In this document: positions 1-64,000 of the stretch, piece after piece
Position numbering within the stretch: position 1 is the first letter of the stretch
Layout: each line of letters opens with the position of its first letter
Origin: Mumia sp. ZJ1417
GTDB lineage: Bacteria; Actinomycetota; Actinomycetes; Propionibacteriales; Nocardioidaceae
Reading direction: 5' to 3'
DNA: 64,000 nucleotides
Assembly: GCF_014127285.1 (NCBI RefSeq)
Contig: NZ_CP059901.1
Span: forward strand, 3,658,001-3,722,000
Position numbers and translations under genes: made by a program
Notes under the pieces: generated by a model
The model's input: only the letters and a program-made list of their open reading frames with translations
Databases searched by the model: none
What the model was told of the DNA's origin: nothing

Positions 1-849
1 GCCAACACCCGCGGCAACGCCGACCGCGTCGACGTGAACCGCGACTACCTCGGGCTCGCGACGCCCGAGGCCCGTGCCATCACGAAGGTGATCCGCGACT
101 GGAACCCCGACGTGCTCAACGACCTCCACGAGTACGGTCCGAGCGAGTACTACCGGACCGACCTCCTCCACCTCTGGCCGCGCAACCGCAACGTCGACGA
201 CACCATCCACAGCCTGAGTGTGGAGATGAGCGAGGAGTACTCCGCGGCTCAGGCCCGCGACGAAGGCTTCACAGCCGGCATCTACGGTCACTACGTCAAG
301 GACGGCGAGCCGTTCCTCCAGGTCGCCGGTGACGAGCAGGTGCGCATCCTGCGCAACTACGCCGGGCTCGTCAACGTCGTCGGCATGCTGAGCGAGACGG
401 CCACCCGTCCGCTCAACGACGACGAGGCGGCCGACGTCCGTGTCCTCAACAACCGACGAGTCGACACGAACTACGCCAGCGCGCTCGGTTCGGCGCAGAT
501 GATCGCGGAGAACCGCCGGACGCTCGCGCGCGAGACGGCGGCGGCCGCCGAGCGGGCGATCGACCTGGGGGCGTCGCAGGGCGGCATCGTCTACTTCGGC
601 GGGCAGGACGACATGGTGCCGACCCTCCCCGAGCAGGTCGAGCCGGAACCGATGTGCGGCTACCGGATCACGCCCGAGGTCTTCGCGCAGGTACGTCAGG
701 CACTCGACCTGCACGACCTCAAGGCCACGCGGGCTGCCGACTCGTACGTCGTGAGCCTCGCGCAGGCCAACCGCGCGCTCGTCCCGCTGATGTTCGACGA
801 GCGCTCCGAGTGGCGTGTCGCCGACGGGACACCGCTCGAGAGCTGCTGA
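1..849 (+). CDS. M14-family zinc carboxypeptidase, C-terminal part (5' end outside window)
   Basis: The reading frame is open from base 1, so this is the end of a longer gene; 282 residues are visible. The early DVNRDY segment matches the Asn-Arg substrate-binding region of M14 carboxypeptidases (DLNRNF-like), and the His in DLHEYG about 30 residues later fits the third zinc ligand. The HxxE pair should lie upstream of the window. A Glu in MLSETATR (near residue 130) is a candidate for the catalytic base. The family removes C-terminal residues from peptides; many actinobacterial members are secreted, but no signal peptide can be judged here. The frame ends 47 bp before the NuoD-like gene. Family assignment is good; substrate is unknown. 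Confidence 0.75.
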
Positions 850-883
850 GGCGCACCGGGCTCGCTCGCGGCGCCCGCGCCGC

Positions 884-889
884 TAGGCT
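884..889 (+). promoter_or_regulatory. -10 hexamer TAGGCT of a leaderless transcript
   Basis: TAGGCT lies 7 nt before the ATG at 897, and no Shine-Dalgarno-like sequence sits between them. This fixes the start of the NuoD-like gene, whose frame stays open much further upstream. Confidence 0.6.
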
Positions 890-896
890 GAACGGC

Positions 897-2123
897 ATGT
901 CCGTGAGCGAGCCCGGAGGCGACCAGCCCGGCACCCCGACCCGCCTCACCGTCGGCGTCGGCGCGGGTGCCGCCGGGTTCGGTCACGAGCGGGGCGGCGG
1001 CGTCGATCTCGGCACGGCCGACATGGTCCTCAACGTCGGCCCGCAGCATCCGGCGACCCACGGTGTGCTCCGGCTGCGCCTCACCCTCGACGGTGAGCGG
1101 ATCGTCGGGTGCGAGCCGATCGTCGGCTACATGCACCGCGGCGTCGAGAAGCTCTTCGAGGTCCGCGACTACCGCCAGATCCTCGTGCTCGCCAACCGCC
1201 ACGACTGGCTCTCGGCGTTCTCCTCCGAGCTCGGTGTGGTCCTCGCGGTCGAGCGGATGCTCGGGCTCGAGGTGCCCGAGCGCGCGACCTGGGCCCGTAC
1301 GCTGCTGGCCGAGCTCAACCGCGTCCTCAACCACCTGCTCTTCCTCGGCTCCTACCCCCTCGAGCTCGGCGCGATCACGCCGCTGTTCTATGCGACCCGC
1401 GAGCGCGAGACGATCCAGGAGGTCATGGAGGAGATCTCCGGGGGCCGGATGCACTACATGTTCAACCGCGTCGGTGGGCTCAAGGAGGACCTCCCGGCCG
1501 GTTGGCTCGACCGCGTCACCTCCGCCGTCGGCGCCGTACGGGGCCGTCTCGGCCAGATCGAAGACATGCTCCTCGACAACGAGATCTTCGCGGCCCGGAC
1601 CAAGGGCGTCGGCGTTCTCAGTCCCGACCTCATCCACGCGTACGGAGTCTCCGGGCCGATCGCTCGAGCGTCCGGTGTCGACTTCGACCTGCGCCGCGAC
1701 GAGCCCTACCTCGCGTACGCCGAGCTGGCCGCCGACAAGCACCTGAAGGTCGTGACTCGGACCGAGGGCGACAGCTATGCGCGGTTCTCGTGCCTGCTGG
1801 ACCAGGTGCGGGTCTCGCTCGATCTCGCCGATGCCTGCGTCGCGCGGATGCGCGACCTTCCGCAGGGTCCGATCAATGTGAAGCTCCCCAAGATCGTGAA
1901 GGCACCCGAGGGGTCGACGTACGTCTGGACCGAGAACCCGCTCGGCATCAACGGCTACTACCTCGTCTCGCGCGGCGAGAAGACGCCGTGGCGGCTCAAG
2001 CTGCGTTCGGCGTCGTTCAACAACATCGCGGTCCTGCCCGAGGTCGTACGAGGCTGCGTCGTGGCCGATCTGATCTCGATCCTCGGCTCGATGTTCTTCG
2101 TCGTCGGCGACATCGACAAGTAG
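897..2123 (+). CDS. nuoD: Orphan NuoD-like protein (NADH-quinone oxidoreductase 49-kDa subunit family)
   Basis: 408 aa, close to the usual NuoD length. GPQHPATHG (residues 48-56) and [10 protein letters not shown] (77-86) are the N-terminal hallmarks of the complex I 49-kDa subunit, which forms the quinone pocket. No other nuo genes flank it: an M14 peptidase lies upstream and a phosphoesterase downstream. At the position where canonical NuoD has DRLDY, with the quinone-contacting Tyr, this protein reads NRHDW (residues 101-104). The first 45 residues are Gly-rich and not conserved. It could be a second NuoD used by an alternative complex I-like assembly, or a repurposed paralogue. The start is chosen from the -10 at 884-889. 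Confidence 0.85.
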
Positions 2124-2164
2124 CGCCCACCGACCCTCGACGGGCCGCCTCGCGCGGATCGCCC

Positions 2165-2170
2165 TAGGGT
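2165..2170 (+). promoter_or_regulatory. -10 hexamer TAGGGT of a leaderless transcript
   Basis: TAGGGT is 6 nt upstream of the GTG at 2177. This supports GTG 2177 as the true start and independent transcription from the NuoD-like gene 53 bp upstream. Confidence 0.6.
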
Positions 2171-2176
2171 CGGGGG

Positions 2177-2962
2177 GTGGGAGAGGTCTGGGCGGCGAGC
2201 GACATCCATGGGCACCGCGACGAGCTGGAGGCAACGCTGACTGCTGCGGGCCTGTTCGAAGACGGCCACTGGGCAGGCGGTGACGCACGTCTGTGGCTCC
2301 TCGGCGACTACGTCGACCGGGGCCCGGACGGGGTCGGCGTGATCGAGCTGGCGATGCGCCTCGAGGACGAGGCGGAGCAAGCCGGCGGCCAGGTGACCGC
2401 GCTGCTCGGCAACCACGAGATCCTCATGCTCGGCATGCACCGGTACGGCCCGACACCGGTCCCGGGCGACAACCGTTACAGCTTCGAGGCGAACTGGTTC
2501 GGCAACGGCGGCATCGTGAGCGACCTCGAACGTCTCGACGAGCGTCACCTCGACTGGCTCACCACGCGCCCCGCGCTCGGCCAGGACGCCGACCAGCTCC
2601 TCCTCCACTCCGACACCACCGCCTACCTCCTGTGGGGCGATGCCGTCGACGAGATCAACGCCGCCGTCCGTGCGGAGCTGCAGATGCCCGACCTCGACAC
2701 GTGGTGGGAGATGTGGCGGCGGCTGACCTCGCGCTACGCGTTCGCACGGGAGGACGGCGTCGAGACGGCGACCCGAATGCTCGAGGCGCTGGGCGGGCGC
2801 CGGATCGTGCACGGCCACACGATCGGCGCGCTCATCCGCGGAGGCACCGTGACGCCGCAGGACGAGCCCGTGCTCTACGCGGACGGGCTCGTCCTCGACA
2901 TCGACGGCGGGATCTATCTCGGCGGACCGTGCCAGCTCGTCCGCCTGGACGAGCCGGCCTGA
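2177..2962 (+). CDS. Calcineurin-like metallophosphoesterase (Shelph/PPP-like)
   Basis: 261 aa, no signal peptide, so probably cytosolic. The metal-binding signature is complete: DIHGH (9-13), GDYVDRG (43-49), GNHE (78-81) and a late VHGHT near residue 212. GDxVDRG and GNHE resemble the bacterial Shewanella-like phosphatase branch of the PPP superfamily, which hydrolyses phosphomonoesters, sometimes phosphotyrosine, with a dimetal centre. It converges with the osmoprotectant binding-protein gene, leaving 15 bp between stops. The substrate cannot be inferred. The start is GTG, supported by TAGGGT just upstream. Confidence 0.85.
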   Translation: MGEVWAASDIHGHRDELEATLTAAGLFEDGHWAGGDARLWLLGDYVDRGPDGVGVIELAMRLEDEAEQAGGQVTALLGNHEILMLGMHRYGPTPVPGDNRYSFEANWFGNGGIVSDLERLDERHLDWLTTRPALGQDADQLLLHSDTTAYLLWGDAVDEINAAVRAELQMPDLDTWWEMWRRLTSRYAFAREDGVETATRMLEALGGRRIVHGHTIGALIRGGTVTPQDEPVLYADGLVLDIDGGIYLGGPCQLVRLDEPA

Positions 2963-2977
2963 CGGTCGCCTGCGCGC

Positions 2978-3937
2978 CTAGCCCAGCAGGCCCTGGTCCT
3001 CCAAGTACTCCTTGGCGACGTCGGCAGGCTTCTCGCGGTCGATGTCGACCTTGACGTTGAGCTCGGCCAGATCCTCGGTGGTCAGCGCCGTGGAGAGCTC
3101 GTTGAGAGCGGTCGCGACCGTCGGGTTGTCGTCCAGGAACTCCGTGTTGACGGCAGGGATCAGGTTCTGTGCGGGCTGAAGGCCCTTGTCGTCCTCGAGC
3201 AGCACCAGCCCGTCGTCCTCGAGAGCACCGTCGGTCGTCGCGACCTGCACGAGCTGGACCTCACCGCTGGTCGCGGCGTCCTTGCCCTCGCGGCTGCCGA
3301 AGCCGAGCGGCAGGACCTCGGTGATGTCGATGCCGTAGACCTCACGCAGCCCCTTGGCGCAGTCCTGGCGGTCCTTGCAGTCCTGGGCCGCCGCGAGCTT
3401 GACCGGCACCTTGGAAGCCGCGAGGTCGGACAGCGTGGTCAGATCGTGCTCCTTGGCGAAGTCCTCCGTGACCGCGTAGGCATTCTGGTCGGTCGCTGCG
3501 GCCGGCTCGAGCAGCGTGATGCCGACGCTCTCGGCGAGCGTGTTGACCGCATCGAGGGTCTGCTCGACGTTGTTGCTGGTCACCGGCTTCGCCGAGGGCC
3601 CGTTGGCCTGGGTGTTGAGGTAGTCGCCGATCCCGGCGAGGTATTCCGGGACGACCTGAACCTTGTTGCTCGAGAGCTGGTCTATGTAGACCGCGCGGGT
3701 GTCGACGAGCTTCTGGGTGACGTCGTAGCCCTCGTCCTCGAGCATCTGCCCGTACAGCTCGGCGAGGATCTGCATCTCTGTGAAGTTCTGGCCGGACACG
3801 GTCACCGGGCCCTTGGACCTGACCCCCGACTCCGGGTCGGGGTCGTCCCCACCGCAGGCGGGCAGGGCGATCAGCGCGGCGGCGCAGGCGAGAGTGGCTG
3901 CTGCGCGGCGGACGCGGCGCAGTGTCGTGCTGTCCAT
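2978..3937 (-). CDS. Glycine betaine/choline-type ABC transporter substrate-binding lipoprotein
   Basis: 319 aa. An Arg-rich N-terminus and hydrophobic stretch end in lipobox LPAC with Cys28, so it is a membrane-anchored lipoprotein. The mature domain is of the OpuAC/ProX type (VTVSGQNFTEMQILAELYGQ at its start, then a type II binding fold). It delivers quaternary ammonium or related osmolytes to the two permeases encoded just upstream on the same strand. The gap to the first permease is 41 bp, so co-transcription is likely. The exact ligand (glycine betaine, choline, carnitine) cannot be read from sequence. Confidence 0.88.
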   Translation of the reverse strand: MDSTTLRRVRRAAATLACAAALIALPACGGDDPDPESGVRSKGPVTVSGQNFTEMQILAELYGQMLEDEGYDVTQKLVDTRAVYIDQLSSNKVQVVPEYLAGIGDYLNTQANGPSAKPVTSNNVEQTLDAVNTLAESVGITLLEPAAATDQNAYAVTEDFAKEHDLTTLSDLAASKVPVKLAAAQDCKDRQDCAKGLREVYGIDITEVLPLGFGSREGKDAATSGEVQLVQVATTDGALEDDGLVLLEDDKGLQPAQNLIPAVNTEFLDDNPTVATALNELSTALTTEDLAELNVKVDIDREKPADVAKEYLEDQGLLG

Positions 3938-3978
3938 GGAGTCCCTTTCGTCGTCACGACCGGCGGCCGCGATGGCTT

Positions 3979-4716
3979 CTACGGTGTCGTGATCTGCGGT
4001 GTCTGGACCAGACCATCATCGCCGGAACCTCTGACACGGCGCATCGGGTCGACCGCCCGCTCGACGAGCGCGGCGATCCCCTCGAGGACGAGGGCACCCA
4101 GCGCGACGAGGATCGCCCCGCCGATGACGTACCTGTACGTGTTGTTGCTGAACCCGTACGTGATGGTGTTGCCGAGCCCCGGTCCCGCGACCAGGGCTGC
4201 GATGGTGGCCGTCGCCCACAGCTGGACGACCGCGAGGCGTACACCGTTCGCGACCAGCCGCGCAGCCAGCGGCAGCTCGACGGTACGGAACACCTGCCAC
4301 TCGCTCATCCCGGTGCCGCGCGCGGCCTCCACCACCTCGGGGTCAACCTCGCGCACCCCCACGTACGCGTTGGTGATCACCGGGGGCAGCCCGAACAGCA
4401 CCAGCGCGATCAGCGTCGCCATGCCGGCACGCCCGTACGGCCCGAGGACGGCCGTCCCGACCGGACCGAGGGACAGCAGCGCGAGCACGGCGAACACGGG
4501 GATCGCTCGACCGACGTTGGAGACGTTGATCGCGAACGTCCCGCCGCGTCCTCGGTGCCCCAGCCACAGTCCGAGCGGCAGCCCCACGACCGCGACGACC
4601 AGCAGTGCGGTCACCGTGAGGAGCGCCTGCTCGGTCAGCTGCTTGCCAAGACCGTCGGTGCCCGTCCAGCTGGCCGGGTCGAGGAGGAACGCGAACGCCT
4701 CGCCGAGCTCGTTCAT
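3979..4716 (-). CDS. Osmoprotectant ABC transporter permease (OpuCD/ProW type)
   Basis: 245 aa with several membrane segments. The EAA-like loop for coupling to the ATPase lies around EVVEAARGTGMSEWQVFRTV, followed by LPLA. The ATG at 4716 overlaps the stop of the preceding permease gene as ATGA (4713-4716), implying translational coupling. The pair forms the heterodimeric channel of the betaine/choline importer whose binding protein follows and whose ATPase is encoded divergently. The unbroken frame continues upstream past 4716, but the overlap and the homologous region set the start here. Confidence 0.87.
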   Translation of the reverse strand: MNELGEAFAFLLDPASWTGTDGLGKQLTEQALLTVTALLVVAVVGLPLGLWLGHRGRGGTFAINVSNVGRAIPVFAVLALLSLGPVGTAVLGPYGRAGMATLIALVLFGLPPVITNAYVGVREVDPEVVEAARGTGMSEWQVFRTVELPLAARLVANGVRLAVVQLWATATIAALVAGPGLGNTITYGFSNNTYRYVIGGAILVALGALVLEGIAALVERAVDPMRRVRGSGDDGLVQTPQITTP

Positions 4717-5432
4717 GTCGCCACCCCCCTCGTCCAGGGAGTGACCAGGCGGGTGAAGGCCACCAGGAGCAGGTCGAGGAGCACGGCGAGGACGACGCAC
4801 AGCACGCTCGTCGTGAAGACCTGCGCCTTGAAGCTGTCGTCGATCCCGTTGGCGAGCATGTTGCCGAGGCCTCCGTACGCGACGATCGTGCCGAGCGTCA
4901 CCATCGCCACCGTCGAGACCGTGGCGACCCGCAGGCCTGCCATGACGATCGGCACCGCGAGGGGCGCCTCGACGCGGGTCAGCAGCCGTAGGCGCCCGTA
5001 CCCGAGCCCTGTCGCCGCCTCGACCACCTCGGCGGGCACTGCGTCGAGACCGGCAAGGACGTTGCGGACGAGGATCGCGAGCGAGTAGAGGCCGAGGCCC
5101 ACGATCACCGTGGTCGGACTCAGCCCGGTCGCCTGCGCGAGCAGCGAGAACATCGCCAGCGACGGGATCGTGTAGACGATCGTGGTGCTCCCCATGAGCA
5201 GCGAGCGCATCCTCGGCCGGCTGCGTGCCACCAGTGCGAGTGCGACGGCGAGCACGAGCCCGAGCGCCACCGACGCCACGGTCAGCATGAGGTGCTGGAT
5301 CGTCGCGTCGACCAGCTCCGGCGCATAGCGCTCCACGTACTCCGGGCACACCCATGCGTTGACGCTGCGTGCGTAGCACGGTGGGTCGGCCGCGAGGAGT
5401 ACGGACGAGGTCGCGCCGACGGCTAGGCTCAC
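4713..5432 (-). CDS. Osmoprotectant ABC transporter permease (OpuCB type)
   Basis: 239 aa from GTG 5432. About five or six hydrophobic segments follow a short periplasmic stretch that includes NAWVCPEYVERYAPEL, which precedes TM1 in this family. The EAA loop is EVVEAATGLGYGRLRLLTRV. It pairs with the next permease. The frame remains open far upstream across the ATPase gene, but that part is antisense shadow. A TACGGT hexamer 7 nt before the GTG supports a leaderless start at 5432, only 3 bp from the divergent ATPase start. Confidence 0.82.
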   Translation of the reverse strand: MSLAVGATSSVLLAADPPCYARSVNAWVCPEYVERYAPELVDATIQHLMLTVASVALGLVLAVALALVARSRPRMRSLLMGSTTIVYTIPSLAMFSLLAQATGLSPTTVIVGLGLYSLAILVRNVLAGLDAVPAEVVEAATGLGYGRLRLLTRVEAPLAVPIVMAGLRVATVSTVAMVTLGTIVAYGGLGNMLANGIDDSFKAQVFTTSVLCVVLAVLLDLLLVAFTRLVTPWTRGVAT

Positions 5433-5445
5433 GACATGCACCGTA
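5424..5445. promoter_or_regulatory. Face-to-face leaderless promoters of the split osmoprotectant transporter
   Basis: On the plus strand TAGGCT (5424-5429) lies 6 nt before ATG 5436. On the minus strand TACGGT (complement of 5440-5445) lies 7 nt before GTG 5432. Each -10 therefore sits inside the first codons of the opposite gene, and only 5433-5435 is non-coding. Both half-operons must share this DNA, so polymerase binding on one side should exclude the other. Confidence 0.5.
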
Positions 5446-6578
5446 CCGAGGACGCGATGATCGTGCTCGAAGGCGTCGGCAAGCGGTACGACGACGGCTC
5501 CGTCGCCGTACGTGAACTCTCGCTGTCCGTCCCTCAGGGGTCGCTCGTCGCTCTCGTCGGCCCGTCGGGCTGCGGCAAGTCGACCACGCTCAAGATGGTG
5601 AACCGCCTCATCGAGCCCACGTCGGGCCGCATCCTCCTGGACGGGCAGGACATCATGAAGGCCGATCCGGTCGCTCTGCGGCGCGGCATCGGCTACGTCA
5701 TCCAGCAGGTCGGGCTGTTCCCGCACCAGAGCGTCCGCGAGAACGTCGCGACCGTGCCGACGCTGCTGCACTGGGACCGCAAGCGGGCACGGGCCCGCGC
5801 CGACGAGCTGCTCGACCTCGTCGGCCTCGACCCTGCCGCGTACGCCGGTCGCTACCCGCACCAGCTCTCCGGCGGGCAGCGACAGCGCGTCGGTGTCGCG
5901 CGCGCGCTCGCCGCGGACCCGCCCGTGCTGCTGATGGACGAGCCGTTCGGCGCCGTCGACCCGATCGTCCGCGGGCGTCTTCAGGACGAGTTCCTCCGCC
6001 TCCAGCACGAGCTCGGCAAGACCGTCCTGCTCGTCACCCACGACATCGACGAGGCGGTGCGCCTGGGCGACCGGGTCGCGGTGCTCGCCAACGGCGGCGA
6101 CCTCCGCCAGTACGACTCTCCTGCGGCCGTCCTCGGTGCGCCTGCCGACGACTTCGTCGCGGAGTTCGTCGGCGCCGACCGAGGGCTTCGACGCCTCGCC
6201 GTCACACCGATCGACGTCGACGAGCTCGAGGAGGCGCCCGTCGTCCGCGTGGACACGCCACTCGATGAGGTTCGCCGCCGTGCCGCGCGGGCGGACGTGC
6301 CGTGGGCGATCGTCGTCGACGAGTCCGAGCGTCTTGTGGGGTGGGTTGCCGCCGAGCACCTCACCACCGCCGAGACCCTGCGCGCGCGTCCGATGGAGGC
6401 CACGCTGCACCGCAACGCCACGCTCAAGGAGGCGTGGTCGGTGATGCTGCGCTACGACGCCGGGTGGGTTGCCGTCCTCGACGACGACCGACGCTTCCTA
6501 GGCGTCCTCACACCGGAGTCGCTGCACGCGGCGCTGCGCCGGTCCGTACGGACGACGGAGCCGTCCAGCGCCCCGTGA
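5436..6578 (+). CDS. Osmoprotectant ABC transporter ATP-binding protein with CBS region
   Basis: 380 aa. Walker A GPSGCGKST (42-50), signature LSGGQRQ (144-150) and Walker B with DEP (about 165-170) are intact. The C-terminal 140 residues carry a CBS-like region, as in OpuA/OpuCA/ProV proteins, where CBS domains sense ionic strength or nucleotides. It energises the two permeases encoded on the opposite strand. ATG 5436 is preferred over Met8 because TAGGCT is placed 6 nt upstream for a leaderless transcript. Splitting the ATPase from the permeases and binding protein into a divergent unit is unusual for this family, whose genes normally form one operon. Confidence 0.9.
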   Translation: MHRTEDAMIVLEGVGKRYDDGSVAVRELSLSVPQGSLVALVGPSGCGKSTTLKMVNRLIEPTSGRILLDGQDIMKADPVALRRGIGYVIQQVGLFPHQSVRENVATVPTLLHWDRKRARARADELLDLVGLDPAAYAGRYPHQLSGGQRQRVGVARALAADPPVLLMDEPFGAVDPIVRGRLQDEFLRLQHELGKTVLLVTHDIDEAVRLGDRVAVLANGGDLRQYDSPAAVLGAPADDFVAEFVGADRGLRRLAVTPIDVDELEEAPVVRVDTPLDEVRRRAARADVPWAIVVDESERLVGWVAAEHLTTAETLRARPMEATLHRNATLKEAWSVMLRYDAGWVAVLDDDRRFLGVLTPESLHAALRRSVRTTEPSSAP

Positions 6579-6593
6579 GCCCGAGCCGGCTCA
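6576..6593. terminator. Small bidirectional hairpin built on two stop codons
   Basis: TGAGCC and GGCTCA form a 6-bp stem around a 6-nt loop. The stem uses the TGA of the ATPase gene on the plus strand and the TGA of the convergent 206-aa gene on the minus strand. There is no U-tract, so termination is only a possibility. Confidence 0.35.
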
Positions 6594-7211
6594 GGCCTCC
6601 TTGGCCTCGGGAAGCTCCTCGACGGCGTCCTTGGCATCCTTGTCCTCGGCCTCCGCATCGGCGGCCTCGTCGGCCGCCTGCGCACGCGCAGCGGCGGTCG
6701 CCTCCCAGCTGAGCAGGTCGACGATCGTCGGCACGTCGGCGCCGTCCCACAGCGTCATCGTGCTCGGCGCCGCCTCGTCGTCGCCGTCGGTGCGCAGCGT
6801 CTCGACCTCGCGCTGCAGCTCCTCGCGGCGCGCGTCGGACTCGTCGGCGCGCGCCTCGGCGAGACGAAGGGTGCCGTTGAGCTCGGTGATGCGCCGGGTG
6901 GTGATCGAGAGCGTCTCGTTCACGGCCTCGATGAACTCCATGTTCTCGCGGGTCCGGTCGACCGAGATGTCGCGGTATGCCTGAGCCTGCTCGGCGCGGT
7001 CCTTGAACCATGCGCGACGGGTGGTGAGGACCTCGTCGGTGATGACCCGGGCCGCTGCGACTCCGACGATCACCGCTGTCACCGACGCCGCGACCAGCAC
7101 TCCCTGCGAGGCCGACACGACTGCGACGGCGACGAAGACGGCAGAAGCCGCCAGCATGAGGCTGGCGGCGAGGATGCGCACGGAGCGCTGGCGGCGGCGA
7201 TCGTTCGACAT
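6591..7211 (-). CDS. Membrane-anchored coiled-coil protein of unknown function
   Basis: 206 aa. Two hydrophobic segments (about 12-30 and 36-54) are followed by a basic stretch, a charged heptad-rich region (about 90-145) likely to form a coiled coil, and an Ala/Glu/Asp-rich acidic tail. It follows the DUF3180 gene at the end of the folate block on the same strand. I do not recognise a named family. The topology suggests an inner-membrane protein with a long cytoplasmic helical domain. ATG 7211 is supported by TAGGGT at the leaderless distance. Confidence 0.7.
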   Translation of the reverse strand: MSNDRRRQRSVRILAASLMLAASAVFVAVAVVSASQGVLVAASVTAVIVGVAAARVITDEVLTTRRAWFKDRAEQAQAYRDISVDRTRENMEFIEAVNETLSITTRRITELNGTLRLAEARADESDARREELQREVETLRTDGDDEAAPSTMTLWDGADVPTIVDLLSWEATAAARAQAADEAADAEAEDKDAKDAVEELPEAKEA

Positions 7212-7218
7212 GGTGAGA

Positions 7219-7224
7219 ACCCTA
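7219..7224 (-). promoter_or_regulatory. -10 hexamer TAGGGT for the coiled-coil membrane protein
   Basis: TAGGGT on the minus strand with 7 nt to ATG 7211. The gene can thus be transcribed separately from the DUF3180 gene that ends at 7265. Confidence 0.55.
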
Positions 7225-7264
7225 CGCTACGGAAGACCCGTTCTGGCCTACCGACACCAAGCGT

Positions 7265-7747
7265 TCAGGCCTGTGCGGCCTCGTCGGAATCCTCGTCATC
7301 GTGGGGCACCTCGCACGCGCGCTCGAGGGCGAGCGCGGCGGCCAGCGCCACGAGTGCGGCGATGGCCGCAGCGGCAGACCTGACCACCCGTTCACGGGGC
7401 AGCGCGAGCTCCATGTCGCCCGCGAACGACAACGCGAACCCGACGTAGTAGCCGGCGATCAGCGCCGTCACGATCGCCGAGGCCTTGGCGAGCGCGAGCA
7501 GCCGCAGCGCTCGCGTCGCGTGCATCGTCCGCCGCTCGCGGTGGAGCGACTGGAAGGTCGTCCATGCGAGCACACCGAGGATCGCGGCGAGGAAGAGCAT
7601 CGTGCCCGCGGCGACCCACGAGACCGTGGGGACGACGGAGTCGCGCCACTCCAGGAAGGGACGCATCGCTCGTCCGACAGCCAGACCGACGACTCCGAGG
7701 ACGGCGAGCTGGACTGCTGACGACCGGCGCAGCGGACGGCGAGCCAT
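7265..7747 (-). CDS. DUF3180 family membrane protein
   Basis: 160 aa with four predicted hydrophobic segments and an acidic C-terminus (DDEDSDE). DUF3180 proteins are actinobacterial, of unknown role, and typically sit directly after folK, as here: the start is 4 bp after the folK stop. The conserved location suggests a role tied to folate or cell-envelope housekeeping, but nothing in the sequence shows a catalytic site. Confidence 0.85.
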   Translation of the reverse strand: MARRPLRRSSAVQLAVLGVVGLAVGRAMRPFLEWRDSVVPTVSWVAAGTMLFLAAILGVLAWTTFQSLHRERRTMHATRALRLLALAKASAIVTALIAGYYVGFALSFAGDMELALPRERVVRSAAAAIAALVALAAALALERACEVPHDDEDSDEAAQA

Positions 7748-7751
7748 CAGA

Positions 7752-8315
7752 TCAGACGAGGATCTCGAGGTCCTCGCGCCGCGTGACGCCGGAGGTGTCG
7801 AGACCCTGCGCGAGGTCGACGACGTAGCCCTTGCCGGGGATCTCGCCCTCGAGGTCGAGCTCGAGCCACGGCATCAGCACGAACGCACGCTCGTGGGCAC
7901 GCGGGTGCGGGAGCGTCAGTCGGTCGTCGTGCGCGACGCGGTCACCGACGACGATGAGGTCGACGTCGAGCGTGCGCGGCGCGTTCTTCTCACCGCGCTC
8001 GCGACCGAACGCGTCCTCGATCGCGAGGCAGCGGTCGAGCAGCGTGTGCACGGTCAGCGTGGTGTCGATGAGGACGGCGGCGTTGAGGAAGTCGCGCGAG
8101 CCCGCGGGCGCGCCGACCGGCACCGTCTCGTAGACCGACGACACCGACACGACCGTGACCTCCGGCGTGTCGGCAAGCGCGGCGACGGCACCCTGGACGT
8201 TGTTGAGCCGCTCCCCCAGGTTGGACCCGACCGCGATCACGGCCTGCCGGATCGGGCGCATGCCCCCGGTCATCGTGTCCGCGTCGGGGATGTGTGGGTT
8301 GGGCGTCTCGGTCAC
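7752..8315 (-). CDS. folK: 2-amino-4-hydroxy-6-hydroxymethyldihydropteridine diphosphokinase
   Basis: 187 aa. AVIAVGSNLG near the N-terminus and APRTLDVDLIVVGD are the HPPK signatures; the two Asp of DVD bind Mg-ATP. The enzyme transfers pyrophosphate from ATP to 6-hydroxymethyl-dihydropterin, making the FolP substrate. The GTG start at 8315 overlaps the folB stop as GTGA (8312-8315), so I reject the longer frame beginning at 8402, which would run deep into folB. It is the last biosynthetic gene of the folE-folP-folB-folK operon. Confidence 0.93.
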   Translation of the reverse strand: MTETPNPHIPDADTMTGGMRPIRQAVIAVGSNLGERLNNVQGAVAALADTPEVTVVSVSSVYETVPVGAPAGSRDFLNAAVLIDTTLTVHTLLDRCLAIEDAFGRERGEKNAPRTLDVDLIVVGDRVAHDDRLTLPHPRAHERAFVLMPWLELDLEGEIPGKGYVVDLAQGLDTSGVTRREDLEILV

Positions 8316-8689
8316 GTACGACTCCGCTCTATCGTCACGGCGACGTCCGAGAACGTCACCGGTATCGGTGCATCCGGCTTGTGAACCGTGACGCTCGCCC
8401 ACTGCACCGGTGCGAAACCGAAGCAGATCCCGAGGATGCGGAGAGCGAGCGTCTCGATCAGGTCCACGGGGTCCGACGCCACGGCGTCCGCGACCCTCTC
8501 CGACAACGTACCGTAATGAACCGACGCTTCTAAGTCCCCTGTCTCCGCCGCACGCCCGAGGTCCAGCCCGAGCACGACGTCGACGACGAACCGCTGGCCC
8601 CGGTCGCGCTCGAACGCGAGCAGGCCGTGGTAGCCGTACGCCTCGATCCCGGTCACGGTGATCCGGTCCAGTCCGCTCGGCACGGTCAT
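8312..8689 (-). CDS. folB: Dihydroneopterin aldolase
   Basis: 125 aa, the normal size. ITVTGIEAYGYHGLLAFERD contains the conserved YGYHG core, and VHYGTLSE and PVDLIETLA match the family. It splits dihydroneopterin into 6-hydroxymethyl-dihydropterin and glycolaldehyde. ATG 8689 overlaps the stop of the NTF2-like gene as ATGA; its own stop overlaps the folK GTG. The tight overlaps argue for one translationally coupled mRNA from folE to folK. Confidence 0.93.
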   Translation of the reverse strand: MTVPSGLDRITVTGIEAYGYHGLLAFERDRGQRFVVDVVLGLDLGRAAETGDLEASVHYGTLSERVADAVASDPVDLIETLALRILGICFGFAPVQWASVTVHKPDAPIPVTFSDVAVTIERSRT

Positions 8690-9090
8690 CCCTCCATCAC
8701 CGGCCCGGAGTGGTGCGACCAGAGCTTCCACCCGGTCGCGGTCTCGACGAGGACGTCGGTCGCGACGCCGCGCCCGCCGGCGAACACCGTGGGCGCCTCG
8801 CCTTCGGCCTCGGAGAGCACGTTCTCGACGCACGACACGATCGCGATGCCGTCACGACGCCGCACCTCGACGTCGGTGAGGATGAACTGGATGTAGCCGA
8901 CGTTGGCCATGAGCATCGCGAACGACCGCAGGATCGCGCCACGGCCGAGGATCGGCTCGGCGCCAGGGTGCACACACACCGTGTCCTCGCCGGGCAGCCA
9001 CAGCGACGACATGAGGTCGAGGTCACCGTGCTCGATCGCGTCGTAGAACGCCTGGTGGGTCACGAGGACCGGGTCACGCCGCTCAGCCAT
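8686..9090 (-). CDS. NTF2-like/SnoaL-fold protein embedded in the folate operon
   Basis: 134 aa. A cone-shaped NTF2-like fold is suggested by the opening helix (AFYDAIEHGDLDLMSSLWLP), then CVHPGAEPILGRGAILRSF and a C-terminal strand ending KLWSHHSGPV, a pattern typical of DUF4440/SnoaL-like proteins. Its ATG (9090) lies inside the folP 3' end (8-bp overlap) and its stop overlaps folB ATG. It is thus wired between folP and folB with no free base. The function is unknown; a pterin-related role is inferred only from position. Confidence 0.8.
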   Translation of the reverse strand: MAERRDPVLVTHQAFYDAIEHGDLDLMSSLWLPGEDTVCVHPGAEPILGRGAILRSFAMLMANVGYIQFILTDVEVRRRDGIAIVSCVENVLSEAEGEAPTVFAGGRGVATDVLVETATGWKLWSHHSGPVMEG

Positions 9091-9934
9091 CGCGCCACCG
9101 CTCGGCGACGCGCACGGCGTCGGCGTTGGGCGCGACGTCGTGGACACGCACGCACCACGCGCCCGCCGCCGCCGCTAGCGCAGTGGTCGCGACCGTCGCG
9201 GAGTCGCGCTCCCTCGGAGGCCGCAGGCCGTCGTCGTCCGCGAGCAGCTCGCCGAGGAACCGCTTGCGGCTCGCCGCGACCAGCAGCGGATAGCCGAGCG
9301 AGGCGAACGCCTCGAGGTGAGCGAGGACGGTCCAGTTCTGGGGGCCTCGCTTGGAGAAGCCGATGCCGGGATCGACCACGACCTGCTCGGGCCGGACCCC
9401 CTTGGCGAGCGCGAGGTCGACGGCGCTGCCCAGCTCGTCGACGACGTCGGGCACGAGATCGTCGTAGTGCGTCGCGGCGTCGCCCTGCATCGTGTCGGAG
9501 TGCCCTCGCCAGTGCATGACGACGTACGGGACACCGGTGCGCGCGGCCACCTCGAGGATGTCGGGGTCGGCGAGCCCGCCGGAGACGTCGTTGATGACCC
9601 GCGCACCTGCGGCGACAGCACGCTCCGCGACCTCGGCGCGCATGGTGTCGACAGAGACGACGACACCGCGCTCCACAAGAGCACGGACGACCGGCTCGAC
9701 CCGCGCCAGCTCGGTGGCCGCGTCGACGCGCTGGGCCCCGGGACGGGTCGACTCGCCGCCCACATCGACGAGGTCGGCACCGGCGGCGACGAGCTCGAGG
9801 CCGTGACGGACCGCGTCGTCGGCGTCGAGCCACAGCCCCCCGTCCGAGAACGAGTCGGGGGTGACGTTCACGACGCCCATCACCTGGCACCGACCCGCGT
9901 CGGGGAGCAGCGGCACCACGCGACGCGCAAACAT
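9083..9934 (-). CDS. folP: Dihydropteroate synthase
   Basis: 283 aa. GVVNVTPDSFSDGG (20-33) and DVGGESTRPG (about 57-66) are the two diagnostic DHPS loops, and SKRGPQNW, ASRKRFLGEL and VRVHDV complete the pABA/pterin site. It joins p-aminobenzoate to hydroxymethyl-dihydropterin pyrophosphate; this is the sulfonamide target. ATG 9934 overlaps the folE stop by one base (TGATG). The frame continues upstream but that extension is folE antisense-frame shadow. Confidence 0.95.
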   Translation of the reverse strand: MFARRVVPLLPDAGRCQVMGVVNVTPDSFSDGGLWLDADDAVRHGLELVAAGADLVDVGGESTRPGAQRVDAATELARVEPVVRALVERGVVVSVDTMRAEVAERAVAAGARVINDVSGGLADPDILEVAARTGVPYVVMHWRGHSDTMQGDAATHYDDLVPDVVDELGSAVDLALAKGVRPEQVVVDPGIGFSKRGPQNWTVLAHLEAFASLGYPLLVAASRKRFLGELLADDDGLRPPRERDSATVATTALAAAAGAWCVRVHDVAPNADAVRVAERWRDG

Positions 9935-10527
9935 CAGCGGCCCGTGATCAGGGCCATCGCCTCGGCCCGGGTCGCAGGATCGCGCAGCTGTCCGCGTACG
10001 GCGCTGGTGATCGTCTTGGCCCCGGGCTTGCGGACGCCGCGCATCGTCATGCACAGGTGCTCGGCCTCGATCTGGACGATCACACCGAGCGGGCGCAAGG
10101 TCTCGGTCAGCGCGTCCGCGATCTGCGTGGTCAGCCGCTCCTGCACCTGCGGGCGGCGGGCGTACACGTCGACGAGCCGCGCGAGCTTGGACAGCCCGAC
10201 CACGCGGCCGTCCTCGGCGGGGATGTAGCCGACGTGCGCGACCCCCGTGAACGGCACGAGGTGGTGCTCGCACATCGACCACAGCTCGATGTCCTTGACC
10301 AGGATCATCTCGTCGTGGTCGACCTCGAAGGTGCGCGACAGCGCCTCCTGGGGATCCCGGCGCATGCCGGCGAAGATCTCCTTGTAGGCGCGGGCGACCC
10401 GCTCCGGCGTGTCCTTGAGCCCGTCGCGGTGAGGGTCCTCCCCGATCGCGGCGAGGAGCTCACGGATCGCGGCCTCGGCACGCGGCGTGTCGAACTCGGG
10501 CAGCGCCCCGCTCTCGGCCTGCGCCAC
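9934..10527 (-). CDS. folE: GTP cyclohydrolase I
   Basis: 197 aa from GTG 10527. The zinc site Cys86-x-His88-His89 (SMCEHH) and Cys159 (EHLCMTMRG) are present, so this is the zinc-dependent type IA enzyme that turns GTP into dihydroneopterin triphosphate. GTG 10527 lies within the ftsH stop region (stop at 10529-10531), giving a coupled start; the track-length start at 10647 would add 40 residues that are ftsH out-of-frame sequence. It opens the folate genes directly after ftsH, a common actinobacterial order. Confidence 0.94.
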
Positions 10528-10528
10528 G

Positions 10529-12571
10529 TCAGTGCGCTCCGGGCGACGGCGGCTCGGGCGTTCCTCCCGCCGGGTCGGAACCCGGGCCGTGCAGGTCGGT
10601 GCCACCTTGACCGGGCGCGAGGACGATCGTGCCCTCGTCGCCGTCACGCTCGGGCTCGTGGCCGTTGATCTCCTTCGGGGAGAGCACCGGCGGCAACGAC
10701 GACGGCTTGCGGGTCTCCGAACCGGTCCACGCCGGACGCGCGGACCGACGCTTGAGCGACTCGAAGATCGCGGCGACCTCGGCCTTGTTGAGCGTCTCCT
10801 TCTCGAGCAGCGCGAGCACCAGGTCGTCGAGGACGGCGCGGTTCTCGGCGAGGATGTCGAACGCCTCCTGGTGGGCGTAGCTGATGAACTTGGTCACCTC
10901 TTCGTCGACGATCGCCGCAAGCTCCTCGGAGTAGTTGCGCGAGTGGCCGATGTCGCGGCCGAGGAACGGCTCCGAGCCGTTCTCGCCGAGGCGCACGGCA
11001 CCGATCCGCTCGGTCATGCCGTACTGGGTGACCATCGCGCGAGCGAGGTTGGTCGCCTTCTCGATGTCGTTGGCGGCGCCGGTCGTCGGGTTGTGGAAGA
11101 CGAGCTCCTCGGCGGCGCGACCGCCCATCATGTAGGCCAGCTTGTCGAGCATCTCGGCACGCGTCTGGCTGTACTTGTCCTCGTCGGGCAGCACCATCGT
11201 GTAACCGAGGGCACGGCCTCGCGGCATGATCGTGATCTTGTGCACGGGGTCGCTGCCGGGCAGCGCTGCGGCGACCAGTGCGTGGCCACCCTCGTGGTAC
11301 GCGGTGATCTTGCGCTCGTGCTCGCTCATGAGGCGGGTCCGCTTCTGCGGGCCAGCGACGACGCGGTCGATGGCCTCGTCGAGCATGTGGTTGTCGATCA
11401 GCGCCTGGTTGCTGCGGGCGGTGAGCAGCGCAGCCTCGTTGAGGACGTTGGCGAGGTCGGCGCCGGAGAAGCCGGGCGTGCGCCGCGCAACCGACTCGAG
11501 GTCGACGTCGGGCGCCAGCGGCTTGCCGCGCGAGTGGACCTGCAAGATCTGCAGACGGCCCTTGAGGTCGGGCGCCTCGACCGCGATCTGGCGGTCGAAC
11601 CGGCCCGGGCGCAGCAGCGCTGGGTCGAGGACGTCGGGACGGTTGGTGGCGGCGATGAGGATCACGCCGCCGCGGACGTCGAAGCCGTCCATCTCGACGA
11701 GCAGCTGGTTGAGCGTCTGCTCGCGCTCGTCGTGCCCGCCGCCGAGGCCAGCGCCACGGTGACGCCCGACGGCGTCGATCTCGTCGATGAAGACGATCGC
11801 GGGCGCGTTCTCCTTGGCCTGCTCGAACAGGTCACGGACACGGCTCGCACCGACACCGACGAACATCTCGACGAAGTCCGAGCCCGAGATCGAGTAGAAC
11901 GGCACGCCCGCCTCGCCGGCCACGGCGCGCGCGAGGAGGGTCTTGCCGGTGCCGGGAGGGCCGTACAGGAGGACGCCCTTGGGGATCTTGGCACCGACCG
12001 CCTGGAACTTCTGTGGGTCGGCCAGGAACTCCTTGATCTCGCCGAGCTCCTCGACGGCCTCGTCCGCACCCGCGACGTCGGCGAAGGTCGTCTGCGGCGT
12101 GTCCTTGGAGATGAGCTTGGCCTTGGACTTCGCGAACTGCATGACGCGTCCGCCGCCGCCCTGCATCGAGTTCATCAAGAAGATGAACAGCAGGAAGATC
12201 AGCGCGAACGGCAGCAGGAGTCCGAGCAGGTTGCCGAGGAAGCTCGGCTTGGGGATATCGACGTCGTACGTCTTCATCTCCTTGTCGGAGACGCTCTCAT
12301 CCGCAAGCTTGCGCAGCTGGTTGCCCTGGTCGCCGAGCCAGTTGGCGCGCACCTTCTTGTCATCGTCGAGCGTGGCGCGGATCTCGTTGTCGCCGGCGCC
12401 GACGAAGGTCGCCTCGGCGACCTTGCCCTGCTCGAAGTACCGCACCATCGTCGCGGTCTTGACCTCTTGATAGCCGCTGTTGGACGACACCAGCTGGAGC
12501 AGGGCCAGAACCGCGATGACACTGATGATGATCCAGAGCCACGGGCCCTTGAAGATGCGTTTGACGTCCAT
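10529..12571 (-). CDS. ftsH: ATP-dependent zinc metalloprotease FtsH
   Basis: 680 aa. Two membrane segments (11-29 and 112-133) flank a short extracytoplasmic domain; the AAA module has Walker A GPPGTGKT (204-211), FIDEIDAVG, and the second region of homology with RPGRFDR; the zinc protease motif HEGGH is at 426-430. It degrades membrane and regulatory proteins in an ATP-dependent hexamer. The C-terminus is Pro/Gly-rich. [10 protein letters not shown] is the usual actinobacterial start; 20 further in-frame codons upstream are not conserved. It stands between hpt and folE. Confidence 0.96.
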
Positions 12572-12742
12572 GATCCGAGGCCGCGCCTCGCTCCTCCTGC
12601 GTAGGAATGGGTACGGGAACCGACGGTACACGCCCTCGCCATGAAGGCAGGGCGAGTCTTGTCCCCTGGTGCTTCAACGTCTGGCACCCGTCCACATGTT
12701 CCCAGAAGCCGCGCGGATCTTGCTCCGTGACGGCTGCTTGGG

Positions 12743-13300
12743 TCAGGAGTAGACGTGCGGAGCGAGCGTCGCGATGTCGCGCAGGTTGCGGTAGCGCTCG
12801 TCGTAGTCGAGCCCGTAGCCGACCACGAAGGCGTTGGGGATCTCGAAACCGACGTACTTGACGTCGACGGCCATCTTGAGCGCCTCAGGCTTGCGCAGCA
12901 GCGTGCAGATCTCGACCGAGGCCGGCTTGCGCGAGCGCAGGTTGGACGTCAGCCACGACAGCGTGAGGCCCGAGTCGATGATGTCCTCGACGATCAGGAC
13001 GTGCCGGCCCGAGAGGTCGGTGTCGAGGTCCTTGAGGATCCGTACGACGCCGGACGAGGTCGTGCCCGACCCGTACGAGGTGACCGCCATCCAGTCCATC
13101 TCGACGTCGCGCTCGAGAGCACGGGCAAGGTCGGCCATCACCATGACCGCACCCTTGAGCACGCCGACGAGCAGCAGGTCCTCGCCCTCGTAGTCGCGCG
13201 CGATCTCAGCGGCGAGCTCTCGGAGGCGGGCCTGGATGTCGGCCTCGGGGATGTACGTCTGGTCCAGCGCGAGGTCGCCCTCGATCTGCTTCGCGTCCAC
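12743..13300 (-). CDS. hpt: Hypoxanthine phosphoribosyltransferase
   Basis: 185 aa from GTG 13300. The PRPP loop [14 protein letters not shown] and the substrate loop near [11 protein letters not shown] are those of Hpt. It salvages hypoxanthine and guanine to IMP and GMP. GTG 13354 is an alternative that overlaps the tilS stop as GTGA and would add 18 residues; I prefer 13300 because the added part is unlike the family and a weak GAGG stands before 13300. The tilS-hpt-ftsH order is conserved in Gram-positive bacteria. Confidence 0.93.
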
Positions 13301-13350
13301 GGAGCCAGCCTCGCACAGCGACCCTGACGACGCGTCCGGGGGCCCGCCGC

Positions 13351-14337
13351 TCACGACGGGATGAAGAGGAGTACACCGCCCGTGCGGCGGACGGTCAGGC
13401 CGCCGGGAAGCGCCGGGCCGCCCTGGCCGCGCCAGGCGGTGACCAGCTGCTCGACCCCGGCGACGTGCGCTGCCGTGAGGTCGTTCGCGGTCGATCCGGC
13501 GCCGATCGCGGCAGCGCGCAGAACCCGCGTCCGTAGGGCGCGAGGGAGGGCAGCGAGCGCGGCGACGTCGAGCGCCCCGTCGTCGCGGGTGACCTCGCGC
13601 GCTGCCGTACGGGCGAGCACGTCGAGGGCGTCGGCGTCGTCGCGCAGGCCGTCAGCCGTACGCGCGAGGGCGGCCGCGACACCCGGTCCGAGCTCGCGCT
13701 CGAGCAACGGCAGGACCGTGCGACGGACGCGCACCCGGGCGTAGCGGGCATCGTCGTTGTGAGGGTCGTCCCACCAGGTGAGGCCGACCGCGCGGCAGAC
13801 CTGCTCGGTGTCGGCGCGGGTGAGGCCGAGGAGCGGGCGCCGCCAGATTCCCGTACGGGGTGCCATGCCGGCGAGCGAGCGTGCACCGGACCCTCGGGCC
13901 AGCCCGAGGAGCACGGTCTCGGCTTGGTCGTCGCGGGTGTGCGCGAGCAGGACGGCGGCGGCACCGAGCTCGTCGGCACAGGCCTGCAGCGCCTCACGAC
14001 GTGCGACGCGCGCCGCACCCTCCGGGCCCCCGTCGGACCCGACGTCGACCCGCTCGACGCGGGCCTCGACCCCGAGGTCGCGCGACTGCGCGGCGGCGCG
14101 CTGCGCGACCTGGTCCGACCCCGCCTGCAGGCCGTGGTCGACGACGAGCGCGAGCGCACGACCGCCACGGCCGGCAACGACGAACGACGTCAGCGCGGCC
14201 AGCGCGAGCGAGTCGGCGCCGCCCGAGACGCCGAACACGACCGTGGCGTCGCCAGGGAGGTCGGCGAGCGCGTCCGAGACCGCACGGCGCCCGCGCGCGA
14301 CCACGGGGTCGAGGGGCGGCGTACGGCGCGCGGTCAT
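13351..14337 (-). CDS. tilS: tRNA(Ile)-lysidine synthetase
   Basis: 328 aa. The PP-loop SGGADS (38-43) binds [20 protein letters not shown] and [18 protein letters not shown] are the TilS-specific motifs. It modifies C34 of the AUA-reading tRNA-Ile with lysine. The C-terminal third is short, as usual in actinobacteria, which lack the longer C-terminal domains of the E. coli enzyme. The gene starts 11 bp after the metallopeptidase stop and is followed by hpt, so it is inside the same minus-strand operon. Confidence 0.93.
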
Positions 14338-14347
14338 GGCGACGATC

Positions 14348-15430
14348 TCATCCGTGAACGCGTGCGACCCACTGGTCGGGCTGCTCGATCTCCTCCGCGG
14401 ACGGCAGGTTGACCGGCGAGGCCCACACGGCGTCGAAGCCCTCACGACCGACCGACTTCTCGACGGATCGGACGAACGCGGCGCCGTCACGGTACTGGCG
14501 GATCTTCGCGTCGAGGCCGAGCACCTGGCGTACGAGCCGGTCGAGCAGACCACCGCCCTGACGGCGCTTGTCGAAGCGACGCCGGATGTGGCGCACGGTC
14601 GGGATCACCGAGGGCCCGACCCCGTCCATCACCACGTCGGCGTGGCCCTCCAGGAGCGACATGACGCCGGTGACCTGCGCGATGATCTCGCGCTGGCGAT
14701 CGTTCTGGAGCACGTCCATCAAGGAGACGCGCTCGCCTCGTACGAAACGGCCTGCTGCCTTCGACGCCTCGCCGAGCGAGCGCGAGACGCCCTCGGGATC
14801 GGTGTCGGTGGCGTCGATCAGCCCGTCGACGAGTCCTTGGATGTGCGCCCGCATCCACGGCACGGCCGTGAACTGCACGCGGTGGGTCTCCTCGTGCAGG
14901 CAGACCCAGAGCCGGAAGTCGTGCGCGTCCACGTCCAGCTCGCGCTCGACGTGCACGACGTTCGGGGCCACCAGCAGGAGGCGTCCGCCGACCGGGAGCC
15001 CGCCGTCTGCTGCGGGCGCGGTGTAGAACGGGTCGAACTGCCCGAGCACCTTCGTCGACATGAAGGCCAGCGCAGCGCCGACCTCCGCCCCCGTCACGCG
15101 GGCGCCGATCGCCCGTCCGAAGCGCCCGGGAGCCTGCCCCTTCGCCTCAGCCGCCGCCTGGACCTTCTCGAGCATCGGCCGGAGCACGACCTCGAACGAC
15201 GACACGTTGGCCGTGACCCAGCCCGGGCGGTCCACGACGAGGACGGGTGCGGTCGCCGACTCCGCCACGAGCCCGGTGAACTCGCGTACGGGGCCTTCCG
15301 ACCGCGCCGCGCCCTCACGGAGCTCGGCGACGACCTGCTCGGCCTCGGCACTGGCGATCTCGGGACCGGGCCGGGTCATCCGCGCGGCGGTCGTCAGCGC
15401 GAAGTCCCAGTCGATCATGCTGTCCGTCAT
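14348..15430 (-). CDS. Zinc-dependent metallopeptidase-like protein (DUF2342, Rv3626c-like)
   Basis: 360 aa. The zincin motif HEETH (179-183) with flanking aromatic residues and a later LLEGHADVVMDG segment match the DUF2342/TIGR03624 family, sometimes named coenzyme F420 biosynthesis-associated although no F420 role is visible. It lies between dacB and tilS as in mycobacteria. No signal peptide, so probably cytoplasmic. Met5 is an alternative start; ATG 15430 is favoured by TAGGCT at the leaderless spacing. Confidence 0.85.
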   Translation of the reverse strand: MTDSMIDWDFALTTAARMTRPGPEIASAEAEQVVAELREGAARSEGPVREFTGLVAESATAPVLVVDRPGWVTANVSSFEVVLRPMLEKVQAAAEAKGQAPGRFGRAIGARVTGAEVGAALAFMSTKVLGQFDPFYTAPAADGGLPVGGRLLLVAPNVVHVERELDVDAHDFRLWVCLHEETHRVQFTAVPWMRAHIQGLVDGLIDATDTDPEGVSRSLGEASKAAGRFVRGERVSLMDVLQNDRQREIIAQVTGVMSLLEGHADVVMDGVGPSVIPTVRHIRRRFDKRRQGGGLLDRLVRQVLGLDAKIRQYRDGAAFVRSVEKSVGREGFDAVWASPVNLPSAEEIEQPDQWVARVHG

Positions 15431-15437
15431 GCCTGCG

Positions 15438-15443
15438 AGCCTA
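15438..15443 (-). promoter_or_regulatory. -10 TAGGCT sharing its TAG with the dacB stop codon
   Basis: The minus-strand hexamer TAGGCT stands 7 nt before ATG 15430. Its first three bases are the TAG stop codon of dacB (15441-15443), so stop codon and -10 element are fused. Confidence 0.6.
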
Positions 15444-16910
15444 CGCGGAGGCTGCGCAGGAGCAGGCCGACAGCCGCGCAGCGATGCGGTCGAGCATCGT
15501 CCGGGCGTCGAGGGTACGCCGATCGGGCACGCGGTCGGTGAAGATCACGAAGCCGACGGGTGTCCCGTCGCGGGTGGCGGTCGTGCCGGCATAGGAGTGG
15601 ACACCAGACAACGTGCCGGTCTTCACACGGACGACACCGAGCCCCGCCTCCGTACCGCTGTCGGTGAAGCGCGTCGCCAGCGAGCCGTTGAAGCCCGCGA
15701 TCGGATAGCGGTCGAAGAGCTCCGACGCGGTCGACACGACCTGGAGCATCGAGGCGAGCGTGACGCGGTTGTCGCGCGAGAGCCCGCTCCCGTCGTAGAC
15801 GCGGTTGCCCTCCCAGTCGACCCCGAGCCCGGTGAGCACGTCCCGGACGGCCTTGGCCCCGCCCTCGAACGTCGCGGGCTGCTTCTCGGCGATCGCGACG
15901 TGGCGCAGCAGCACCTCCGCCGCCTGGTTGTCGCTGTGCTCGATCACCGACTGCGCGATCTGCGCGACGGTGCCGCTGCTGACCGCGGCGAGCTCCTCGG
16001 ACTCCACCGGCCGGCCCGTGCTTGCGACGCCCGTCACCTTCAGGCCGCGCGCCTTCAGCTGCTTGGCGAACGTCGCGGCGGCCTGGCGGGCCGGGTCGGC
16101 GGTGCGACGCCACCCGTCACGCCCCTGGTCGACCCACAGGGCGCTGACCGGCGAGGTCACGAACGAGGTGATGTAGCTCGGCTCCCAGGTCGGGTTTGCC
16201 GCCGGCCCGGTGAACAGCGAGGTGTCGTACCCGAGCGAGACCTCGGTGACACCGTCGGCCTGCAGCGCTTTGGCTGTCTGGCGGGCGAGTTGTGCGAGGG
16301 ACGCCTGCTGCGGGTACGACACGCGTGCGGCGGCGTTCGACGTCGCCGTGAGATAAGGGTCGCCGCCCCCGACGAGGACCAGCTTCGCGGGCCCGGGTGC
16401 GAGCGCGTCGGCCGTCGGTGCCGCGTCGGTCGCGGACGGCTGCTCCTCTCCGGTGGTGTCACGGAGCACGGTCGTACGGAAGCGGTGCTCCGGCCCCAGC
16501 GTCTGCATCGCGGCGAGCGAGGTGAACAGCTTGAGCGTCGACGCGGGGATGAACGCGCCCGTCCCGGAGCTCCAGACCTGCTCCCCCGAAGAGAGATCCG
16601 ACACGGCGAACCCGACGTGCGTGCCGAGCGCCTTGCGGCCGAGCAGCGGCGCGATCGCGCGCTGCACGCGGTCCGCGTCGAGAGGACGGGACTGCGGCGC
16701 GGCGAGAACCGGCGCGAGTTCGGGCTCGGCCGGGGTGACAGGCACTGACGCGGGATCGGCCTCGCGTGACTCGCAGGTGCCGCCCTCGCAGAGCCAGCGG
16801 TCGAGGTGGCCGAGGCTGTACGCGGCGACGCCCCCGCCGGTCAGGACGAGCACCACCGCGAGGAGCACGTACGGCCAGGCGCGGCCGCGCTCGGAGTGGT
16901 GTGAAGGCAT
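15441..16910 (-). CDS. dacB: D-alanyl-D-alanine carboxypeptidase/endopeptidase, PBP4 class (S13)
   Basis: 489 aa. One N-terminal membrane segment (about 12-33) anchors or secretes the protein. The serine penicillin-binding triad is complete: SxxK as STLK (124-127), SDN within SDNQAAE, and KTG in KTGTLSGV. S13 enzymes trim peptidoglycan stem peptides and cleave crosslinks. The position beside the DUF2342 gene and near ppa matches the mycobacterial Rv3627c locus. ATG 16910 is set by a TAGGCT 6 nt upstream. Confidence 0.94.
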   Translation of the reverse strand: MPSHHSERGRAWPYVLLAVVLVLTGGGVAAYSLGHLDRWLCEGGTCESREADPASVPVTPAEPELAPVLAAPQSRPLDADRVQRAIAPLLGRKALGTHVGFAVSDLSSGEQVWSSGTGAFIPASTLKLFTSLAAMQTLGPEHRFRTTVLRDTTGEEQPSATDAAPTADALAPGPAKLVLVGGGDPYLTATSNAAARVSYPQQASLAQLARQTAKALQADGVTEVSLGYDTSLFTGPAANPTWEPSYITSFVTSPVSALWVDQGRDGWRRTADPARQAAATFAKQLKARGLKVTGVASTGRPVESEELAAVSSGTVAQIAQSVIEHSDNQAAEVLLRHVAIAEKQPATFEGGAKAVRDVLTGLGVDWEGNRVYDGSGLSRDNRVTLASMLQVVSTASELFDRYPIAGFNGSLATRFTDSGTEAGLGVVRVKTGTLSGVHSYAGTTATRDGTPVGFVIFTDRVPDRRTLDARTMLDRIAARLSACSCAASA

Positions 16911-16916
16911 GTTTCG

Positions 16917-16922
16917 AGCCTA
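16917..16922 (-). promoter_or_regulatory. -10 TAGGCT sharing its TAG with the nucleotidase stop codon
   Basis: TAGGCT is 6 nt before dacB ATG 16910; bases 16920-16922 are at once the -10 TAG and the stop codon of the upstream nucleotidase gene. Confidence 0.6.
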
Positions 16923-18611
16923 GCCAAGGAGGGGAAGGTCGAGGACGGCGAGCGGCTGACCGTCGTGGAGCAACCGCCAGTGCGGCTCCTGCGCGTACGG
17001 GCGCCCGTCGGCGAGGTGCCTGGCGACCAGTGTCCGCAGCGGCTCGGTGAGCTCGTGGACGACGGGCGCACCGCTGACGTGCGGGTACGAGGCGGCGCCC
17101 GAGGCACGGTAGCGGCTGACGACGACGTGGAAGTGCTGCGCGTCTCGCAGTGGACGGCCGTCGTACGACAGTGCAGCGATCCGTGCACCGAGCGGGCGCG
17201 CGAGGTCGATGTCGTACGTGAGAGGCGCCTCGGCCCCGTACGCGACGTCGTAGTCGAAGTCCGGCGTGCCGTGCGGCGTCCGCGGGGTGGGGGCGTTGGT
17301 GAGCGCGTCGGGATGGTGGGGGCCGGGTGCCTGTGTGGCGGCGAAGAACGCGGCCGCGTGCTCGAGGTGCGCACGCAGCTCGGCCCCGGTCATGGCGACC
17401 ACGACCAGCCCGCTGTCGAACTGGCACAACGCCGCGACGTGGCGCTGGCGCACCGGGCCCGCCGGCACCCTCGCGTACCGGTTGGTCGGGCTCACGAGGC
17501 TGAGCAGGGGGAGGTCGCCCGGTAGCATCCCGCGCAGCGCGCCGGATTGTGCGGCGGCGACGAGGGCGAGCGCCGTGGTCGGCCGGTAGCGCGCCGGCTC
17601 GGTCTCGATCGGCGCCTCGGCGTGGCCCACCACGCGGTCGCCGCAGGCACGGACGTGTGCGTGCTGGGGCGCGACAAGCGCGACGATCTCGGGGTCTTCC
17701 TCGGCATCGGCGGTGTCGACGAGCCGCGAGCGCGCCTCGTGAGCGGCCCAGCCGTCGGCCGTGCGTGCGAGGTCGATCTCGACCACCGCCACCCGCATCC
17801 CCCAGCACAGCGGCTCGGTGAGCAGGACCGGACGCCCGTCCGGTCCGGTGACGTGCCGCTCGGCGACCTCGACGTGCGCGTGGCCCGCCACGACGACATC
17901 GACGCCAGGGACGCAGCGCGCGAGGTCGAGGGCCGCGTTCTCCGGGGTCGACGGCTCCACGATCCCCGAGTGCACGACCGCGACGACGACGTCCGCGCCG
18001 GCCGCCCGCACCTCGGCGACCAGCGGCCCAGCCGCGTCGACGACGTCGGTGAAGCGGAGGTGGGCGCGCACGTCGCGGTTCCAGGAGGTCACCTTCGGCG
18101 TGGTGAGCCCGACGATCCCAACCCGTACGGGCGGCTCGCCAGGGATCACGACGACCTCGCGCATGACCGACGCCGCCAACGCAGGCTCGCCTGTCACGGC
18201 GTCGTGCGCGTTGCCCGCCAGCAGCGGGGCGTCGAGCTGCTCGCGGAACCGCGCCAGCGCCCGTACGCCGTAGTCGAGCTCGTGGTTGCCCAGGGCCACG
18301 GCGTCGTACCCGAGGTGGTTCATCGCGGCCGCCATCGGGTGCAGCGGCACGTCGTCGTCTGCCGCCTCGGCGAGCAGGCGTGCGTACTCGTGCGACAGCG
18401 CACTGCCCTCGAGCACGTCACCGGCGTCGACGAGCAGCGCCGTGGGCATGGACTCGCGGAGGCGACGCACCACGCCGGCCACCCGGGCGAGACCGATGCG
18501 GTTGCCGTACGCGTCCTCGTACGGACGGTCGGTGCCGTAGTCGTGGTCGCGGACCTGACCGTGCAGATCCGTCGTCGCGAGCACCGTGAGCCGCGGCGTC
18601 ACCGCGGGCAT
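16920..18611 (-). CDS. 5'-nucleotidase / 2',3'-cyclic-nucleotide phosphodiesterase family protein
   Basis: 563 aa. The metallophosphatase domain starts at TTDLHG (13-18), with VDAGDVLEG, ALGNHELDYG and a VAGHAHVEV block; the C-terminal half is the 5'-nucleotidase substrate-binding domain (FDSGLVVVAMTGAELRAHLEH). Relatives are usually exported; here the start MPAVTPRLTV gives no signal peptide, so the protein may act in the cytosol on nucleotides. It is inserted between ppa and dacB, which are near neighbours in mycobacteria. It is transcribed divergently from ppa, with 142 bp between starts. Confidence 0.87.
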   Translation of the reverse strand: MPAVTPRLTVLATTDLHGQVRDHDYGTDRPYEDAYGNRIGLARVAGVVRRLRESMPTALLVDAGDVLEGSALSHEYARLLAEAADDDVPLHPMAAAMNHLGYDAVALGNHELDYGVRALARFREQLDAPLLAGNAHDAVTGEPALAASVMREVVVIPGEPPVRVGIVGLTTPKVTSWNRDVRAHLRFTDVVDAAGPLVAEVRAAGADVVVAVVHSGIVEPSTPENAALDLARCVPGVDVVVAGHAHVEVAERHVTGPDGRPVLLTEPLCWGMRVAVVEIDLARTADGWAAHEARSRLVDTADAEEDPEIVALVAPQHAHVRACGDRVVGHAEAPIETEPARYRPTTALALVAAAQSGALRGMLPGDLPLLSLVSPTNRYARVPAGPVRQRHVAALCQFDSGLVVVAMTGAELRAHLEHAAAFFAATQAPGPHHPDALTNAPTPRTPHGTPDFDYDVAYGAEAPLTYDIDLARPLGARIAALSYDGRPLRDAQHFHVVVSRYRASGAASYPHVSGAPVVHELTEPLRTLVARHLADGRPYAQEPHWRLLHDGQPLAVLDLPLLG

Positions 18612-18753
18612 ACGCTGTTGCGTGCGTCACAGGGGCCAACCCCGTGTCCCGTGTCTTTGCCCACGTACGAGAGACTAGACAAGTCTTGCGTGCCCGGGTG
18701 GACAGGCCCTGCGTGCGCTGCTCGGACCACTCGCACGAACCAATGGAGGAACA

Positions 18754-19251
18754 GTGCTGGAATTCGACGTCACGGTCGAGATCCCCAAGGGCGTACGCAA
18801 CAAGTACGAGGTCGACCACAAGACCGGCCGGATCCGGCTCGACCGCACCCTCTTCACCTCCACCCAGTACCCGGCCGACTACGGCTTCATCGAGAACACC
18901 CTCGGCCAGGACAGCGACCCGCTCGACGCGCTGGTCCTGCTGTCCGAGCCGACGTTCCCCGGCTGCCTGATCCGCTGCCGCGCGATCGGCATGTTCCGCA
19001 TGACCGACGAGGCCGGCGGCGACGACAAGGTCCTGTGCGTGCCCGTCGACGACCCGCGTCAGGAGCACCTCCAGGACATCCGTCACGTCCCGGAGTTCGA
19101 CCGCCTGGAGATCCAGCACTTCTTCGAGGTCTACAAGGACCTCGAGCCCGGCAAGTCCGTCGAGGGCGCCGAGTGGGTCGGCCGCCGCGAGGCCGAGGAC
19201 GAGGTCGAGGCCTCGTTCAAGCGCGTCTCCGAGCACGGCGCCGACCACTGA
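18754..19251 (+). CDS. ppa: Inorganic diphosphatase (family I)
   Basis: 165 aa, the usual size. [11 protein letters not shown] and [10 protein letters not shown] (the DxDPxD metal site) are diagnostic. It hydrolyses pyrophosphate to phosphate and pulls biosynthetic reactions forward. GTG 18754 has a strong Shine-Dalgarno GGAGGAAC just upstream, so unlike many neighbours this mRNA has a leader. A strong hairpin follows the stop. Confidence 0.97.
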
Positions 19252-19270
19252 GCCTGCACTGACGTCGTAC

Positions 19271-19305
19271 GAAGGCCGCTGACCCCGCGAGGGTCAGCGG
19301 CCTTC
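19271..19305 (+). terminator. Strong hairpin terminator after ppa
   Basis: A perfect 15-bp stem (GAAGGCCGCTGACCC and its complement) encloses a 5-nt CGCGA loop, 20 nt after the ppa stop. The tail is only moderately T-rich (TCGTCGTCCTC). It is the best terminator-like structure in the window. Confidence 0.85.
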
Positions 19306-19422
19306 GTCGTCCTCGGCGCGGAGCGTGTCCGCGCCTGCCACCGCAAGGACGCGTCGAGGGCGGGGCGGGTCGGCCCTGACGCACCTCTGACGCGTCTTGA
19401 CGAACCCCAGACGGGACGGAGG

Positions 19423-20664
19423 TCAGCGCACGCGGGCGGCAAGATCCGGCGCGGTCCACGAGTAGACCGACACCACCTGGACGTTCTTGCCGGGCCGCGG
19501 AGCCTCGACCATCCAGCCGTCGCCGAGATAGAGCGCGACGTGGTGGATCGAGTCCGGACCGCCACGGCTCCAGAACAGCAGGTCGCCCCGTCGCGCCTCG
19601 GGCACCGCGATCGGCGCCGACACGGCGTACTGCGCGCCGCTGAAGTGCGGGAGTCCCTTGCCTGCGGCCTGCCACGCACGCATCGTCAGGCCCGAGCAGT
19701 CCCAGACGTCCGGCCCGGCCCCTGCCCACACGTATGGCTCCCCCACCTGCGTCAGCGCGAAGCGAACCGCCGCCTCGACACCCTTCGCCTGCTTCGGCGG
19801 GTCGGCATCAGGGTCCAGCGTCGGGGGCGCAGGAGTCGGCGAGGGCGCCGGGCTGTCTGTCGGTGGCAGGCTGGGCGCGCCCGTCTGCGGGCGGTTGGCT
19901 GCCTCCTGGGCCTGCTGGGCGAGCTGTTCGAGAGCCTTTTGACGCCTGCTGGCCAGCTTCACCGAGATGCCGTCCGCGTTGGCGAGCTCGCGGATGAGCT
20001 GGTCGCGGTCGCGCTGGAGTCCGGCTCGCGCCGCCGCCGCACCCGCGACCGCCTTCTCGGTGTCGTGCTTGGCCTTCGTGGCAGCAGCCGCCAGCTTCTC
20101 GCGACGCGCGAGCGCCGCGTCGGCCTCACGCTTCAGGGTCACGGCGACGGCGCGCTTGGACTCGTACGTGGCGAGCGCCGCACGGCTGGCGTCACCGACC
20201 GCGTTGTAAGAGCTCATCTGACCGAGCAGCGAGCTCGGCCCTCCGCCGGAGAAGAAGCTGCGGATGCGGTGGTACGGGGCACGCGCCGTCACCCCGGCAA
20301 CCGTGAGCCGCTCGACGACCAGCCGCTGGCCCTCCGCGTCGCGGGCGGCGGTCTGCGCAGCCTTCTGGGCGGAGCGCGCGGTGGCTGAGGCCTCTTCGAG
20401 GGCGTACTGAGCACCGTTGTATGCCTCAGCGGCCTGAGCAGCCTCCACGGCGAGTGCGTCGACACGGGCCGTCGTGGCGGCGATCCGGGCACGGATGTCG
20501 GTGACGTCGCCCGACTTGGTGGCGACCCCGGCCCGCGCGTCACGCACATCGTGGGCGCTGGGCGTCTCATCCGCGTGGACGGCCGGCGTCCCCGCGAGGA
20601 CCAGCGCGGCCACGGCGAACAGAGGCGCGACCCTGCGCGCACTGCGGTCCGTCGCGAGCCTCAC
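19423..20664 (-). CDS. Secreted NlpC/P60 peptidoglycan endopeptidase with coiled-coil N-terminus
   Basis: 413 aa from GTG 20664. A signal peptide (basic start, hydrophobic core, cleavage near HADE about residue 33) is followed by long Ala/Arg/Lys-rich coiled coils, a Pro/Thr/Ser linker and a C-terminal NlpC/P60 domain with catalytic Cys in VWDCSGL and His in IHHVALYLG. It resembles RipA/PcsB-type hydrolases that cut stem peptides at division. GTG 20715 would add 17 residues before the signal peptide and overlap the pgm end; GTG 20664 has a GGGGGA 4 nt upstream and is preferred. Confidence 0.9.
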   Translation of the reverse strand: MRLATDRSARRVAPLFAVAALVLAGTPAVHADETPSAHDVRDARAGVATKSGDVTDIRARIAATTARVDALAVEAAQAAEAYNGAQYALEEASATARSAQKAAQTAARDAEGQRLVVERLTVAGVTARAPYHRIRSFFSGGGPSSLLGQMSSYNAVGDASRAALATYESKRAVAVTLKREADAALARREKLAAAATKAKHDTEKAVAGAAAARAGLQRDRDQLIRELANADGISVKLASRRQKALEQLAQQAQEAANRPQTGAPSLPPTDSPAPSPTPAPPTLDPDADPPKQAKGVEAAVRFALTQVGEPYVWAGAGPDVWDCSGLTMRAWQAAGKGLPHFSGAQYAVSAPIAVPEARRGDLLFWSRGGPDSIHHVALYLGDGWMVEAPRPGKNVQVVSVYSWTAPDLAARVR

Positions 20665-20716
20665 GTATGTCCCCCGTCGTCGCAGGTCAACGAGCTGACC
20701 CGCCTTTCTCAGCACT

Positions 20717-22360
20717 TTACGTCAGCGCCGCGTCCACCGTGGCTCTTGCCGCAGCCTGGACCTCCGCCAGATGGTCGGCTCCTCGGAACGACTCGGCATA
20801 GATCTTGTAGACGTCCTCCGTGCCGGAGGGACGGGCGGCGAACCACGCGTCCGCGGTCTCGACCTTGATCCCGCCGATCGGGGCGTCGTTGCCGGGGGCG
20901 TGCGACAGGATGCGGGTGATCGGGTCGCCGGCGAGCTCGGTCGCCGTGACCGCTGCCGGGTCGAGCGCACCGAGGCGGGCCTTTTGCTCGCGGGTCGCCG
21001 GGGAGTCGACGCGGGCGTACGCGGGATCGCCGTGCCGCGCGGTCAGGCCGGAGTAGTGCTGGCTCGGACTGCGTCCGGTGACCGCCTGGATCTCCGACGC
21101 GAGCAGCGCCAGGATGAGGCCGTCCTTGTCGGTCGTCCACACCTGACCGTCGCGCCGCAGGAACGTGGCGCCCGCACTCTCCTCGCCGCCGAAGACGACC
21201 GATCCCGAGATGAGCGGGTCGACGAACCACTTGAAGCCGACCGGCACCTCGTACAGGGCACGCCCGGAGTCGGCGACGACCCGGTCGATCATGCTTGAGG
21301 AGACGACCGTCTTGCCGACCCCTGCCGCGGCGTCCCAGCCGCGGTGCTCGGTGAGGTACGCGATGGCGACGGCGAGGAAGTGGTTGGGGTTCATCAGGCC
21401 TGCGTCAGGCGTGACGATGCCGTGCCGGTCGGCGTCCGCGTCGTTGCCCGTGGCGATGTCGAAGCGGTCGCGCTGCTTGACCAGCGACGCCATCGCGTAC
21501 GGGGAGGAGCAGTCCATGCGGATCTTGGCGTCGTGGTCGAGGGTCATGAACCCCCACTGCGGATCGACCGCGGTGTTGACGACGGTGAGGTCGAGACCGT
21601 ACTGCTCGCCGATCCGGCCCCAGTACGCGACCGAGGCGCCGCCGAGCGGGTCGGCCCCGATCCGTACGCCTGCCCGCCCGATCGCCTCCATGTCGACGAC
21701 CGAGCCCAGGTCGTTGACGTAGTGCGTGAGGAAGTCGTACGCCTGCACCCGGTCACGCGTCTCGTCGGTCGTCGCCCGCTTGACCCCGCGCAGCCCGTCA
21801 CGCAGCAGCGCGTTGGCACGGTCCTGGATCCAGCCGGTGATGTCGGAGCCGGCCGGGCCGCCGTTGGGCGGGTTGTACTTGAAGCCACCGTCGCGGGGCG
21901 GGTTGTGCGACGGCGTGACGACGATGCCATCGACCTGTCCTGCGCCTCCCCCTGCGTGACCGCTCAGCCCGTTGAGGCGAAGGATCGCGTGGGACACGGC
22001 GGGCGTCGGGGTGAACCCGTCGTCGGTGTCGACGAGCGTGACGACGTCGTTGCCGACGAGCACCTCCAGCGCGGTATGCCAGGCCGGGAGCGAGAGGGCA
22101 TGCGTGTCGCGGCCGACGAGCACCGGACCGGCGATGCCCGCCTGCGCGCGATACTCCACGATCGCCTGCGTGGTCGCCAGGATGTGCGCCTCGTTGAACG
22201 CGCCGTCGAGGCTCGACCCGCGGTGGCCGCTCGTCCCGAACGCCACCTGCTGGGCGGGGTCGTCAGGGTCAGGGACGCGGTCGTAGTACGCCGCAGCGAG
22301 GGCGTCGAGATCGACGAGGTCCTTCGGCTCTGCCGGCGTGCCGGCCCGTGGGTCCACCAT
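20717..22360 (-). CDS. pgm: Phosphoglucomutase (alpha-D-glucose phosphate-specific)
   Basis: 547 aa. The phosphoserine loop is [16 protein letters not shown], the metal loop is within [12 protein letters not shown], and the sugar loop is [29 protein letters not shown] is the phosphate-binding C-terminus. It interconverts glucose 1- and 6-phosphate for glycogen and cell-wall sugar supply. Length and motifs match the Pgm subfamily found in E. coli and actinobacteria. ATG 22360 has TAGGCT at 6 nt. Confidence 0.96.
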
Positions 22361-22366
22361 GGGGCC

Positions 22367-22372
22367 AGCCTA
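22367..22372 (-). promoter_or_regulatory. -10 TAGGCT sharing its TAG with the upstream stop codon
   Basis: Minus-strand TAGGCT 6 nt before the pgm ATG. Its TAG (22370-22372) is also the stop codon of the membrane-protein gene upstream, the third case of this arrangement in the window. Confidence 0.6.
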
Positions 22373-23167
22373 GGGGCGGGGTACGGGGACGTCTGCGCGG
22401 AGCGGCTCCCTCGGGACCACCACGCCCCGCTCGGTCCAGGCGACCACCCAGCCGCCAGGCCGGACGCTCCCGCGCAGCGTGATCGGATCGCCCACACGGG
22501 GCCGATCGCCACGGACCTTCACCCGCGCCACGTACGCGGCAGACCCGGCGGCGACGTGCAGGTCGCCGCGGCGCTCGTCCACCGTGGGCCAGAAACCGTC
22601 GACGACCCCGGTGACCTCGGCCCGGCGGCGCAGCAGCGAAGGGAGGGCGCGCGGGGTGAAGCCGAGGATGAGGCGGACGATGCCGTACAGGGCGGCGAGC
22701 GGGATCGCGATGCCACGGAGCGCCCCCGGCATCAAGAGTGCCCAGTCGATCACCCGGAGGACGAGGGGATGATCTGCGGGCACCTCGTCGACCAGGAAGG
22801 CGAGGTCGCGCCCGGGGAACTCGACAATCTCGATCTCCTCACCTTGCGTCAGGGAAACGCTGCGATCAGGTTGATCCGATCGCCACAACGGCACCGTCCT
22901 GCCATCCTCGAGGCGGACGCTCTCGTCGCTGTCCCACGAGAACGACAGTCCCGCCGATGCGTCGTCGTCCGCATGGACGTACGTCCCGACCTGGTGAGGC
23001 GCATGCCGGACGAGCGCATCCGCCTTCGCCTGAAGGACCACCGTGTGGTTCGCCACGACGCCGAGCGCGATGAGCCCTGTGATGCCGAGGAGGCCTGCGA
23101 CGACCGTCGCGACGACGACTCGGGCCCGCAGCAGGGTGGGCAGGCGGCTGAGGGCGGACGCGTTCAC
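22370..23167 (-). CDS. Membrane protein of unknown function (DUF3592-like layout)
   Basis: 265 aa from GTG 23167. One hydrophobic segment near residues 15-38, an extracytoplasmic domain with alternating strands, a second hydrophobic segment near 150-172, then a cytoplasmic beta-rich domain (VTGVVDGFWPTVDERRGDLHV...) ending in a Pro/Arg tail. The layout recalls DUF3592-type proteins but I cannot name the family. AGGGG 5 nt before GTG 23167 favours it over GTG 23173. It lies downstream of the sugar ABC operon, separated by 76 bp. Confidence 0.65.
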   Translation of the reverse strand: MNASALSRLPTLLRARVVVATVVAGLLGITGLIALGVVANHTVVLQAKADALVRHAPHQVGTYVHADDDASAGLSFSWDSDESVRLEDGRTVPLWRSDQPDRSVSLTQGEEIEIVEFPGRDLAFLVDEVPADHPLVLRVIDWALLMPGALRGIAIPLAALYGIVRLILGFTPRALPSLLRRRAEVTGVVDGFWPTVDERRGDLHVAAGSAAYVARVKVRGDRPRVGDPITLRGSVRPGGWVVAWTERGVVVPREPLRADVPVPRP

Positions 23168-23243
23168 GGGCACCCCTGGGGGAAGGCTGGCAGCCGGATC
23201 GTACGAGACGCTCGGGGTCGTTGGCTGCGGAAGTGCGCGACCG

Positions 23244-24155
23244 TTACTTTCCGGCCCCCTGCGACACCGATCCCTGCAGCTGGCGCTGGAAGATCACGTA
23301 GACGATCAGCACCGGCACGATCGTGATGATGACCGCCGCGAACAACCGGCCGTAGTCGGTGTTGTAGCCCGCCCGCGACGCGAACGCCGCCATCCCCTGC
23401 GACAGCACGTAGTTGTCGCGCTTGGTGTTGAGCGCGACCGGGAGCAGGAACTGGTTCCACAGCCCGAGGAAGTTGAAGATCGCCACGGACGCGATGCCCG
23501 GCTTCGCCATCGGGAGCATGACCTGGAAGAACTTCCGCCACTCCCCCGCGCCGTCGATGTCTGCCGCCTCCGAGACGTCCTGCGGCAGGATCCGGAAGAA
23601 CGGATAGAGGAAGAAGACGGTGAACGGAAGCGCGAACGCCACATAGGTGACGATCAGGCCCGGCAGCGTGTTGAGGATCCCGAAGCCCTTGAGCACGAAG
23701 AAGAGCGGGACGATCGCCAAGAAGACCGGGAACGTCAGCCCGACGAGCATCAGGTAGTAGATCAGCCGGTTGCCCCAGAAGGAGAAGCGCGCGAGGACGT
23801 ACGCGCACATCGAGCCCAGCAGCATCACGATCACCAACGCCGTCCCGACCACCACGACGGTGTTGACGAAGTAGCGGCCGATGCCCTCTGACGTCCATGC
23901 CGAGACGTAGTTGTCGAAGCTCCAGCTCGCGGGCAGCGTGAACGGCGACTGGAAGATCTCGCTGCTGGTCTTGAACGACGACAGCAGCGTCCACAGCAGC
24001 GGGATGATGACGAGCAGCGCCCAGATGCCGAGGATGACGTGCGCGACCGTCGTCACCGCACGGTCGCCGGAGCCTATGCGCTTCTCGCCTGACGAAGAGG
24101 GCTCGCTCGCGGCAGCCGCTCGCTGCGAGGTCTTGGTGTCGGCGCTCGCGGTCAT
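23244..24155 (-). CDS. Carbohydrate ABC transporter permease (MalG type)
   Basis: 303 aa with a 35-residue hydrophilic N-tail and six membrane segments. The EAA loop, DVSEAADIDGAGEWRKFFQV followed by MLPMAKP, is the ATPase-docking signature of CUT1 sugar importers. ATG 24155 overlaps the stop of the MalF-like gene as ATGA. No sugar ATPase gene lies here, so a shared MsiK-like ATPase encoded elsewhere probably energises it, as is common in actinobacteria. Confidence 0.92.
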   Translation of the reverse strand: MTASADTKTSQRAAAASEPSSSGEKRIGSGDRAVTTVAHVILGIWALLVIIPLLWTLLSSFKTSSEIFQSPFTLPASWSFDNYVSAWTSEGIGRYFVNTVVVVGTALVIVMLLGSMCAYVLARFSFWGNRLIYYLMLVGLTFPVFLAIVPLFFVLKGFGILNTLPGLIVTYVAFALPFTVFFLYPFFRILPQDVSEAADIDGAGEWRKFFQVMLPMAKPGIASVAIFNFLGLWNQFLLPVALNTKRDNYVLSQGMAAFASRAGYNTDYGRLFAAVIITIVPVLIVYVIFQRQLQGSVSQGAGK

Positions 24156-25150
24156 CGGCGCTCTCCCTCGGGTCGGCCGCCCACGAGGCGGTTCACGGTG
24201 AAGACGATTGCGGCGAAGATCATCGTCGCGATCGCCATGACGACGCCCATCGCGCTCGCCAGCCCGAACTGGCCCTTCTCGAAGGCGGTGAGGAGCAGAC
24301 GCTGCGGCATGACCAGCGTCGAGTTCTCGGGACCGCCGCCCGGGTTGAGCGCAACCATGTAGACGAACGCGTCGAGCGCGAGGATGCCGAGATAGATGTA
24401 TGCGGTCTGGACGTTGTCGCGGATCAGCGGCAGCGTGACCGAGAACGCCGTACGGAGGCGGCCCGCGCCGTCGATGCGCGCCGCGTCGTACAGCTCGCCG
24501 GGGACGCTCTTGATCGCGGCCACGAACAGCACCATGTAGAACCCGACGAAGCCCCAGATGATGACGAACATCGACGCCGGCATCGCCGTCCGGGTGTCGC
24601 CAAGCCACGGGAACGACTCGAACCCGTCCAGCCCGATCCCTGTGAGGACGCCGTTGAGCAGGCCGTTCGACGGGTCGAACATCTGCAGCCAGATGAGGCC
24701 GATGACGATCGCCGGGATCGTGTACGGGAAGAACGACACGACACGGTAGAAGCTCGAACCTTTCAGCCCTCGGGTCGCCCCGTGCGTGGAGCCGCCGACC
24801 GTGATCATCGTCGCCAGCGCGAAGGCGAGCACGACGGTCACGAACGGGACGACGAGCGCCAAGATGATGTTGTTGCGCAACGACGTCATGAAGATGTTGT
24901 CATCGAGCAGCTTCTGGTAGTTCTCCAGCCCGACGAAGCTCATGTCGGGCGTGAACCCTGACCAGTCCGTCAGGGAGTACCAGAAGGCCTGCACGAAGGG
25001 CCACACCACGAACACCGAGAAGAGCGCCAACGGCAGCACGAGGAAGACGAGCACGAAGCTCACTCGGTCGAACGTCAGCGGCCGCCGCTTCTTCTTGCGC
25101 GGCGGGAGCTTCCCGGTGTCCGCGGTGGGGACCAGAGGGGACTCGATCAC
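24152..25150 (-). CDS. Carbohydrate ABC transporter permease (MalF type)
   Basis: 332 aa. A basic cytoplasmic N-tail (PPRKKKRRP) precedes six to seven membrane segments; the EAA loop is ELYDAARIDGAGRLRTAFSV followed by TLPLI. GTG 25150 overlaps the binding-protein stop as GTGA (25147-25150). It forms a heterodimer with the MalG-type protein. The open frame extends to 25981 but that region is the binding-protein gene in another frame. Confidence 0.91.
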   Translation of the reverse strand: MIESPLVPTADTGKLPPRKKKRRPLTFDRVSFVLVFLVLPLALFSVFVVWPFVQAFWYSLTDWSGFTPDMSFVGLENYQKLLDDNIFMTSLRNNIILALVVPFVTVVLAFALATMITVGGSTHGATRGLKGSSFYRVVSFFPYTIPAIVIGLIWLQMFDPSNGLLNGVLTGIGLDGFESFPWLGDTRTAMPASMFVIIWGFVGFYMVLFVAAIKSVPGELYDAARIDGAGRLRTAFSVTLPLIRDNVQTAYIYLGILALDAFVYMVALNPGGGPENSTLVMPQRLLLTAFEKGQFGLASAMGVVMAIATMIFAAIVFTVNRLVGGRPEGERR

Positions 25151-26562
25151 GTGGCGGGGATCTTCGTGACGGAGTCGTCCTCGCGCACCTTGTCCGTGAT
25201 CTCCTGCAGGCGCGACGTCAAGTCCTTCACGCTCGACTTGCCGGCGAGGAAGCTGTTCCAGACCACCAGCTGGTCGACGTTCATGCCGTACAGGTCGACG
25301 AACTTCCAGGTGAAGACGTCCGAGCCTGCCGCCGTGAGCATCTCGCTCTGCGACACGAGCGCGGTCGAGCCGAATCCGTCGGCGGGGACGGTGTCCTTGA
25401 CGATCGTCGGCGCCAGCTTCGTCTTGGCGAAGTTGGTCGCTGCCTCCTTGGAGAGCATCGTCCGCAGCAGCTCCTTGCCGCCGGGCACGTTCTTGCCCTG
25501 CGACGGGATCATGAACGGCTCGCCCGCCGCACTGTGCAGCGCCTCCCACGGCATCGCCGAGTCGGAGTTGACGACCATCTCCGGGAAGCCCTTCATGTCG
25601 AACCCGGCCTTGGTCTGGTCCTTCATCTCGTTCTCGATCCAGGACCCGGACGGATAGAGCAGCGCGTCCTGGTTGTTGCTCCACTGCGCCTGAGCCGCCG
25701 TGAACTGCGTGCCGGCACCACCGGGCTTGACGTAGCCGGCGTCGACGATCTTGCCCATGGCCTCGAAGACCTGCTGGACGGCGGGGTTGGACCAGCAGTT
25801 CGCCTCGAGGTTCTCCAGCGCGAGCCGGACCTCGTCGCCGCCCTGCTTGATCGCCGAGCCGATGGCGAGGGTCTGGTAGTACGTCGCCGCCTCCTTGCCC
25901 CAGAGGAAGAGGTACTTCCCTGCGGACTTCGCCTTGGCACCGAGATCGATCGCCTCGTCCCACGTCTTCGGGGGCGTCCACCCGTTCTCCTCGAACAGGC
26001 TCGACGAGTACCAGACCGCGTACACCGTCATCACGTAGTTCAGGGCGGCGAGCTTGCCGTCGAAGGTGCCGGGCGCCTCGACGCCACCGAAGAGCGTGTC
26101 GCGGATCTTCGTACCCTCGAGGTTGTTGGCGTCCAGGACGTCGGTGAGGTCCTCCACCTGGTCGAGGATCGCGCTGAACCCGATCGAGTTCTCGCCGGAG
26201 TTGTCGATCAGGTCCGGCGGGTCACCCGCGACGAAGCGAGGCTGGAGCTCCTGGGAGATCTCAGTGGTCGGAGTGACCTTGACCGTCGAGCCCTTGTGGT
26301 TCTTCTGCATGATCGTCGCGGCGAACGCGACGTAGTCGGTGCCGTAGCCGCCGTCGAAGATCACGGCGTCGGTGGTGGAGTCGGCGGCCATGCCGAACGG
26401 GTTGTCCGTGCTCTTCTCGCCACCCTTGGTGGAGTTGTCGTCGTCGTTGTTGCTGCTCCCCGCGCATGCAGCCAGGGCGCTGCTGAGGGGGATGACCGCT
26501 GCGGCCGCGAGCGCACCTCGGAGCAGGGTGCGCCGGTCGACCGTCTTCCTCTCGATACTCAT
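25147..26562 (-). CDS. Extracellular solute-binding lipoprotein of a sugar ABC transporter (Tat-type signal)
   Basis: 471 aa. Twin Arg (residues 10-11) followed by a hydrophobic core and lipobox LAAC with Cys33 indicate a Tat-exported lipoprotein. The mature part is a CUT1 family 1 binding domain (NKD-like periplasmic fold; WYSSSLFEENGWTPPKTWDE is typical). Co-encoded with two permeases, a SIS protein and an RpiR regulator, it likely captures an amino sugar or its derivative. The ligand is inferred from context only. ATG 26562 has AGGAAGG upstream. Confidence 0.9.
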   Translation of the reverse strand: MSIERKTVDRRTLLRGALAAAAVIPLSSALAACAGSSNNDDDNSTKGGEKSTDNPFGMAADSTTDAVIFDGGYGTDYVAFAATIMQKNHKGSTVKVTPTTEISQELQPRFVAGDPPDLIDNSGENSIGFSAILDQVEDLTDVLDANNLEGTKIRDTLFGGVEAPGTFDGKLAALNYVMTVYAVWYSSSLFEENGWTPPKTWDEAIDLGAKAKSAGKYLFLWGKEAATYYQTLAIGSAIKQGGDEVRLALENLEANCWSNPAVQQVFEAMGKIVDAGYVKPGGAGTQFTAAQAQWSNNQDALLYPSGSWIENEMKDQTKAGFDMKGFPEMVVNSDSAMPWEALHSAAGEPFMIPSQGKNVPGGKELLRTMLSKEAATNFAKTKLAPTIVKDTVPADGFGSTALVSQSEMLTAAGSDVFTWKFVDLYGMNVDQLVVWNSFLAGKSSVKDLTSRLQEITDKVREDDSVTKIPAT

Positions 26563-26595
26563 CTGGAGTGCCTTCCTGTGGTGATGGTGGTGGTG

Positions 26596-27351
26596 TCAGG
26601 CGTGGCGCCGGATCCGGTCGCCGTACATGTCCTCGAGCTGGTGGTTGTGGTCGTCCCCGCCGGGGATGTTGGCGGAGAGGTAGATCGGCGGGACCGAGCC
26701 TGCGGCCGCCAGGCGTTCGGCGACCCCGATCGTCAGCAGCTGTGCGACGAAGGCTGCGGTCAAGGACGAGACGGCGCCGACACCGATGTCGTCGCCGGTG
26801 GTGAGGGTCGTGTCGCCGTACGGTGCGAGGTTGTCGATGACGACATCGGCGACCTCGCTCAGACGCTTGCCGCTCGGGTGCTTGGGAGTGACCCGGCTCG
26901 TGTGGGCGATGCTGGTCACCGCGATCACCGGGTTGCCGTGCGCCTTCGCTTCCAGCGCCATCCCGACGATCGACCCGTTGACGCCAGAGTTGGACGCGAT
27001 CACGAAGACGTCCTGCGGGCTCGGCGCCGTGATCTCCCACAGCTCCTCGACCACCGACGGGTCCCGCTCGAGCTTGGGGTCGGACAGGATCGACACGTCC
27101 TGGCTGCCGAACAGCGCCACGTCGCGCAGCGCGATGTTGTTGGTCGGGATGAGGCCGCCGGCACGCCCGGCGATCTCCATCGCGAACGCCTGCGAGTGAC
27201 CGGTGCCGAACGCCTGGACGATCCCCCCGTTCTGCAGCGCGCCCGCGATCAGGTCGATGGCCGGGTCGAGGCCGCCCTCTGCCGCGACCGCCGCAAGCCG
27301 CTCGAGCCGGCTGGTCGTCTCGTTCAGGAACTGGTGCGAGGTGTCGGACAT
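26596..27351 (-). CDS. SIS-domain sugar isomerase-like protein (UPF0309 family)
   Basis: 251 aa. A single SIS fold is seen: AFGTGHSQAFAMEIAGRAGG binds the sugar phosphate, VFVIASNSGVNGSIV is the second phosphate loop. UPF0309 proteins often occur beside GlcNAc/MurNAc-type kinases and RpiR regulators. It lacks the catalytic arrangement of MurQ that I could recognise, so whether it is an isomerase, etherase or sensor is open. It sits 28 bp after the regulator gene and 33 bp before the binding-protein gene, in one operon. Confidence 0.87.
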   Translation of the reverse strand: MSDTSHQFLNETTSRLERLAAVAAEGGLDPAIDLIAGALQNGGIVQAFGTGHSQAFAMEIAGRAGGLIPTNNIALRDVALFGSQDVSILSDPKLERDPSVVEELWEITAPSPQDVFVIASNSGVNGSIVGMALEAKAHGNPVIAVTSIAHTSRVTPKHPSGKRLSEVADVVIDNLAPYGDTTLTTGDDIGVGAVSSLTAAFVAQLLTIGVAERLAAAGSVPPIYLSANIPGGDDHNHQLEDMYGDRIRRHA

Positions 27352-27379
27352 GCGGCGCTCTCCTGGATCGGTGGTCAGG

Positions 27380-28306
27380 TCACTGCGTTCGGGACCGGGT
27401 GCGTACGGATTTGCGGTGCGGGAGCACAGCCATCGCGGAGGCCGCGAGCTTCGTCGTCGTCCGCGCGAAGTCCTGCTGGGCGACGAGGAGGTAGATCAGG
27501 TCGAGGAGGAAGAGCTGGGAGTGCTTGGCCGAGAGGTCGTCCGGCTGGAGGTACTCCTCCGGCGCGGCGGCCACGACGTGCTCGTGGGCGACCGCGGCGA
27601 GGGGCGAGTCGGGCCGGTTGGTCAGGGCGACGCTGAACGCGCCGGAGGAGTTCGCCTGGCCGAGCATCTGGATCGTCTCGCTGGTGCGCCCGGTGTTGGA
27701 GATCGCGAGCGCCACGCAGGTCTCGTCCTGGATCGCTGCGCTCGCGAGGCCGGCGTGGACCTCCGTCCAGGCGTGGGCGCTGAGGCCGATCCGGTAGAGA
27801 CGCGACTGGAGCTCGTCGGCCATGAGGCCGCTCCCACCGATGCCGTAGATGTCGAGGTGGCGGCACGTGGCGATCGCGGTCGCGATGCGGTCGATCTGCT
27901 CGAGGTCCACCGAGCTCGCCGTGGCCTGGACCGCACGCGTGTGCGAGCCCAGCAGCGCGTGCAGGACGTCGCTGGAGGTGTCGTCGGGGTCGAAGCTCTT
28001 GCCGATGTCGGCGTGCCACGAGGCGTGGACGTCCCCGCGTCCGACGTCGGCAGCGACGCCCACCCGCAGCGGGACGTATCCGGAGTAGCCGATCAGCCTG
28101 CAGAACCGGGTGACGGTCGCGGCCGAGGTGCCTGCCTGCGCCGCCAGCTCGGTGATGGACATCTCGAGAGGGGCGGTGGGATGCTCGACCAGCAAGGCGG
28201 CGATCTTGGCCATCGCGCTCGACATCTGCGGACGTCGAGCCTGGATCCGATCGGCGACTCCGAGCGCGCCGAGAGTCAGCGTCACGCCGTCGATCGGGTG
28301 GTCCAT
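27380..28306 (-). CDS. MurR/RpiR family transcriptional regulator
   Basis: 308 aa from ATG 28306. An N-terminal HTH_6 domain (SITELAAQAGTSAATVTRFC) and a C-terminal SIS domain (DIYGIGGSGLMADELQSRLY; ISNTGRTSETIQ) are in the order normal for this family, where a sugar phosphate is the inducer. GGAG is 7 nt before ATG 28306, making GTG 28312 unlikely. As the first gene of the operon and divergent from the kinase, it probably controls both through the AT-rich region 28313-28411. Confidence 0.91.
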   Translation of the reverse strand: MDHPIDGVTLTLGALGVADRIQARRPQMSSAMAKIAALLVEHPTAPLEMSITELAAQAGTSAATVTRFCRLIGYSGYVPLRVGVAADVGRGDVHASWHADIGKSFDPDDTSSDVLHALLGSHTRAVQATASSVDLEQIDRIATAIATCRHLDIYGIGGSGLMADELQSRLYRIGLSAHAWTEVHAGLASAAIQDETCVALAISNTGRTSETIQMLGQANSSGAFSVALTNRPDSPLAAVAHEHVVAAAPEEYLQPDDLSAKHSQLFLLDLIYLLVAQQDFARTTTKLAASAMAVLPHRKSVRTRSRTQ

Positions 28307-28312
28307 GATCAC

Positions 28313-28411
28313 GCTCCGTGAAAATCCATCTCAAAAGATCTGGAATTCGTTGAAAACTATTCCCATGGGGCTGACGTGGTCAAGATCACACGCGGTATCG
28401 GATCAGTAACG
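28313..28411. promoter_or_regulatory. AT-rich divergent control region between RpiR regulator and BadF-type kinase
   Basis: Bases 28317-28365 are markedly AT-rich for this genome. GGAAT and ATTCC (28342-28346 and 28359-28363) form an inverted repeat around a 12-nt spacer, and TGAAAAT and TGAAAAC recur at 28319 and 28351. These are candidate RpiR operator parts. The exact operator is not certain. Confidence 0.45.
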
Positions 28412-29422
28412 ATGCCGGTGCTCCTCGCCGTCGACGCCGGTGGCACGTCCACGCGCGCGATCGTGGTGGACACCAGCGGCCGCACGCTCGGGTACGGGAG
28501 GGCCGGGGGCGGCAACCCGGTCTCGTCGGGTCCTGGCGAGGCGGCGGAGTCGTTGAGCACGGCGGTCCAGGGCGCGATCGCGGGAGCGGGCGCCGACCCC
28601 TCGACGATCGCCTCGACGACGATCGCGATGGCCGGGGCGGCGACGCACCTGGCGGCCGACGACCCCCGCAACCGGGTGCTCGTGGACGCGCTCGCCGCGT
28701 GCGGGATCCACGCGCCGCTCGCCCTGCGCTCCGACCTGCTGGCGATGTACTGCGCGGGGACTCCTGCGCTCGACGGCTACGCGATGGTCGCCGGGACGGG
28801 CGCCGCCGCGATCCGGGTCCGCGACGGGGTTGTCGAGCACGTCGTCGACGGCATGGGCTGGCTGCTCGGCGATGCCGGGTCGGGGTTCTCGATCGGGCAC
28901 GCGGTCACCCGCGCCGTGGTCGCCGACCTTGACGGCCGCGGACCGGCCACGCCGATGACACCGGCGCTGCTCGAGAGGCTCGGGCTCTCCGCGGCGGCCG
29001 GCACGGCGACCACGGCGACCGGACCACGGCTGCCGGTACTGGAGGAGCTCGTCGACGTCGTCTATGCGATGCGTCCGGTCCGCCTCGCCCAGTTCGCCCC
29101 GCTGGCCTTCGCCGACCCGGCGGACCCGGTCGCCCGCGCGATCGTGGACGAGACCACCACCGCCCTGTCGCGGACGATCGTCGCCGCCATCGATCAGGAC
29201 GTCGACGGTCCTCTCGTCCTCGGGGGCAGCGTCCTGCTCCGTCAGGAGACGGCGGCGCGGGCCGTCGAGAAGGCGTGGCGCGCCCGCGGGCGTACGGGCT
29301 CGGCGCACCTCGTCGAGGAGGGCACCGCGGGCGCCGCCGTCCTCGCCTTGCGCGAGAGCGGCGCGACCGTCGACGAAGCGGTCTTCGCGCGGGTCGTGCG
29401 CAGCCTCGCCGACCTACGCTGA
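28412..29422 (+). CDS. BadF/BadG-type ATPase, probable N-acetylglucosamine-like kinase
   Basis: 336 aa. The actin-like fold has phosphate-1 AVDAGGTST (6-14), phosphate-2 GTGAAAIR and a late adenosine loop VLGGSVLL. This matches eukaryotic-type GlcNAc kinases in the BcrAD/BadFG family, which phosphorylate an amino sugar after uptake. It is divergent from the RpiR regulator and sugar ABC operon. ATG 28412 is preferred because MPVLLAVDAGGT is the conserved start; the 12 codons upstream are not. The substrate is inferred from context. Confidence 0.85.
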   Translation: MPVLLAVDAGGTSTRAIVVDTSGRTLGYGRAGGGNPVSSGPGEAAESLSTAVQGAIAGAGADPSTIASTTIAMAGAATHLAADDPRNRVLVDALAACGIHAPLALRSDLLAMYCAGTPALDGYAMVAGTGAAAIRVRDGVVEHVVDGMGWLLGDAGSGFSIGHAVTRAVVADLDGRGPATPMTPALLERLGLSAAAGTATTATGPRLPVLEELVDVVYAMRPVRLAQFAPLAFADPADPVARAIVDETTTALSRTIVAAIDQDVDGPLVLGGSVLLRQETAARAVEKAWRARGRTGSAHLVEEGTAGAAVLALRESGATVDEAVFARVVRSLADLR

Positions 29423-30328
29423 CGCGGGGATGCCGGTCAGCGGCTTGCGCAACGCGACGAACGTACGGCCGAGCTCGGCGCCGACGGTCCGGGCATAGAA
29501 GTCGACCGGACCGACCCAGGCGATCTCGCAGGTCGTGCGCCCGGCGGCGAGGTAGTCCGACAGGCAGGCCCGCAGGAGCGCCGAGCCGACGCCTCGTCCG
29601 CGGGCCGTCGGGGACGAGCCCATCGGCCCGAACCAACCCGCCCGGTTGGTGTCGTACGCAGCGAAGCCGAGGTAGACGCCGTCCTCGACTGTCACGAAGC
29701 AGCTGACCGGCCGGCGCCGCAGCGCTCCCCCGGCCTCCGCGGCCCACGTCTCGCCCCACGTCTGCATCATCCACGCCTCGAACGCCGGCCACTCCTCAGG
29801 CGTCAGGCGGCGCATCGGCACCTTTGGCGGGGGCGGTTCGGTGATCAGGTCGCGGTGCGCCACGAGGTCGACGTCAAGGTTGGTCGCCACGGAGTCGCCG
29901 GGCGGTTCGTACCCGCAGGCGAGGAAGAACGCGGTCGCCTCGTGGTCGGCGGTGTCGACCCCCGGCCACCAGTACGCCGGTGCGCTGCCGCCGGCCTGGA
30001 GGTCAGTCGCACCGCGCGCACGCGCCGCGTCCTCGAGCGCGCTCAGGAGCAGCCTGCCAATGCCCGAACGCCGGTGACCGTCGGCCACGGCGACAACCTT
30101 CACGTACGCGCGCAGCGCCCCGTCGCGCTCGGCCACGCTCCCGAAGGCGGCGCCGACGAGCTCACCGTCGCGCTCGGCGAGGATGGCCAGGCCGTGGTCG
30201 TCCGGGTCACCCCACAGCAGCTTCTCGAGGCCGGCGCCATCGTCGCCCGCGTCGCGAGCGAGCCCAGCGCGCAGCAGGTCGAGGACGCGGGTGCGGTCGT
30301 CGGCGGCCGCGGGGAGCACCGTGATCAC
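29414..30328 (-). CDS. GNAT acetyltransferase with two tandem GNAT domains
   Basis: 304 aa from GTG 30328. The first GNAT domain has VVAVADGHRRSGIGRLLL (acetyl-CoA loop R/QxxGxG/A), the second has GSSPTARGRGVGSALLRACL; both loops look functional. Tandem GNAT proteins resemble mycothiol synthase in layout but key identity cannot be shown. The start is 5 bp after the DUF885 stop. Its stop lies inside the 3' end of the convergent kinase gene (9-bp overlap). Confidence 0.83.
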   Translation of the reverse strand: MITVLPAAADDRTRVLDLLRAGLARDAGDDGAGLEKLLWGDPDDHGLAILAERDGELVGAAFGSVAERDGALRAYVKVVAVADGHRRSGIGRLLLSALEDAARARGATDLQAGGSAPAYWWPGVDTADHEATAFFLACGYEPPGDSVATNLDVDLVAHRDLITEPPPPKVPMRRLTPEEWPAFEAWMMQTWGETWAAEAGGALRRRPVSCFVTVEDGVYLGFAAYDTNRAGWFGPMGSSPTARGRGVGSALLRACLSDYLAAGRTTCEIAWVGPVDFYARTVGAELGRTFVALRKPLTGIPASA

Positions 30329-30333
30329 GGCTG

Positions 30334-31998
30334 CTACTCCCCCAGCAGCGACCGACGCAGCGTGCCGAGCCCGATGCTGCCGACGGCGAGCGCGCGACGG
30401 TGGAAGTCCTTGAGATCCGCGCCGTCTGCGCCGTTGGCCGCGACCCAGTCGTCGCGCAGCTGCTCCCACAGCCGCTGCCCGACCTTGTACGAGGGCGCCT
30501 GACCGGGCCAGCCGAGGTAGCGGTTGACCTCGAACCGGACGAACGCCTCGCTCATGTTGACGTGCTCGAGCATGAACGGCAGCGCGTCGTCGCCGGTCCA
30601 GGGCCCGGAGCCGTCGGGCTTGGGCAGCCCGAGGTGCACCCCGAGGTCGACGACGACGCGCGCGGCGCGCATCCGCTGCCCGTCGAGCATGCCGAGACGG
30701 TCCGCAGGGTCGTCGAGGTAGCCGAGATCAGCCATCAGCCGCTCGGCGTACAGGGCCCAGCCCTCGCCGTGCCCGGAGTTCCAGTTGAGCCGGCGCCAGG
30801 CGTTGAGCTCGGCGCTGTTGTAGGTGGCGAGCCCGACCTGGAGGTGGTGCCCCGGCACGCCCTCGTGGTAGACGGTGGTGAGCTCACGCCACGTGTCGAA
30901 CTCCGTGACTCCCTCGGGCACGGACCACCACATCCGGCCCGGCCGCGAGAAGTCCTCCGTCGGCCCCGTGTAGTAGATGCCGCCTTCCTGCGTCGGCGCG
31001 ATCAGGCACTCCAGCGTGCGCAGCGGGTCGGGGATGTCGAAGTGCGTCGCCCCCAGCTCGAGGACGGCGCGGTCGCTCGCCGCCTGCATCCACTCGCGCA
31101 ACGCGTCGGTGCCGTGCAGGCGACGGGCCTCGTCCGCCTCGAGGTACGCGACGGCCTCGGCGACGGTGGCGCCCGGGAAGATCTGGTCGGCGACCACCTC
31201 CTGCTCGGCGACCATGCGCGCGAGCTCCTCGACGCCCCAGGCGTAGGTCTCGTCGAGGTCGATCTGCACGCCGACGAAGCCGCGCGACGCCAGCGCGTAG
31301 CGCTCCCGCCCCGCCGCGTCGTCGGTCGGCGCCACCGGGGCGAGCTCGTCGGACAGGAACGTCGCGAGCTCTCCGTACGCCTCGGCGGCCGCACGCGCCC
31401 CGCGCTCGAGGTCTGCACGCAGCCCCCCAGGCGCGGCGGGGTTCGCGACGAGGGCGCCGAAGAACCCGTCCGGCGCCGCGTAGGTGCGCGCCTGCTCCGC
31501 GACCTCACGGACCTGTCGTACGGCCGGGATGTCGCCTGCGGAGATGCCGGCGCGCAACGACGCGACGTATCCGCCGAGGGCTGTCGGAACGTTGCCGAGC
31601 CGCTTCGCGACGTGCTCCCAGTCGGCCTCGGACTCGGTCGGCATCAGGTCGAAGATCTCGCGGACGCTCTGCGCGGGCGACGCGATGACGTTGAGGTCGC
31701 GCCGCCAGTTGCCGGCGTCGTGCTGCTCCACCTCGAGCTCGAGCGTACGGATGAGCTCGTCGCGCGTGATCGCGTCGGTCTCGTCGCGCACCTCGGTCGT
31801 ACGGACGCGGGCGAGCGCCCGGCGCGCGGCCTCGGCGTGGGCCTCGGCGCCCTCGGGGGAGAAGTCGGTGTACTCCCCCTCGCGACCCGGCCGGCCGAGC
31901 TCGACGTGCAGCTCGGGGTTGAGATCGAGCATCTCGATGAGCCATGCGTCGGCGAGCTGGTCCATGGGCGTGGTCGTACGGGGGGTGGAGTCACTCAT
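30334..31998 (-). CDS. DUF885 family protein (putative metallopeptidase)
   Basis: 554 aa, standard for the family. HEGVPGHH in the second half is the DUF885 hallmark and resembles a zinc-binding motif; ARVVVDLGVHLG and NRYLGWPGQAPSYKVGQ are further conserved blocks. No signal peptide: the start is hydrophilic. Some members are annotated as peptidases, but activity is little characterised. A TACCTT hexamer 6 nt before ATG 31998 supports a leaderless start. The palindrome 32025-32097 lies where the -35 region would be. Confidence 0.88.
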   Translation of the reverse strand: MSDSTPRTTTPMDQLADAWLIEMLDLNPELHVELGRPGREGEYTDFSPEGAEAHAEAARRALARVRTTEVRDETDAITRDELIRTLELEVEQHDAGNWRRDLNVIASPAQSVREIFDLMPTESEADWEHVAKRLGNVPTALGGYVASLRAGISAGDIPAVRQVREVAEQARTYAAPDGFFGALVANPAAPGGLRADLERGARAAAEAYGELATFLSDELAPVAPTDDAAGRERYALASRGFVGVQIDLDETYAWGVEELARMVAEQEVVADQIFPGATVAEAVAYLEADEARRLHGTDALREWMQAASDRAVLELGATHFDIPDPLRTLECLIAPTQEGGIYYTGPTEDFSRPGRMWWSVPEGVTEFDTWRELTTVYHEGVPGHHLQVGLATYNSAELNAWRRLNWNSGHGEGWALYAERLMADLGYLDDPADRLGMLDGQRMRAARVVVDLGVHLGLPKPDGSGPWTGDDALPFMLEHVNMSEAFVRFEVNRYLGWPGQAPSYKVGQRLWEQLRDDWVAANGADGADLKDFHRRALAVGSIGLGTLRRSLLGE

Positions 31999-32004
31999 GG
32001 ACCG

Positions 32005-32010
32005 AAGGTA
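32005..32010 (-). promoter_or_regulatory. -10 hexamer TACCTT of the DUF885 gene
   Basis: Minus-strand TACCTT with 6 nt to ATG 31998. The -35 region (about 32028-32033) falls in the first arm of the palindromic element, so the element may have altered or supplied this promoter. Confidence 0.5.
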
Positions 32011-32024
32011 CCCACTCCCCCGCC

Positions 32025-32097
32025 CGCCCCACGATTTGCGCGGTTATCCACGTTGTTCGGCGTCGAACCGGTGGATGAGGCGTCAAATCGTGGGGCG
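32025..32097. repeat. Dispersed palindromic element, intergenic copy
   Basis: A 73-bp imperfect palindrome. Outer arms CGCCCCACGATTTG (32025-32038) and its exact complement (32084-32097) are continued inward by GGTTATCCAC opposite GTGGATGAGG, and the centre holds GTTCG-GCGT-CGAAC. A second element of almost equal size and with about 19 of 23 identical bases in the central half-arm (CGATT-TCCACGTT) lies at 57154-57225. The pair looks like one REP-like family. It separates the DUF885 promoter from the nrdB relic. Confidence 0.7.
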
Positions 32098-32127
32098 ACC
32101 TGGTTCGAAGGTGCCGACTTCTCCGTA

Positions 32128-32714
32128 CGGTCAACAAGGCGCTCGCGTTTGGCGTCTACCCGTACGTCAACGCCGCGGAGTGCCACCTCTATCTCGCGAA
32201 GCAGATGTGGGAGGAGGCGAACCACTGCATGTCGTTCGCGTATGCCTCTCACGTCGAGGTGCCGTCGATGGCGGCGAAGGAGGCGTTCGAGGTCCGTGAC
32301 ATCACGCGGATGACCGAGCAGACCCGCGCCCTCACGACCACCGCAGGCAAGCAGGACTTCGTCCGCAACCTCATCGCGTAAAACGTGATCCTGGAGGGCA
32401 CTGGATCGTGCGTGACGAGAGCCTGCGCCTGAAGTTCGGGATCAACCTCATCCTCACCGTGCTCGACGAGAACCCCGATGTGGCGACGCCTGAGTTCGCC
32501 GACGAGATCCGGCAGATGATCCTCGATGCGGTGGAGATGGAGGAGGCGTACAACCGCGACCTGCTGCCCGGCGGGATCCTCGGGCTCAATTCGAGCCGCA
32601 CTACCGCGCCGCGAATCAAGCGAAGTGGATGGCGACCGCGAACGACTCCTTGCAGCTGGTGAACTCTTCGAGTCGACCAACACCTCGTACGAGGTCAACG
32701 CGCGGGCGCACTGA
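32128..32714 (+). pseudogene. nrdB: Decayed ribonucleotide reductase small subunit (NrdB/R2) relic
   Basis: Conceptual fragments read in order VNKALAFGVYPYV, LYLAKQMWEEANHCMSFAY, then SHVEVPSMAAKEAFEVRDI, KQDFVRNLIA-stop-NVILEG, VRDESLRLKFGINLILTVLD, EIRQMILDAVEMEEAYNRDL, LPGGILGLN, FEPHYRAANQAKWMATANDS and FESTNTSYEVNARAH with a genuine stop. These follow the R2 family. Compared with intact R2 proteins I see at least three segment losses (after MSFAY, after LEG, after LGLN), a TAA in place of a Tyr codon near 32380, a frame change at the second join, and a one-base loss before FESTNT. The N-terminal half, including some iron ligands, is absent. No protein can be made. Confidence 0.85.
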
Positions 32715-32739
32715 TGAGTGCTGGGCGCACAGCACCACC

Positions 32740-32745
32740 TAGCCT
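32740..32745 (+). promoter_or_regulatory. -10 hexamer TAGCCT of the GNAT gene
   Basis: TAGCCT with 6 nt to ATG 32752 and no ribosome-binding site; it lies 25 bp after the end of the nrdB relic. Confidence 0.55.
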
Positions 32746-32751
32746 GACGGG

Positions 32752-33228
32752 ATGACCCCGCAGCTGCGTCCCGCCCGCACGGAGGACGCAGCGGCGGTCG
32801 CGGCGATCTGGCACGAAGGCTGGGGAGACGGGCACCTCGGCCAGGTCCCGGAGGCGCTGGTCGCCGCGCGGACACGGGCGTCGTTCGAGGAACGGTCGCT
32901 CGCGCGCGTGCCTGACACGACCGTCGCGGTGGTCGGGGACGACGTGGCGGGGTTCGTCATGGTCGCCGGCGACGAGGTCGAGCAGGTGTACGTCGACCGC
33001 GCGTTCCGTGGCAGCGACGTGGCATCGGCCCTGCTCGCGGAGGCCGAGCGTCGGGTCGCGGCGGCGGGAAACCCACAGGCGTGGCTCGCGGTGGCCCCGG
33101 GCAACGCGCGGGCGCGCCGCTTCTACGAGCGGTGCGGGTGGATCGACGCCGAAGGCTTCGCGTACGAGGCGGAGGTGGCCGGCGGGCGGTTCGCAGTGCT
33201 GTGCCGCCGGTACGTGAAGGACGTCTGA
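32752..33228 (+). CDS. GNAT family N-acetyltransferase
   Basis: 158 aa, one GNAT domain. The opening LRPARTEDAAAVAAIWHEGW is the alpha1 region, QVYVDRAFRGSDVASALLAEAE is the acetyl-CoA loop (somewhat degenerate, RGSDVA instead of RGxGxG/A) and APGNARARRFYERCGW is the typical C-terminal motif. The acceptor is unknown. Transcribed on its own from a leaderless promoter, 31 bp ahead of the MDMPI-like gene. Confidence 0.86.
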   Translation: MTPQLRPARTEDAAAVAAIWHEGWGDGHLGQVPEALVAARTRASFEERSLARVPDTTVAVVGDDVAGFVMVAGDEVEQVYVDRAFRGSDVASALLAEAERRVAAAGNPQAWLAVAPGNARARRFYERCGWIDAEGFAYEAEVAGGRFAVLCRRYVKDV

Positions 33229-33245
33229 GCTCCGCCCCGCACGCC

Positions 33246-33251
33246 TAGGAT
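33246..33251 (+). promoter_or_regulatory. -10 hexamer TAGGAT of the MDMPI-like gene
   Basis: TAGGAT with 8 nt to ATG 33260, suggesting separate leaderless transcription from the GNAT gene that ends at 33228. Confidence 0.5.
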
Positions 33252-33259
33252 CGCGTGTC

Positions 33260-33895
33260 ATGGATCCACGAGATGCCGCGTTCGTGACCGCCGCCCACAT
33301 CGCCGCTGCTCTCCTCACGCGGCCCGAGGTCGCAGCGAAGTGGGGCGAACCGAGCGCGTTGCCGAGGATGACGGTGGGGATGCTCGCGTGCCACCTCGGG
33401 CGGCAGACCGTCGCTGCCGGTGACCTCCTTGGGGTCGACGGCGCCACGTCACCGCTGCCGGACACGGCCGAGCACTACCGTCGTGCCGCGTGGGTGACCG
33501 CGACGAGCCTCGACGACCCCGCGCACGACCGCACGCGCGACGAGCAGGAGGCGGCCCTTGGCTTCGAAGCGCTTGAGGTCCGATGCGCTGCGGCGCTCGC
33601 GAACGTCGAGCGGCTCCTCGAGGACGGCGAGGTCGCTGACGTGGTCGCGATCCCGTGGCAGGGCTGGAGCCTGACGCGCTCCGACTTCCTGCTGACGCGG
33701 ATGCTCGAGATCGTCGTCCACACCGACGACCTCGCCCGCAGCATCGACCTGCCGACGCCTGAGTTCCCCGACGACGCCTATCTGCCGGTCGTCTATCTCC
33801 TCGTCCAGCTCGCCGCCGAGCGCCACGGGCAGGCGGCGCTCACCAGCGCGCTGACGCGGAGCGAGCGGATGCCGGAGGCGATCAGCGCGTTCTGA
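33260..33895 (+). CDS. Maleylpyruvate isomerase-type (MDMPI_N/DinB-like) mycothiol-dependent protein
   Basis: 211 aa. The four-helix DinB-like domain has LACHLGRQ (metal His), and LLTRMLEIVVHTDDLARS carries the HxxD-type motif that supplies the other metal ligands in the mycothiol-dependent family. Such proteins use mycothiol, the main thiol of actinobacteria, in isomerisation or detoxification. The specific reaction is unknown. The last 14 bp overlap the convergent DUF2809 gene. Confidence 0.84.
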   Translation: MDPRDAAFVTAAHIAAALLTRPEVAAKWGEPSALPRMTVGMLACHLGRQTVAAGDLLGVDGATSPLPDTAEHYRRAAWVTATSLDDPAHDRTRDEQEAALGFEALEVRCAAALANVERLLEDGEVADVVAIPWQGWSLTRSDFLLTRMLEIVVHTDDLARSIDLPTPEFPDDAYLPVVYLLVQLAAERHGQAALTSALTRSERMPEAISAF

Positions 33896-34256
33896 GCTGC
33901 CCGACAACGCTGCAGAGCACGCCGCCGACGGCCGCCCCTACGGCGTACCGAAGCAGGTCAGGCGCCCAGAACGTTGTCCCCAGCACGAGCCGTGCGGCTG
34001 GCACGTGCTCCGCCACCGCGACCGGGATGCCGGTGAGCTGGAAGAGCTCGACGGCGACGCACACCGCGAACCCGACGAGCGCAGCCACGGGCGGCGGCGT
34101 AGTTGGCCGGACCGCCACCACGAGCAAGACGACCAGGGTCGCGTAGAGCGCGTCACCGGCTGGTCCCGCAATCGGTGCGGGAAGGACGGCTCGTGCGGCC
34201 AGCCCAGCCGCGACCACACCGAAGATGGCGACGGACATCGCGGTTCGAGGACTCAT
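33882..34256 (-). CDS. DUF2809 family small membrane protein
   Basis: 124 aa with four hydrophobic segments; AVCVAVELFQLTGIP and WAPDLLRYAVGAAVGG are the conserved DUF2809 blocks. Role unknown. The 3' end overlaps the MDMPI-like gene by 14 bp on the other strand. ATG 34256 is preceded at 9 nt by TAACAT. Confidence 0.83.
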   Translation of the reverse strand: MSPRTAMSVAIFGVVAAGLAARAVLPAPIAGPAGDALYATLVVLLVVAVRPTTPPPVAALVGFAVCVAVELFQLTGIPVAVAEHVPAARLVLGTTFWAPDLLRYAVGAAVGGVLCSVVGQLRTR

Positions 34257-34265
34257 CGGGTCGAG

Positions 34266-34271
34266 ATGTTA
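34266..34271 (-). promoter_or_regulatory. -10 hexamer TAACAT of the DUF2809 gene
   Basis: Minus-strand TAACAT, 9 nt from ATG 34256, the longest spacing among the leaderless candidates here. Confidence 0.4.
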
Positions 34272-34300
34272 GGCGGGCCAGGGGTCGCGGCGCTTGTGCT

Positions 34301-34331
34301 TCGATCGGTGCTCCCCGGTGACACCGATCGA
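34301..34331 (-). terminator. Hairpin after the FhuF-like gene
   Basis: A perfect 10-bp stem TCGATCGGTG/CACCGATCGA around an 11-nt loop lies 13 bp downstream of the FhuF-like stop on the minus strand and upstream of the DUF2809 promoter. No T-tract follows. Confidence 0.55.
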
Positions 34332-34344
34332 CCGCACACGGGGC

Positions 34345-34998
34345 TCACTGGGGTTGGGTGAGGACGCAGTCGCCGCAGTAGCCGCCGCCCGGGACGCGGT
34401 AGTAGAGGCAGCACGACCTGCGTACGAACCTGCCTCGTACGACGTCACCGGTGCCGGCGAACGGGGCGCGGGCGAGAACCGCCGACGCGTACGTGGCGGC
34501 TGACGGCGCGAGCTGTGGATGCATGGAGCGGAGCGCGGCCACCGCTCCGAAGAGTGCCGACGTCGCGTTGCCCCACAGGACCGTGCGCGACAACGCGAAG
34601 CCCGTGGCGAACCGCTCGACGAGCGGCGTGAGCATCTCACCCGGGTCGACGGCACGCGCGTGCGGCTCAACCGCCAACGGCCACGGGCCGGTCTCGAACG
34701 GACGCCACCACGTCGCGTCGAGCGTCACTGGCGGTGCCGGCACGCCGAGCGCGGCGGCGCCAACCGCGGGCGAGAGCAGCCGTGAGAACAATCCGAGCGC
34801 CACCGTCGATGCGGCGACCCGCTCCTCGACGTCGGTCCCGCCGAGGGCCTCCCGCGTGGAGACGACCCGCTCCTCCAGCGAGCCCGGCGTGAGCAGGTCC
34901 GTGAGCGGTTGCCACCCCGCGGCCGCTGGGTCGGCCGGGAGTGCGTCGACCGCGAAGTACGGGCCGAGCGACGACACGCCCCCCGTACGAAAGCTCAC
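34345..34998 (-). CDS. FhuF-like (2Fe-2S) ferric-siderophore reductase family protein
   Basis: 217 aa from GTG 34998. The C-terminus CCLYYRVPGGGYCGDC is the FhuF-type 2Fe-2S motif (C-C-x10-C-x2-C); the rest is the helical FhuF domain. FhuF proteins reduce ferric siderophores in the cytosol. GTG 34998 overlaps the methyltransferase stop as GTGA, so the two are co-translated. No siderophore importer or Fur-type site is evident nearby. Confidence 0.85.
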   Translation of the reverse strand: MSFRTGGVSSLGPYFAVDALPADPAAAGWQPLTDLLTPGSLEERVVSTREALGGTDVEERVAASTVALGLFSRLLSPAVGAAALGVPAPPVTLDATWWRPFETGPWPLAVEPHARAVDPGEMLTPLVERFATGFALSRTVLWGNATSALFGAVAALRSMHPQLAPSAATYASAVLARAPFAGTGDVVRGRFVRRSCCLYYRVPGGGYCGDCVLTQPQ

Positions 34999-35585
34999 TG
35001 CGGCACGCGCAGCAGCGTGACCGCGAAGTCCGCCGTGTCGTCGTACGGCACGAGGTCCCACGTCGCGAACCGCTGCTCGACCTCCAGCCCGACGGCTTCC
35101 GCGTCCGCGTCGAGCGCTTCGACCCCGTACGGCCGGTCGGTCCGGAAGCCGAGCACGATCCGGCCGCCGGGGCGTATGTGCGCCCGCAGCCGCTCGAGCA
35201 CGGCGCGCTCCGAACCGGGCGCGAGGAACACCATGACATTGCCGGCAACGACGGCGAGGTCGAACGGGTCACCGGGGAGGTCGAGCGTGGCGAGATCGGC
35301 GACCTGCCACGTCGGACCCGGATGATCGTGCGCGGCGGCCTCGATGAGCGCCGGGTCGACGTCGACGCCGACCACGTCGTGGCCTGCCGCGTACAGGCGC
35401 GACCCCACGCGGCCCGGGCCGCACCCGCCGTCGAGGATCCGGGAACCTGGCGGGACGAGCGCGTTCACGAGCCGCGCCTCACCGCCGAGGTCCGCACCCT
35501 CGCGCTCCATCGTGCGGAAGCGCTCGATGTACCACTGCGAGTGGCCGTCGGAGGTCTCGCTGAACCAGCGCGGTGTCGAGGTCAT
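34995..35585 (-). CDS. Class I SAM-dependent methyltransferase
   Basis: 196 aa. Motif I ILDGGCGPGRVG binds SAM, VVGVDVDPALIEAA is motif II and DLAVVAGNVMVFL motif IV. The substrate is unknown. ATG 35585 has GGAGG a few bases upstream; the frame runs further but the upstream part is unlike the family. Co-translation with the FhuF-like gene is an odd pairing that could suggest modification of a metallophore or small metabolite, which is speculation. Confidence 0.85.
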   Translation of the reverse strand: MTSTPRWFSETSDGHSQWYIERFRTMEREGADLGGEARLVNALVPPGSRILDGGCGPGRVGSRLYAAGHDVVGVDVDPALIEAAAHDHPGPTWQVADLATLDLPGDPFDLAVVAGNVMVFLAPGSERAVLERLRAHIRPGGRIVLGFRTDRPYGVEALDADAEAVGLEVEQRFATWDLVPYDDTADFAVTLLRVPQ

Positions 35586-35705
35586 GCCTCCATCCTGCCT
35601 CGCGCGCTCGACCCACCGCCGCGCGCGTCGGTTGCTCGGTGGCCACGCGAGTCGGGCGCGGTGACCACACACGCGCCAGAGCTCCGCCGGCGCCACGGCG
35701 CTCGC

Positions 35706-36299
35706 TCAGCCGGCCTCCGGCGGGAGGAGCAACGAGCGGATCGTGGCGGTGAACGCGTGCACGTCGATGGTCGGGTCGAGCGAACGCTGCGCCCCCATGC
35801 CGATCCCGAGGCTCAGGAGCGCCAGCGCGACCTGGTCGGCGGGCAGCACGAGCCGCATCCCCGTACGGCGCCCGATCTCGAGCAGCAGTGCCGCGATCGC
35901 CTCGCGGATCTGGACGTGCCGGGCGGCGAGCTCGGTCGCCACGAACGGGCTCGTCCGCACCACCGCGGCGAACTCGACCTCCAACGCGGTCCAACGCGGC
36001 TGCCCGAGCCGTACCTTCAGCCAGCCCTCGAGGCCGTTGATCGCGTCGTCGTACGTGGTAGCGACCCCCACGGCCTCCACGACCTCGGCCACCATCTCGC
36101 GGTGGATCTCGTCCAGGACGGCGAGCCCGAGCTCCTCCTTGCTCTTGAAGTTGGAGTAGACCGCCCCCTTGGAGAAGCCGGCCTCGAGCGCCACCCGATC
36201 CAGGCTCGTCGCACCGTAGCCGTCGTCGAGGAAGAGGGTGCGCGCCGTCGCCACCAGCGCCGTGCGCGTCATCGCCTGACGTTCTGCCCGAGTGGACAT
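35706..36299 (-). CDS. TetR family transcriptional regulator
   Basis: 197 aa. N-terminal HTH TSLDRVALEAGFSKGAVYSNFKSKEEL (about 31-57, read in two parts: recognition helix is KGAVYSNF) followed by a ligand-binding helical domain (YDDAINGLEGWL). It is divergent from the BVMO-P450 operon; a 9+5+9 palindrome lies between them and abuts the BVMO start, so repression of that operon is likely. The inducer is probably the hydrophobic substrate of the pathway. Confidence 0.92.
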   Translation of the reverse strand: MSTRAERQAMTRTALVATARTLFLDDGYGATSLDRVALEAGFSKGAVYSNFKSKEELGLAVLDEIHREMVAEVVEAVGVATTYDDAINGLEGWLKVRLGQPRWTALEVEFAAVVRTSPFVATELAARHVQIREAIAALLLEIGRRTGMRLVLPADQVALALLSLGIGMGAQRSLDPTIDVHAFTATIRSLLLPPEAG

Positions 36300-36349
36300 C
36301 GAACCCCTCTCGCGAAAAAAGAATATGACATCAAGAGTGTTGCATCCAG

Positions 36350-36372
36350 CTCAGATACCATTAGTATCTGAG
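36350..36372. promoter_or_regulatory. Probable TetR operator: 9-5-9 perfect palindrome
   Basis: CTCAGATAC (36350-36358), spacer CATTA, GTATCTGAG (36364-36372), perfect arms. It ends 5 bp before the BVMO ATG, so a bound repressor would cover the transcription and translation start. It is AT-richer than its surroundings. Confidence 0.75.
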
Positions 36373-36377
36373 CCGTG

Positions 36378-37880
36378 ATGACCCAAGATATCGTGATCAT
36401 CGGCACCGGCTTCTCCGGTATGGGCATGGCCATGAAGCTCGAAGAGGCGGGGCGCGACGACTTCGTCATCCTCGAGAAGGCCGACGACGTGGGCGGCACC
36501 TGGCGGGACAACACCTATCCCGGCTGCGAGTGCGACGTCCCGAGCCACATGTACTCGTTCTCGTACGAGCTCAACCCGCACTGGTCCAAGTCGTTCTCCG
36601 GCCAGGCCGAGATCTGGGACTACATGCGCAAGGTCGCCGACGAGCGCGGCATCCGCAAGCGCATCCACTTCGGCAAGGAGGTCGTCGGCGCCCACTGGGA
36701 CGAAGCCCGCGAGCGCTGGACGATCAACACCGCCGACGGCGACGTGTACGACGCGCGCGTGCTCGTCGCGGGAGTCGGCGGGCTCCACATCCCCAACATC
36801 CCGGAGATCGAGGGCGCCGACACTTTCGCGGGAGCACGTTTCCACTCCGCGGAGTGGGACCACTCGGTCGATCTCACCGGCAAGCGGATCGCCGTGATCG
36901 GCACCGGGGCGAGTGCGGTCCAGTTCGTGCCGATCATCGCCGAGCAGGCATCACACCTGACGCTCTTTCAGCGCACCCCCCCGTGGGTCCTGCCGAAGAA
37001 CGACCGCCCGATCGGCCCGGTCAGGCAGGCGATCTTCGAGAAGGTCCCCGGCGCCAACCGTGTGTACCGCGATGCTCTCTACTGGGTGCTCGAGTCGCGC
37101 GCCATCACGTTCAACGGCCATGTCCCGGCGTTCCTGAAGATCGCCGAGAAGGTCGTCCACGCCCACATCGCCCGGCAGGTCGAGGACCCGGCGCTCCGCG
37201 AGAAGCTCACCCCCGACTACCGCCTGGGCTGCAAGCGCGTGCTCCAGTCGAACGACTACTACAAGGCGTTCAACCGCGACGACGTGGCGCTCGAGACGAC
37301 GGGCATCGCCAAGATCGTGCCCGAAGGCGTCGTCGACCGCGACGGGGTGCTCCACGAGGCCGACGTCATCGTGTACGGGACGGGCTTCCACGTCGTCGAC
37401 GCCTTCGATCACCTCAACTTCACCGGCCGCGGCGGCACCGACCTGGGTCGGCTGTTCGCCGCGCAGGGCGTCGAGACGTACCTCGGCATCACCATCCACC
37501 AGTTCCCCAACCTCTTTTTCATGCTCGGCCCCAACACCGCGCTCGGTCACAACTCGGTGGTCTTCATGATCGAGCAGCAGGCGAAGTACATCGTCCGCTC
37601 GCTCGACGAGATGGACCGCCAGCGCGCCACGACGATGGAGCCGACCAAGCTCGCCCAGGACGCGTACAACGCCGACATCCAGGCGCGGGTCGAGAAGGGC
37701 ATCTGGACGCAGGGCGGCTGCACGTCGTGGTACCTCGACGCAGCTGGCAAAAACCGGACGATCTGGCCGAAGTTCACGTTCCAGTACTGGTGGGACACCC
37801 GCATGGTGCGCGACCAGGACTACGTGTTCACCCGCGCCCGACGCACGGAGAAGGCGGACCTGGAGAACGCGTCGGCATGA
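36378..37880 (+). CDS. Baeyer-Villiger-type flavin monooxygenase
   Basis: 500 aa from ATG 36378 (GTG 36375 is adjacent). The FAD Rossmann motif GTGFSG (9-14), the BVMO fingerprint FAGARFHSAEWD (150-161, FxGxxxHxxxW-D variant) and the NADPH motif GTGASA are present, with WRDNTYPG typical of type I BVMOs. It inserts oxygen into ketones or oxidises related hydrophobic compounds. It overlaps the P450 gene by ATGA. The substrate is not deducible; steroid, terpene or cyclic ketone are possibilities. Confidence 0.93.
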   Translation: MTQDIVIIGTGFSGMGMAMKLEEAGRDDFVILEKADDVGGTWRDNTYPGCECDVPSHMYSFSYELNPHWSKSFSGQAEIWDYMRKVADERGIRKRIHFGKEVVGAHWDEARERWTINTADGDVYDARVLVAGVGGLHIPNIPEIEGADTFAGARFHSAEWDHSVDLTGKRIAVIGTGASAVQFVPIIAEQASHLTLFQRTPPWVLPKNDRPIGPVRQAIFEKVPGANRVYRDALYWVLESRAITFNGHVPAFLKIAEKVVHAHIARQVEDPALREKLTPDYRLGCKRVLQSNDYYKAFNRDDVALETTGIAKIVPEGVVDRDGVLHEADVIVYGTGFHVVDAFDHLNFTGRGGTDLGRLFAAQGVETYLGITIHQFPNLFFMLGPNTALGHNSVVFMIEQQAKYIVRSLDEMDRQRATTMEPTKLAQDAYNADIQARVEKGIWTQGGCTSWYLDAAGKNRTIWPKFTFQYWWDTRMVRDQDYVFTRARRTEKADLENASA

Positions 37881-39166
37881 CCCTCCCACCCGGACCGCGC
37901 TGGCCTTCCGTCGCCCAGACGGTGGCGTTCATCGCGTTCCGCAACCCGCTCCTCGACCATCTCTCGCGCACGTACGGCGACTCGTTCACCCTGCGGATCC
38001 TCCCCGGCCCGCGCACGATCGTCGGGATCAGCAGGCCCGACGAGATCAAGCAGGTGTTCGCCGGCAGGTCTGAGGACTTCCACGCCGGCGAGGGCAACGA
38101 GATTCTCCGCCCCGTCATGGGAGACCACTCGGTGCTGCTCACCGACGAGAGCGAGCACCTGCGCGCCCGGAAGCTGCTGATGCCCGCGTTCAACGGCGCG
38201 TCGCTGCGCGGCTACCGCGGACTCGTCGAGGTCATCGCCAAGAGGGAAGTCGACCGCTGGCACGACGGTCAGCGCCTCGTCACGCACACGCGGATGAACG
38301 CGCTCACGCTCGAGATCATCCTCCAGGTCGTCTTCGGGGTGACCGACGAGGAACGCCTCTCCACGCTGCGACCACGGGTGATGCGGATGGTGGAGGTGTC
38401 GCCGCTGCTGCTGCTCGGCTGGGCCTACCCGAAGCTGCACCGCTTCGGCCCCTGGAAGGCATACTTCGGCAACCAGGCCGCCGTCGACCGGCTCCTGTAC
38501 GACGAGATCCGCGACCGGCGCGGCGTCAGCGACCTCGCCGACCGTACGGACGTGCTGTCGCTGCTGCTGCAGGTCGGGGCGACCAGCGAGGACGAGCCGC
38601 TGACCGACGCCGAACTGCGCGACCAGCTCGTCACACTGCTCCTCGCGGGCCACGAGACGACAGCGTCCGCACTCTCGTGGACGCTGCACGAGCTCGGCGC
38701 CAACCCCGACGTCCAGGCCGAGGCGCTGCGCGCGGCGGACCAGGGTGACGGCGACTTCCTCGAGGCGTGCCTCAAGGAAGCGATGCGGCTCCACCCGATC
38801 ATCGACCAGGTCGCACGCCGCGTCACCTCGCCGCAGAAGATCGGCCGCTGGTCGTTGCCGACCGGCGCCGTTGTCACGCCGTCGATTGCACTCGCCCACG
38901 CGTCGAGCGACAGCTTCGGCGACCCGCAGCGCTACCGTCCTCGCCGCTTCCTCGACGAGACGATCGCGCCGAACACGTGGCTGCCGTTCGGCGGCGGCGT
39001 ACGACGCTGCATCGGCGCCGGGTTCTCGCTGATGGAGGGGACGGTGGCGCTCAAGGAGGTCCTCACGCGCTACCGCGTCTCCGTCGACGGCGAAGAGGTC
39101 TCGATGCTGCGCAACATCACCCACGTCCCGAAGCACAAGGCCGTCGTGACGCTGCACGGGCGCTGA
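37877..39166 (+). CDS. Cytochrome P450
   Basis: 429 aa. I-helix AGHETT (257-262), ExxR at 301-304 (EAMR) and heme loop FGGGVRRCIG with Cys378 are intact. The Pro-rich start PPGPRWP and the overall layout recall the CYP135/CYP138-like group of actinobacteria, a tentative assignment. ATG 37877 overlaps the BVMO stop, so both oxygenases should be made together. Redox partners (ferredoxin, reductase) are not encoded beside it. Confidence 0.94.
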   Translation: MTLPPGPRWPSVAQTVAFIAFRNPLLDHLSRTYGDSFTLRILPGPRTIVGISRPDEIKQVFAGRSEDFHAGEGNEILRPVMGDHSVLLTDESEHLRARKLLMPAFNGASLRGYRGLVEVIAKREVDRWHDGQRLVTHTRMNALTLEIILQVVFGVTDEERLSTLRPRVMRMVEVSPLLLLGWAYPKLHRFGPWKAYFGNQAAVDRLLYDEIRDRRGVSDLADRTDVLSLLLQVGATSEDEPLTDAELRDQLVTLLLAGHETTASALSWTLHELGANPDVQAEALRAADQGDGDFLEACLKEAMRLHPIIDQVARRVTSPQKIGRWSLPTGAVVTPSIALAHASSDSFGDPQRYRPRRFLDETIAPNTWLPFGGGVRRCIGAGFSLMEGTVALKEVLTRYRVSVDGEEVSMLRNITHVPKHKAVVTLHGR

Positions 39167-39190
39167 CTCAGGCCGTGGACTCGATGACAA

Positions 39191-39213
39191 CTAAGCGCAC
39201 GCTTAGGTAGGCT
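39191..39213 (+). promoter_or_regulatory. Palindromic operator and -10 before the quinone oxidoreductase
   Basis: CTAAGCG-CA-CGCTTAG (39191-39206) is a perfect palindrome. It is followed directly by TAGGCT (39208-39213), 6 nt before ATG 39220. An operator touching the -10 element suggests repression. The arms differ from the TetR-BVMO operator, so another regulator is likely. Confidence 0.65.
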
Positions 39214-39219
39214 CCGAGG

Positions 39220-40188
39220 ATGCGTGCCGTGCAGATCACCTCACTCGAAGGACCGTCCGCCGTCGAGGTCGTCGAGATCGACGCCCCCGAGCCCGGACCC
39301 GACCAGGTCGTCATCGACGTCAAGGCGTCGGGGGTGTCGTTCCCCGAGGTGCTCCAGAGCCGCGGGCAGTACCAGTACAAGCCGGACCTCCCGTTCGTCC
39401 CCGGATCCGAGGTCGCGGGCGAAGTCGTGTCGGCGCCGTCCGGGTCGGGCTTCTCCACCGGCGACCGCGTCACCGCACTCACGATCCTCGGTGGGTTCGC
39501 CGAACGCGCCGTCGCCGACAGCGACGTGACCTTCCACCTGCCCGACAACGTCTCGTACGAGCAGGGGGCGGGCCTGCCCTTCAACTACCTCACCGCGCAC
39601 TTCGCGCTGCTCAAGCGTGGTCATCTGCGCAACGGCGAGTCCGTGCTCGTCCAGGGCGCGGCCGGCGGCATCGGGACCGCGTCGATCCAGGTCGCGAAGG
39701 CGTTCGGCGCGGGCCAGGTCATCGCCGTCGTCTCCACCGACGCCAAGGGCGAGGTCGCCGTGGCCGCCGGCGCGGACGCGTACGTGCTCGTCGACGGGTT
39801 CAAGGACGCCGTCAAGGAGCTCACCGGTGGCCACGGCGTCAACATCGTGGTGGACCCGGTCGGCGGCGACCGCTTCACCGACTCGCTGCGCAGCCTCAAG
39901 GACGACGGCCGCCTCCTCGTCATCGGGTTCACCGCCGGCACGATCCCCGAGGTGAAGGTGAACCGTCTGCTGCTCAACAACCTCGACGTCCGCGGCGTGG
40001 GCTGGGGAGCGTACGTCATGAAGCGCCCCGGCTACATCGCGGCGCAGTGGCAGGAGCTCGTGGCGCACCTGGAGTCCGGTGCGCTGATCCCCCCGATCGG
40101 CGGCCGCTTCCCGTTCGAGGATGCGTCTCGCGCACTCGAGGTCATCGACAGCCGCGAGGCCCTCGGCAAGGTCGTGCTCGTCCCCTAG
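39220..40188 (+). CDS. NADPH:quinone oxidoreductase (zinc-independent MDR family)
   Basis: 322 aa. GroES-like N-domain with PFVPGSEVAGEVV, and the nucleotide-binding QGAAGGIGTASIQVAK, are typical of QOR/crotonyl-CoA reductase-like MDR proteins; no zinc ligand set is visible. It reduces quinones or enone substrates with NADPH. It sits 53 bp after the P450 gene but has its own leaderless promoter and operator, so it may be independently controlled. Confidence 0.9.
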   Translation: MRAVQITSLEGPSAVEVVEIDAPEPGPDQVVIDVKASGVSFPEVLQSRGQYQYKPDLPFVPGSEVAGEVVSAPSGSGFSTGDRVTALTILGGFAERAVADSDVTFHLPDNVSYEQGAGLPFNYLTAHFALLKRGHLRNGESVLVQGAAGGIGTASIQVAKAFGAGQVIAVVSTDAKGEVAVAAGADAYVLVDGFKDAVKELTGGHGVNIVVDPVGGDRFTDSLRSLKDDGRLLVIGFTAGTIPEVKVNRLLLNNLDVRGVGWGAYVMKRPGYIAAQWQELVAHLESGALIPPIGGRFPFEDASRALEVIDSREALGKVVLVP

Positions 40189-40278
40189 CTCCTCAAGATC
40201 CGTACGGGCGACCCCTCGCTCGCTCCACACTCCAGGTTGGCGGCGCCCGACCGCGGTGCCGCGGACAGGAGAGGTGAG

Positions 40279-40809
40279 ATGCGCGGTGCATCGATCGCTG
40301 CAGCGACAGTCGGCGCGGGAGCACTCGTGCTCGGTGGCGTCGTCGTCGCGGACGCGGCCACGACGGCACGCACGGTGAAGGTGTGCACGACGAAGAAGGG
40401 CGTCGTCGTCAGCGCCACGAAGTCGGGGAAGTGCCGAAAGGGCTTGAAGAAGGTCACGCTCAACACCCGCGGACCCGTCGGTTCGCGCGGACCCGTCGGA
40501 CCCCGCGGGGCGACCGGCCCTGCGGGGACGACCGCGTTCGGGAACGGCACCGGGACGTTCGCCGCTGGGAAGGGCACCGAGTGCACCATCGGCGAGGTGC
40601 GGCTCTTCGCCGGCGCCGTGGGGACCGGCGTCCCCGCGAACGGACAGGTGCTGCCGATCGCCCAGAACACCGCGCTGTTCTCCCTCCTCGGAACCACGTA
40701 CGGCGGCAACGGGCAGACGACGTTCGCGCTGCCGGACCTGCGCGCAGCAGCGCCGGACGGCATGACGTACTTCCTCTGCGTCGAGGGGGTCTTTCCCAGT
40801 CGCGACTGA
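40279..40809 (+). CDS. Secreted protein with short collagen-like stretch and phage tail-collar-type domain
   Basis: 176 aa from ATG 40279, with AGGAGAGGTGAG before it. A short signal-like N-terminus (hydrophobic 5-25, AxA near DAATTA) is followed by a basic Cys-containing segment, six Gly-X-Y triplets (from GPVGSRGPVGPRG), and a C-terminal tail-collar/MdpB-like domain: GQVLPIAQNTALFSLLGTTY and FALPDLR. In phages this fold is in tail fibres; free-standing bacterial copies are of unknown role. No phage genes surround it. Its neighbours are metabolic genes. Confidence 0.78.
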   Translation: MRGASIAAATVGAGALVLGGVVVADAATTARTVKVCTTKKGVVVSATKSGKCRKGLKKVTLNTRGPVGSRGPVGPRGATGPAGTTAFGNGTGTFAAGKGTECTIGEVRLFAGAVGTGVPANGQVLPIAQNTALFSLLGTTYGGNGQTTFALPDLRAAAPDGMTYFLCVEGVFPSRD

Positions 40810-40904
40810 GCCGAGCCGGATCGACTGACCGACGTGACCCGACCGAGGGAGTGCGCCGCACCGAATCCCCCCGTGATCCGGCGAGGCGCACCCCGGTACG
40901 GGGG

Positions 40905-42434
40905 TCAGTCGGTGTGGCCCTTGAGGATCTCGTCCTCGATGGTCCCGCCGACTCCTTCCTTCTCCGGGTCGTACCCGTGCAGACCGCCGGTCACCGCGTA
41001 CTCCTCCTCCGGCGACAGCACCAGGCGGTGGCGTCCCCAGAGGGCGAAGAGCAGCAGCATGACCACGTAGATCAGGACGATCGCGATCACGGCCGGGCGG
41101 TAGGTCTCGTTGAGCAGCACGCCGATGAACGTGACCGCTGCGATCACTCCGGCGACGACCGCGCCGCCGATCCCGACCGGGCTGACGTACGGGCGGACGG
41201 CGTTGGGGAACTTCCGCCGCAGCAGCACGAAAGCGACCATCTGCAGGAAGTACGCGAGGACCGCGCCCCAGACGGCGATGTTGAGGACGATGTCACCGGC
41301 CGCGGAGCCGACGATGTCCACGATGACCAGCGCAACAAATCCGATCACCGCTCCCGCCACCAGCGCGACCCATGGCGTTTGGCGCGCACCGGTGAGCGAG
41401 AGGAACTTCGGGTAGTAGCCGGCCCGCGACAGGGAGAACATGTTGCGCCCGTACGCGAACATGATGCCCTGCAGGCTCGCCAGCAGACCGATCAGCGCGA
41501 ACGCCGACAGCAGCGCGGCGAGGTCGGCGGACAGGAACGCGCGGAAGCCGTCGAGCAGAGGCTCTCCGGACTCGCGGATCTCCTGCGACCCGGTGACCGC
41601 CGGGTTGAGGAACAGGACGATCGCGGCCGTCGCGATCAGCGTGATCAGACCGCCGATCCCGGCACGCGGGATGTCCTTCTGAGGCTCGTGCGCCTCCTCT
41701 GCCGCGAGCGGGAGCTCCTCGATCCCGAGGAAGAACCACATCGCGAACGGCAGCGCGTACAGGACGCCCTCCCACCCGAACGGGAGGAAGCTGGAGTTGC
41801 CCTCGTCCGGCGTGATGTTGTTGAGGTTGCTGAAGTCGACGGCGCCATTGGCGAAGGCGAGGATCGCGAAGAGGACCAGGACGCCGATCGAGATGACCGA
41901 CACGATGATCGCGAACTTGAAGGAGATCTCCGCGCCGAGCGCGTTGAGGCCGACGAACACCGCGTAGAGGACGATCCACCAGATCCACATGTTGTCGCTG
42001 AGATCGAGCCCGATGAGCTCGTCGGTGATCGAGTTCGCGTAGATCGCGGAGAACAGCACGATGACGCCGGTGGTGAAGACGTACTCGATCGTCTCGGCGA
42101 GCCCGGTGACGAAGCCGCCCCACGGACCCATCGCCGCCCGCGAGAACGAGTACGCGCCGCCGGTGTGCGGCATCGCGGCCGACATCTCGCCGATCGAGAA
42201 GAGCATGCCGAAGTACATGACGACGATGACGATGCTCGCGACGAGCAGACCGCCCCACCCTGCGGCGTCCAGACCGAAGTTCCAGCCGGAGAAGTCGCCC
42301 GAGATGACCGCGCCGACGCCGATGCCCCAGAGTCCCCAGAAACCGGCGGAGCGCTTGAGCTGACGTTTCTCGAAGTAGCCGTCCTGGGCGTGGGAGTACG
42401 TCGCCCCCGACGCCGTGAGCTTGTCACCGGACAT
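40905..42434 (-). CDS. APC-superfamily amino acid/amine permease (ethanolamine permease-like)
   Basis: 509 aa with about 12 membrane segments. The first segment, GFWGLWGIGVGAVISGDFSGW, and TGGAYSFSRAAMGPWGGFVTG resemble ethanolamine permeases (Eat) of the APC family. It is divergent from the GlnA-like gene of an apparent amine-degradation cluster, which supports uptake of ethanolamine or a related amine. Substrate not proven. The C-tail is hydrophilic and acidic. Confidence 0.85.
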   Translation of the reverse strand: MSGDKLTASGATYSHAQDGYFEKRQLKRSAGFWGLWGIGVGAVISGDFSGWNFGLDAAGWGGLLVASIVIVVMYFGMLFSIGEMSAAMPHTGGAYSFSRAAMGPWGGFVTGLAETIEYVFTTGVIVLFSAIYANSITDELIGLDLSDNMWIWWIVLYAVFVGLNALGAEISFKFAIIVSVISIGVLVLFAILAFANGAVDFSNLNNITPDEGNSSFLPFGWEGVLYALPFAMWFFLGIEELPLAAEEAHEPQKDIPRAGIGGLITLIATAAIVLFLNPAVTGSQEIRESGEPLLDGFRAFLSADLAALLSAFALIGLLASLQGIMFAYGRNMFSLSRAGYYPKFLSLTGARQTPWVALVAGAVIGFVALVIVDIVGSAAGDIVLNIAVWGAVLAYFLQMVAFVLLRRKFPNAVRPYVSPVGIGGAVVAGVIAAVTFIGVLLNETYRPAVIAIVLIYVVMLLLFALWGRHRLVLSPEEEYAVTGGLHGYDPEKEGVGGTIEDEILKGHTD

Positions 42435-42599
42435 CTGGTCTCTCCTGTCGCAGGTCCGTTGCTTGGTCTGACCCTAGACCCGCTATTGGTGGCCTCGACA
42501 TACCTTTGACTGCACAGTTCTGTTGAACTTGCGGCTGACGCTCGAAAAAACGGGCACTCCAATGGTTGAATCGAGCCATCGACCACGACGGGAGCCACC
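42435..42599. promoter_or_regulatory. Divergent control region with a GntR/FadR-like half-perfect operator
   Basis: TGGTCTGACCC (42464-42474) matches the FadR-subfamily pattern TNGTNNNACNA except the last base, and GGTCT...AGACC form an inverted repeat. It lies close to the permease start. The likely binder is the FadR-type regulator encoded at 46998-47735. The glnA-like start has GGGAG 5 nt upstream. Nothing else is recognisable in the 165 bp. Confidence 0.4.
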
Positions 42600-43967
42600 A
42601 TGGGAGTGACGTCGGGCAACCTCACGCTGGGGGAGCTCGCTGACGCCATCGCGATCGGCGAGATCGACACGGTGATCGTTGCGTTCGCCGACATGCAGGG
42701 CCGCCTCACCGGCAAGCGGGTCTCGGCACGCCTGTTCCTCGAGGAGGTCGCGGAGCACGGCGCGGAGTGCTGCGACTACCTGCTCGCGGTCGACGTCGAC
42801 ATGAACACGGTGAGCGGGTACGCGATGTCGAGCTGGGAGACCGGGTACGGCGACATGGTGATGCGCCCGGACTTCGACACGCTGCGGCGCATCCCGTGGC
42901 TCGACGCGACCGCACTCGTCGTCGCCGACCTCGAGGACCACCACCGTGGCCCGGTCGGCCCCGCACCCCGTACGGTCCTGCAGCGCCAGGTCGCGCGTCT
43001 CGCCGAGCGGGGGCTCGTGCCGTACGCGGGAACGGAGCTCGAGTTCATGGTGTTCGACACCGGCTACCGCGAGGCGTGGGCCAAGGGCTACCGCGAGCTG
43101 ACGCCCGCGACCGACTACAACGTCGACTACGCGATGCTCGCCTCGACCCGCATGGAGCCGCTGCTGCACGACATCCGGCGCGGCATGGACGGTGCCGGCA
43201 TGTACTGCGAAGGCGTCAAGGGCGAGTGCAACCGTGGCCAGCAGGAGATCGCCTTCCGGTACGCCCACGCGCTGGCGACCTGCGACAACCACACGATCTA
43301 CAAGAACGGTGCCAAGGAGATCGCCGATCTGCACGGCAAGAGCCTGACCTTCATGGCGAAGTATGACGAGCGCGAAGGTAACTCGTGCCACGTCCACCTC
43401 TCGCTGCGCGGTGTCGACGGCGCGCCGGTGTTCGCCGACGACGACGGCCCGCACGCCATGTCGCCGATGTTCCGCAGCTTCGTCGCCGGGCAGCTCGCGA
43501 CCCTACGCGAGCTCACGCTCTTCTCTGCGCCGCACATCAACTCGTACAAGCGCTTCGCGGAGGGCAGCTTCGCTCCGACGGCGGTCGCGTGGGGTCTGGA
43601 CAACCGGACGTGCGCGCTGCGCGTCGTCGGGCACGGCGACACGATGCGGATGGAGTGCCGTGCCCCCGGCGGCGACGTCAACCCGTACCTCGCCGTGGCC
43701 GCGCTGATCGCCGGCGGCCTGCACGGCATCGACGCGGAGCTCGAGCTCGACGCCCCGTGCGAGGGCAACGCCTACACCAGCGACGCCCCGCACCTGCCGA
43801 CGACGCTGCGCGAGGCGGCGACGTTGTTCGCCGAGTCGAAGGTGGCACGCGAGGCGTTCGGCGACGAGGTCGTCGAGCACTACCTCAACAACGCGCGCGT
43901 GGAGCAGACGGCGTTCGACGCGGCGGTCACCGACTGGGAGAGGGTGCGCGGCTTTGAGAGGCTCTGA
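42600..43967 (+). CDS. Glutamine synthetase-family gamma-glutamyl-amine ligase (GlnA4-like)
   Basis: 455 aa. The catalytic GS domain is complete: GTELEFMVF holds metal-binding Glu, CEGVKGECNRGQQEIAF the second metal Glu, GNSCHVHLSL the ATP region and NPYLAVAALIAGGLHGI the C-terminal block. The N-domain is the short GS beta-grasp. The gene is followed by a C26 amidase and aldehyde dehydrogenase, the order expected when an amine is first gamma-glutamylated, so a ligase for ethanolamine or a polyamine is more likely than assimilatory GS. In Streptomyces, GlnA4 is a gamma-glutamylethanolamide synthetase. Confidence 0.88.
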   Translation: MGVTSGNLTLGELADAIAIGEIDTVIVAFADMQGRLTGKRVSARLFLEEVAEHGAECCDYLLAVDVDMNTVSGYAMSSWETGYGDMVMRPDFDTLRRIPWLDATALVVADLEDHHRGPVGPAPRTVLQRQVARLAERGLVPYAGTELEFMVFDTGYREAWAKGYRELTPATDYNVDYAMLASTRMEPLLHDIRRGMDGAGMYCEGVKGECNRGQQEIAFRYAHALATCDNHTIYKNGAKEIADLHGKSLTFMAKYDEREGNSCHVHLSLRGVDGAPVFADDDGPHAMSPMFRSFVAGQLATLRELTLFSAPHINSYKRFAEGSFAPTAVAWGLDNRTCALRVVGHGDTMRMECRAPGGDVNPYLAVAALIAGGLHGIDAELELDAPCEGNAYTSDAPHLPTTLREAATLFAESKVAREAFGDEVVEHYLNNARVEQTAFDAAVTDWERVRGFERL

Positions 43968-44682
43968 GCGACCGGTGATCGGACTGACGACCTATCTCGA
44001 GCAGTCGGCCACCGGCGTGTGGGACGTCCAGGCATCGTTCCTGCCGCGGATCTACTTCGACGCGATCACCCGGGCCGGTGGCGTCGCCGTGCTGCTGCCG
44101 CCCCAGCCGCCCGACGGCGCGGCGCGCGTCCTCGACGGGCTCGACGGCCTCGTCCTCACCGGAGGCAAGGACGTCGACCCCACCTCGTACCGGCAGGAGC
44201 CGCACCCACTCACCGACGAGCCGCGGCGCGACCGCGACGCGTGGGAGCGCGCGCTGCTCGACGGCGCGCTCGTACGCGACCTGCCGGTGCTCGGTATCTG
44301 CCGTGGCGCGCAGATGCTCAACGTCGCGCTCGGGGGCACGCTTCACCAGCACCTCCCCGACGTCGTCGGGCACGCGCGCCACCAGCTCGGTGACGCCGTG
44401 TTCTCCACGACGACCGCCCGGATCGTCCCCGGTACGAGGCTGGCCACGATCGTCGGTGACGCGGTCGACGCCCAGTGCTACCACCACCAGGGCCTCGACC
44501 GGCTCGGCGACGGGCTGGTCGTCAGTGCCCGCGCCGACGACGGCACGGTGGAGGCCGTCGAGCTGCCGTCCGCGCCGTTCGTCGTCGCCGTCCAGTGGCA
44601 TCCCGAGGAGACCCTCGACGACCTCCGACTCTTCGCCGCGCTCGTCGACGCCGCGGCCGACCGCCAGGAGCTCCGCGTATGA
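43954..44682 (+). CDS. Gamma-glutamyl-amide hydrolase family protein (peptidase C26)
   Basis: 242 aa from TTG 43954; GTG 43975 is an alternative (VIGLTTY). The class I amidotransferase fold has VLTGGKDVDP, nucleophile Cys in GICRGAQM and the His-x-Glu of VAVQWHPEET. PuuD-like enzymes hydrolyse gamma-glutamyl-GABA or similar adducts, releasing glutamate. Here it would free the oxidised product after aldehyde dehydrogenase action. It overlaps the ligase stop by 14 bp and the ALDH start by ATGA. Confidence 0.88.
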   Translation: MRGSERPVIGLTTYLEQSATGVWDVQASFLPRIYFDAITRAGGVAVLLPPQPPDGAARVLDGLDGLVLTGGKDVDPTSYRQEPHPLTDEPRRDRDAWERALLDGALVRDLPVLGICRGAQMLNVALGGTLHQHLPDVVGHARHQLGDAVFSTTTARIVPGTRLATIVGDAVDAQCYHHQGLDRLGDGLVVSARADDGTVEAVELPSAPFVVAVQWHPEETLDDLRLFAALVDAAADRQELRV

Positions 44683-46184
44683 CCACGACCGACGTCCACA
44701 ACCCGGCCGACGGCTCGGTCCTCACGACGCTCACGCTGCTCGATGCCGAGGCCGTCGACGACGCCGTCGCGCGCGCCCGTACGGCCCAGCGGGCGTGGGC
44801 GCGGCTCGCTCCGGCCGGACGGGGGGAGGCGATGCGGGCGTTCTCCGGCGTCGTCCGCGCGCACGTCGAGGAGCTGGCGGCGCTCGAGGTCGCCAACAGC
44901 GGGCACCCGATCGGGCAGGCGCGCTGGGAGGCCGGCCACGTCGCGGACGTGCTGACCTACTACGCGGCGGCGCCCGAGCGGTTGTTCGGGCGGCAGATCC
45001 CGGTCGCGGGCGGCGTCGACCTCACGTTCGCCGAGCCGATCGGCGTGGTCGGCGTCATCACGCCGTGGAACTTCCCGATGACGATCGCGTCGTGGGGCTT
45101 CGCACCCGCGCTCGCGGCCGGCAACGCGGTGCTGGTCAAACCCGCCGAGTGGACGCCGCTCACGACGATCCGGCTCGGCGAGCTGGCGTCGGAGGCCGGG
45201 CTGCCCGAGGGCCTCCTGCAGGTGCTGCCGGGCAAGGGCTCGGTGCTCGGCGAGCGGCTCGTCACGCATCCGGGCGTCGGCAAGGTGGTCTTCACCGGGT
45301 CCACGACCACCGGTGCGCGGGTGATGGCCGCGGCCGCACCGACGATCACGAACGTGACATTGGAGCTCGGCGGCAAGAGCGCCAACGTCGTCTTCGCCGA
45401 CGCCGATCTCGAGCGCGCCGCAGCGACGGCCCCGTACGGGGTCTTCGACAACGCAGGGCAGGACTGCTGCGCCCGCAGCCGCATCCTCGTCCAGGAGTCG
45501 GCGTACGAGCGGTTCATGGAGCTGCTCGAGCCTGCCGTCGCGGGAGTGCGCGTCGGCGACCCGGGCGACGAGACGACGGAGATGGGGCCGCTGGTGTCGG
45601 CGGCGCACCTGGCGAAGGTCGCCTCGTACGTGCCGGACGACGCGCCCGTCGCCTTCCGCGGATCGGCGCCGGACGGACCGGGCTACTGGTTCGCACCGAC
45701 CGTGCTCACGCCGTCGTCGCGCACCGACCGGACGGTCGTGGAGGAGATCTTCGGGCCCGTCGTGACGGTGCAGCGGTTCCGCGACGAGGCGGACGCGATC
45801 GCGCTCGCGAATGACACCGCGTACGGGCTGTCCGGCTCGATCTGGACGCGTGACGTCTCACGTGCGATGCGGGTCGCTCGTGCGGTCGAGGCGGGCAACC
45901 TGTCGGTCAACTCGCACGCGTCGGTGCGCTACTCGACCCCGTTCGGAGGGTTCAAGCAGTCCGGGATCGGGCGTGAGCTCGGACCCGACGCCCCGTTCGC
46001 CTTCACCGAGACCAAGAACGTCTTCCTGGCCGTCGAAGACGGGCCAGGAAGCAACCAGCACAGCCTGGCCGTCGAAGACGGGCCAGGAAGCAACCAGCAC
46101 AGCCTGGCCGTCGAAGACGGGCCAGGAAGCAACCAGCAACGCGTGCTCGTCGAAGAGGACCCAGCATCCGAGGAGTCCGCATGA
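44679..46184 (+). CDS. Aldehyde dehydrogenase with C-terminal tandem-repeat extension
   Basis: 501 aa. PWNFPMTIASWGFAPALAAGN, FTGSTTTG, Glu in LELGGKSANVVF and the nucleophile in GQDCCARSR define an NAD(P)-dependent ALDH. The catalytic domain ends near NVFLA (about residue 450); after it come three copies of a 13-residue unit LAVEDGPGSNQHS and an acidic tail. The extension has no counterpart I know in the family. It probably oxidises the aldehyde formed from a gamma-glutamylated amine. ATG 44679 overlaps the amidase stop; its own stop overlaps the SDR start. Confidence 0.93.
   Translation: MTTTDVHNPADGSVLTTLTLLDAEAVDDAVARARTAQRAWARLAPAGRGEAMRAFSGVVRAHVEELAALEVANSGHPIGQARWEAGHVADVLTYYAAAPERLFGRQIPVAGGVDLTFAEPIGVVGVITPWNFPMTIASWGFAPALAAGNAVLVKPAEWTPLTTIRLGELASEAGLPEGLLQVLPGKGSVLGERLVTHPGVGKVVFTGSTTTGARVMAAAAPTITNVTLELGGKSANVVFADADLERAAATAPYGVFDNAGQDCCARSRILVQESAYERFMELLEPAVAGVRVGDPGDETTEMGPLVSAAHLAKVASYVPDDAPVAFRGSAPDGPGYWFAPTVLTPSSRTDRTVVEEIFGPVVTVQRFRDEADAIALANDTAYGLSGSIWTRDVSRAMRVARAVEAGNLSVNSHASVRYSTPFGGFKQSGIGRELGPDAPFAFTETKNVFLAVEDGPGSNQHSLAVEDGPGSNQHSLAVEDGPGSNQQRVLVEEDPASEESA
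46025..46137 (+). repeat. Perfect 39-bp tandem repeat, 2.9 copies, inside the ALDH gene
   Basis: Units begin at 46025, 46064 and 46103 and are identical. Each starts with CCTGGCC and carries GGCCAGG 10 nt later, so every unit can form a 7-bp hairpin. The period is a multiple of three, so the repeat only lengthens the protein (13 residues per unit). Identity of the units points to recent expansion. Confidence 0.95.
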
Positions 46185-46960
46185 CCGTCGACCTCACCCA
46201 GCGCCTCGCCGGCCGCGTCGCCGTCGTCACGGGGGGTGCGAGCGGCATCGGGCTCGCGAGCGCCGCCCGGATGGCCGCCGAGGGCGCGAAGGTCGTCATC
46301 GGCGACATCGACCCGGCTGCCGGCAAGGAGGCCGCCGAGACCGTGGGCGGGCTATTCGTCCCCGTCGACGTCGCCGACGAGGCACAGGTGAGCGCGCTGT
46401 TCGACGCCGCTGCCGACGCATACGGGGCGGTCGACATCGCGTTCAACAACGCGGGCATCTCGCCTCCCGAGGACGACCTGATCGAGGCGACCGGCATCGA
46501 CGCGTGGCAGCGGGTGCAGGACGTGAACCTCACGTCCGTCTACTTCTCGTGCCGCGCTGCGCTGCGCCGCATGGTGCCCGCGGGTCGCGGGTCGATCATC
46601 AACACGGCCTCGTTCGTCGCGGTGATGGGGTCGGCGACGTCGCAGATCTCCTACACGGCATCCAAGGGCGGCGTGCTCGCGATGTCGCGCGAGCTCGGCG
46701 TCCAGTACGCACGTCAGGGCATCCGGGTCAACGCGCTGTGCCCGGGGCCGGTCAACACGCCGCTGCTGCAGGAACTGTTCGCCAAGGACCCGGAGCGGGC
46801 GGCACGCCGCCTGGTCCACGTGCCGGTCGGCCGGTTCGGCGAGCCCGAGGAGATGGCGGCGGCGGTCGCGTTCCTCGCCAGCGACGATGCCTCGTTCGTC
46901 ACCGCCACGACGTTCATGGTCGACGGCGGCATCAGCTCGGCCTACGTGACGCCCCTCTGA
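46181..46960 (+). CDS. Short-chain dehydrogenase/reductase
   Basis: 259 aa classical SDR: cofactor motif TGGASGIG near residue 20, NNAG in IAFNNAGIS, catalytic Ser in NTASF and YxxxK in YTASKGG. The acidic residue GDIDP after strand 2 favours NAD. It is translationally coupled (ATGA) to the ALDH gene and may oxidise an alcohol in the same amine or amino-alcohol pathway. Confidence 0.92.
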   Translation: MTVDLTQRLAGRVAVVTGGASGIGLASAARMAAEGAKVVIGDIDPAAGKEAAETVGGLFVPVDVADEAQVSALFDAAADAYGAVDIAFNNAGISPPEDDLIEATGIDAWQRVQDVNLTSVYFSCRAALRRMVPAGRGSIINTASFVAVMGSATSQISYTASKGGVLAMSRELGVQYARQGIRVNALCPGPVNTPLLQELFAKDPERAARRLVHVPVGRFGEPEEMAAAVAFLASDDASFVTATTFMVDGGISSAYVTPL

Positions 46961-46984
46961 CACGCCGCCATGAACGTGCCGAGA

Positions 46985-46990
46985 TAGGGT
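46985..46990 (+). promoter_or_regulatory. -10 hexamer TAGGGT of the FadR-type regulator
   Basis: TAGGGT with 7 nt to ATG 46998, giving the regulator a promoter independent of the catabolic operon. Confidence 0.55.
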
Positions 46991-46997
46991 CGCGGCG

Positions 46998-47735
46998 ATG
47001 AGCACCGCACCGTCCGACGGGGGCGACGACGGCGGCGTGGAGGACGCGCTGCTGCGCCCCGTGCGTACCGGCAACGCCTTCGAGGACACCGTCTCGCGCC
47101 TCTTGCAGACCGTGCGCCTCGGCGTCGTCGCGCCTGGCGGCTCGCTGCCGCCGGAGCGTGAGCTGGCACTGCGCCTCGGCGTCAGCCGCGACACGGTGCG
47201 CGAGGCGATCCGGTCGCTGGCGGACGCGGGTTACCTGGTGTCCCGGCGCGGCCGGTACGGCGGCACGTTCGTGGTCGACAAGCTGCCGCCTGCCGCGCAC
47301 CACGGGACGGACGGCGCGGAGGAGATCGACCTCGACGACGTGCTGCGCCTGCGCGAGATCCTCGAGGTCGGTGCCGTCCGCGCGGCGGCCGGCCGCACGC
47401 TCAGTGCCGCCGAGCGCGAGGGGGTGTGGTCACGGCTGCAGGACGTACGCGGCTCCTCGCCTGCGGACTACCGGCGGCTCGACTCGCGGCTGCACCTCAC
47501 GCTCGCCGAGCTCGCGGGCTCGCCGTCGCTGCTGCCGCTGGTCGCCGATGCCCGGACCAAGGTCAACGTCTTCCTCGACCACATCCCGCTGCTCCCCCGC
47601 AACATCGCGCACTCCGACGAGCAGCACGAGACGATCGTGATCGCTGTCCTCACCGGCGACGCGGACCGTGCCGCCGCGGCGATGGAGGAGCATCTCGCGG
47701 GCTCCGCCGCGCTGCTGCGGGCGTTCTTGAGCTAG
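46998..47735 (+). CDS. GntR family regulator, FadR/FCD subfamily
   Basis: 245 aa. Winged helix with LPPERELALRLGVSRDTVREA (residues about 51-71, recognition helix VSRDTVREAI) and a C-terminal all-helical FCD domain whose metal-type ligands could be Asp/His in DYRRLDSRLHLTL, IVIAVLTGD and the EQHETIV His. It closes the amine-catabolism gene set and probably represses it. Its TAG stop overlaps the stop of the convergent ECF S-component gene in a single CTAG. Confidence 0.91.
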   Translation: MSTAPSDGGDDGGVEDALLRPVRTGNAFEDTVSRLLQTVRLGVVAPGGSLPPERELALRLGVSRDTVREAIRSLADAGYLVSRRGRYGGTFVVDKLPPAAHHGTDGAEEIDLDDVLRLREILEVGAVRAAAGRTLSAAEREGVWSRLQDVRGSSPADYRRLDSRLHLTLAELAGSPSLLPLVADARTKVNVFLDHIPLLPRNIAHSDEQHETIVIAVLTGDADRAAAAMEEHLAGSAALLRAFLS

Positions 47736-48565
47736 CGCGGCCGTACGCCGGAAGGGCTCGCGGCTGCGCCAAACGTCGGAGTACGGCCGAACGACGCGCG
47801 CCGTGCCGCACGCCGCAGCGTGATCAGCACCGCGGGGCCGAGGACGGCGATCGCGACCGCGTTGGTGATCGCGCGGCCGGTGTCCCACGAGCCGGTCGAG
47901 GTGAGCAGGGTGAACCAGAAGAACCGCTGCAGGTTCTCCGCGAGCGACGCGCCGGGCACGAACGCGAGGCCCTGCTCGCCGCTCGGGTCGACGCCGGCGA
48001 GGTACGGCCAGAAGGACAGGTTGAGCAGCGCGCCGTAGAAGTACGCCGCGAAGACTCCGTACGCGGTGAGCATCGCGATCTCCCAGCGACCGGTGACGTG
48101 CTTCGGGAGCAGTCCGGCCCCCATCCCGAGCCACGCCGCGCACATCATCTGGAACGGCAGCCACGGTCCGACGCCGGCGGTGAGCAGCGCCGAGGCGAAC
48201 AGCGAGGTGCACCCGAGCAAGAAGCCGAATCCGGCGCCGAACACGCGTCCAGCGAGGATCAGCAGGAAAAAGACGAGGTCGAGCCCAGCCGTCCCGGCGC
48301 TCAGCGCCCGCATCCCGCACTGGATCGCGGACAGCACGCCGAGCATCGCGAGCGCCTTGGCGTCCATCCCGCCTTCGGACAGCTCGGCCGCGACGACGAG
48401 GAGGAGCAGCGGCAGGAGCAGCACGAAGTACATCGGCGCCTGGGCCTCCTGCTGGCCGCTCGACCCGGGCTCGAACAGCAGCGGCCAGGCGAACATCGCG
48501 AGCCCTGCGACCGTGGCGAGGACCAGCACGGCGGTGGATCGGGGGCGGAGCGCGATCGCGTTCAC
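47732..48565 (-). CDS. ECF transporter S component (putative cobalamin/corrinoid uptake)
   Basis: 277 aa with six or more hydrophobic segments and FQMMCAAWLGMGAGLLP, AGRVFGAGFGFLLGC typical of ECF substrate-binding subunits. It is the last gene of an operon preceded by a cobalamin riboswitch, so the ligand is most likely B12 or a precursor; cobalt is an alternative. GTG 48565 overlaps the ATPase stop (GTGA). The C-tail is cytoplasmic and Arg/Pro-rich. Confidence 0.8.
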   Translation of the reverse strand: MNAIALRPRSTAVLVLATVAGLAMFAWPLLFEPGSSGQQEAQAPMYFVLLLPLLLLVVAAELSEGGMDAKALAMLGVLSAIQCGMRALSAGTAGLDLVFFLLILAGRVFGAGFGFLLGCTSLFASALLTAGVGPWLPFQMMCAAWLGMGAGLLPKHVTGRWEIAMLTAYGVFAAYFYGALLNLSFWPYLAGVDPSGEQGLAFVPGASLAENLQRFFWFTLLTSTGSWDTGRAITNAVAIAVLGPAVLITLRRAARRASFGRTPTFGAAASPSGVRPR

Positions 48566-50187
48566 GGGCGCTCCCCGAGGGCCGTACGGACGTCGCGGAC
48601 GGTCAGCCACGGCTCTCCGAGGACCTTCGTGACCTGCGGGGCGAACGCCGGCGAGGTCGCCAGGACCTCGCGGACGTCACCGGCCGCGATGACCTCACCG
48701 TCGGCCATCACGGCGGCGCGATCCGCGACGGCGGCGACGAACTCGACGTCGTGCGTCGCGACCAGGACGGCACCGCCGCCCGCCGCGAGGTCGCGCAGGA
48801 TCGTCGCGAGGGCGTCCTTGGCCGCGTAGTCAAGACCGCGCGTCGGCTCGTCGAGCAGCATCACGCGTGGCGCCGCGGTGAGCTGGACGGCGAGGACGAG
48901 CGCGAGCTTCTGGCCCTCGGAGAGGTCGCGCGGGTTGGCCGCGGGGTCGATCGTGCCCGCGAGGCGGGTGAGGAGCGCGGTGCACGTGCCGTCGTCGGCA
49001 CCCGCCTCGGCATCCGCCGCCGCGCACTCGGACGCCACCGACTCGAGGTAGAGAAGGTCACTCGCGGTCTGCGGGACCAGGCCGATCCGGCGCCGCGCCT
49101 GCGTACGGGACAGCCGGGCAGGATCCTTCCCCGCGACCTGGACGTCACCGCCGTGCCGCGATCCCGATCCCTGCAAGGCCCAGAGCAGCGTGGACTTGCC
49201 CGAGCCGTTGCGCCCCATCAGTGCCGTGACCGAACCCGCGGGAAGGTCGAGGTCCACCCCTCGTACGGCGAGCAGCGGCCCGTACCGCACCTCGACCCCG
49301 CGCGCCGTCAGCAGCGGCCCCGCCGGTCCCGTCCCCGTTGTGTGCACAGATCGGGGACGGAACGGGGGCGGGAGCTCGGCGAGCTCCTTGCGCAGGGTCT
49401 TGGAGGTGCGGCGGGCCTCTCGTACGGTCAGCGGGAGCGGGTCCCACCCGGCAAAGCGGCCGAGATCGACGATCGGCGGCGCGATCGGGCTCGTCGCCAG
49501 GATCGCCGCGGGCGCACCGGCGGTCACCGAGCCGTCGGTCCCCACGTACACGAGCACGTCCGCGAACGGCACCACCCGCTCGAGCCGGTGCTCGGCGAGC
49601 ACGACGGTGGTCCCCAGGTCGTGCACGAGGCGCGCCAACGTCGCGAGGACGTCCTCCGCCGACGTCGGGTCGAGCGCGGACGTCGGCTCGTCGAGCACGA
49701 GCACGGGCGGGTGCATCGTGAGCACCGCGCCGATCGCGACCCGCTGCTGCTGGCCTCCCGACAGCGACCGAAGCGACCGCGCCCGCAGGTCGGCGATGCC
49801 GAGCAGGTCCAACGCCTCCTCGACGCGGCGCCGCATCGCCTGCGGGTCGACGCCGAGCTGCTCCATCCCGTACGCGAGCTCCTCCTCCACCGTGTCGGTG
49901 ACGAATCCCGCGAGCGGGTCCTGCCCGACCCAGCCGACGGTCGCGGCGAGCTCGCGCGGCGGGTGGTCCTGTGTCCGCAGCCCGGCCACGGTCACGGTCC
50001 CGTCGAGATTGCCACCCGTGAAGTGCGGGACGAGTCCGTTGAGCAGCCCGAGCAGCGACGACTTGCCCGCACCCGTCGGCCCTGTGACGACGACGAGCTC
50101 GCCCTCGTCGACGAGCAGATCGACGTCGCGCAGCACCGGACGCGTCGCACCGTCGTACGTGACGGTGACGCTTTCGATCTCGATCAC
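48562..50187 (-). CDS. ECF transporter ATPase with two fused ABC domains
   Basis: 541 aa from GTG 50187. Domain 1: Walker A GPTGAGKSS, signature LSGGQQQR, Walker B LVLDEPTSALDP. Domain 2: Walker A GRNGSGKST, signature-like LSEGQKLA, Walker B VMLLDEPTRGLD. A single-chain ECF A/A' pair of this kind drives uptake with the T and S components. The signature of domain 2 is variant (SEGQK instead of SGGQ). GTG overlaps the T-component stop. Confidence 0.92.
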   Translation of the reverse strand: MIEIESVTVTYDGATRPVLRDVDLLVDEGELVVVTGPTGAGKSSLLGLLNGLVPHFTGGNLDGTVTVAGLRTQDHPPRELAATVGWVGQDPLAGFVTDTVEEELAYGMEQLGVDPQAMRRRVEEALDLLGIADLRARSLRSLSGGQQQRVAIGAVLTMHPPVLVLDEPTSALDPTSAEDVLATLARLVHDLGTTVVLAEHRLERVVPFADVLVYVGTDGSVTAGAPAAILATSPIAPPIVDLGRFAGWDPLPLTVREARRTSKTLRKELAELPPPFRPRSVHTTGTGPAGPLLTARGVEVRYGPLLAVRGVDLDLPAGSVTALMGRNGSGKSTLLWALQGSGSRHGGDVQVAGKDPARLSRTQARRRIGLVPQTASDLLYLESVASECAAADAEAGADDGTCTALLTRLAGTIDPAANPRDLSEGQKLALVLAVQLTAAPRVMLLDEPTRGLDYAAKDALATILRDLAAGGGAVLVATHDVEFVAAVADRAAVMADGEVIAAGDVREVLATSPAFAPQVTKVLGEPWLTVRDVRTALGERP

Positions 50188-51266
50188 GCCGCCACCCCCT
50201 CGGCCGCACGGGCGGTGGAGGCGGTCCGCAGCGCGGCGTACGGGGACGTCGGCTCGGGCGTCAGCAGCGCCGGCAGCGCGGCGACGACGAGCCCCGCGAG
50301 GACGACCGGCGACAGCGTGTAGTCCACGAAGAAGGTCGCCGCGACGGCGACGCCGCACAGCGCGGTGAACCACTCCCAGCCACGCCACGGGTCGGGCCGA
50401 TAGCGGGTGTGCCCTACCTTGCGCCCGGAGCGCCAGAACCCGATCCCGGCCACGGCGAAGCCGGCGACCAGCATCGGCGCCGCGAGGATCCGCGGGGCGG
50501 TGAGGTCGGCGGTCGCGTACGCACCGACGCAGACGCCGAGCAGTCCTCCGAGCAGCAGGACGCCGGTGAGCCTGCGCGTACGGGCGTCGGCGGTGCCCTT
50601 GCGTCCGTACCCGCGCGCGTCCATCGACGCCGCGAGCTGCATCGAGCGGTCGAGCGCGTCCTCCATCACCGGGATCACGATCGACCGCAGCGCCCGCATG
50701 TTGCGCGACGAGTCACCCCGCAACCGCCGGGCACGACGGACGCGTCCGACCGACTCGGCGAGCTGCGGGAACAGCGTCATCGCGACCACGACGGCGGCTC
50801 CGACCTCGTATAGCGCCGCCGGCAGCGACTTGAGCAGGCGGCGCGGGTTGGCCAGCGAGTTCGCGGCGCCGACGCAGATGATCAGCGCCGCGAGCTGGAG
50901 ACCCGCCGCGAACGACCGCTGCAGCGACTCCGCCGTGACCGGACCAAGCAGCCGCACGCCGTCGGCCCACGACGGCAGCGGCACCTGGGGCAGATCGAGG
51001 ATCACGGTCCCGGTGGATGCTCCGCCGAGGAGCACCCCGAACAGCACCCGGATCACGATGACCAGGGCACCGAGGCCCAGATAGAGCCGGAACGACATCG
51101 CCCACGGCGCGACCGGCCGACGCGCAAGGACCACCAGCGAGGCCACACCGATCACGAGCCCCAGGAGCAGCACGTCGTACGTGCGGGTGGCCGCGACCGC
51201 AAGCCCGAGCGCCCACACCCACCAGGCTCCGGGATGCAGGTCACGCCGGGTACGGCGCTCGGGCAC
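50184..51266 (-). CDS. ECF transporter T component
   Basis: 360 aa. Six to eight membrane segments; the coupling helices carry the paired Ala-Arg-Gly type motifs RARRLRGD and MDARGYGRKG that dock on the ATPases. It scaffolds the S and A subunits. The start is 3 bp after the DUF4430-like gene, in the riboswitch-controlled operon. Confidence 0.9.
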   Translation of the reverse strand: MPERRTRRDLHPGAWWVWALGLAVAATRTYDVLLLGLVIGVASLVVLARRPVAPWAMSFRLYLGLGALVIVIRVLFGVLLGGASTGTVILDLPQVPLPSWADGVRLLGPVTAESLQRSFAAGLQLAALIICVGAANSLANPRRLLKSLPAALYEVGAAVVVAMTLFPQLAESVGRVRRARRLRGDSSRNMRALRSIVIPVMEDALDRSMQLAASMDARGYGRKGTADARTRRLTGVLLLGGLLGVCVGAYATADLTAPRILAAPMLVAGFAVAGIGFWRSGRKVGHTRYRPDPWRGWEWFTALCGVAVAATFFVDYTLSPVVLAGLVVAALPALLTPEPTSPYAALRTASTARAAEGVAA

Positions 51267-51269
51267 GGC

Positions 51270-51968
51270 TCAGACGTCCTCGCCGCTGCGGCGTCGCACA
51301 AGAGTGACGGCGATCGCGACGGCGAGCAGGATGGCGACCGCGATCCCGATCCAGACGATCGAGGTGCCGTCGTTCTCGTCGTCGGCGTCCTCGTCGCTGG
51401 TGTCGGCGGCGGCGTCGGCCTTGTCCGAGGAGTCCGAGGCCGCCGCGGTCGGCGGGTTCGCCGGGTCGAAGTCGGGCATCGGTGTGGACTCAGCCGGCTG
51501 GTTGAGCTGGAAGCGCCATCCCTCGTACCCGCCGGGGACGGAGGCGTTGACGTCGGCGCCCTTCGCCGCGTACGCCCAGGTCCCGTCGGCGGGGGCGACA
51601 TAGAAGGACCAGTACGCCCCGCCGGGCGGGAACTCCTGGCACTTCTCGGTGTAGCGGCGACCATCGAGGTCGAGCGCCTCGTCCTCCGCAGGCTGACCGT
51701 CGATGCGGCAGGCGCCCGTCATCCCGCTGCCGGTCACCGGGGTGACCTCGAAGCCCGCGGCCTCGAGCGCCTGCATGCCGGTCATGCCGGCGGAGTCTTC
51801 GGCGCACTTGACCTCGACGTCGCCGCCGAGATCGGTGAAGTCGACGACGACGGTGGTGCCCGACGCGTCGGTGCACACCCCGTCGGCGGCGTGGGCGGAC
51901 TGGGTGGTCCCCAGGACGGGGAGGGCGGCCCCTACGAGAAGAGCGGCGGCAGCGGCGAGCGTGCGCAT
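51270..51968 (-). CDS. Secreted, membrane-tethered DUF4430-like (transcobalamin-like) protein
   Basis: 232 aa. Signal peptide (AAAAALLVGAALPVL... AHAADG), a beta-rich domain with YWSFYVAPADGTWAYAAKGAD resembling DUF4430/transcobalamin-like C-terminal domains, an acidic Ala/Asp/Ser linker, and a C-terminal membrane anchor (about 205-224) with RRRSGEDV tail. Four or more Cys (VCTD, VKCAE, GACRI, EKCQE) suggest disulfides. As the first gene behind a cobalamin riboswitch and ahead of ECF T-A-S genes, it may present B12 or cobinamide to the S component. Confidence 0.72.
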   Translation of the reverse strand: MRTLAAAAALLVGAALPVLGTTQSAHAADGVCTDASGTTVVVDFTDLGGDVEVKCAEDSAGMTGMQALEAAGFEVTPVTGSGMTGACRIDGQPAEDEALDLDGRRYTEKCQEFPPGGAYWSFYVAPADGTWAYAAKGADVNASVPGGYEGWRFQLNQPAESTPMPDFDPANPPTAAASDSSDKADAAADTSDEDADDENDGTSIVWIGIAVAILLAVAIAVTLVRRRSGEDV

Positions 51969-51984
51969 GCGAGCGGTTCCTTCC

Positions 51985-52157
51985 TGCTGCGACGGGCGGG
52001 GCCCGTTGTCCTCGGCAGCACACGGAGGTGGACTCCGGATCGCGGAGCGGATCGCGGAGCTGGCAGCAGGTGCTCCGGCTCGCCTCTTAGGGGAGGCCTA
52101 CGGTTGCGGGTCAGCGCCGGACTTCGACCGGCTTTCCCTTTTGCCGCACTCAGCCTA
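51985..52157 (-). promoter_or_regulatory. Cobalamin riboswitch with its promoter
   Basis: On the minus strand the order is -10 TAGGCT (52152-52157), then GGGAAAGCCGGTCGAAG, TCCGGCGCTGACCCGCAAC, and the B12 box GAGCCGGAGCACCTGCTGCC (about 52063-52083), matching the conserved core and box of AdoCbl riboswitches. Between box and ATG 51968 an ACGGG/CCCGT hairpin flanked by GCTGC/GCAGC could act as expression platform next to the GGAAGGAA ribosome-binding site, consistent with translational control. Boundaries are approximate. Confidence 0.88.
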
Positions 52158-52162
52158 ACCGG

Positions 52163-52765
52163 TCAGCCGGGGAGGCGGTGCACCGTCCAGTCGTCGCCTT
52201 CACGCCTGGCCTCGCACCTCGTGCTCGGTCCGTCGTCGTCGCCAGCCCAGAACGTCAGGCGCTGCGGAACGAGGTGGAAGCAGAGCCATGTCGGCGGTGG
52301 CACGAGGACGGGATGGGCCTCGTCGAAGCGGCGCCACTCCTCCTGGCGTTCCTCGCGGGGCAGCCGGGCAAGGCGCGGATCGTTGAGCCACGCCAGCAGC
52401 TGGAGGTCACGCGGACATGCCTCGAACAGCCGCGCCGCCTCGTCGTCCGTCGCCCGCTCGGTCGCGCCGGCGACCACCAGCTGCCTCGCTTCCTCCGGCC
52501 ACACGAGGACGCCGACGGCGTACGGGTAGGCCGTGAGCTGGGCGACCTTGCGGGCGCGGCTGTCGCTGTGGAACGAGATCCGCTCGCCGTTGCACCCGTT
52601 GACCATGACCGTACGGGCGTCGGGCGCGCCGTCGATCTCGCGCGTGGCGAGCGTCATCAGCGGTGGCTCCGCGCCCGGGACGGGACCGAGCCACGAGGCC
52701 AGCAGGTCGAGCGGATCGGGGAGGTCCTCCCCCGGCTCCGGGACGTGCCGATCACGCGCGCTCAC
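52163..52765 (-). CDS. Pyridoxamine 5'-phosphate oxidase family protein
   Basis: 200 aa. DARTVMVNG..ISFHSDSRARKVAQL is the FMN-binding strand pair of PNPOx, PPPTWLCFHLVPQRLTFW replaces the classical PPxWGGYRVxPxxIEFW, and RREGDDWTVHRLPG is the C-terminal Arg-x-Leu-like end. The Trp-Gly-Gly-Tyr-Arg stretch that binds PLP is changed, so it may be a divergent PdxH or a flavin reductase relative. GTG 52765 is set by TAGTGT 7 nt upstream. Confidence 0.8.
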   Translation of the reverse strand: MSARDRHVPEPGEDLPDPLDLLASWLGPVPGAEPPLMTLATREIDGAPDARTVMVNGCNGERISFHSDSRARKVAQLTAYPYAVGVLVWPEEARQLVVAGATERATDDEAARLFEACPRDLQLLAWLNDPRLARLPREERQEEWRRFDEAHPVLVPPPTWLCFHLVPQRLTFWAGDDDGPSTRCEARREGDDWTVHRLPG

Positions 52766-53065
52766 GGGGCCGACACTAGCGGCCTCACCAGGGCTGACCC
52801 GGACGGCCGGTTGATGTCGCCGTGACTATCCCCCTCTCGGCGCGCTCTTACGCGTGCGAGAACCTCGTCTTCGTCCTCGTCGTGCCGGTGTCGATGGGGC
52901 TCCCCCGGCGCTAGTCGTCGTGCTCGGGCTCACGACGATCCTCGTGCTCACCCGGCGACGTCCGGCGTCGCTCGGCCGGCTCACACCGCTCCGCATCGCC
53001 ATCGACGCAGGCCCGACACCAAGCGCCACTGGCCGCAGCAGCCTCCGTACCGGTAGAACTCGTCC
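52766..53065. other. 300-bp intergenic region, no convincing gene
   Basis: The divergent region holds the PNPOx-like promoter. A short frame from 52822 ending at a TAG near 52914 and another frame through 52854-53069 together spell a hydrophobic stretch (VFVLVVPVSMGL, then LVVVLGLTTILVLT). This could be a frameshifted remnant of a small membrane protein. Neither frame has a good start or known family. Confidence 0.4.
52773..52778 (-). promoter_or_regulatory. -10 hexamer TAGTGT of the PNPOx-like gene
   Basis: Minus-strand TAGTGT with 7 nt to GTG 52765; no ribosome-binding site between. Confidence 0.55.
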
Positions 53066-54931
53066 ATGACGCTCCCGCCTCGTACCGCCGCCACGCTCGT
53101 CGTCGCCGTCGGGGTCTGGGTCCTCGGCGACCTCGTCCGCGTGTGGGCGCCCTCGCTGATCACGATCTTCGGACAGGCCGCGTCGACGCCGCCCGAGCTG
53201 ATGGGCGCGTACGCGCTCGGATGCGTCGCGGTCGGCGCGGTGGTCGCGCTTCTCGCGCGGCGCCACGCCACGGGCGTGGCCGCGGGCGCGCTGGCCGTCG
53301 CGCTCGTGTGCCGGACCGCCCTGCAGCTGACCGACGGCGGGCAGGCTCAGCTCGTCGCCGCCTCGCTCGGGATCGCCGCGGGCATCGCGTGGCTCTCGCT
53401 GGCGGCAACCTCGTACGGGGACGTGCTCGTCGTCGGCCTCGCGGCAGGCCTCTCGCTCGGGACGGTGACGCATGCGGCCCTCGGGACGTGGGGTGCGGTC
53501 TGGCGCGGTGACGCGTGGGGCTGGGTGCTGCTCGTCGTCCAGGTCGTGGGCGCCGCGGTGGCATGGCGGCTCGCGCGCGACCACCGGTCGAGGGCAGCGG
53601 CACGTCGTACGGCCTGGCTGGTGATGCCCGGCCTCCTCCTCGCCGGCATCGTCTTCGCGAACGCGGGCCGCGCGTCGGCGGTCGCGGGGACGGCCGGGCT
53701 GGTCGTCGTCGCGCTCGCATCGGTTGCCGCAGTAGCGACAGCGGCCGTGCGGCCGCGCCGCGCGACGGCGTGGGCGGCGGCGGTGATCCTCGTCGCGGCG
53801 AGCGCCGTGGCGCTGCTCGTGACCGCCGACGTCGACGGCATTCCGGCGGTGTCGCCGACGTGGACTCTGGCGGCGTACGCCGTCGGGCTTCCCGCGCTCA
53901 CCCACCTGTGGGCCGCCTCCGACCACGGCCGACCGGCGCGTGCCGCGACCCTGGCGCTCGGCGGGCTCGTGTGGGTGGCGCTGCTGTTCGTCTACTACGC
54001 CGGGTACGACCTCGGCTACCGTGCGGACATCGTCGTCGTCCTCGCAGCGGCAGTGCTCGCCGTCGTCGCGGCGACCGGGGCCCCGCGCGCGGCCGGCACC
54101 GACCGTACGGGGGCGGCGCGCGTGTCGCCCGTCCTCCTGGGCGGCCTCGGCCTCCTCGCCGGCACCGTCGCGTGGCTCGGCCCCGGGCTCACTGTCCCGG
54201 CGCTCGACGACGTCGCGGGCCCCGACCTGCCCGCCTCGGGGAGCGTGCGCGTGACCGCGTACAACCTGCGCATGGGCTACGGCATGGACGGCACGTTCCG
54301 CCCCGACCTCGTCGCCGAGACCCTGCGGTCGAGCGAGGTCGCGCTGCTCAGCGAGGTCGACCGCGGGTGGTATCTCAACGGCGGCCAGGACGAGCTCGCG
54401 ATCCTCGAGCGGATGCTCGACCGCGACGCCGTGTTCGCGCCCGCGGCCGACCCGGTGTGGGGCGACGCGGTGCTCACAGCGCTGCCGGTCGAGGAGTCGG
54501 TCGGGACCCCGCTGCCGTCGCACGGCGCGGTGACCGGAGCCCAGGCGTTGTCCGTACGGCTCGACCTCGCGGGGGCACCGACGTGGTTCGTGTCGACGCA
54601 CCTGCAGCCGAACGACGGCGATGAAGGCGTCGGCCCGCAGACCGAGGATCTCGCCGCGATGCTCCGGACCCGGCTCGCCGACGGTCTCCCGCTCGTCCTC
54701 GGCGGTGACCTCAACACGCAGCCGGGCAGCACCTCGTACGCGCTGCTTGTGGGCCTCGGGCTCGTCGACGCCCTCGACGGCGCAGACCCGACCTCGCCGG
54801 CGGACCGGCCGACGGCACGCATCGACCACCTGCTCGTCAGCCCCGACCTCGCTCCGTCCGCGCCGCGCGTCGGCGGCTCGCAGGCCTCCGACCACCTACC
54901 CGCCTCGGTGACGCTCACGCCACGCGGCTGA
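53066..54931 (+). CDS. Polytopic membrane protein with C-terminal endonuclease/exonuclease/phosphatase domain
   Basis: 621 aa. The first 390 residues hold ten or more hydrophobic segments; the last 230 form an EEP domain: RVTAYNLRMGYG (Asn), LLSEVDRG (metal Glu), STHLQPND, LGGDLNTQPGS and the final SDHLPASVTL (catalytic His). The domain should face the outside if the helix count is even. Such fusions may cleave phosphodiesters of lipids or nucleic acids. ATG 53066 follows a weak TAGAAC. Confidence 0.87.
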   Translation: MTLPPRTAATLVVAVGVWVLGDLVRVWAPSLITIFGQAASTPPELMGAYALGCVAVGAVVALLARRHATGVAAGALAVALVCRTALQLTDGGQAQLVAASLGIAAGIAWLSLAATSYGDVLVVGLAAGLSLGTVTHAALGTWGAVWRGDAWGWVLLVVQVVGAAVAWRLARDHRSRAAARRTAWLVMPGLLLAGIVFANAGRASAVAGTAGLVVVALASVAAVATAAVRPRRATAWAAAVILVAASAVALLVTADVDGIPAVSPTWTLAAYAVGLPALTHLWAASDHGRPARAATLALGGLVWVALLFVYYAGYDLGYRADIVVVLAAAVLAVVAATGAPRAAGTDRTGAARVSPVLLGGLGLLAGTVAWLGPGLTVPALDDVAGPDLPASGSVRVTAYNLRMGYGMDGTFRPDLVAETLRSSEVALLSEVDRGWYLNGGQDELAILERMLDRDAVFAPAADPVWGDAVLTALPVEESVGTPLPSHGAVTGAQALSVRLDLAGAPTWFVSTHLQPNDGDEGVGPQTEDLAAMLRTRLADGLPLVLGGDLNTQPGSTSYALLVGLGLVDALDGADPTSPADRPTARIDHLLVSPDLAPSAPRVGGSQASDHLPASVTLTPRG

Positions 54932-54937
54932 CCCGCG

Positions 54938-54943
54938 TACCGT
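54938..54943 (+). promoter_or_regulatory. -10 hexamer TACCGT of the DUF1440-like gene
   Basis: TACCGT with 6 nt to ATG 54950, 7 bp after the previous stop. Confidence 0.5.
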
Positions 54944-54949
54944 GGCCGG

Positions 54950-55480
54950 ATGAGCGCTCACCGGATGCTCCGCGGCGCGGCCGTCGGCGCCCTCGCGTCG
55001 CTGCCCGCGTCGTACGTCAAGGCCGTGACCGAGCCTGCGCTGCAGCGCGCCGCGGAGCAGGTGGTCCCGCCGCAGGTGTGGCAGAAGCGCCTCGTCGGGA
55101 CTGACCCGAGCGGCCACCCGGAGAACATGCCGCCGGCCGTCGTCGCCGCGGAGGTCGCCGAGCTGCGCGACGGGACCGTGCTCGACACCGCCCAGAAGGT
55201 CCGTGCCAGCACGGCGATCCACTACGTGTTCGGTGCCGTGGCCGGCGCCGCGTACGGGGCGCTTGCCGCGCGCTTCCCCGGCGTGACGAGCGGGGGCGGC
55301 GCGCCTGCGGGGATCGCGCTCTATGCAGCCACCCACGGGACGGGGCTGCCGGCGGCGGGGATCCAGGAGCCACCGTGGACGCTCCCGGCGTCGGCCGTGC
55401 TGTGGGAGAGCGGCAGCCACGCCGTCTATGGGGTGACGCTGGAGGTGTCTCGCCGGCTGCTCGACCGGGTCCTGCCGTAA
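54950..55480 (+). CDS. DUF1440/YagU-like membrane protein
   Basis: 176 aa. GAAVGALASLPASYVKAVTEPALQ, IHYVFGAVAGAAYGALAA and SHAVYGVTLEVSRRLL match the DUF1440 (YagU) pattern of an inner-membrane protein with three or four segments. Role unknown; YagU is linked to acid resistance in E. coli. It ends 1 bp before the convergent cobL stop. Confidence 0.75.
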   Translation: MSAHRMLRGAAVGALASLPASYVKAVTEPALQRAAEQVVPPQVWQKRLVGTDPSGHPENMPPAVVAAEVAELRDGTVLDTAQKVRASTAIHYVFGAVAGAAYGALAARFPGVTSGGGAPAGIALYAATHGTGLPAAGIQEPPWTLPASAVLWESGSHAVYGVTLEVSRRLLDRVLP

Positions 55481-55481
55481 G

Positions 55482-56690
55482 TCAGCGCACCGCGCTCCAC
55501 TGCATGACGGGCCGGGACGGCTTCCAGGCGATCGAGCCGCCGCCCGAGAAGACGGCGTCCACGGCGATCCGGACCAGCTCACCGCCGTGCTTGCGGAAGC
55601 GATCGATCAGCGCGGCCTCGTCGTCGAGCGTGACGGCGTGCACGACGAGACGTCCGCCCGGGCGCAGCACGCTCCAGGCGGCTTCGACGAGCGCGGTGTC
55701 GGAGCCACGGGCACCGAGAAAGACAGCATCGGGTGCCGCCAGGGCGTCGAGGGCCTCGGGCAGCGTTCCCTCGACGACGCGCAGCTCGGGAACGCCGAGG
55801 TCGGCCGCCGACTCCTTCGTGCGGACGAGGCCTGCGCGGTCGGGCTCGACGACGACGCCCGAGGCCAGCGGCTCGGCGCGCACCCACTCGATCGCGACCG
55901 AGGCGGCTCCCGGTCCGAGCCCCCAGAGCAGGTCGCCGGCGGCAGGAGCGAGGCGCGCCAGCGCGGCCGTACGGACGTCGCGCGGCACGACCGCGCCTCC
56001 CTCTCCAAAGGCGCTGTCCGGCAGACCCGGGACGCTCGACATCGCGGAACGGCGGGACGCGTCGGCGACGCAGTCGAGGCAGACCACGTTGAGCTCGGAG
56101 GCGACCCGGACGTTCCACGACGCCGCCGTCGCGTCGGCACGCGACTCGGTGAGCCCGCCGAGGTCTCCGAGCACGGTCATCCTCGTGTCCCCGTACCCCT
56201 GGGCGACCAGCAGCGCGGCCACCGACGAGGGCGTGCCGCCGTCGTTCGACAGCACCACCAGCCTGCGCCCGGGCGCGAGGTGCGGGACGAGCTGGCGGAC
56301 GTCGCGGCCGACGAGCGAGACCAGCGAGGTCTCCTCGTACGACCAGTGCATGCGTGCGCGTGCGAGCGCCTCCGACGACACGGTCGGCACGATCTCGACA
56401 TACTCGGCGCCGAGCATCCGGACGAGCGTCGTCCCGATCCCGGCGACGAGGGGGTCGCCGGACGAGAGGACGACGACGCGCTTGCCCTCGTGCTCGTCGA
56501 GCAGAGCCGGCAGCACCTCGTCGAGCGGGTGCGGCCACTCGACCCGGACCTGCCACCACGCCCACGGAACGGTCTCGAGGTGTCGCTTGCCGCCCATGAC
56601 CACCTCGGCCTCACGGACGAGCCGGCGCGACTCCATGGCGAGACCCTCCCAGCCGTCCGCGCCCATGCCTACGACCGTGATCCGCTGCAT
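55482..56690 (-). CDS. cobL: Precorrin-6Y C5,15-methyltransferase (decarboxylating), CbiE-CbiT fusion
   Basis: 402 aa. N-terminal tetrapyrrole methylase (CbiE): ITVVGMGADGWEGL and VVLSSGDPLVAGIG; C-terminal SAM methyltransferase (CbiT): LLWGLGPGAASVAIEWVR as motif I, with DAVFLGARGSD. Together they methylate C5 and C15 and decarboxylate the C12 acetate of precorrin-6. The fusion is usual in aerobic cobalamin producers and actinobacteria. ATG 56690 is divergent from cobA. Confidence 0.94.
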   Translation of the reverse strand: MQRITVVGMGADGWEGLAMESRRLVREAEVVMGGKRHLETVPWAWWQVRVEWPHPLDEVLPALLDEHEGKRVVVLSSGDPLVAGIGTTLVRMLGAEYVEIVPTVSSEALARARMHWSYEETSLVSLVGRDVRQLVPHLAPGRRLVVLSNDGGTPSSVAALLVAQGYGDTRMTVLGDLGGLTESRADATAASWNVRVASELNVVCLDCVADASRRSAMSSVPGLPDSAFGEGGAVVPRDVRTAALARLAPAAGDLLWGLGPGAASVAIEWVRAEPLASGVVVEPDRAGLVRTKESAADLGVPELRVVEGTLPEALDALAAPDAVFLGARGSDTALVEAAWSVLRPGGRLVVHAVTLDDEAALIDRFRKHGGELVRIAVDAVFSGGGSIAWKPSRPVMQWSAVR

Positions 56691-56698
56691 GGGTGCAG

Positions 56699-56704
56699 AC
56701 GCTA
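56699..56704 (-). promoter_or_regulatory. -10 hexamer TAGCGT of cobL
   Basis: Minus-strand TAGCGT, 8 nt from ATG 56690. Confidence 0.45.
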
Positions 56705-56842
56705 TCCGTCCGAGCGGGCAGAGCCCAAGCCCGGGCGGAGTGTGATCGAGCAGATTGTCCGCGATGCGGCGGGTACGACCCGTGCGGGAATTCCGCGCCT
56801 ACCATCGAGGACTCATCCGCGAACGAGAGGACGACCGCGCTG

Positions 56843-57955
56843 ATGGCACGCGCCGAGGGGTTCCGAGCCACCCTTCCCGTCTCCGGCCGCCGCGTCCTGG
56901 TGGTCGGCGGCGACACCGAAGCGCTCACGCACGTCGCTGCCCTGCGCGACGGCGGCGCCCGCGTCACGGTCGTCGCGCCGCAAACCGTGCAGTCGATCAG
57001 CGACCTCGCGGACCGGGGCATCCTGACGTGGCACGCGCGGGCGTACGAGCCCTCCGACGTCACCGGTCACGACCTCGTCGTCCTCGCGACCGGCGATCCC
57101 CAGCTCGACGCCCGGGTCTCCTCCGACGCCTCCGAGACCGGCACCTGGTGCTCCGTCCCCGATTCGGGCAGTTCTCCACGTTCTGACGGGGGCGAAAGCG
57201 TGGAGAACCGCCCGAATCGCGGACGGGTCGTGCTCGTGGGCGGCGGGCCGGGCGACCCGGGGCTGATCACGGTGGCGGGTCTGGAGGCCGTACGCTCGGC
57301 CGACGTCGTCGTCACGGACCGGCTGGCGCCCCTCGGCGTCCTGCACGGCCTCGGCTGCGAGATCGTCGACGTCGGCAAGATCCCTCGCGGGCGCACCACC
57401 CCGCAGGAGGAGATCAACCGGATCCTCGTCGCGCACGCCGCGGCCGGCAAGCGTGTCGTACGGCTCAAGGGCGGCGACACCTTCGTCTTCGGGCGGGGCG
57501 GCGAGGAGCTCGAGGCGTGCGTGGCCGCCGGCATCCCCGTCGACGTCATCCCCGGCGTCACGTCCGCGATCGCCGGTCCGGCACTGGCCGGCATCCCGGT
57601 CACGCACCGCGGGCTGAGCCAGGGCTTCACCGTGGTCTCCGGACACGTGCCGCCGGGAGACCCGCGCTCGACCCTCGACTGGGCAGCGCTCGCCCGCTCC
57701 GGCACGGACCTGGTCCTGCTCATGGCCGTGGCGACGCTCCCGGCGATCACCGCGACACTGATCACCGAGGGCCTCGACGCCGCGACCCCCGCCGCGACGG
57801 TTGCCGACGCGACGCTGCCGACGCAGCGCGTGGTCCGCGCGGACCTGGCCACGATCGCCGAGCGCATCGCCGAGGCCTGCATCGCCTCTCCGGCGATCAC
57901 GGTGATCGGCAAGGTCGCGGGCTTCGACCCCGGCTCCGAGACCACCGGCGTTTGA
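56843..57955 (+). CDS. cobA: Uroporphyrinogen-III C-methyltransferase with reduced SirC-like N-domain
   Basis: 370 aa from ATG 56843. Residues 14-103 form a Rossmann domain like precorrin-2 dehydrogenase (GRRVLVVGGDTEA, VVLATGDPQLDA); residues 128-370 are SUMT: VVLVGGGPGDPGLIT, RLKGGDTFVFGRGGEE, VIPGVTSAIAGPA. It methylates uro'gen III at C2 and C7 to precorrin-2, the entry to corrin and siroheme. The stretch joining the domains (about 104-128) is encoded by a 72-bp palindromic element, and the second half of the usual SirC domain is missing. The start fits AGAGGA 12 nt upstream; the open frame begins earlier at 56693. Confidence 0.93.
   Translation: MARAEGFRATLPVSGRRVLVVGGDTEALTHVAALRDGGARVTVVAPQTVQSISDLADRGILTWHARAYEPSDVTGHDLVVLATGDPQLDARVSSDASETGTWCSVPDSGSSPRSDGGESVENRPNRGRVVLVGGGPGDPGLITVAGLEAVRSADVVVTDRLAPLGVLHGLGCEIVDVGKIPRGRTTPQEEINRILVAHAAAGKRVVRLKGGDTFVFGRGGEELEACVAAGIPVDVIPGVTSAIAGPALAGIPVTHRGLSQGFTVVSGHVPPGDPRSTLDWAALARSGTDLVLLMAVATLPAITATLITEGLDAATPAATVADATLPTQRVVRADLATIAERIAEACIASPAITVIGKVAGFDPGSETTGV
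57154..57225. repeat. Dispersed palindromic element, copy inserted in cobA
   Basis: Two 27-bp arms (57154-57180 and 57199-57225) pair with two mismatches around an 18-nt loop. The half-arm CGATTCGGGCAGTTCTCCAC continues with GTT and matches the first copy (32031 onward) at about 19 of 23 bases. The element is read through in frame, giving roughly residues 104-128 of CobA (SVPDSGSSPRSDGGESVENR and a few more). Confidence 0.75.
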
Positions 57956-58000
57956 TGCTTCCCTGCGCCGGGTACCCGTCCGGTGACGGAGGGAGCGGAC

Positions 58001-59014
58001 GTGCGGATCGTCGTCACCGGAGCCAGCGGCAACGTCGGGAGTGCCGTGGTGCGCGAGCTCACCCGCAGGCGCCACGCCCTGACCGGGGTTGCCCGGCGCT
58101 CACCCGAGCGCTCCCGTGGCACGGCGCTGGACGGCGTCGACTGGCACGCCGCGGATGTCGCCCACGAGCCGCTCGACCCGGTCCTCGTCGACACGGACGC
58201 GCTCGTGCACCTGGCCTGGATGTTCCAGCCCACCCACGATCCCGACACCACGTGGCGAGCGAACGCGGTCGGCACGAGGAAGGTGCTCGAGGCCGCCTCA
58301 CGGACCGGCATCGGTGTGGTCGTTTGCGCGTCCTCGGTCGCCGCGTACTCCCCCGCGCGCGGCGACGACCCGGTCGACGAGTCGTGGCCGACCGACGGCC
58401 CGTCTCCTGCCGCGTACTGCCGTGAGAAGGCCTACGTCGAGCGGGTGCTCGACGTATTCGAGGCCACCCACCCCGAGGTGCGCGTGGTACGCATACGCCC
58501 GGCCTTCGTCTTCCAGCGCTCGGCGGCCTCGGAGCAGCGGCGCATCTTCGGCGCTCCCGCGCTGCGTCCTTGGATGCTCGACCGCCGCCTGCTCCCTCTC
58601 CTCCCGATCCCGTCGGGACTGCGTCTGCAGACCGTCCACGCCGACGACCTCGCCCGGGTCTACGCCGAGGCCGTGGAGCGGCCGGTACGGGGAGCGTTCA
58701 ACGTGGCCGCCGACGGTCTCCTACGACGCGAGGAGCTCGGCGAGGTCTTCGGCGCGCACACGTTCACCGCGCCCCGACGCATCGCGCGCGCCGCGTTGGA
58801 GGGAGCGTGGCGCGCGCGGCTCGCCGGCGCACCCGGCGACCTCTTCGACGCGCTCCTGCGAGTCCCCGTGCTGGGGACGGCGCGTGCCAAGACCGAGCTT
58901 GGGTGGCAGCCTCGCCACGACGCCGCCGAGGCCCTCGGTGAGATGCTCGCCGGCGCCCGGGAAGGCGCCGGCGGGCCTACACCGCCGCTTGACCCCGACT
59001 CATCGCGAGTCTGA
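58001..59014 (+). CDS. NAD-dependent epimerase/dehydratase (extended SDR)
   Basis: 337 aa from GTG 58001, chosen because GGAGGGA lies 7 nt upstream; GTG 57983 is an alternative. The Rossmann motif is GASGNVG (7-13), VCASSVAAYSPA supplies the catalytic Ser region and YCREKAYVE the YxxxK. NAD-dependent oxidation or epimerisation of a nucleotide sugar or similar substrate. The 3' end overlaps the convergent symporter gene by 15 bp. It is positioned between cobA and cobT but nothing links it to corrin synthesis. Confidence 0.87.
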   Translation: MRIVVTGASGNVGSAVVRELTRRRHALTGVARRSPERSRGTALDGVDWHAADVAHEPLDPVLVDTDALVHLAWMFQPTHDPDTTWRANAVGTRKVLEAASRTGIGVVVCASSVAAYSPARGDDPVDESWPTDGPSPAAYCREKAYVERVLDVFEATHPEVRVVRIRPAFVFQRSAASEQRRIFGAPALRPWMLDRRLLPLLPIPSGLRLQTVHADDLARVYAEAVERPVRGAFNVAADGLLRREELGEVFGAHTFTAPRRIARAALEGAWRARLAGAPGDLFDALLRVPVLGTARAKTELGWQPRHDAAEALGEMLAGAREGAGGPTPPLDPDSSRV

Positions 59015-60661
59015 GACGCCCTCCACCGACTCGTCGAGCCCCGGCAGCGTCTTCATGACCCTCGGGTCACCCGCGTCGGCGAAGTAGTCGCCCGCGATCG
59101 TCTCGTCGGTCCCGTTCGAGACCTTGCCGGCCCGCAGTGCGAGCGTGACGACCGCCGCCACCCCCACGTTGATGACGAACGCCGTCAGCGCGATGTATCC
59201 GAGGTGCCCGATGATCGGGATCGGGTCGAGCGACCCTCCGAAGTGCGCGCCCGTGACCGGGTTGACGACCTGGTACGCGCTGATCGTCCCGTACACCATC
59301 CCGACGGCCCAGCCGAGGAGCAGACCCCAGCGGTGGAACCACTTCGTGTAGAGGCTGAACACGATCGCCGGCAGCGTCTGCAGGATCCAGATGCCGCCCA
59401 GCAGCTGGAAGTTGATCGCGTTCTGCTTGTCGAGCGTCAGCACGAACGCCAGCGCGAACACCTTCACCACGAGCGAGGCGAGCTTGGAGACCTTCGCCTC
59501 TTGCTTCGGGGTGGCGTCCGGTCTGACGAACTCCTTGTAGACGTTGCGCGTGAACGTGTTCGCCGCCGCGATCGACATGATCGCCGCAGGCACCAGAGCT
59601 CCGATCGCGATCGCCGCCCAGGCCACGCCCGCGAACCACGACGGGAACATGTCCTCGAACAGCTGCGGGATCACCAGCTGCGCGTTCGGCTCACCGTCGA
59701 GCCCGACGGGTTGCGTCCCGGCCGCGATCGCGACCCAGCCGAGCAGCGCGAGCAGACCCAGGATGAACGAGTACGCCGGCAGGATCGACGCGTTGCGCCG
59801 GATCGTGTTGCGGCTCTGGCTGGACAGCGTCGCCGTGATCGAGTGCGGGTACATGAACAGCGCGAGCGCAGAGCCGAGCGCCAAGGTCGCGTACGCCCAG
59901 TGGGCGTCAATGCCGGTCGGGATGAACGAGCCGGTCGGTGCACCGGTCGCAGGGTTGGGTGTGGCCATCTTCTCCTCGGCCGCACCGAAGATCGCCTCCC
60001 AGCCGCCGACCTTCGAGGGGAGATAGATGATCGCGACGATGATGACCAGATAGATCAGCGCGTCCTTCACGAACGCGATGACCGCGGGCGCGCGCAGCCC
60101 CGACGAGTACGTGTAGGCGGCGAGCAGCGCGAACGCGATGAACAGCGGCGCGTCCTTGGCGACCCAGTTGGAGCCGCCGCCGAGACCCGCGACCTCGAGC
60201 ACGGCCTGGATGCCGACGAGCTGGAGCGCGATGTACGGCATGGTCGCCAGGAATCCGGTGATCGCGATCGCGAGGGTCAGGCCGCGGCTGCTGTAGCGCC
60301 CGCGCACGAAGTCGGCGGGCGTCACGTACCCGTGCCGGTGGCTCACCGACCACAGCCGCGCCATGAACACGAAGATGATCGGATAGAGCACGATCGTGTA
60401 CGGCACCGCGAAGAAGCCCGCGACGGCGCCGGTTGCGAACATCGCCGCGGGCACGGCGACGAACGTGTACGCCGTGTAGAGGTCGCCGCCGAGAAGGAAC
60501 CACGTGACCCAGGTGCCGAACTTGCGACCCCCGAGCCCCCACTCGTCGAGCGACTCCATCGAGTGCGGGCGGCGCCAGCGCGCCGCGTAGAAGCCCATCA
60601 CGGTGACGAGCGCGAAGAGCAGGATCAAGATCGTGAGGGCGACCCCGTTGATGTCGTTCAT
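59000..60661 (-). CDS. Sodium:solute symporter, monocarboxylate (MctC-like)
   Basis: 553 aa with about 13 membrane segments. The SSF pattern is clear: LGGRKFGTWVTWFLLGGDLYTAYTF, SGLRAPAVIAFVKDALIYLV and AAIMSIAAANTFTRNVYKEF. The closest functional model is MctC of Corynebacterium, which takes up acetate, propionate and pyruvate, and like MctC it follows a small DUF3311 membrane protein, here by an ATGA overlap. A perfect CRP-type site lies upstream of the pair. Confidence 0.88.
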   Translation of the reverse strand: MNDINGVALTILILLFALVTVMGFYAARWRRPHSMESLDEWGLGGRKFGTWVTWFLLGGDLYTAYTFVAVPAAMFATGAVAGFFAVPYTIVLYPIIFVFMARLWSVSHRHGYVTPADFVRGRYSSRGLTLAIAITGFLATMPYIALQLVGIQAVLEVAGLGGGSNWVAKDAPLFIAFALLAAYTYSSGLRAPAVIAFVKDALIYLVIIVAIIYLPSKVGGWEAIFGAAEEKMATPNPATGAPTGSFIPTGIDAHWAYATLALGSALALFMYPHSITATLSSQSRNTIRRNASILPAYSFILGLLALLGWVAIAAGTQPVGLDGEPNAQLVIPQLFEDMFPSWFAGVAWAAIAIGALVPAAIMSIAAANTFTRNVYKEFVRPDATPKQEAKVSKLASLVVKVFALAFVLTLDKQNAINFQLLGGIWILQTLPAIVFSLYTKWFHRWGLLLGWAVGMVYGTISAYQVVNPVTGAHFGGSLDPIPIIGHLGYIALTAFVINVGVAAVVTLALRAGKVSNGTDETIAGDYFADAGDPRVMKTLPGLDESVEGVSDSR

Positions 60662-60945
60662 CGCTCGTCGCCCTCGTGCATCGGACGGTGCGGGCGGGCC
60701 ACGAGGACGATCCGGTACGACGTGTACGTCAGCGCGGCGGTGATGAAGACCCAGAGGAACTGGTACCAGAAGAAGAACGGCCAGGGACCGAGCTTCGGGT
60801 CGACACGTGCGTACGAGTCGACCCACAGCAGGGCGATCACGGGGATGGCGAGCAGCACGGCTGCGAGGGTCAGCAGCGCACGATTCGCCGGTGGAGTGGT
60901 TTCGTGCAGGGTCGGGTCGTCGGCCCGGTCGTTTCCGGAGGTCAT
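60658..60945 (-). CDS. DUF3311 small membrane protein, partner of the symporter
   Basis: 95 aa. Two membrane segments; WVDSYARVDPKLGPWPFFFW is the DUF3311 signature. Proteins of this type are encoded just before SSF or MctC-type symporters and may be accessory subunits. ATG 60945 gives 20 hydrophilic residues before the first helix; its stop overlaps the symporter ATG. Confidence 0.87.
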   Translation of the reverse strand: MTSGNDRADDPTLHETTPPANRALLTLAAVLLAIPVIALLWVDSYARVDPKLGPWPFFFWYQFLWVFITAALTYTSYRIVLVARPHRPMHEGDER

Positions 60946-60996
60946 CACGTCTCGCTCTCTCGAGGCATTGCGGGGTCCCGGGGAGGACGTACCCGG

Positions 60997-61012
60997 TGTG
61001 ACTGCGGTCACA
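60997..61012. promoter_or_regulatory. CRP/GlxR-type binding site
   Basis: TGTGACTGCGGTCACA matches TGTGANNNNNNTCACA exactly, with one more pair outside (G/C). It lies 51 bp upstream of the DUF3311-symporter start and 151 bp from cobT. In Corynebacterium the cAMP regulator GlxR controls carboxylate metabolism through such sites. Confidence 0.75.
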
Positions 61013-61163
61013 CAGGCTGGCACCGGCCCCGTGCGCCGTCCACGGCCCGCGCCGTCGACGTCGGTGAGCGGTCGGTACGAGGCGGCAGACGGTCGCGTGC
61101 GCCGGTCAGGCGGAGCCGGGCTTAGGCTGAAGGGCCCGTTCGCCCCACTCGGAGGACCACCCG

Positions 61164-62213
61164 ATGACCCGTCCCGACGCCGCAGGCCGCGTCGCTCCCC
61201 CGTCCGACCGCGCCCGTACGCAGGCCGCCGAGCGGCTGGCCGGACTCGCGACGCCTGCCGGTGCGCTGGGCCGGCTCGGTGATGCCGCCGTCTGGTTGTC
61301 GGCCGTGCAGGACGCATGCCCGCCGCGCCCGCTCGACGACGTCCGCATCGTCGTCTTCGCCGGCGACCACGGGGTGACCTCGCACGGCGTCTCGGCGTAC
61401 CCGAAGGAGATCACCGCGCTGATGGTGCGGCAGTTCCTGTCCGGCGGTGCCGGGGTCGCGGTGCTCGCCCGCCAGCACGGTGCGGCACTGCGTGTGCTCG
61501 ACCTCGGCGTCGATGTCGAGCCGGGCGTCCTGCCGGCCGAGGTGAGCGTCCACAAGGTCCGACGCGGCTCGGGTGCCCTCCACCTTGAGGACGCGCTCAC
61601 GCCTGGCGAGACCGACCAGGCGCTCGCCGTCGGCGCCACCGTCGCCGCGGAGGAGATCGCCGCGGGCGCCGACCTGCTGATCCCGGGCGACATGGGCATC
61701 GGCAACACCACGCCGTCCGCCGCCCTGATCGCCGCCACGCTCGGGCTCGACGCTCGTGACGTGACCGGCCGCGGGTCGGGCGTGGACGAGGCGACGCTCG
61801 CACACAAGGAGCAGGTCGTCGCGCGGGCCCTCGTACGCGCGGGCGAGCGCGTCGCCGATCCCGTCGACCGCCTCACCGCACTCGGATCGGCAGACCTGGC
61901 CGCACAGGTCGGGTTCCTCGCCGAGGCCGCCCGGCAGGGGGTGCCGGTGCTCCTCGACGGGGTCATCTCGGTCGCGTGCGCGCTCGTGGCGGAGGACTAC
62001 GCGCCCGGCTCGTCGGCGTGGTTCGCGGCGGGCCACCGCTCCCCCGAGCCCGCGCAGGCGCTCGCGCTCAGCAAGCTCGGCCTCGACCCGCTCCTCGACC
62101 TCGACATGCGCCTCGGCGAGGGCAGCGGCGCGGTCGCCGCACTGCCGGTGCTGCGCTCGGCCGGGGCGCTGCTCGCCGAGATGTCGTTGCTCGCGGACGT
62201 CCTGGGGTCGTGA
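61164..62213 (+). CDS. cobT: Nicotinate-nucleotide:dimethylbenzimidazole phosphoribosyltransferase
   Basis: 349 aa. FAGDHGVTSHGVSAYP, GAGVAVLARQ, GDMGIGNTTPSAAL and GRGSGVDEATLAHK are CobT signatures; the catalytic Glu is expected in the final LGEGSGAV block. It makes alpha-ribazole phosphate, the lower ligand of cobalamin. GGAGG precedes ATG 61164. The stop overlaps cobS GTG as GTGA. Confidence 0.96.
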   Translation: MTRPDAAGRVAPPSDRARTQAAERLAGLATPAGALGRLGDAAVWLSAVQDACPPRPLDDVRIVVFAGDHGVTSHGVSAYPKEITALMVRQFLSGGAGVAVLARQHGAALRVLDLGVDVEPGVLPAEVSVHKVRRGSGALHLEDALTPGETDQALAVGATVAAEEIAAGADLLIPGDMGIGNTTPSAALIAATLGLDARDVTGRGSGVDEATLAHKEQVVARALVRAGERVADPVDRLTALGSADLAAQVGFLAEAARQGVPVLLDGVISVACALVAEDYAPGSSAWFAAGHRSPEPAQALALSKLGLDPLLDLDMRLGEGSGAVAALPVLRSAGALLAEMSLLADVLGS

Positions 62214-62998
62214 CCGCAGGGGTGCGCCGCGGGGTGCTCCCCGACGGCGTCCTGCTCGCGGTCGGGACGTTCACGGTCTTCCCCGTGGCGCCGCCGTCGA
62301 CGGTGGATCGGGCCCGTGCACGTGCGGCGATGCTGCTCGCGCCTCTCGCGGTGCTCCCGCTCGCGCTCGGCGTCGCGGCGGTCGTCGCGCTCGGCGACGC
62401 GCTGGCCTGGCCCGCCGTGCTGACCGGCGCGCTCGGTGTCGGCACGCTCGCCGTCGGGACGCGGGTGCTGCACCTGGACGGACTCGCGGACACCGTCGAC
62501 GGGCTCAGCGCCCCGTACGACCGCGAACGCCGGCTCGCGATCATGAAGTCGGGTGACGTCGGGCCCGCCGGCGTCGTTGCGCTCGTCCTCGCGCTGCTCG
62601 TCCAGGCCGCAGTGCTCGGCGCCGTCGCCTCACGCCCGTACGGGTGGCTGCTCGCCGGTGTCCTCGTGTGCGTGTCGCGGGCCGTCGTCGTCGTCACGTG
62701 CGCGACCCCTGTCCCCGCCGCCACGCCTGGCGGACTGGGTGCGGCCGTCGCCGGCTCCGTCCCGGTTCTGGCCGCCGTCGGCGTCGGCCTCGTCGGCGCC
62801 GCTGTCCTCACGCTCGCACTCGCCGCGACCGGCGCACCGTGGTGGCAGGGGTTCGTCGCCGCGGCGGTGGCCGCGGCGGCCGTCGTGCTCCTCGTACGCC
62901 GGGCGGTCACGCTCCTCGGCGGGATCACGGGCGACGTGATCGGTGCCGCGGTCGAGCTGGCCCTGGTCGCGCTCTGCGTCGTCACCGCGGCACGATGA
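62210..62998 (+). CDS. cobS: Adenosylcobinamide-GDP ribazoletransferase (cobalamin synthase)
   Basis: 262 aa membrane protein with six or seven segments. FTVFPVAPPS near the start, HLDGLADTVDGL and RERRLAIMKSGDVGPAGV are the conserved Mg-binding and nucleotide motifs. It joins AdoCbi-GDP to alpha-ribazole at the inner membrane. GTG 62210 is coupled to cobT; the frame upstream (from 61976) is cobT shadow. It ends 12 bp before the convergent cobU stop. Confidence 0.94.
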   Translation: MTAGVRRGVLPDGVLLAVGTFTVFPVAPPSTVDRARARAAMLLAPLAVLPLALGVAAVVALGDALAWPAVLTGALGVGTLAVGTRVLHLDGLADTVDGLSAPYDRERRLAIMKSGDVGPAGVVALVLALLVQAAVLGAVASRPYGWLLAGVLVCVSRAVVVVTCATPVPAATPGGLGAAVAGSVPVLAAVGVGLVGAAVLTLALAATGAPWWQGFVAAAVAAAAVVLLVRRAVTLLGGITGDVIGAAVELALVALCVVTAAR

Positions 62999-63010
62999 GG
63001 CCGCGCGACC

Positions 63011-63544
63011 TCAGAGGTAGAGCACGCGCCCCGCGACGACCAGCGCAACCTCGTCCGAGCACTCTGCGACCCGCTGGTTCACGAGCCCGAGGACGTCGCG
63101 GAACACCCGGCCCGAGCGGTGCTCCGGCACCACGCCGAAGCCGACCTCATTGGTGACCGCCACGCTCAGGTGACGACGCGCGCACCACGCCTCGACGAGG
63201 CTGTCGATCTGCTTGCCGACCTCCGGTCGCCACTGCGCGTCCGGGGCGTCCCAGGCGCCGAGCTCGTCGAGCATCGCCGTCACCCACGTGCCGAGGCAAT
63301 CGACGATCACCGGGGTCGATGTGCCCTCGAGCGCGCTCGCGACGTCGGTGGTCTCCGTCGTCACCCACCCGTCCGGGCGGCGGCTCTGGTGGTCGGCGAC
63401 CCGCGCCGACCACTCGGGATCGCTCCCGTCCGGCGCCGGGCCCGGCGCGATGTAGGTAACCACCGGCTCTTGCTGGAGGAGCGACTCCGCGTACCGGGAC
63501 TTGCCCGACCGTACGCCTCCGGTCACCAGCACCCTGTGTCCCAT
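63011..63544 (-). CDS. cobU: Bifunctional adenosylcobinamide kinase/guanylyltransferase
   Basis: 177 aa from ATG 63544. P-loop GGVRSGKSRYAE, the guanylylated His in ADHQSRRP and TNEVGFGVVPEHRSGRVFRD are all present. It phosphorylates adenosylcobinamide and loads GMP to give AdoCbi-GDP, the CobS substrate. It converges with cobT-cobS, unlike the usual same-strand order. The longer frame to 63817 is rejected since MGHRVLVTGG is the normal start. Confidence 0.95.
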   Translation of the reverse strand: MGHRVLVTGGVRSGKSRYAESLLQQEPVVTYIAPGPAPDGSDPEWSARVADHQSRRPDGWVTTETTDVASALEGTSTPVIVDCLGTWVTAMLDELGAWDAPDAQWRPEVGKQIDSLVEAWCARRHLSVAVTNEVGFGVVPEHRSGRVFRDVLGLVNQRVAECSDEVALVVAGRVLYL

Positions 63545-63665
63545 GTCCGCCCCTCTCGCCCTGAAGGTCGTCCGTGCGTCACGCGCCGACGGCGCTCCTC
63601 CGCAGCCTTGCACGTCGGCCCGCGCGACGCGAGCCTGACCCCGCGACACGGACCGACCGGGCCGA

Positions 63666-63671
63666 TACGGT
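63666..63671 (+). promoter_or_regulatory. -10 hexamer TACGGT of the last gene
   Basis: TACGGT with 6 nt to ATG 63678. Confidence 0.45.
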
Positions 63672-63677
63672 GCGGAG

Positions 63678-64000
63678 ATGAGCAGGAACCGTCGCGGAGT
63701 GATCATCGGCGCGCTGCTGGGCGCCGCGCTCCTCGCAGCAGTCGCGATCGCAGGGACGTGGTGGGTCATGGACGACGCCGATGCCGACGAGTTCTCCGGC
63801 GAGTGCGCCCGGATCACATACGACGGCCGTTCCTACTACTCGGTCGGTCGGCCGGTCTCCCGCGACGACCTGGTCACCCCAGACGACCCGCTGAACGCCG
63901 GCGAGGGGCCGCGCAGCTGCGATCCGGGCGCGATGGAGACGCTGGAGTTCCGGCCGGCGGGCGTCCGTCACATCCCGGGCGTTGATCCGACCGAGGCCGT
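63678..64000 (+). CDS. Membrane-anchored or secreted protein of unknown function, 3' end outside window
   Basis: 107 codons are visible, with no stop before the window ends. A basic start (MSRNRRG) and a hydrophobic stretch (about 8-30) form a signal anchor, followed by an acidic segment (DDADADEFSGE) and a soluble part with two Cys (GECAR, RSCDPG) that could form a disulfide. No family recognised. The ATG is supported by TACGGT at the leaderless spacing. Confidence 0.7.
   Translation, partial: MSRNRRGVIIGALLGAALLAAVAIAGTWWVMDDADADEFSGECARITYDGRSYYSVGRPVSRDDLVTPDDPLNAGEGPRSCDPGAMETLEFRPAGVRHIPGVDPTEA

Follow-up and report, generated by a model that had tools for sequence, protein, structure and literature searches.

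In REP/RAYT systems, short palindromes are dispersed mainly outside genes and preferentially at gene ends, and the gene of the accompanying Y1/HUH transposase is flanked by palindromes of its own, to which the enzyme corresponds. Rickettsia palindromic elements (RPE) lie in frame in protein genes, and MITEs are the small gene-less counterparts of full insertion sequences, with simple terminal inverted repeats as their ends. According to the abstract of PMC3733652, REP palindromes measure 20-40 bp, and its title names GTAG and CGTC tags; three Actinomycetota genomes were included in a REP-sequence scan, and palindromes have thus already been counted in this phylum (excerpt of PMC12306157). The homing endonuclease I-Bth0305I is described as forming a dimer on a target almost 60 bp long (excerpt of PMC3943268). 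The palindromes of Mumia sp. ZJ1417 (Mumia genus group, Nocardioidaceae) resemble REP sequences in their dispersal mainly outside genes, in an enzyme gene that is flanked by and corresponds to its own palindromes, and in their preference for gene ends; they share with RPE the in-frame position in protein genes, and with MITEs the coexistence of a full element and gene-less copies. They differ from REP sequences in their size of about 65-75 bp, in the presence of several independent enzyme-palindrome families in one genome, and in the enzyme, which is AbiEi-like and Vsr/EDxHD-like instead of a Y1/HUH transposase; from RPE in that a cognate nuclease gene was identified and most copies are found at gene ends; and from MITEs and insertion sequences in that the ends are complete hairpins. 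They look like a small actinobacterial mobile element of a kind not described before. Among the matches listed in the open-licence literature (titles and abstract starts), none linked palindromes to DUF559 or Vsr-like nucleases, and repeats were not the topic of any title or abstract start among the 14 papers of this literature in which DUF559 occurs.

The window, a stretch of 64,000 nucleotides of this genome, contains two such palindromes (Table 1). An inverted-repeat search confirmed both, at nearly equal length, as proposed in a first-pass annotation: the arms of copy 2, 28 nt long and 93% complementary, rank first among the 36 inverted-repeat pairs of the window, and those of copy 1 (27 nt, 78%) rank fourth. 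As that annotation had also read from the letters, one copy (copy 1) is intergenic, the other (copy 2) lies inside an open reading frame, and the shared half-arm (CGATTTGCGCGGTTATCCACGTT / CGATTCGGGCAGTTCTCCACGTT) again gave 19 of 23 identical positions when compared by eye. Copy 1 lies upstream of its neighbour gene, at a distance of 26 nt from the start codon. Without mismatches, the half-arm motif occurs at three places, every one within copy 1 or copy 2; since matches with up to three mismatches are no commoner than in shuffled sequence (five compared with a mean of 4.26), the half-arm by itself proves nothing. A covariance model recovers the two copies, both of which were in its training set, at E 7.5e-14 and 2.7e-13, and misses a possible truncated third element, whose family scores of 13.0 and 12.5 point to no clear family. 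A known RNA family as the identity of the palindromes was rejected, as no part of the window matched Rfam when gathering thresholds were applied.

Table 1. Positions of the palindromes and neighbouring genes in the window.
Feature	Position	Strand	Basis or remark
Palindrome copy 1	32025..32097	.	Inverted-repeat search and covariance model; intergenic
Palindrome copy 2	57153..57226	.	Inverted-repeat search and covariance model; translated
Possible truncated third element	49321..49366	.	Outer arm GTCCCCG..CGGGGAC
CysG/CobA-type ORF with copy 2 in frame	56693..57955	+	Pfam NAD_binding_7 and TP_methylase
Neighbour gene of copy 1	30334..31998	-	Orthologues in 6/6 Mumia genomes
Decayed gene fragment adjoining copy 1	32127..32715	+	Bounds approximate, by eye
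Gene downstream of fragment	32752..33228	+	Directly adjoins gene 30334-31998 in G021 and G038

In the whole genome, the model search places the superfamily at no fewer than 31 positions, a lower bound, as 150 of 3309 first-look candidates were scored. The annotation had suggested REP-like palindromes with many genomic copies that can sit within genes, and had named compensatory changes in the arms as support; these points were supported: 27 of the 31 places are solo copies of the first two families, five of which sit within coding frames (carriers include the cobA linker, a RodZ-like linker and a Pyr_redox_2 protein), and 14 of the 28 pairs, from 11 copies, have changes on both sides of the stem. 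Its assumption of a single family had to be given up. A third family (nuclease at 1486 kb) adds ten solo copies, and all 37 solo copies found assign clearly to one nuclease family each. Copy 1 scores 25.0 with its family, that of the nuclease at G000:C1:792151-793053 (792 kb), and 12.5 with the next; copy 2 scores 38.0 with the family of the nuclease at G000:C1:3230770-3231687 (3230 kb), and 10.0 with the next. Copies 1 and 2 belong to two different sub-families, each with its own nuclease gene.

With genes called by a simple GC-frame rule, a stop codon is found no more than 20 bp away from 16 of the 27 solo copies, compared with 9.6% of random windows, and several copies are located between convergent genes. 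We count this position against a mobile element, as it fits a terminator role too: together with the very stable predicted hairpins, it would suit bidirectional terminators or mRNA-end stabilisers, the nuclease being a protein that the host has domesticated and whose gene the hairpins insulate. Such a host function is improbable in our view, since it leaves unexplained the separate sequence family on both sides of each nuclease, the copies in coding frames and the sites that are empty in relatives; use as terminators may be secondary. A chance origin was rejected by the two-sided stem changes and by the controls with shuffled flanks and with the ends of the loci.

No match to the Y1/RAYT transposase (PF01797), which the first-pass annotation had suggested as a linked gene, was found in the genome at E <= 0.001, while 5 of 14 control genomes were positive, and this partner was rejected. 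Instead, every palindrome family found has, between two copies of its palindrome, a gene for a protein of ~300 aa whose N-terminus is AbiEi-like and whose C-terminus is a DUF559/Vsr-like nuclease. Each of the three families searched in the genome (792, 3230 and 1486 kb) pairs with a single nuclease and each of these nucleases with a single family, and the nucleases of a fourth and a fifth family are located at 2260 and 1090 kb. PADLOC AbiEi models match residues about 2-180 in five of six proteins (best E 5e-8 to 1e-18), and Pfam AbiEi_4 matches one protein only, under its cut-off. DUF559 (PF04480) scores 25-31 bits in five of seven proteins (gathering cut-off 20.6), the distant paralogues L083 and L084 having no match to it. 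In a Foldseek search with a predicted structure of middling quality (pLDDT 73; residues 64-122 poor), the nuclease matched 3r3p, the catalytic domain of I-Bth0305I, with probability 1.00, TM 0.80 on the target and E 0.017; no match reached E <= 0.001, and four mitoribosomal chains, with poor rmsd, ranked ahead of 3r3p, which came fifth. In profile searches, 3hrl, 3r3p and Vsr chains were matched only at E 0.5-5.7. Residues E179, D212, E223 and D239, which we take to form a putative catalytic site of the EDxHD type, are conserved in 99-100% of 136 proteins, and dN/dS of the nuclease is 0.14-0.34 (four pairs). The predicted catalytic fold and the conserved acidic residues may be shared with I-Bth0305I (EDxHD) and with Vsr/DUF559 nucleases, from which the present system differs in its AbiEi-like N-terminus, in its dispersed gene-less copies and in a gene that is bounded by palindromes and was not seen within an intron, an intein or a split gene.

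The flanks were compared across family and phylum at nuclease loci that are mostly high-scoring matches rather than a random draw: of 153 loci, 151 had a near-full match and 150 both flanks, leaving 143 after removal of identical flanks and 136 after removal of near duplicates. A palindrome at threshold was present in the left flank of 85 and the right flank of 83 of the 143 loci (shuffled flanks, 0 and 1), and in 7 of 286 control segments, which were the 430 bp at either end of these loci. Left and right flanks match each other (score >=20) in 116 of 136 loci, compared with 149 of 18360 mismatched pairs; among the 109 sampled Nocardioidaceae loci, the two flanks of a locus match in 101, and flanks of different nuclease genes within one genome do so in 1 of 276 pairs. 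Similarity of palindromes follows that of proteins (Mantel r 0.42, compared with at most 0.10 in 999 permutations; 104 loci). The association between palindrome and nuclease is strong. Three results count against a mobile element, namely the 20 of 136 loci that have no clear left-right match, the 10 of 27 phylum loci that fail to rank their own flank pair first, and the orientation of the two palindromes, which follows no rule (27 direct, 23 inverted, 2 equal). Where both flanks carry a palindrome and the two match (52 loci), the layout is regular: the median distance from the end of the left palindrome to the start codon is 84 bp, the right one begins a median 2 bp past the stop, and the whole has a median length of 1141 bp. 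The upstream position and the AbiEi-like N-terminus in five of six proteins (PADLOC) would suit operators of a regulatory or addiction system, solo copies being decoys or protecting sites that restrain the nuclease; we consider this very improbable, as no role as an operator is evident for the second palindrome, which lies at the stop codon, and the dispersal to many sites is left unexplained.

The linker that holds copy 2, between the NAD_binding_7 and TP_methylase domains, was compared in six Mumia genomes, and the palindrome is present in two, its own and G021; it thus predates their split, yet is not general in Mumia. Upstream of the orthologues of the gene next to copy 1, presumably DUF885-like, four of five relatives have no palindrome at all, and the fifth, G049, has a different one. 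Clean empty sites are those of G021 and G038, because only these keep the same upstream neighbour; in both, the decayed fragment, presumably similar to the 3' portion of a gene for ribonucleotide reductase beta, is missing between the flanking genes, of which the downstream one is presumably acetyltransferase-like. Plain vertical descent of both copies, which the annotation had named as a refuting outcome, is rejected by these comparisons, although the cobA copy is shared with G021. Site occupancy is patchy between species: at meaB, some Mumia genomes hold the element, in one or the other orientation, and others a solo palindrome or nothing. Two further sites are empty in G021 (positions 3723395 and 3746080); the sequences aligned there have diverged, and no target-site duplication could be made out, which may be a further difference from MITEs and insertion sequences. 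For one solo copy in G038, none of the three distinct nuclease loci examined in that genome is a cognate, and we count this against the element.

We propose, with a probability of roughly 0.6, that the palindromes are either the mobile ends or reduced copies of an element of ~1.1 kb, composed of palindrome, nuclease gene and palindrome, which spreads by means of its nuclease. We infer mobility through nuclease action, and a REP/RAYT-like mobile system based on an enzyme of the homing-endonuclease type. Each nuclease lineage would have its own palindrome of about 65-75 bp; the AbiEi-like part, probably dimeric, may bind it, the Vsr/EDxHD-like nuclease at the C-terminus would open DNA at a target or at an extruded hairpin, and repair might copy the palindrome, with or without the gene, into the break. 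Recombination between the two palindromes could then delete the gene, leaving a solo palindrome, or invert it. As 10-17 solo copies coexist with each conserved enzyme, the intact duplex palindrome is probably not freely cut, and likelier substrates would be its hairpin or single-stranded form, or target sites of another kind. Alternatively, pre-existing palindromes dispersed by other means might be homing sites, an invading nuclease gene ending up between two copies. The nearest fold of the predicted structure, a homing endonuclease, the long target reported for that enzyme type (excerpt of PMC3943268), and the meaB site with its solo palindrome or full element would agree with homing; we nevertheless hold it to be unlikely, since 37 solo copies beside cognate nucleases would imply many breaks per genome, solo families track nuclease families, which ties the spreading agent to the nuclease, and sites empty in relatives indicate that the palindromes themselves arrive.

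Nuclease matches were found in 117 of 120 sampled genomes of the family (E 1e-20) and in 58 of 198 of the phylum (E 1e-10); the 140 phylum genomes that had no match at E 1e-10 count against the element. A further class of the phylum also shows the pattern, with 11 places in G258 compared with none in five other genomes. At slightly better than even odds, it might be hypothesized that self-spreading hairpin elements occur throughout the Actinomycetota, in which each enzyme, an AbiEi-like DNA-recognition part joined to a homing-type (Vsr/EDxHD) nuclease, mobilises a single palindrome of its own; they would be an analogue of REP/RAYT that arose with an unrelated enzyme and would provide ~100 enzyme-palindrome pairs of readable specificity. 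A group of DUF559-type proteins of unknown function would thereby gain a specific DNA partner and a function open to experiment, some in-frame inserts and gene-end hairpins in these genomes would be accounted for, and natural enzyme-site pairs would be at hand for studying how DNA recognition changes; it also suggests that repeat systems of palindrome and enzyme need not rely on an HUH transposase. The motif common to all palindromes is partial (ungapped model, 94 loci; log-odds 395 compared with 225-232 for shuffled arms), and at least two motif classes, GATTTG-like and GGTGAG-like, are distinguished by eye.

Both palindromes are located where the first-pass annotation had placed them, one intergenic and the other translated, with a CysG/CobA-type frame reading through copy 2; the window has 36 inverted repeats in all. 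Palindrome pairs about 1 kb apart also occur at 792 and 3230 kb of this genome, as well as in three further Mumia genomes. Every such pair encloses one gene for a protein of about 300 aa, here referred to as the nuclease. The two window copies had been regarded as one element; instead, scoring against five such flanking pairs assigned copy 1 to the 792-kb and copy 2 to the 3230-kb enzyme, and they thus represent different nuclease-linked families. The expectation of many genomic copies with compensatory arm changes was borne out. A DNA search of the genome, a single contig of 4.19 Mb in which the window spans 3658001-3722000, yielded related palindromes, and in an alignment of 11 copies 85.7% of the cells of the 28-pair stem are paired and 14 of the 28 pairs are changed on both sides, neither value being reached in 500 shuffles. 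The covariance model gave 62 strand hits, corresponding to at least 31 places (150 of 3309 candidates were scored), and hits in all five other Mumia genomes and in 39 of the 149 sampled family genomes altogether.

Palindromes and associated features (window positions unless stated otherwise)
Feature	Position	Description
Copy 1	32025-32097	27-nt arms, 78% complementary; rank 4 of 36 inverted repeats; intergenic
Copy 2	57153-57226	28-nt arms, 93% complementary; rank 1 of 36 inverted repeats; translated, cobA linker
Neighbour gene of copy 1	30334-31998 (-)	
Decayed fragment	32127-32715	beside copy 1
Short palindrome	49321-49366	outer arm GTCCCCG..CGGGGAC, like 57153 family; score below family assignment
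Translated copy		linker of RodZ-like protein
Translated copy (L030)	G000:C1:2510579	insert of 25 residues midway along a Pyr_redox_2 protein; frame otherwise open
Translated copy		C-terminal tail, aromatic amino acid lyase
Translated copy		C-terminal tail, amidohydrolase
Nuclease paralogue (L084)	G000:C1:1090570	distant
Nuclease paralogue (L083)	G000:C1:2260426	distant
Further copies	3723395; 3746080 (genome)	
Bracketing palindromes (L245, G049)	1403-1466; 3166-3225 (locus)	resemble first family

DUF559 was detected above cut-off in five of seven nuclease proteins, an MTES_1575 endonuclease model matched below cut-off, and AbiEi models matched the N-terminal half in five of six proteins (best E 5e-8 to 1e-18). 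The predicted structure (mean pLDDT 73) retrieved nothing from the PDB at E <= 0.001; the top-ranked matches were four mitoribosomal chains at an rmsd of 14-17 Å, and the first compact one was 3r3p, the catalytic domain of the homing endonuclease I-Bth0305I (TM 0.80 on target, rmsd 3.0, E 0.017), with the endonuclease-like protein 3hrl further down the list. A profile of the sequence reached 3hrl, 3r3p and Vsr chains at E 0.5-5.7 only. Residues E179, D212, E223, D239 and R242 are conserved in 99-100% of 136 proteins and dN/dS is 0.14-0.34 in four nuclease pairs, so that the protein is under purifying selection. No intron or intein was seen around the gene. A protein search of the own genome gave eight nuclease matches including the query, five of which are flanked on both sides by same-family palindromes that differ for each gene. 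The remaining three yielded no flanking pair at the applied thresholds; for one of these (L085) the own flank pair is nevertheless the best match (score 28). Two distant paralogues of about 30% identity, L084 and L083, have flanking palindromes of other sequence.

The pairing of gene and palindrome extends well beyond Mumia. From 153 nuclease loci, 143 with a near-full match, both flanks and no identical twin were retained; a palindrome was present at threshold in 85 left and 83 right flanks, compared to 0 and 1 after shuffling and to 7 of 286 control segments (the outermost 430 bp at either end of these loci). Palindromes occur on both flanks of 57 loci, on one of 54 and on neither of 32. With near duplicates removed, left and right flanks matched at a score of >=20 in 116 of 136 loci; among 18360 mismatched pairs 149 did so, a good number of them between related loci, and the own pair ranked first in 90 of the 136 (17 of 27 distant-phylum loci). 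Within the Nocardioidaceae the own pair matched in 101 of 109 loci (42 genomes), and flanks of different nuclease genes of the same genome did so in 1 of 276 comparisons, between two close paralogues. The layout is regular: in 52 loci with two matching palindromes, a median of 84 bp separates the left palindrome from the start codon and 2 bp the stop codon from the right palindrome, the total length being 1141 bp. Across the 5356 pairs formed by 104 loci, palindromes are common to 20 of 39 protein pairs with >=70% identity and to 0 of 3756 with <40% (Mantel r 0.42, maximum over 999 permutations 0.10). The nuclease palindrome of a genome from another class of the phylum occurs in 11 places, two being the gene flanks, and in none of five other genomes searched with it.

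Each family of dispersed copies belongs to one enzyme. The palindrome of the 1486-kb nuclease, of yet another sequence, occupies 12 places, and 10 of these are remote from the gene. Altogether 37 solo copies, i.e. palindromes lacking the gene, are distributed among the 792-kb (10), 3230-kb (17, or 18 if the doubtful short copy at 49321 is counted) and 1486-kb (10) enzymes; against the five flanking pairs their top scores range over 16.5-55, and no second-best score exceeds 13.5. That short palindrome is perhaps an internally deleted copy of the 57153 type. The first two families have 27 solo copies, of which 16 are no more than 20 bp away from a called stop codon, compared to 9.6% of random windows (binomial p 2e-10); four are equally close to a called start, compared to 7.0% of random windows. 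Five of the 27 are translated; a sixth apparent in-gene copy precedes a DXP reductoisomerase domain and is probably located upstream of the true start.

The pairing, its regular layout, the correspondence between families and enzymes, the conserved residues and the patchy occupancy are observations, whereas it is inferred that the enzyme recognizes the cognate palindrome by its AbiEi-like part and drives its copying. The nearest enzyme with known biochemistry, I-Bth0305I, is reported to bind as a dimer to a target of nearly 60 bp (review PMC3943268), a mode which would suit a dyad of 65-75 bp. Since each cognate enzyme coexists with 10-17 solo copies, it is unlikely to cut duplex palindromes freely, and hairpin forms or separate targets are the likelier substrates. 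The proposed way of working is like that of REP/RAYT systems, but the Y1 transposase which defines these, and which had been anticipated, was not found in the genome. Among the best-ranked matches listed from the open-licence literature, no prior description of the system appeared.

Occupancy of individual sites is patchy between Mumia genomes. At the 3' end of meaB the full element is present in the own genome and G057 and in reverse orientation in G049; G038 has a palindrome without the gene, by eye of the first type, G064 an unrelated short palindrome, and G021 neither element nor palindrome. Loss or inversion of the segment enclosed by the flanking palindromes would give rise to the solo and inverted states, respectively. 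The G038 solo type is not among the palindromes of three distinct G038 nuclease loci examined and may thus be a relic. Vertical descent of the same sequence in related strains, raised in the first-pass annotation, does not account for both copies. The cobA copy is shared with G021 and missing in the other four of the six genomes. In these four the linker is variable, so that insertion and replacement are indistinguishable. Two further copies are absent at the aligned G021 sites, and no target duplication was evident at the aligned sites. At the copy 1 site, G057 and G064 lack a palindrome, though their neighbouring genes differ. In G049 two palindromes bracket the neighbour gene of copy 1, demonstrating that an ordinary gene can be enclosed. 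Beside copy 1 lies what we take to be a decayed fragment resembling the 3' portion of a gene for ribonucleotide reductase beta; in G021 and G038 the same two neighbouring genes adjoin without palindrome or fragment, and both may have arrived jointly.
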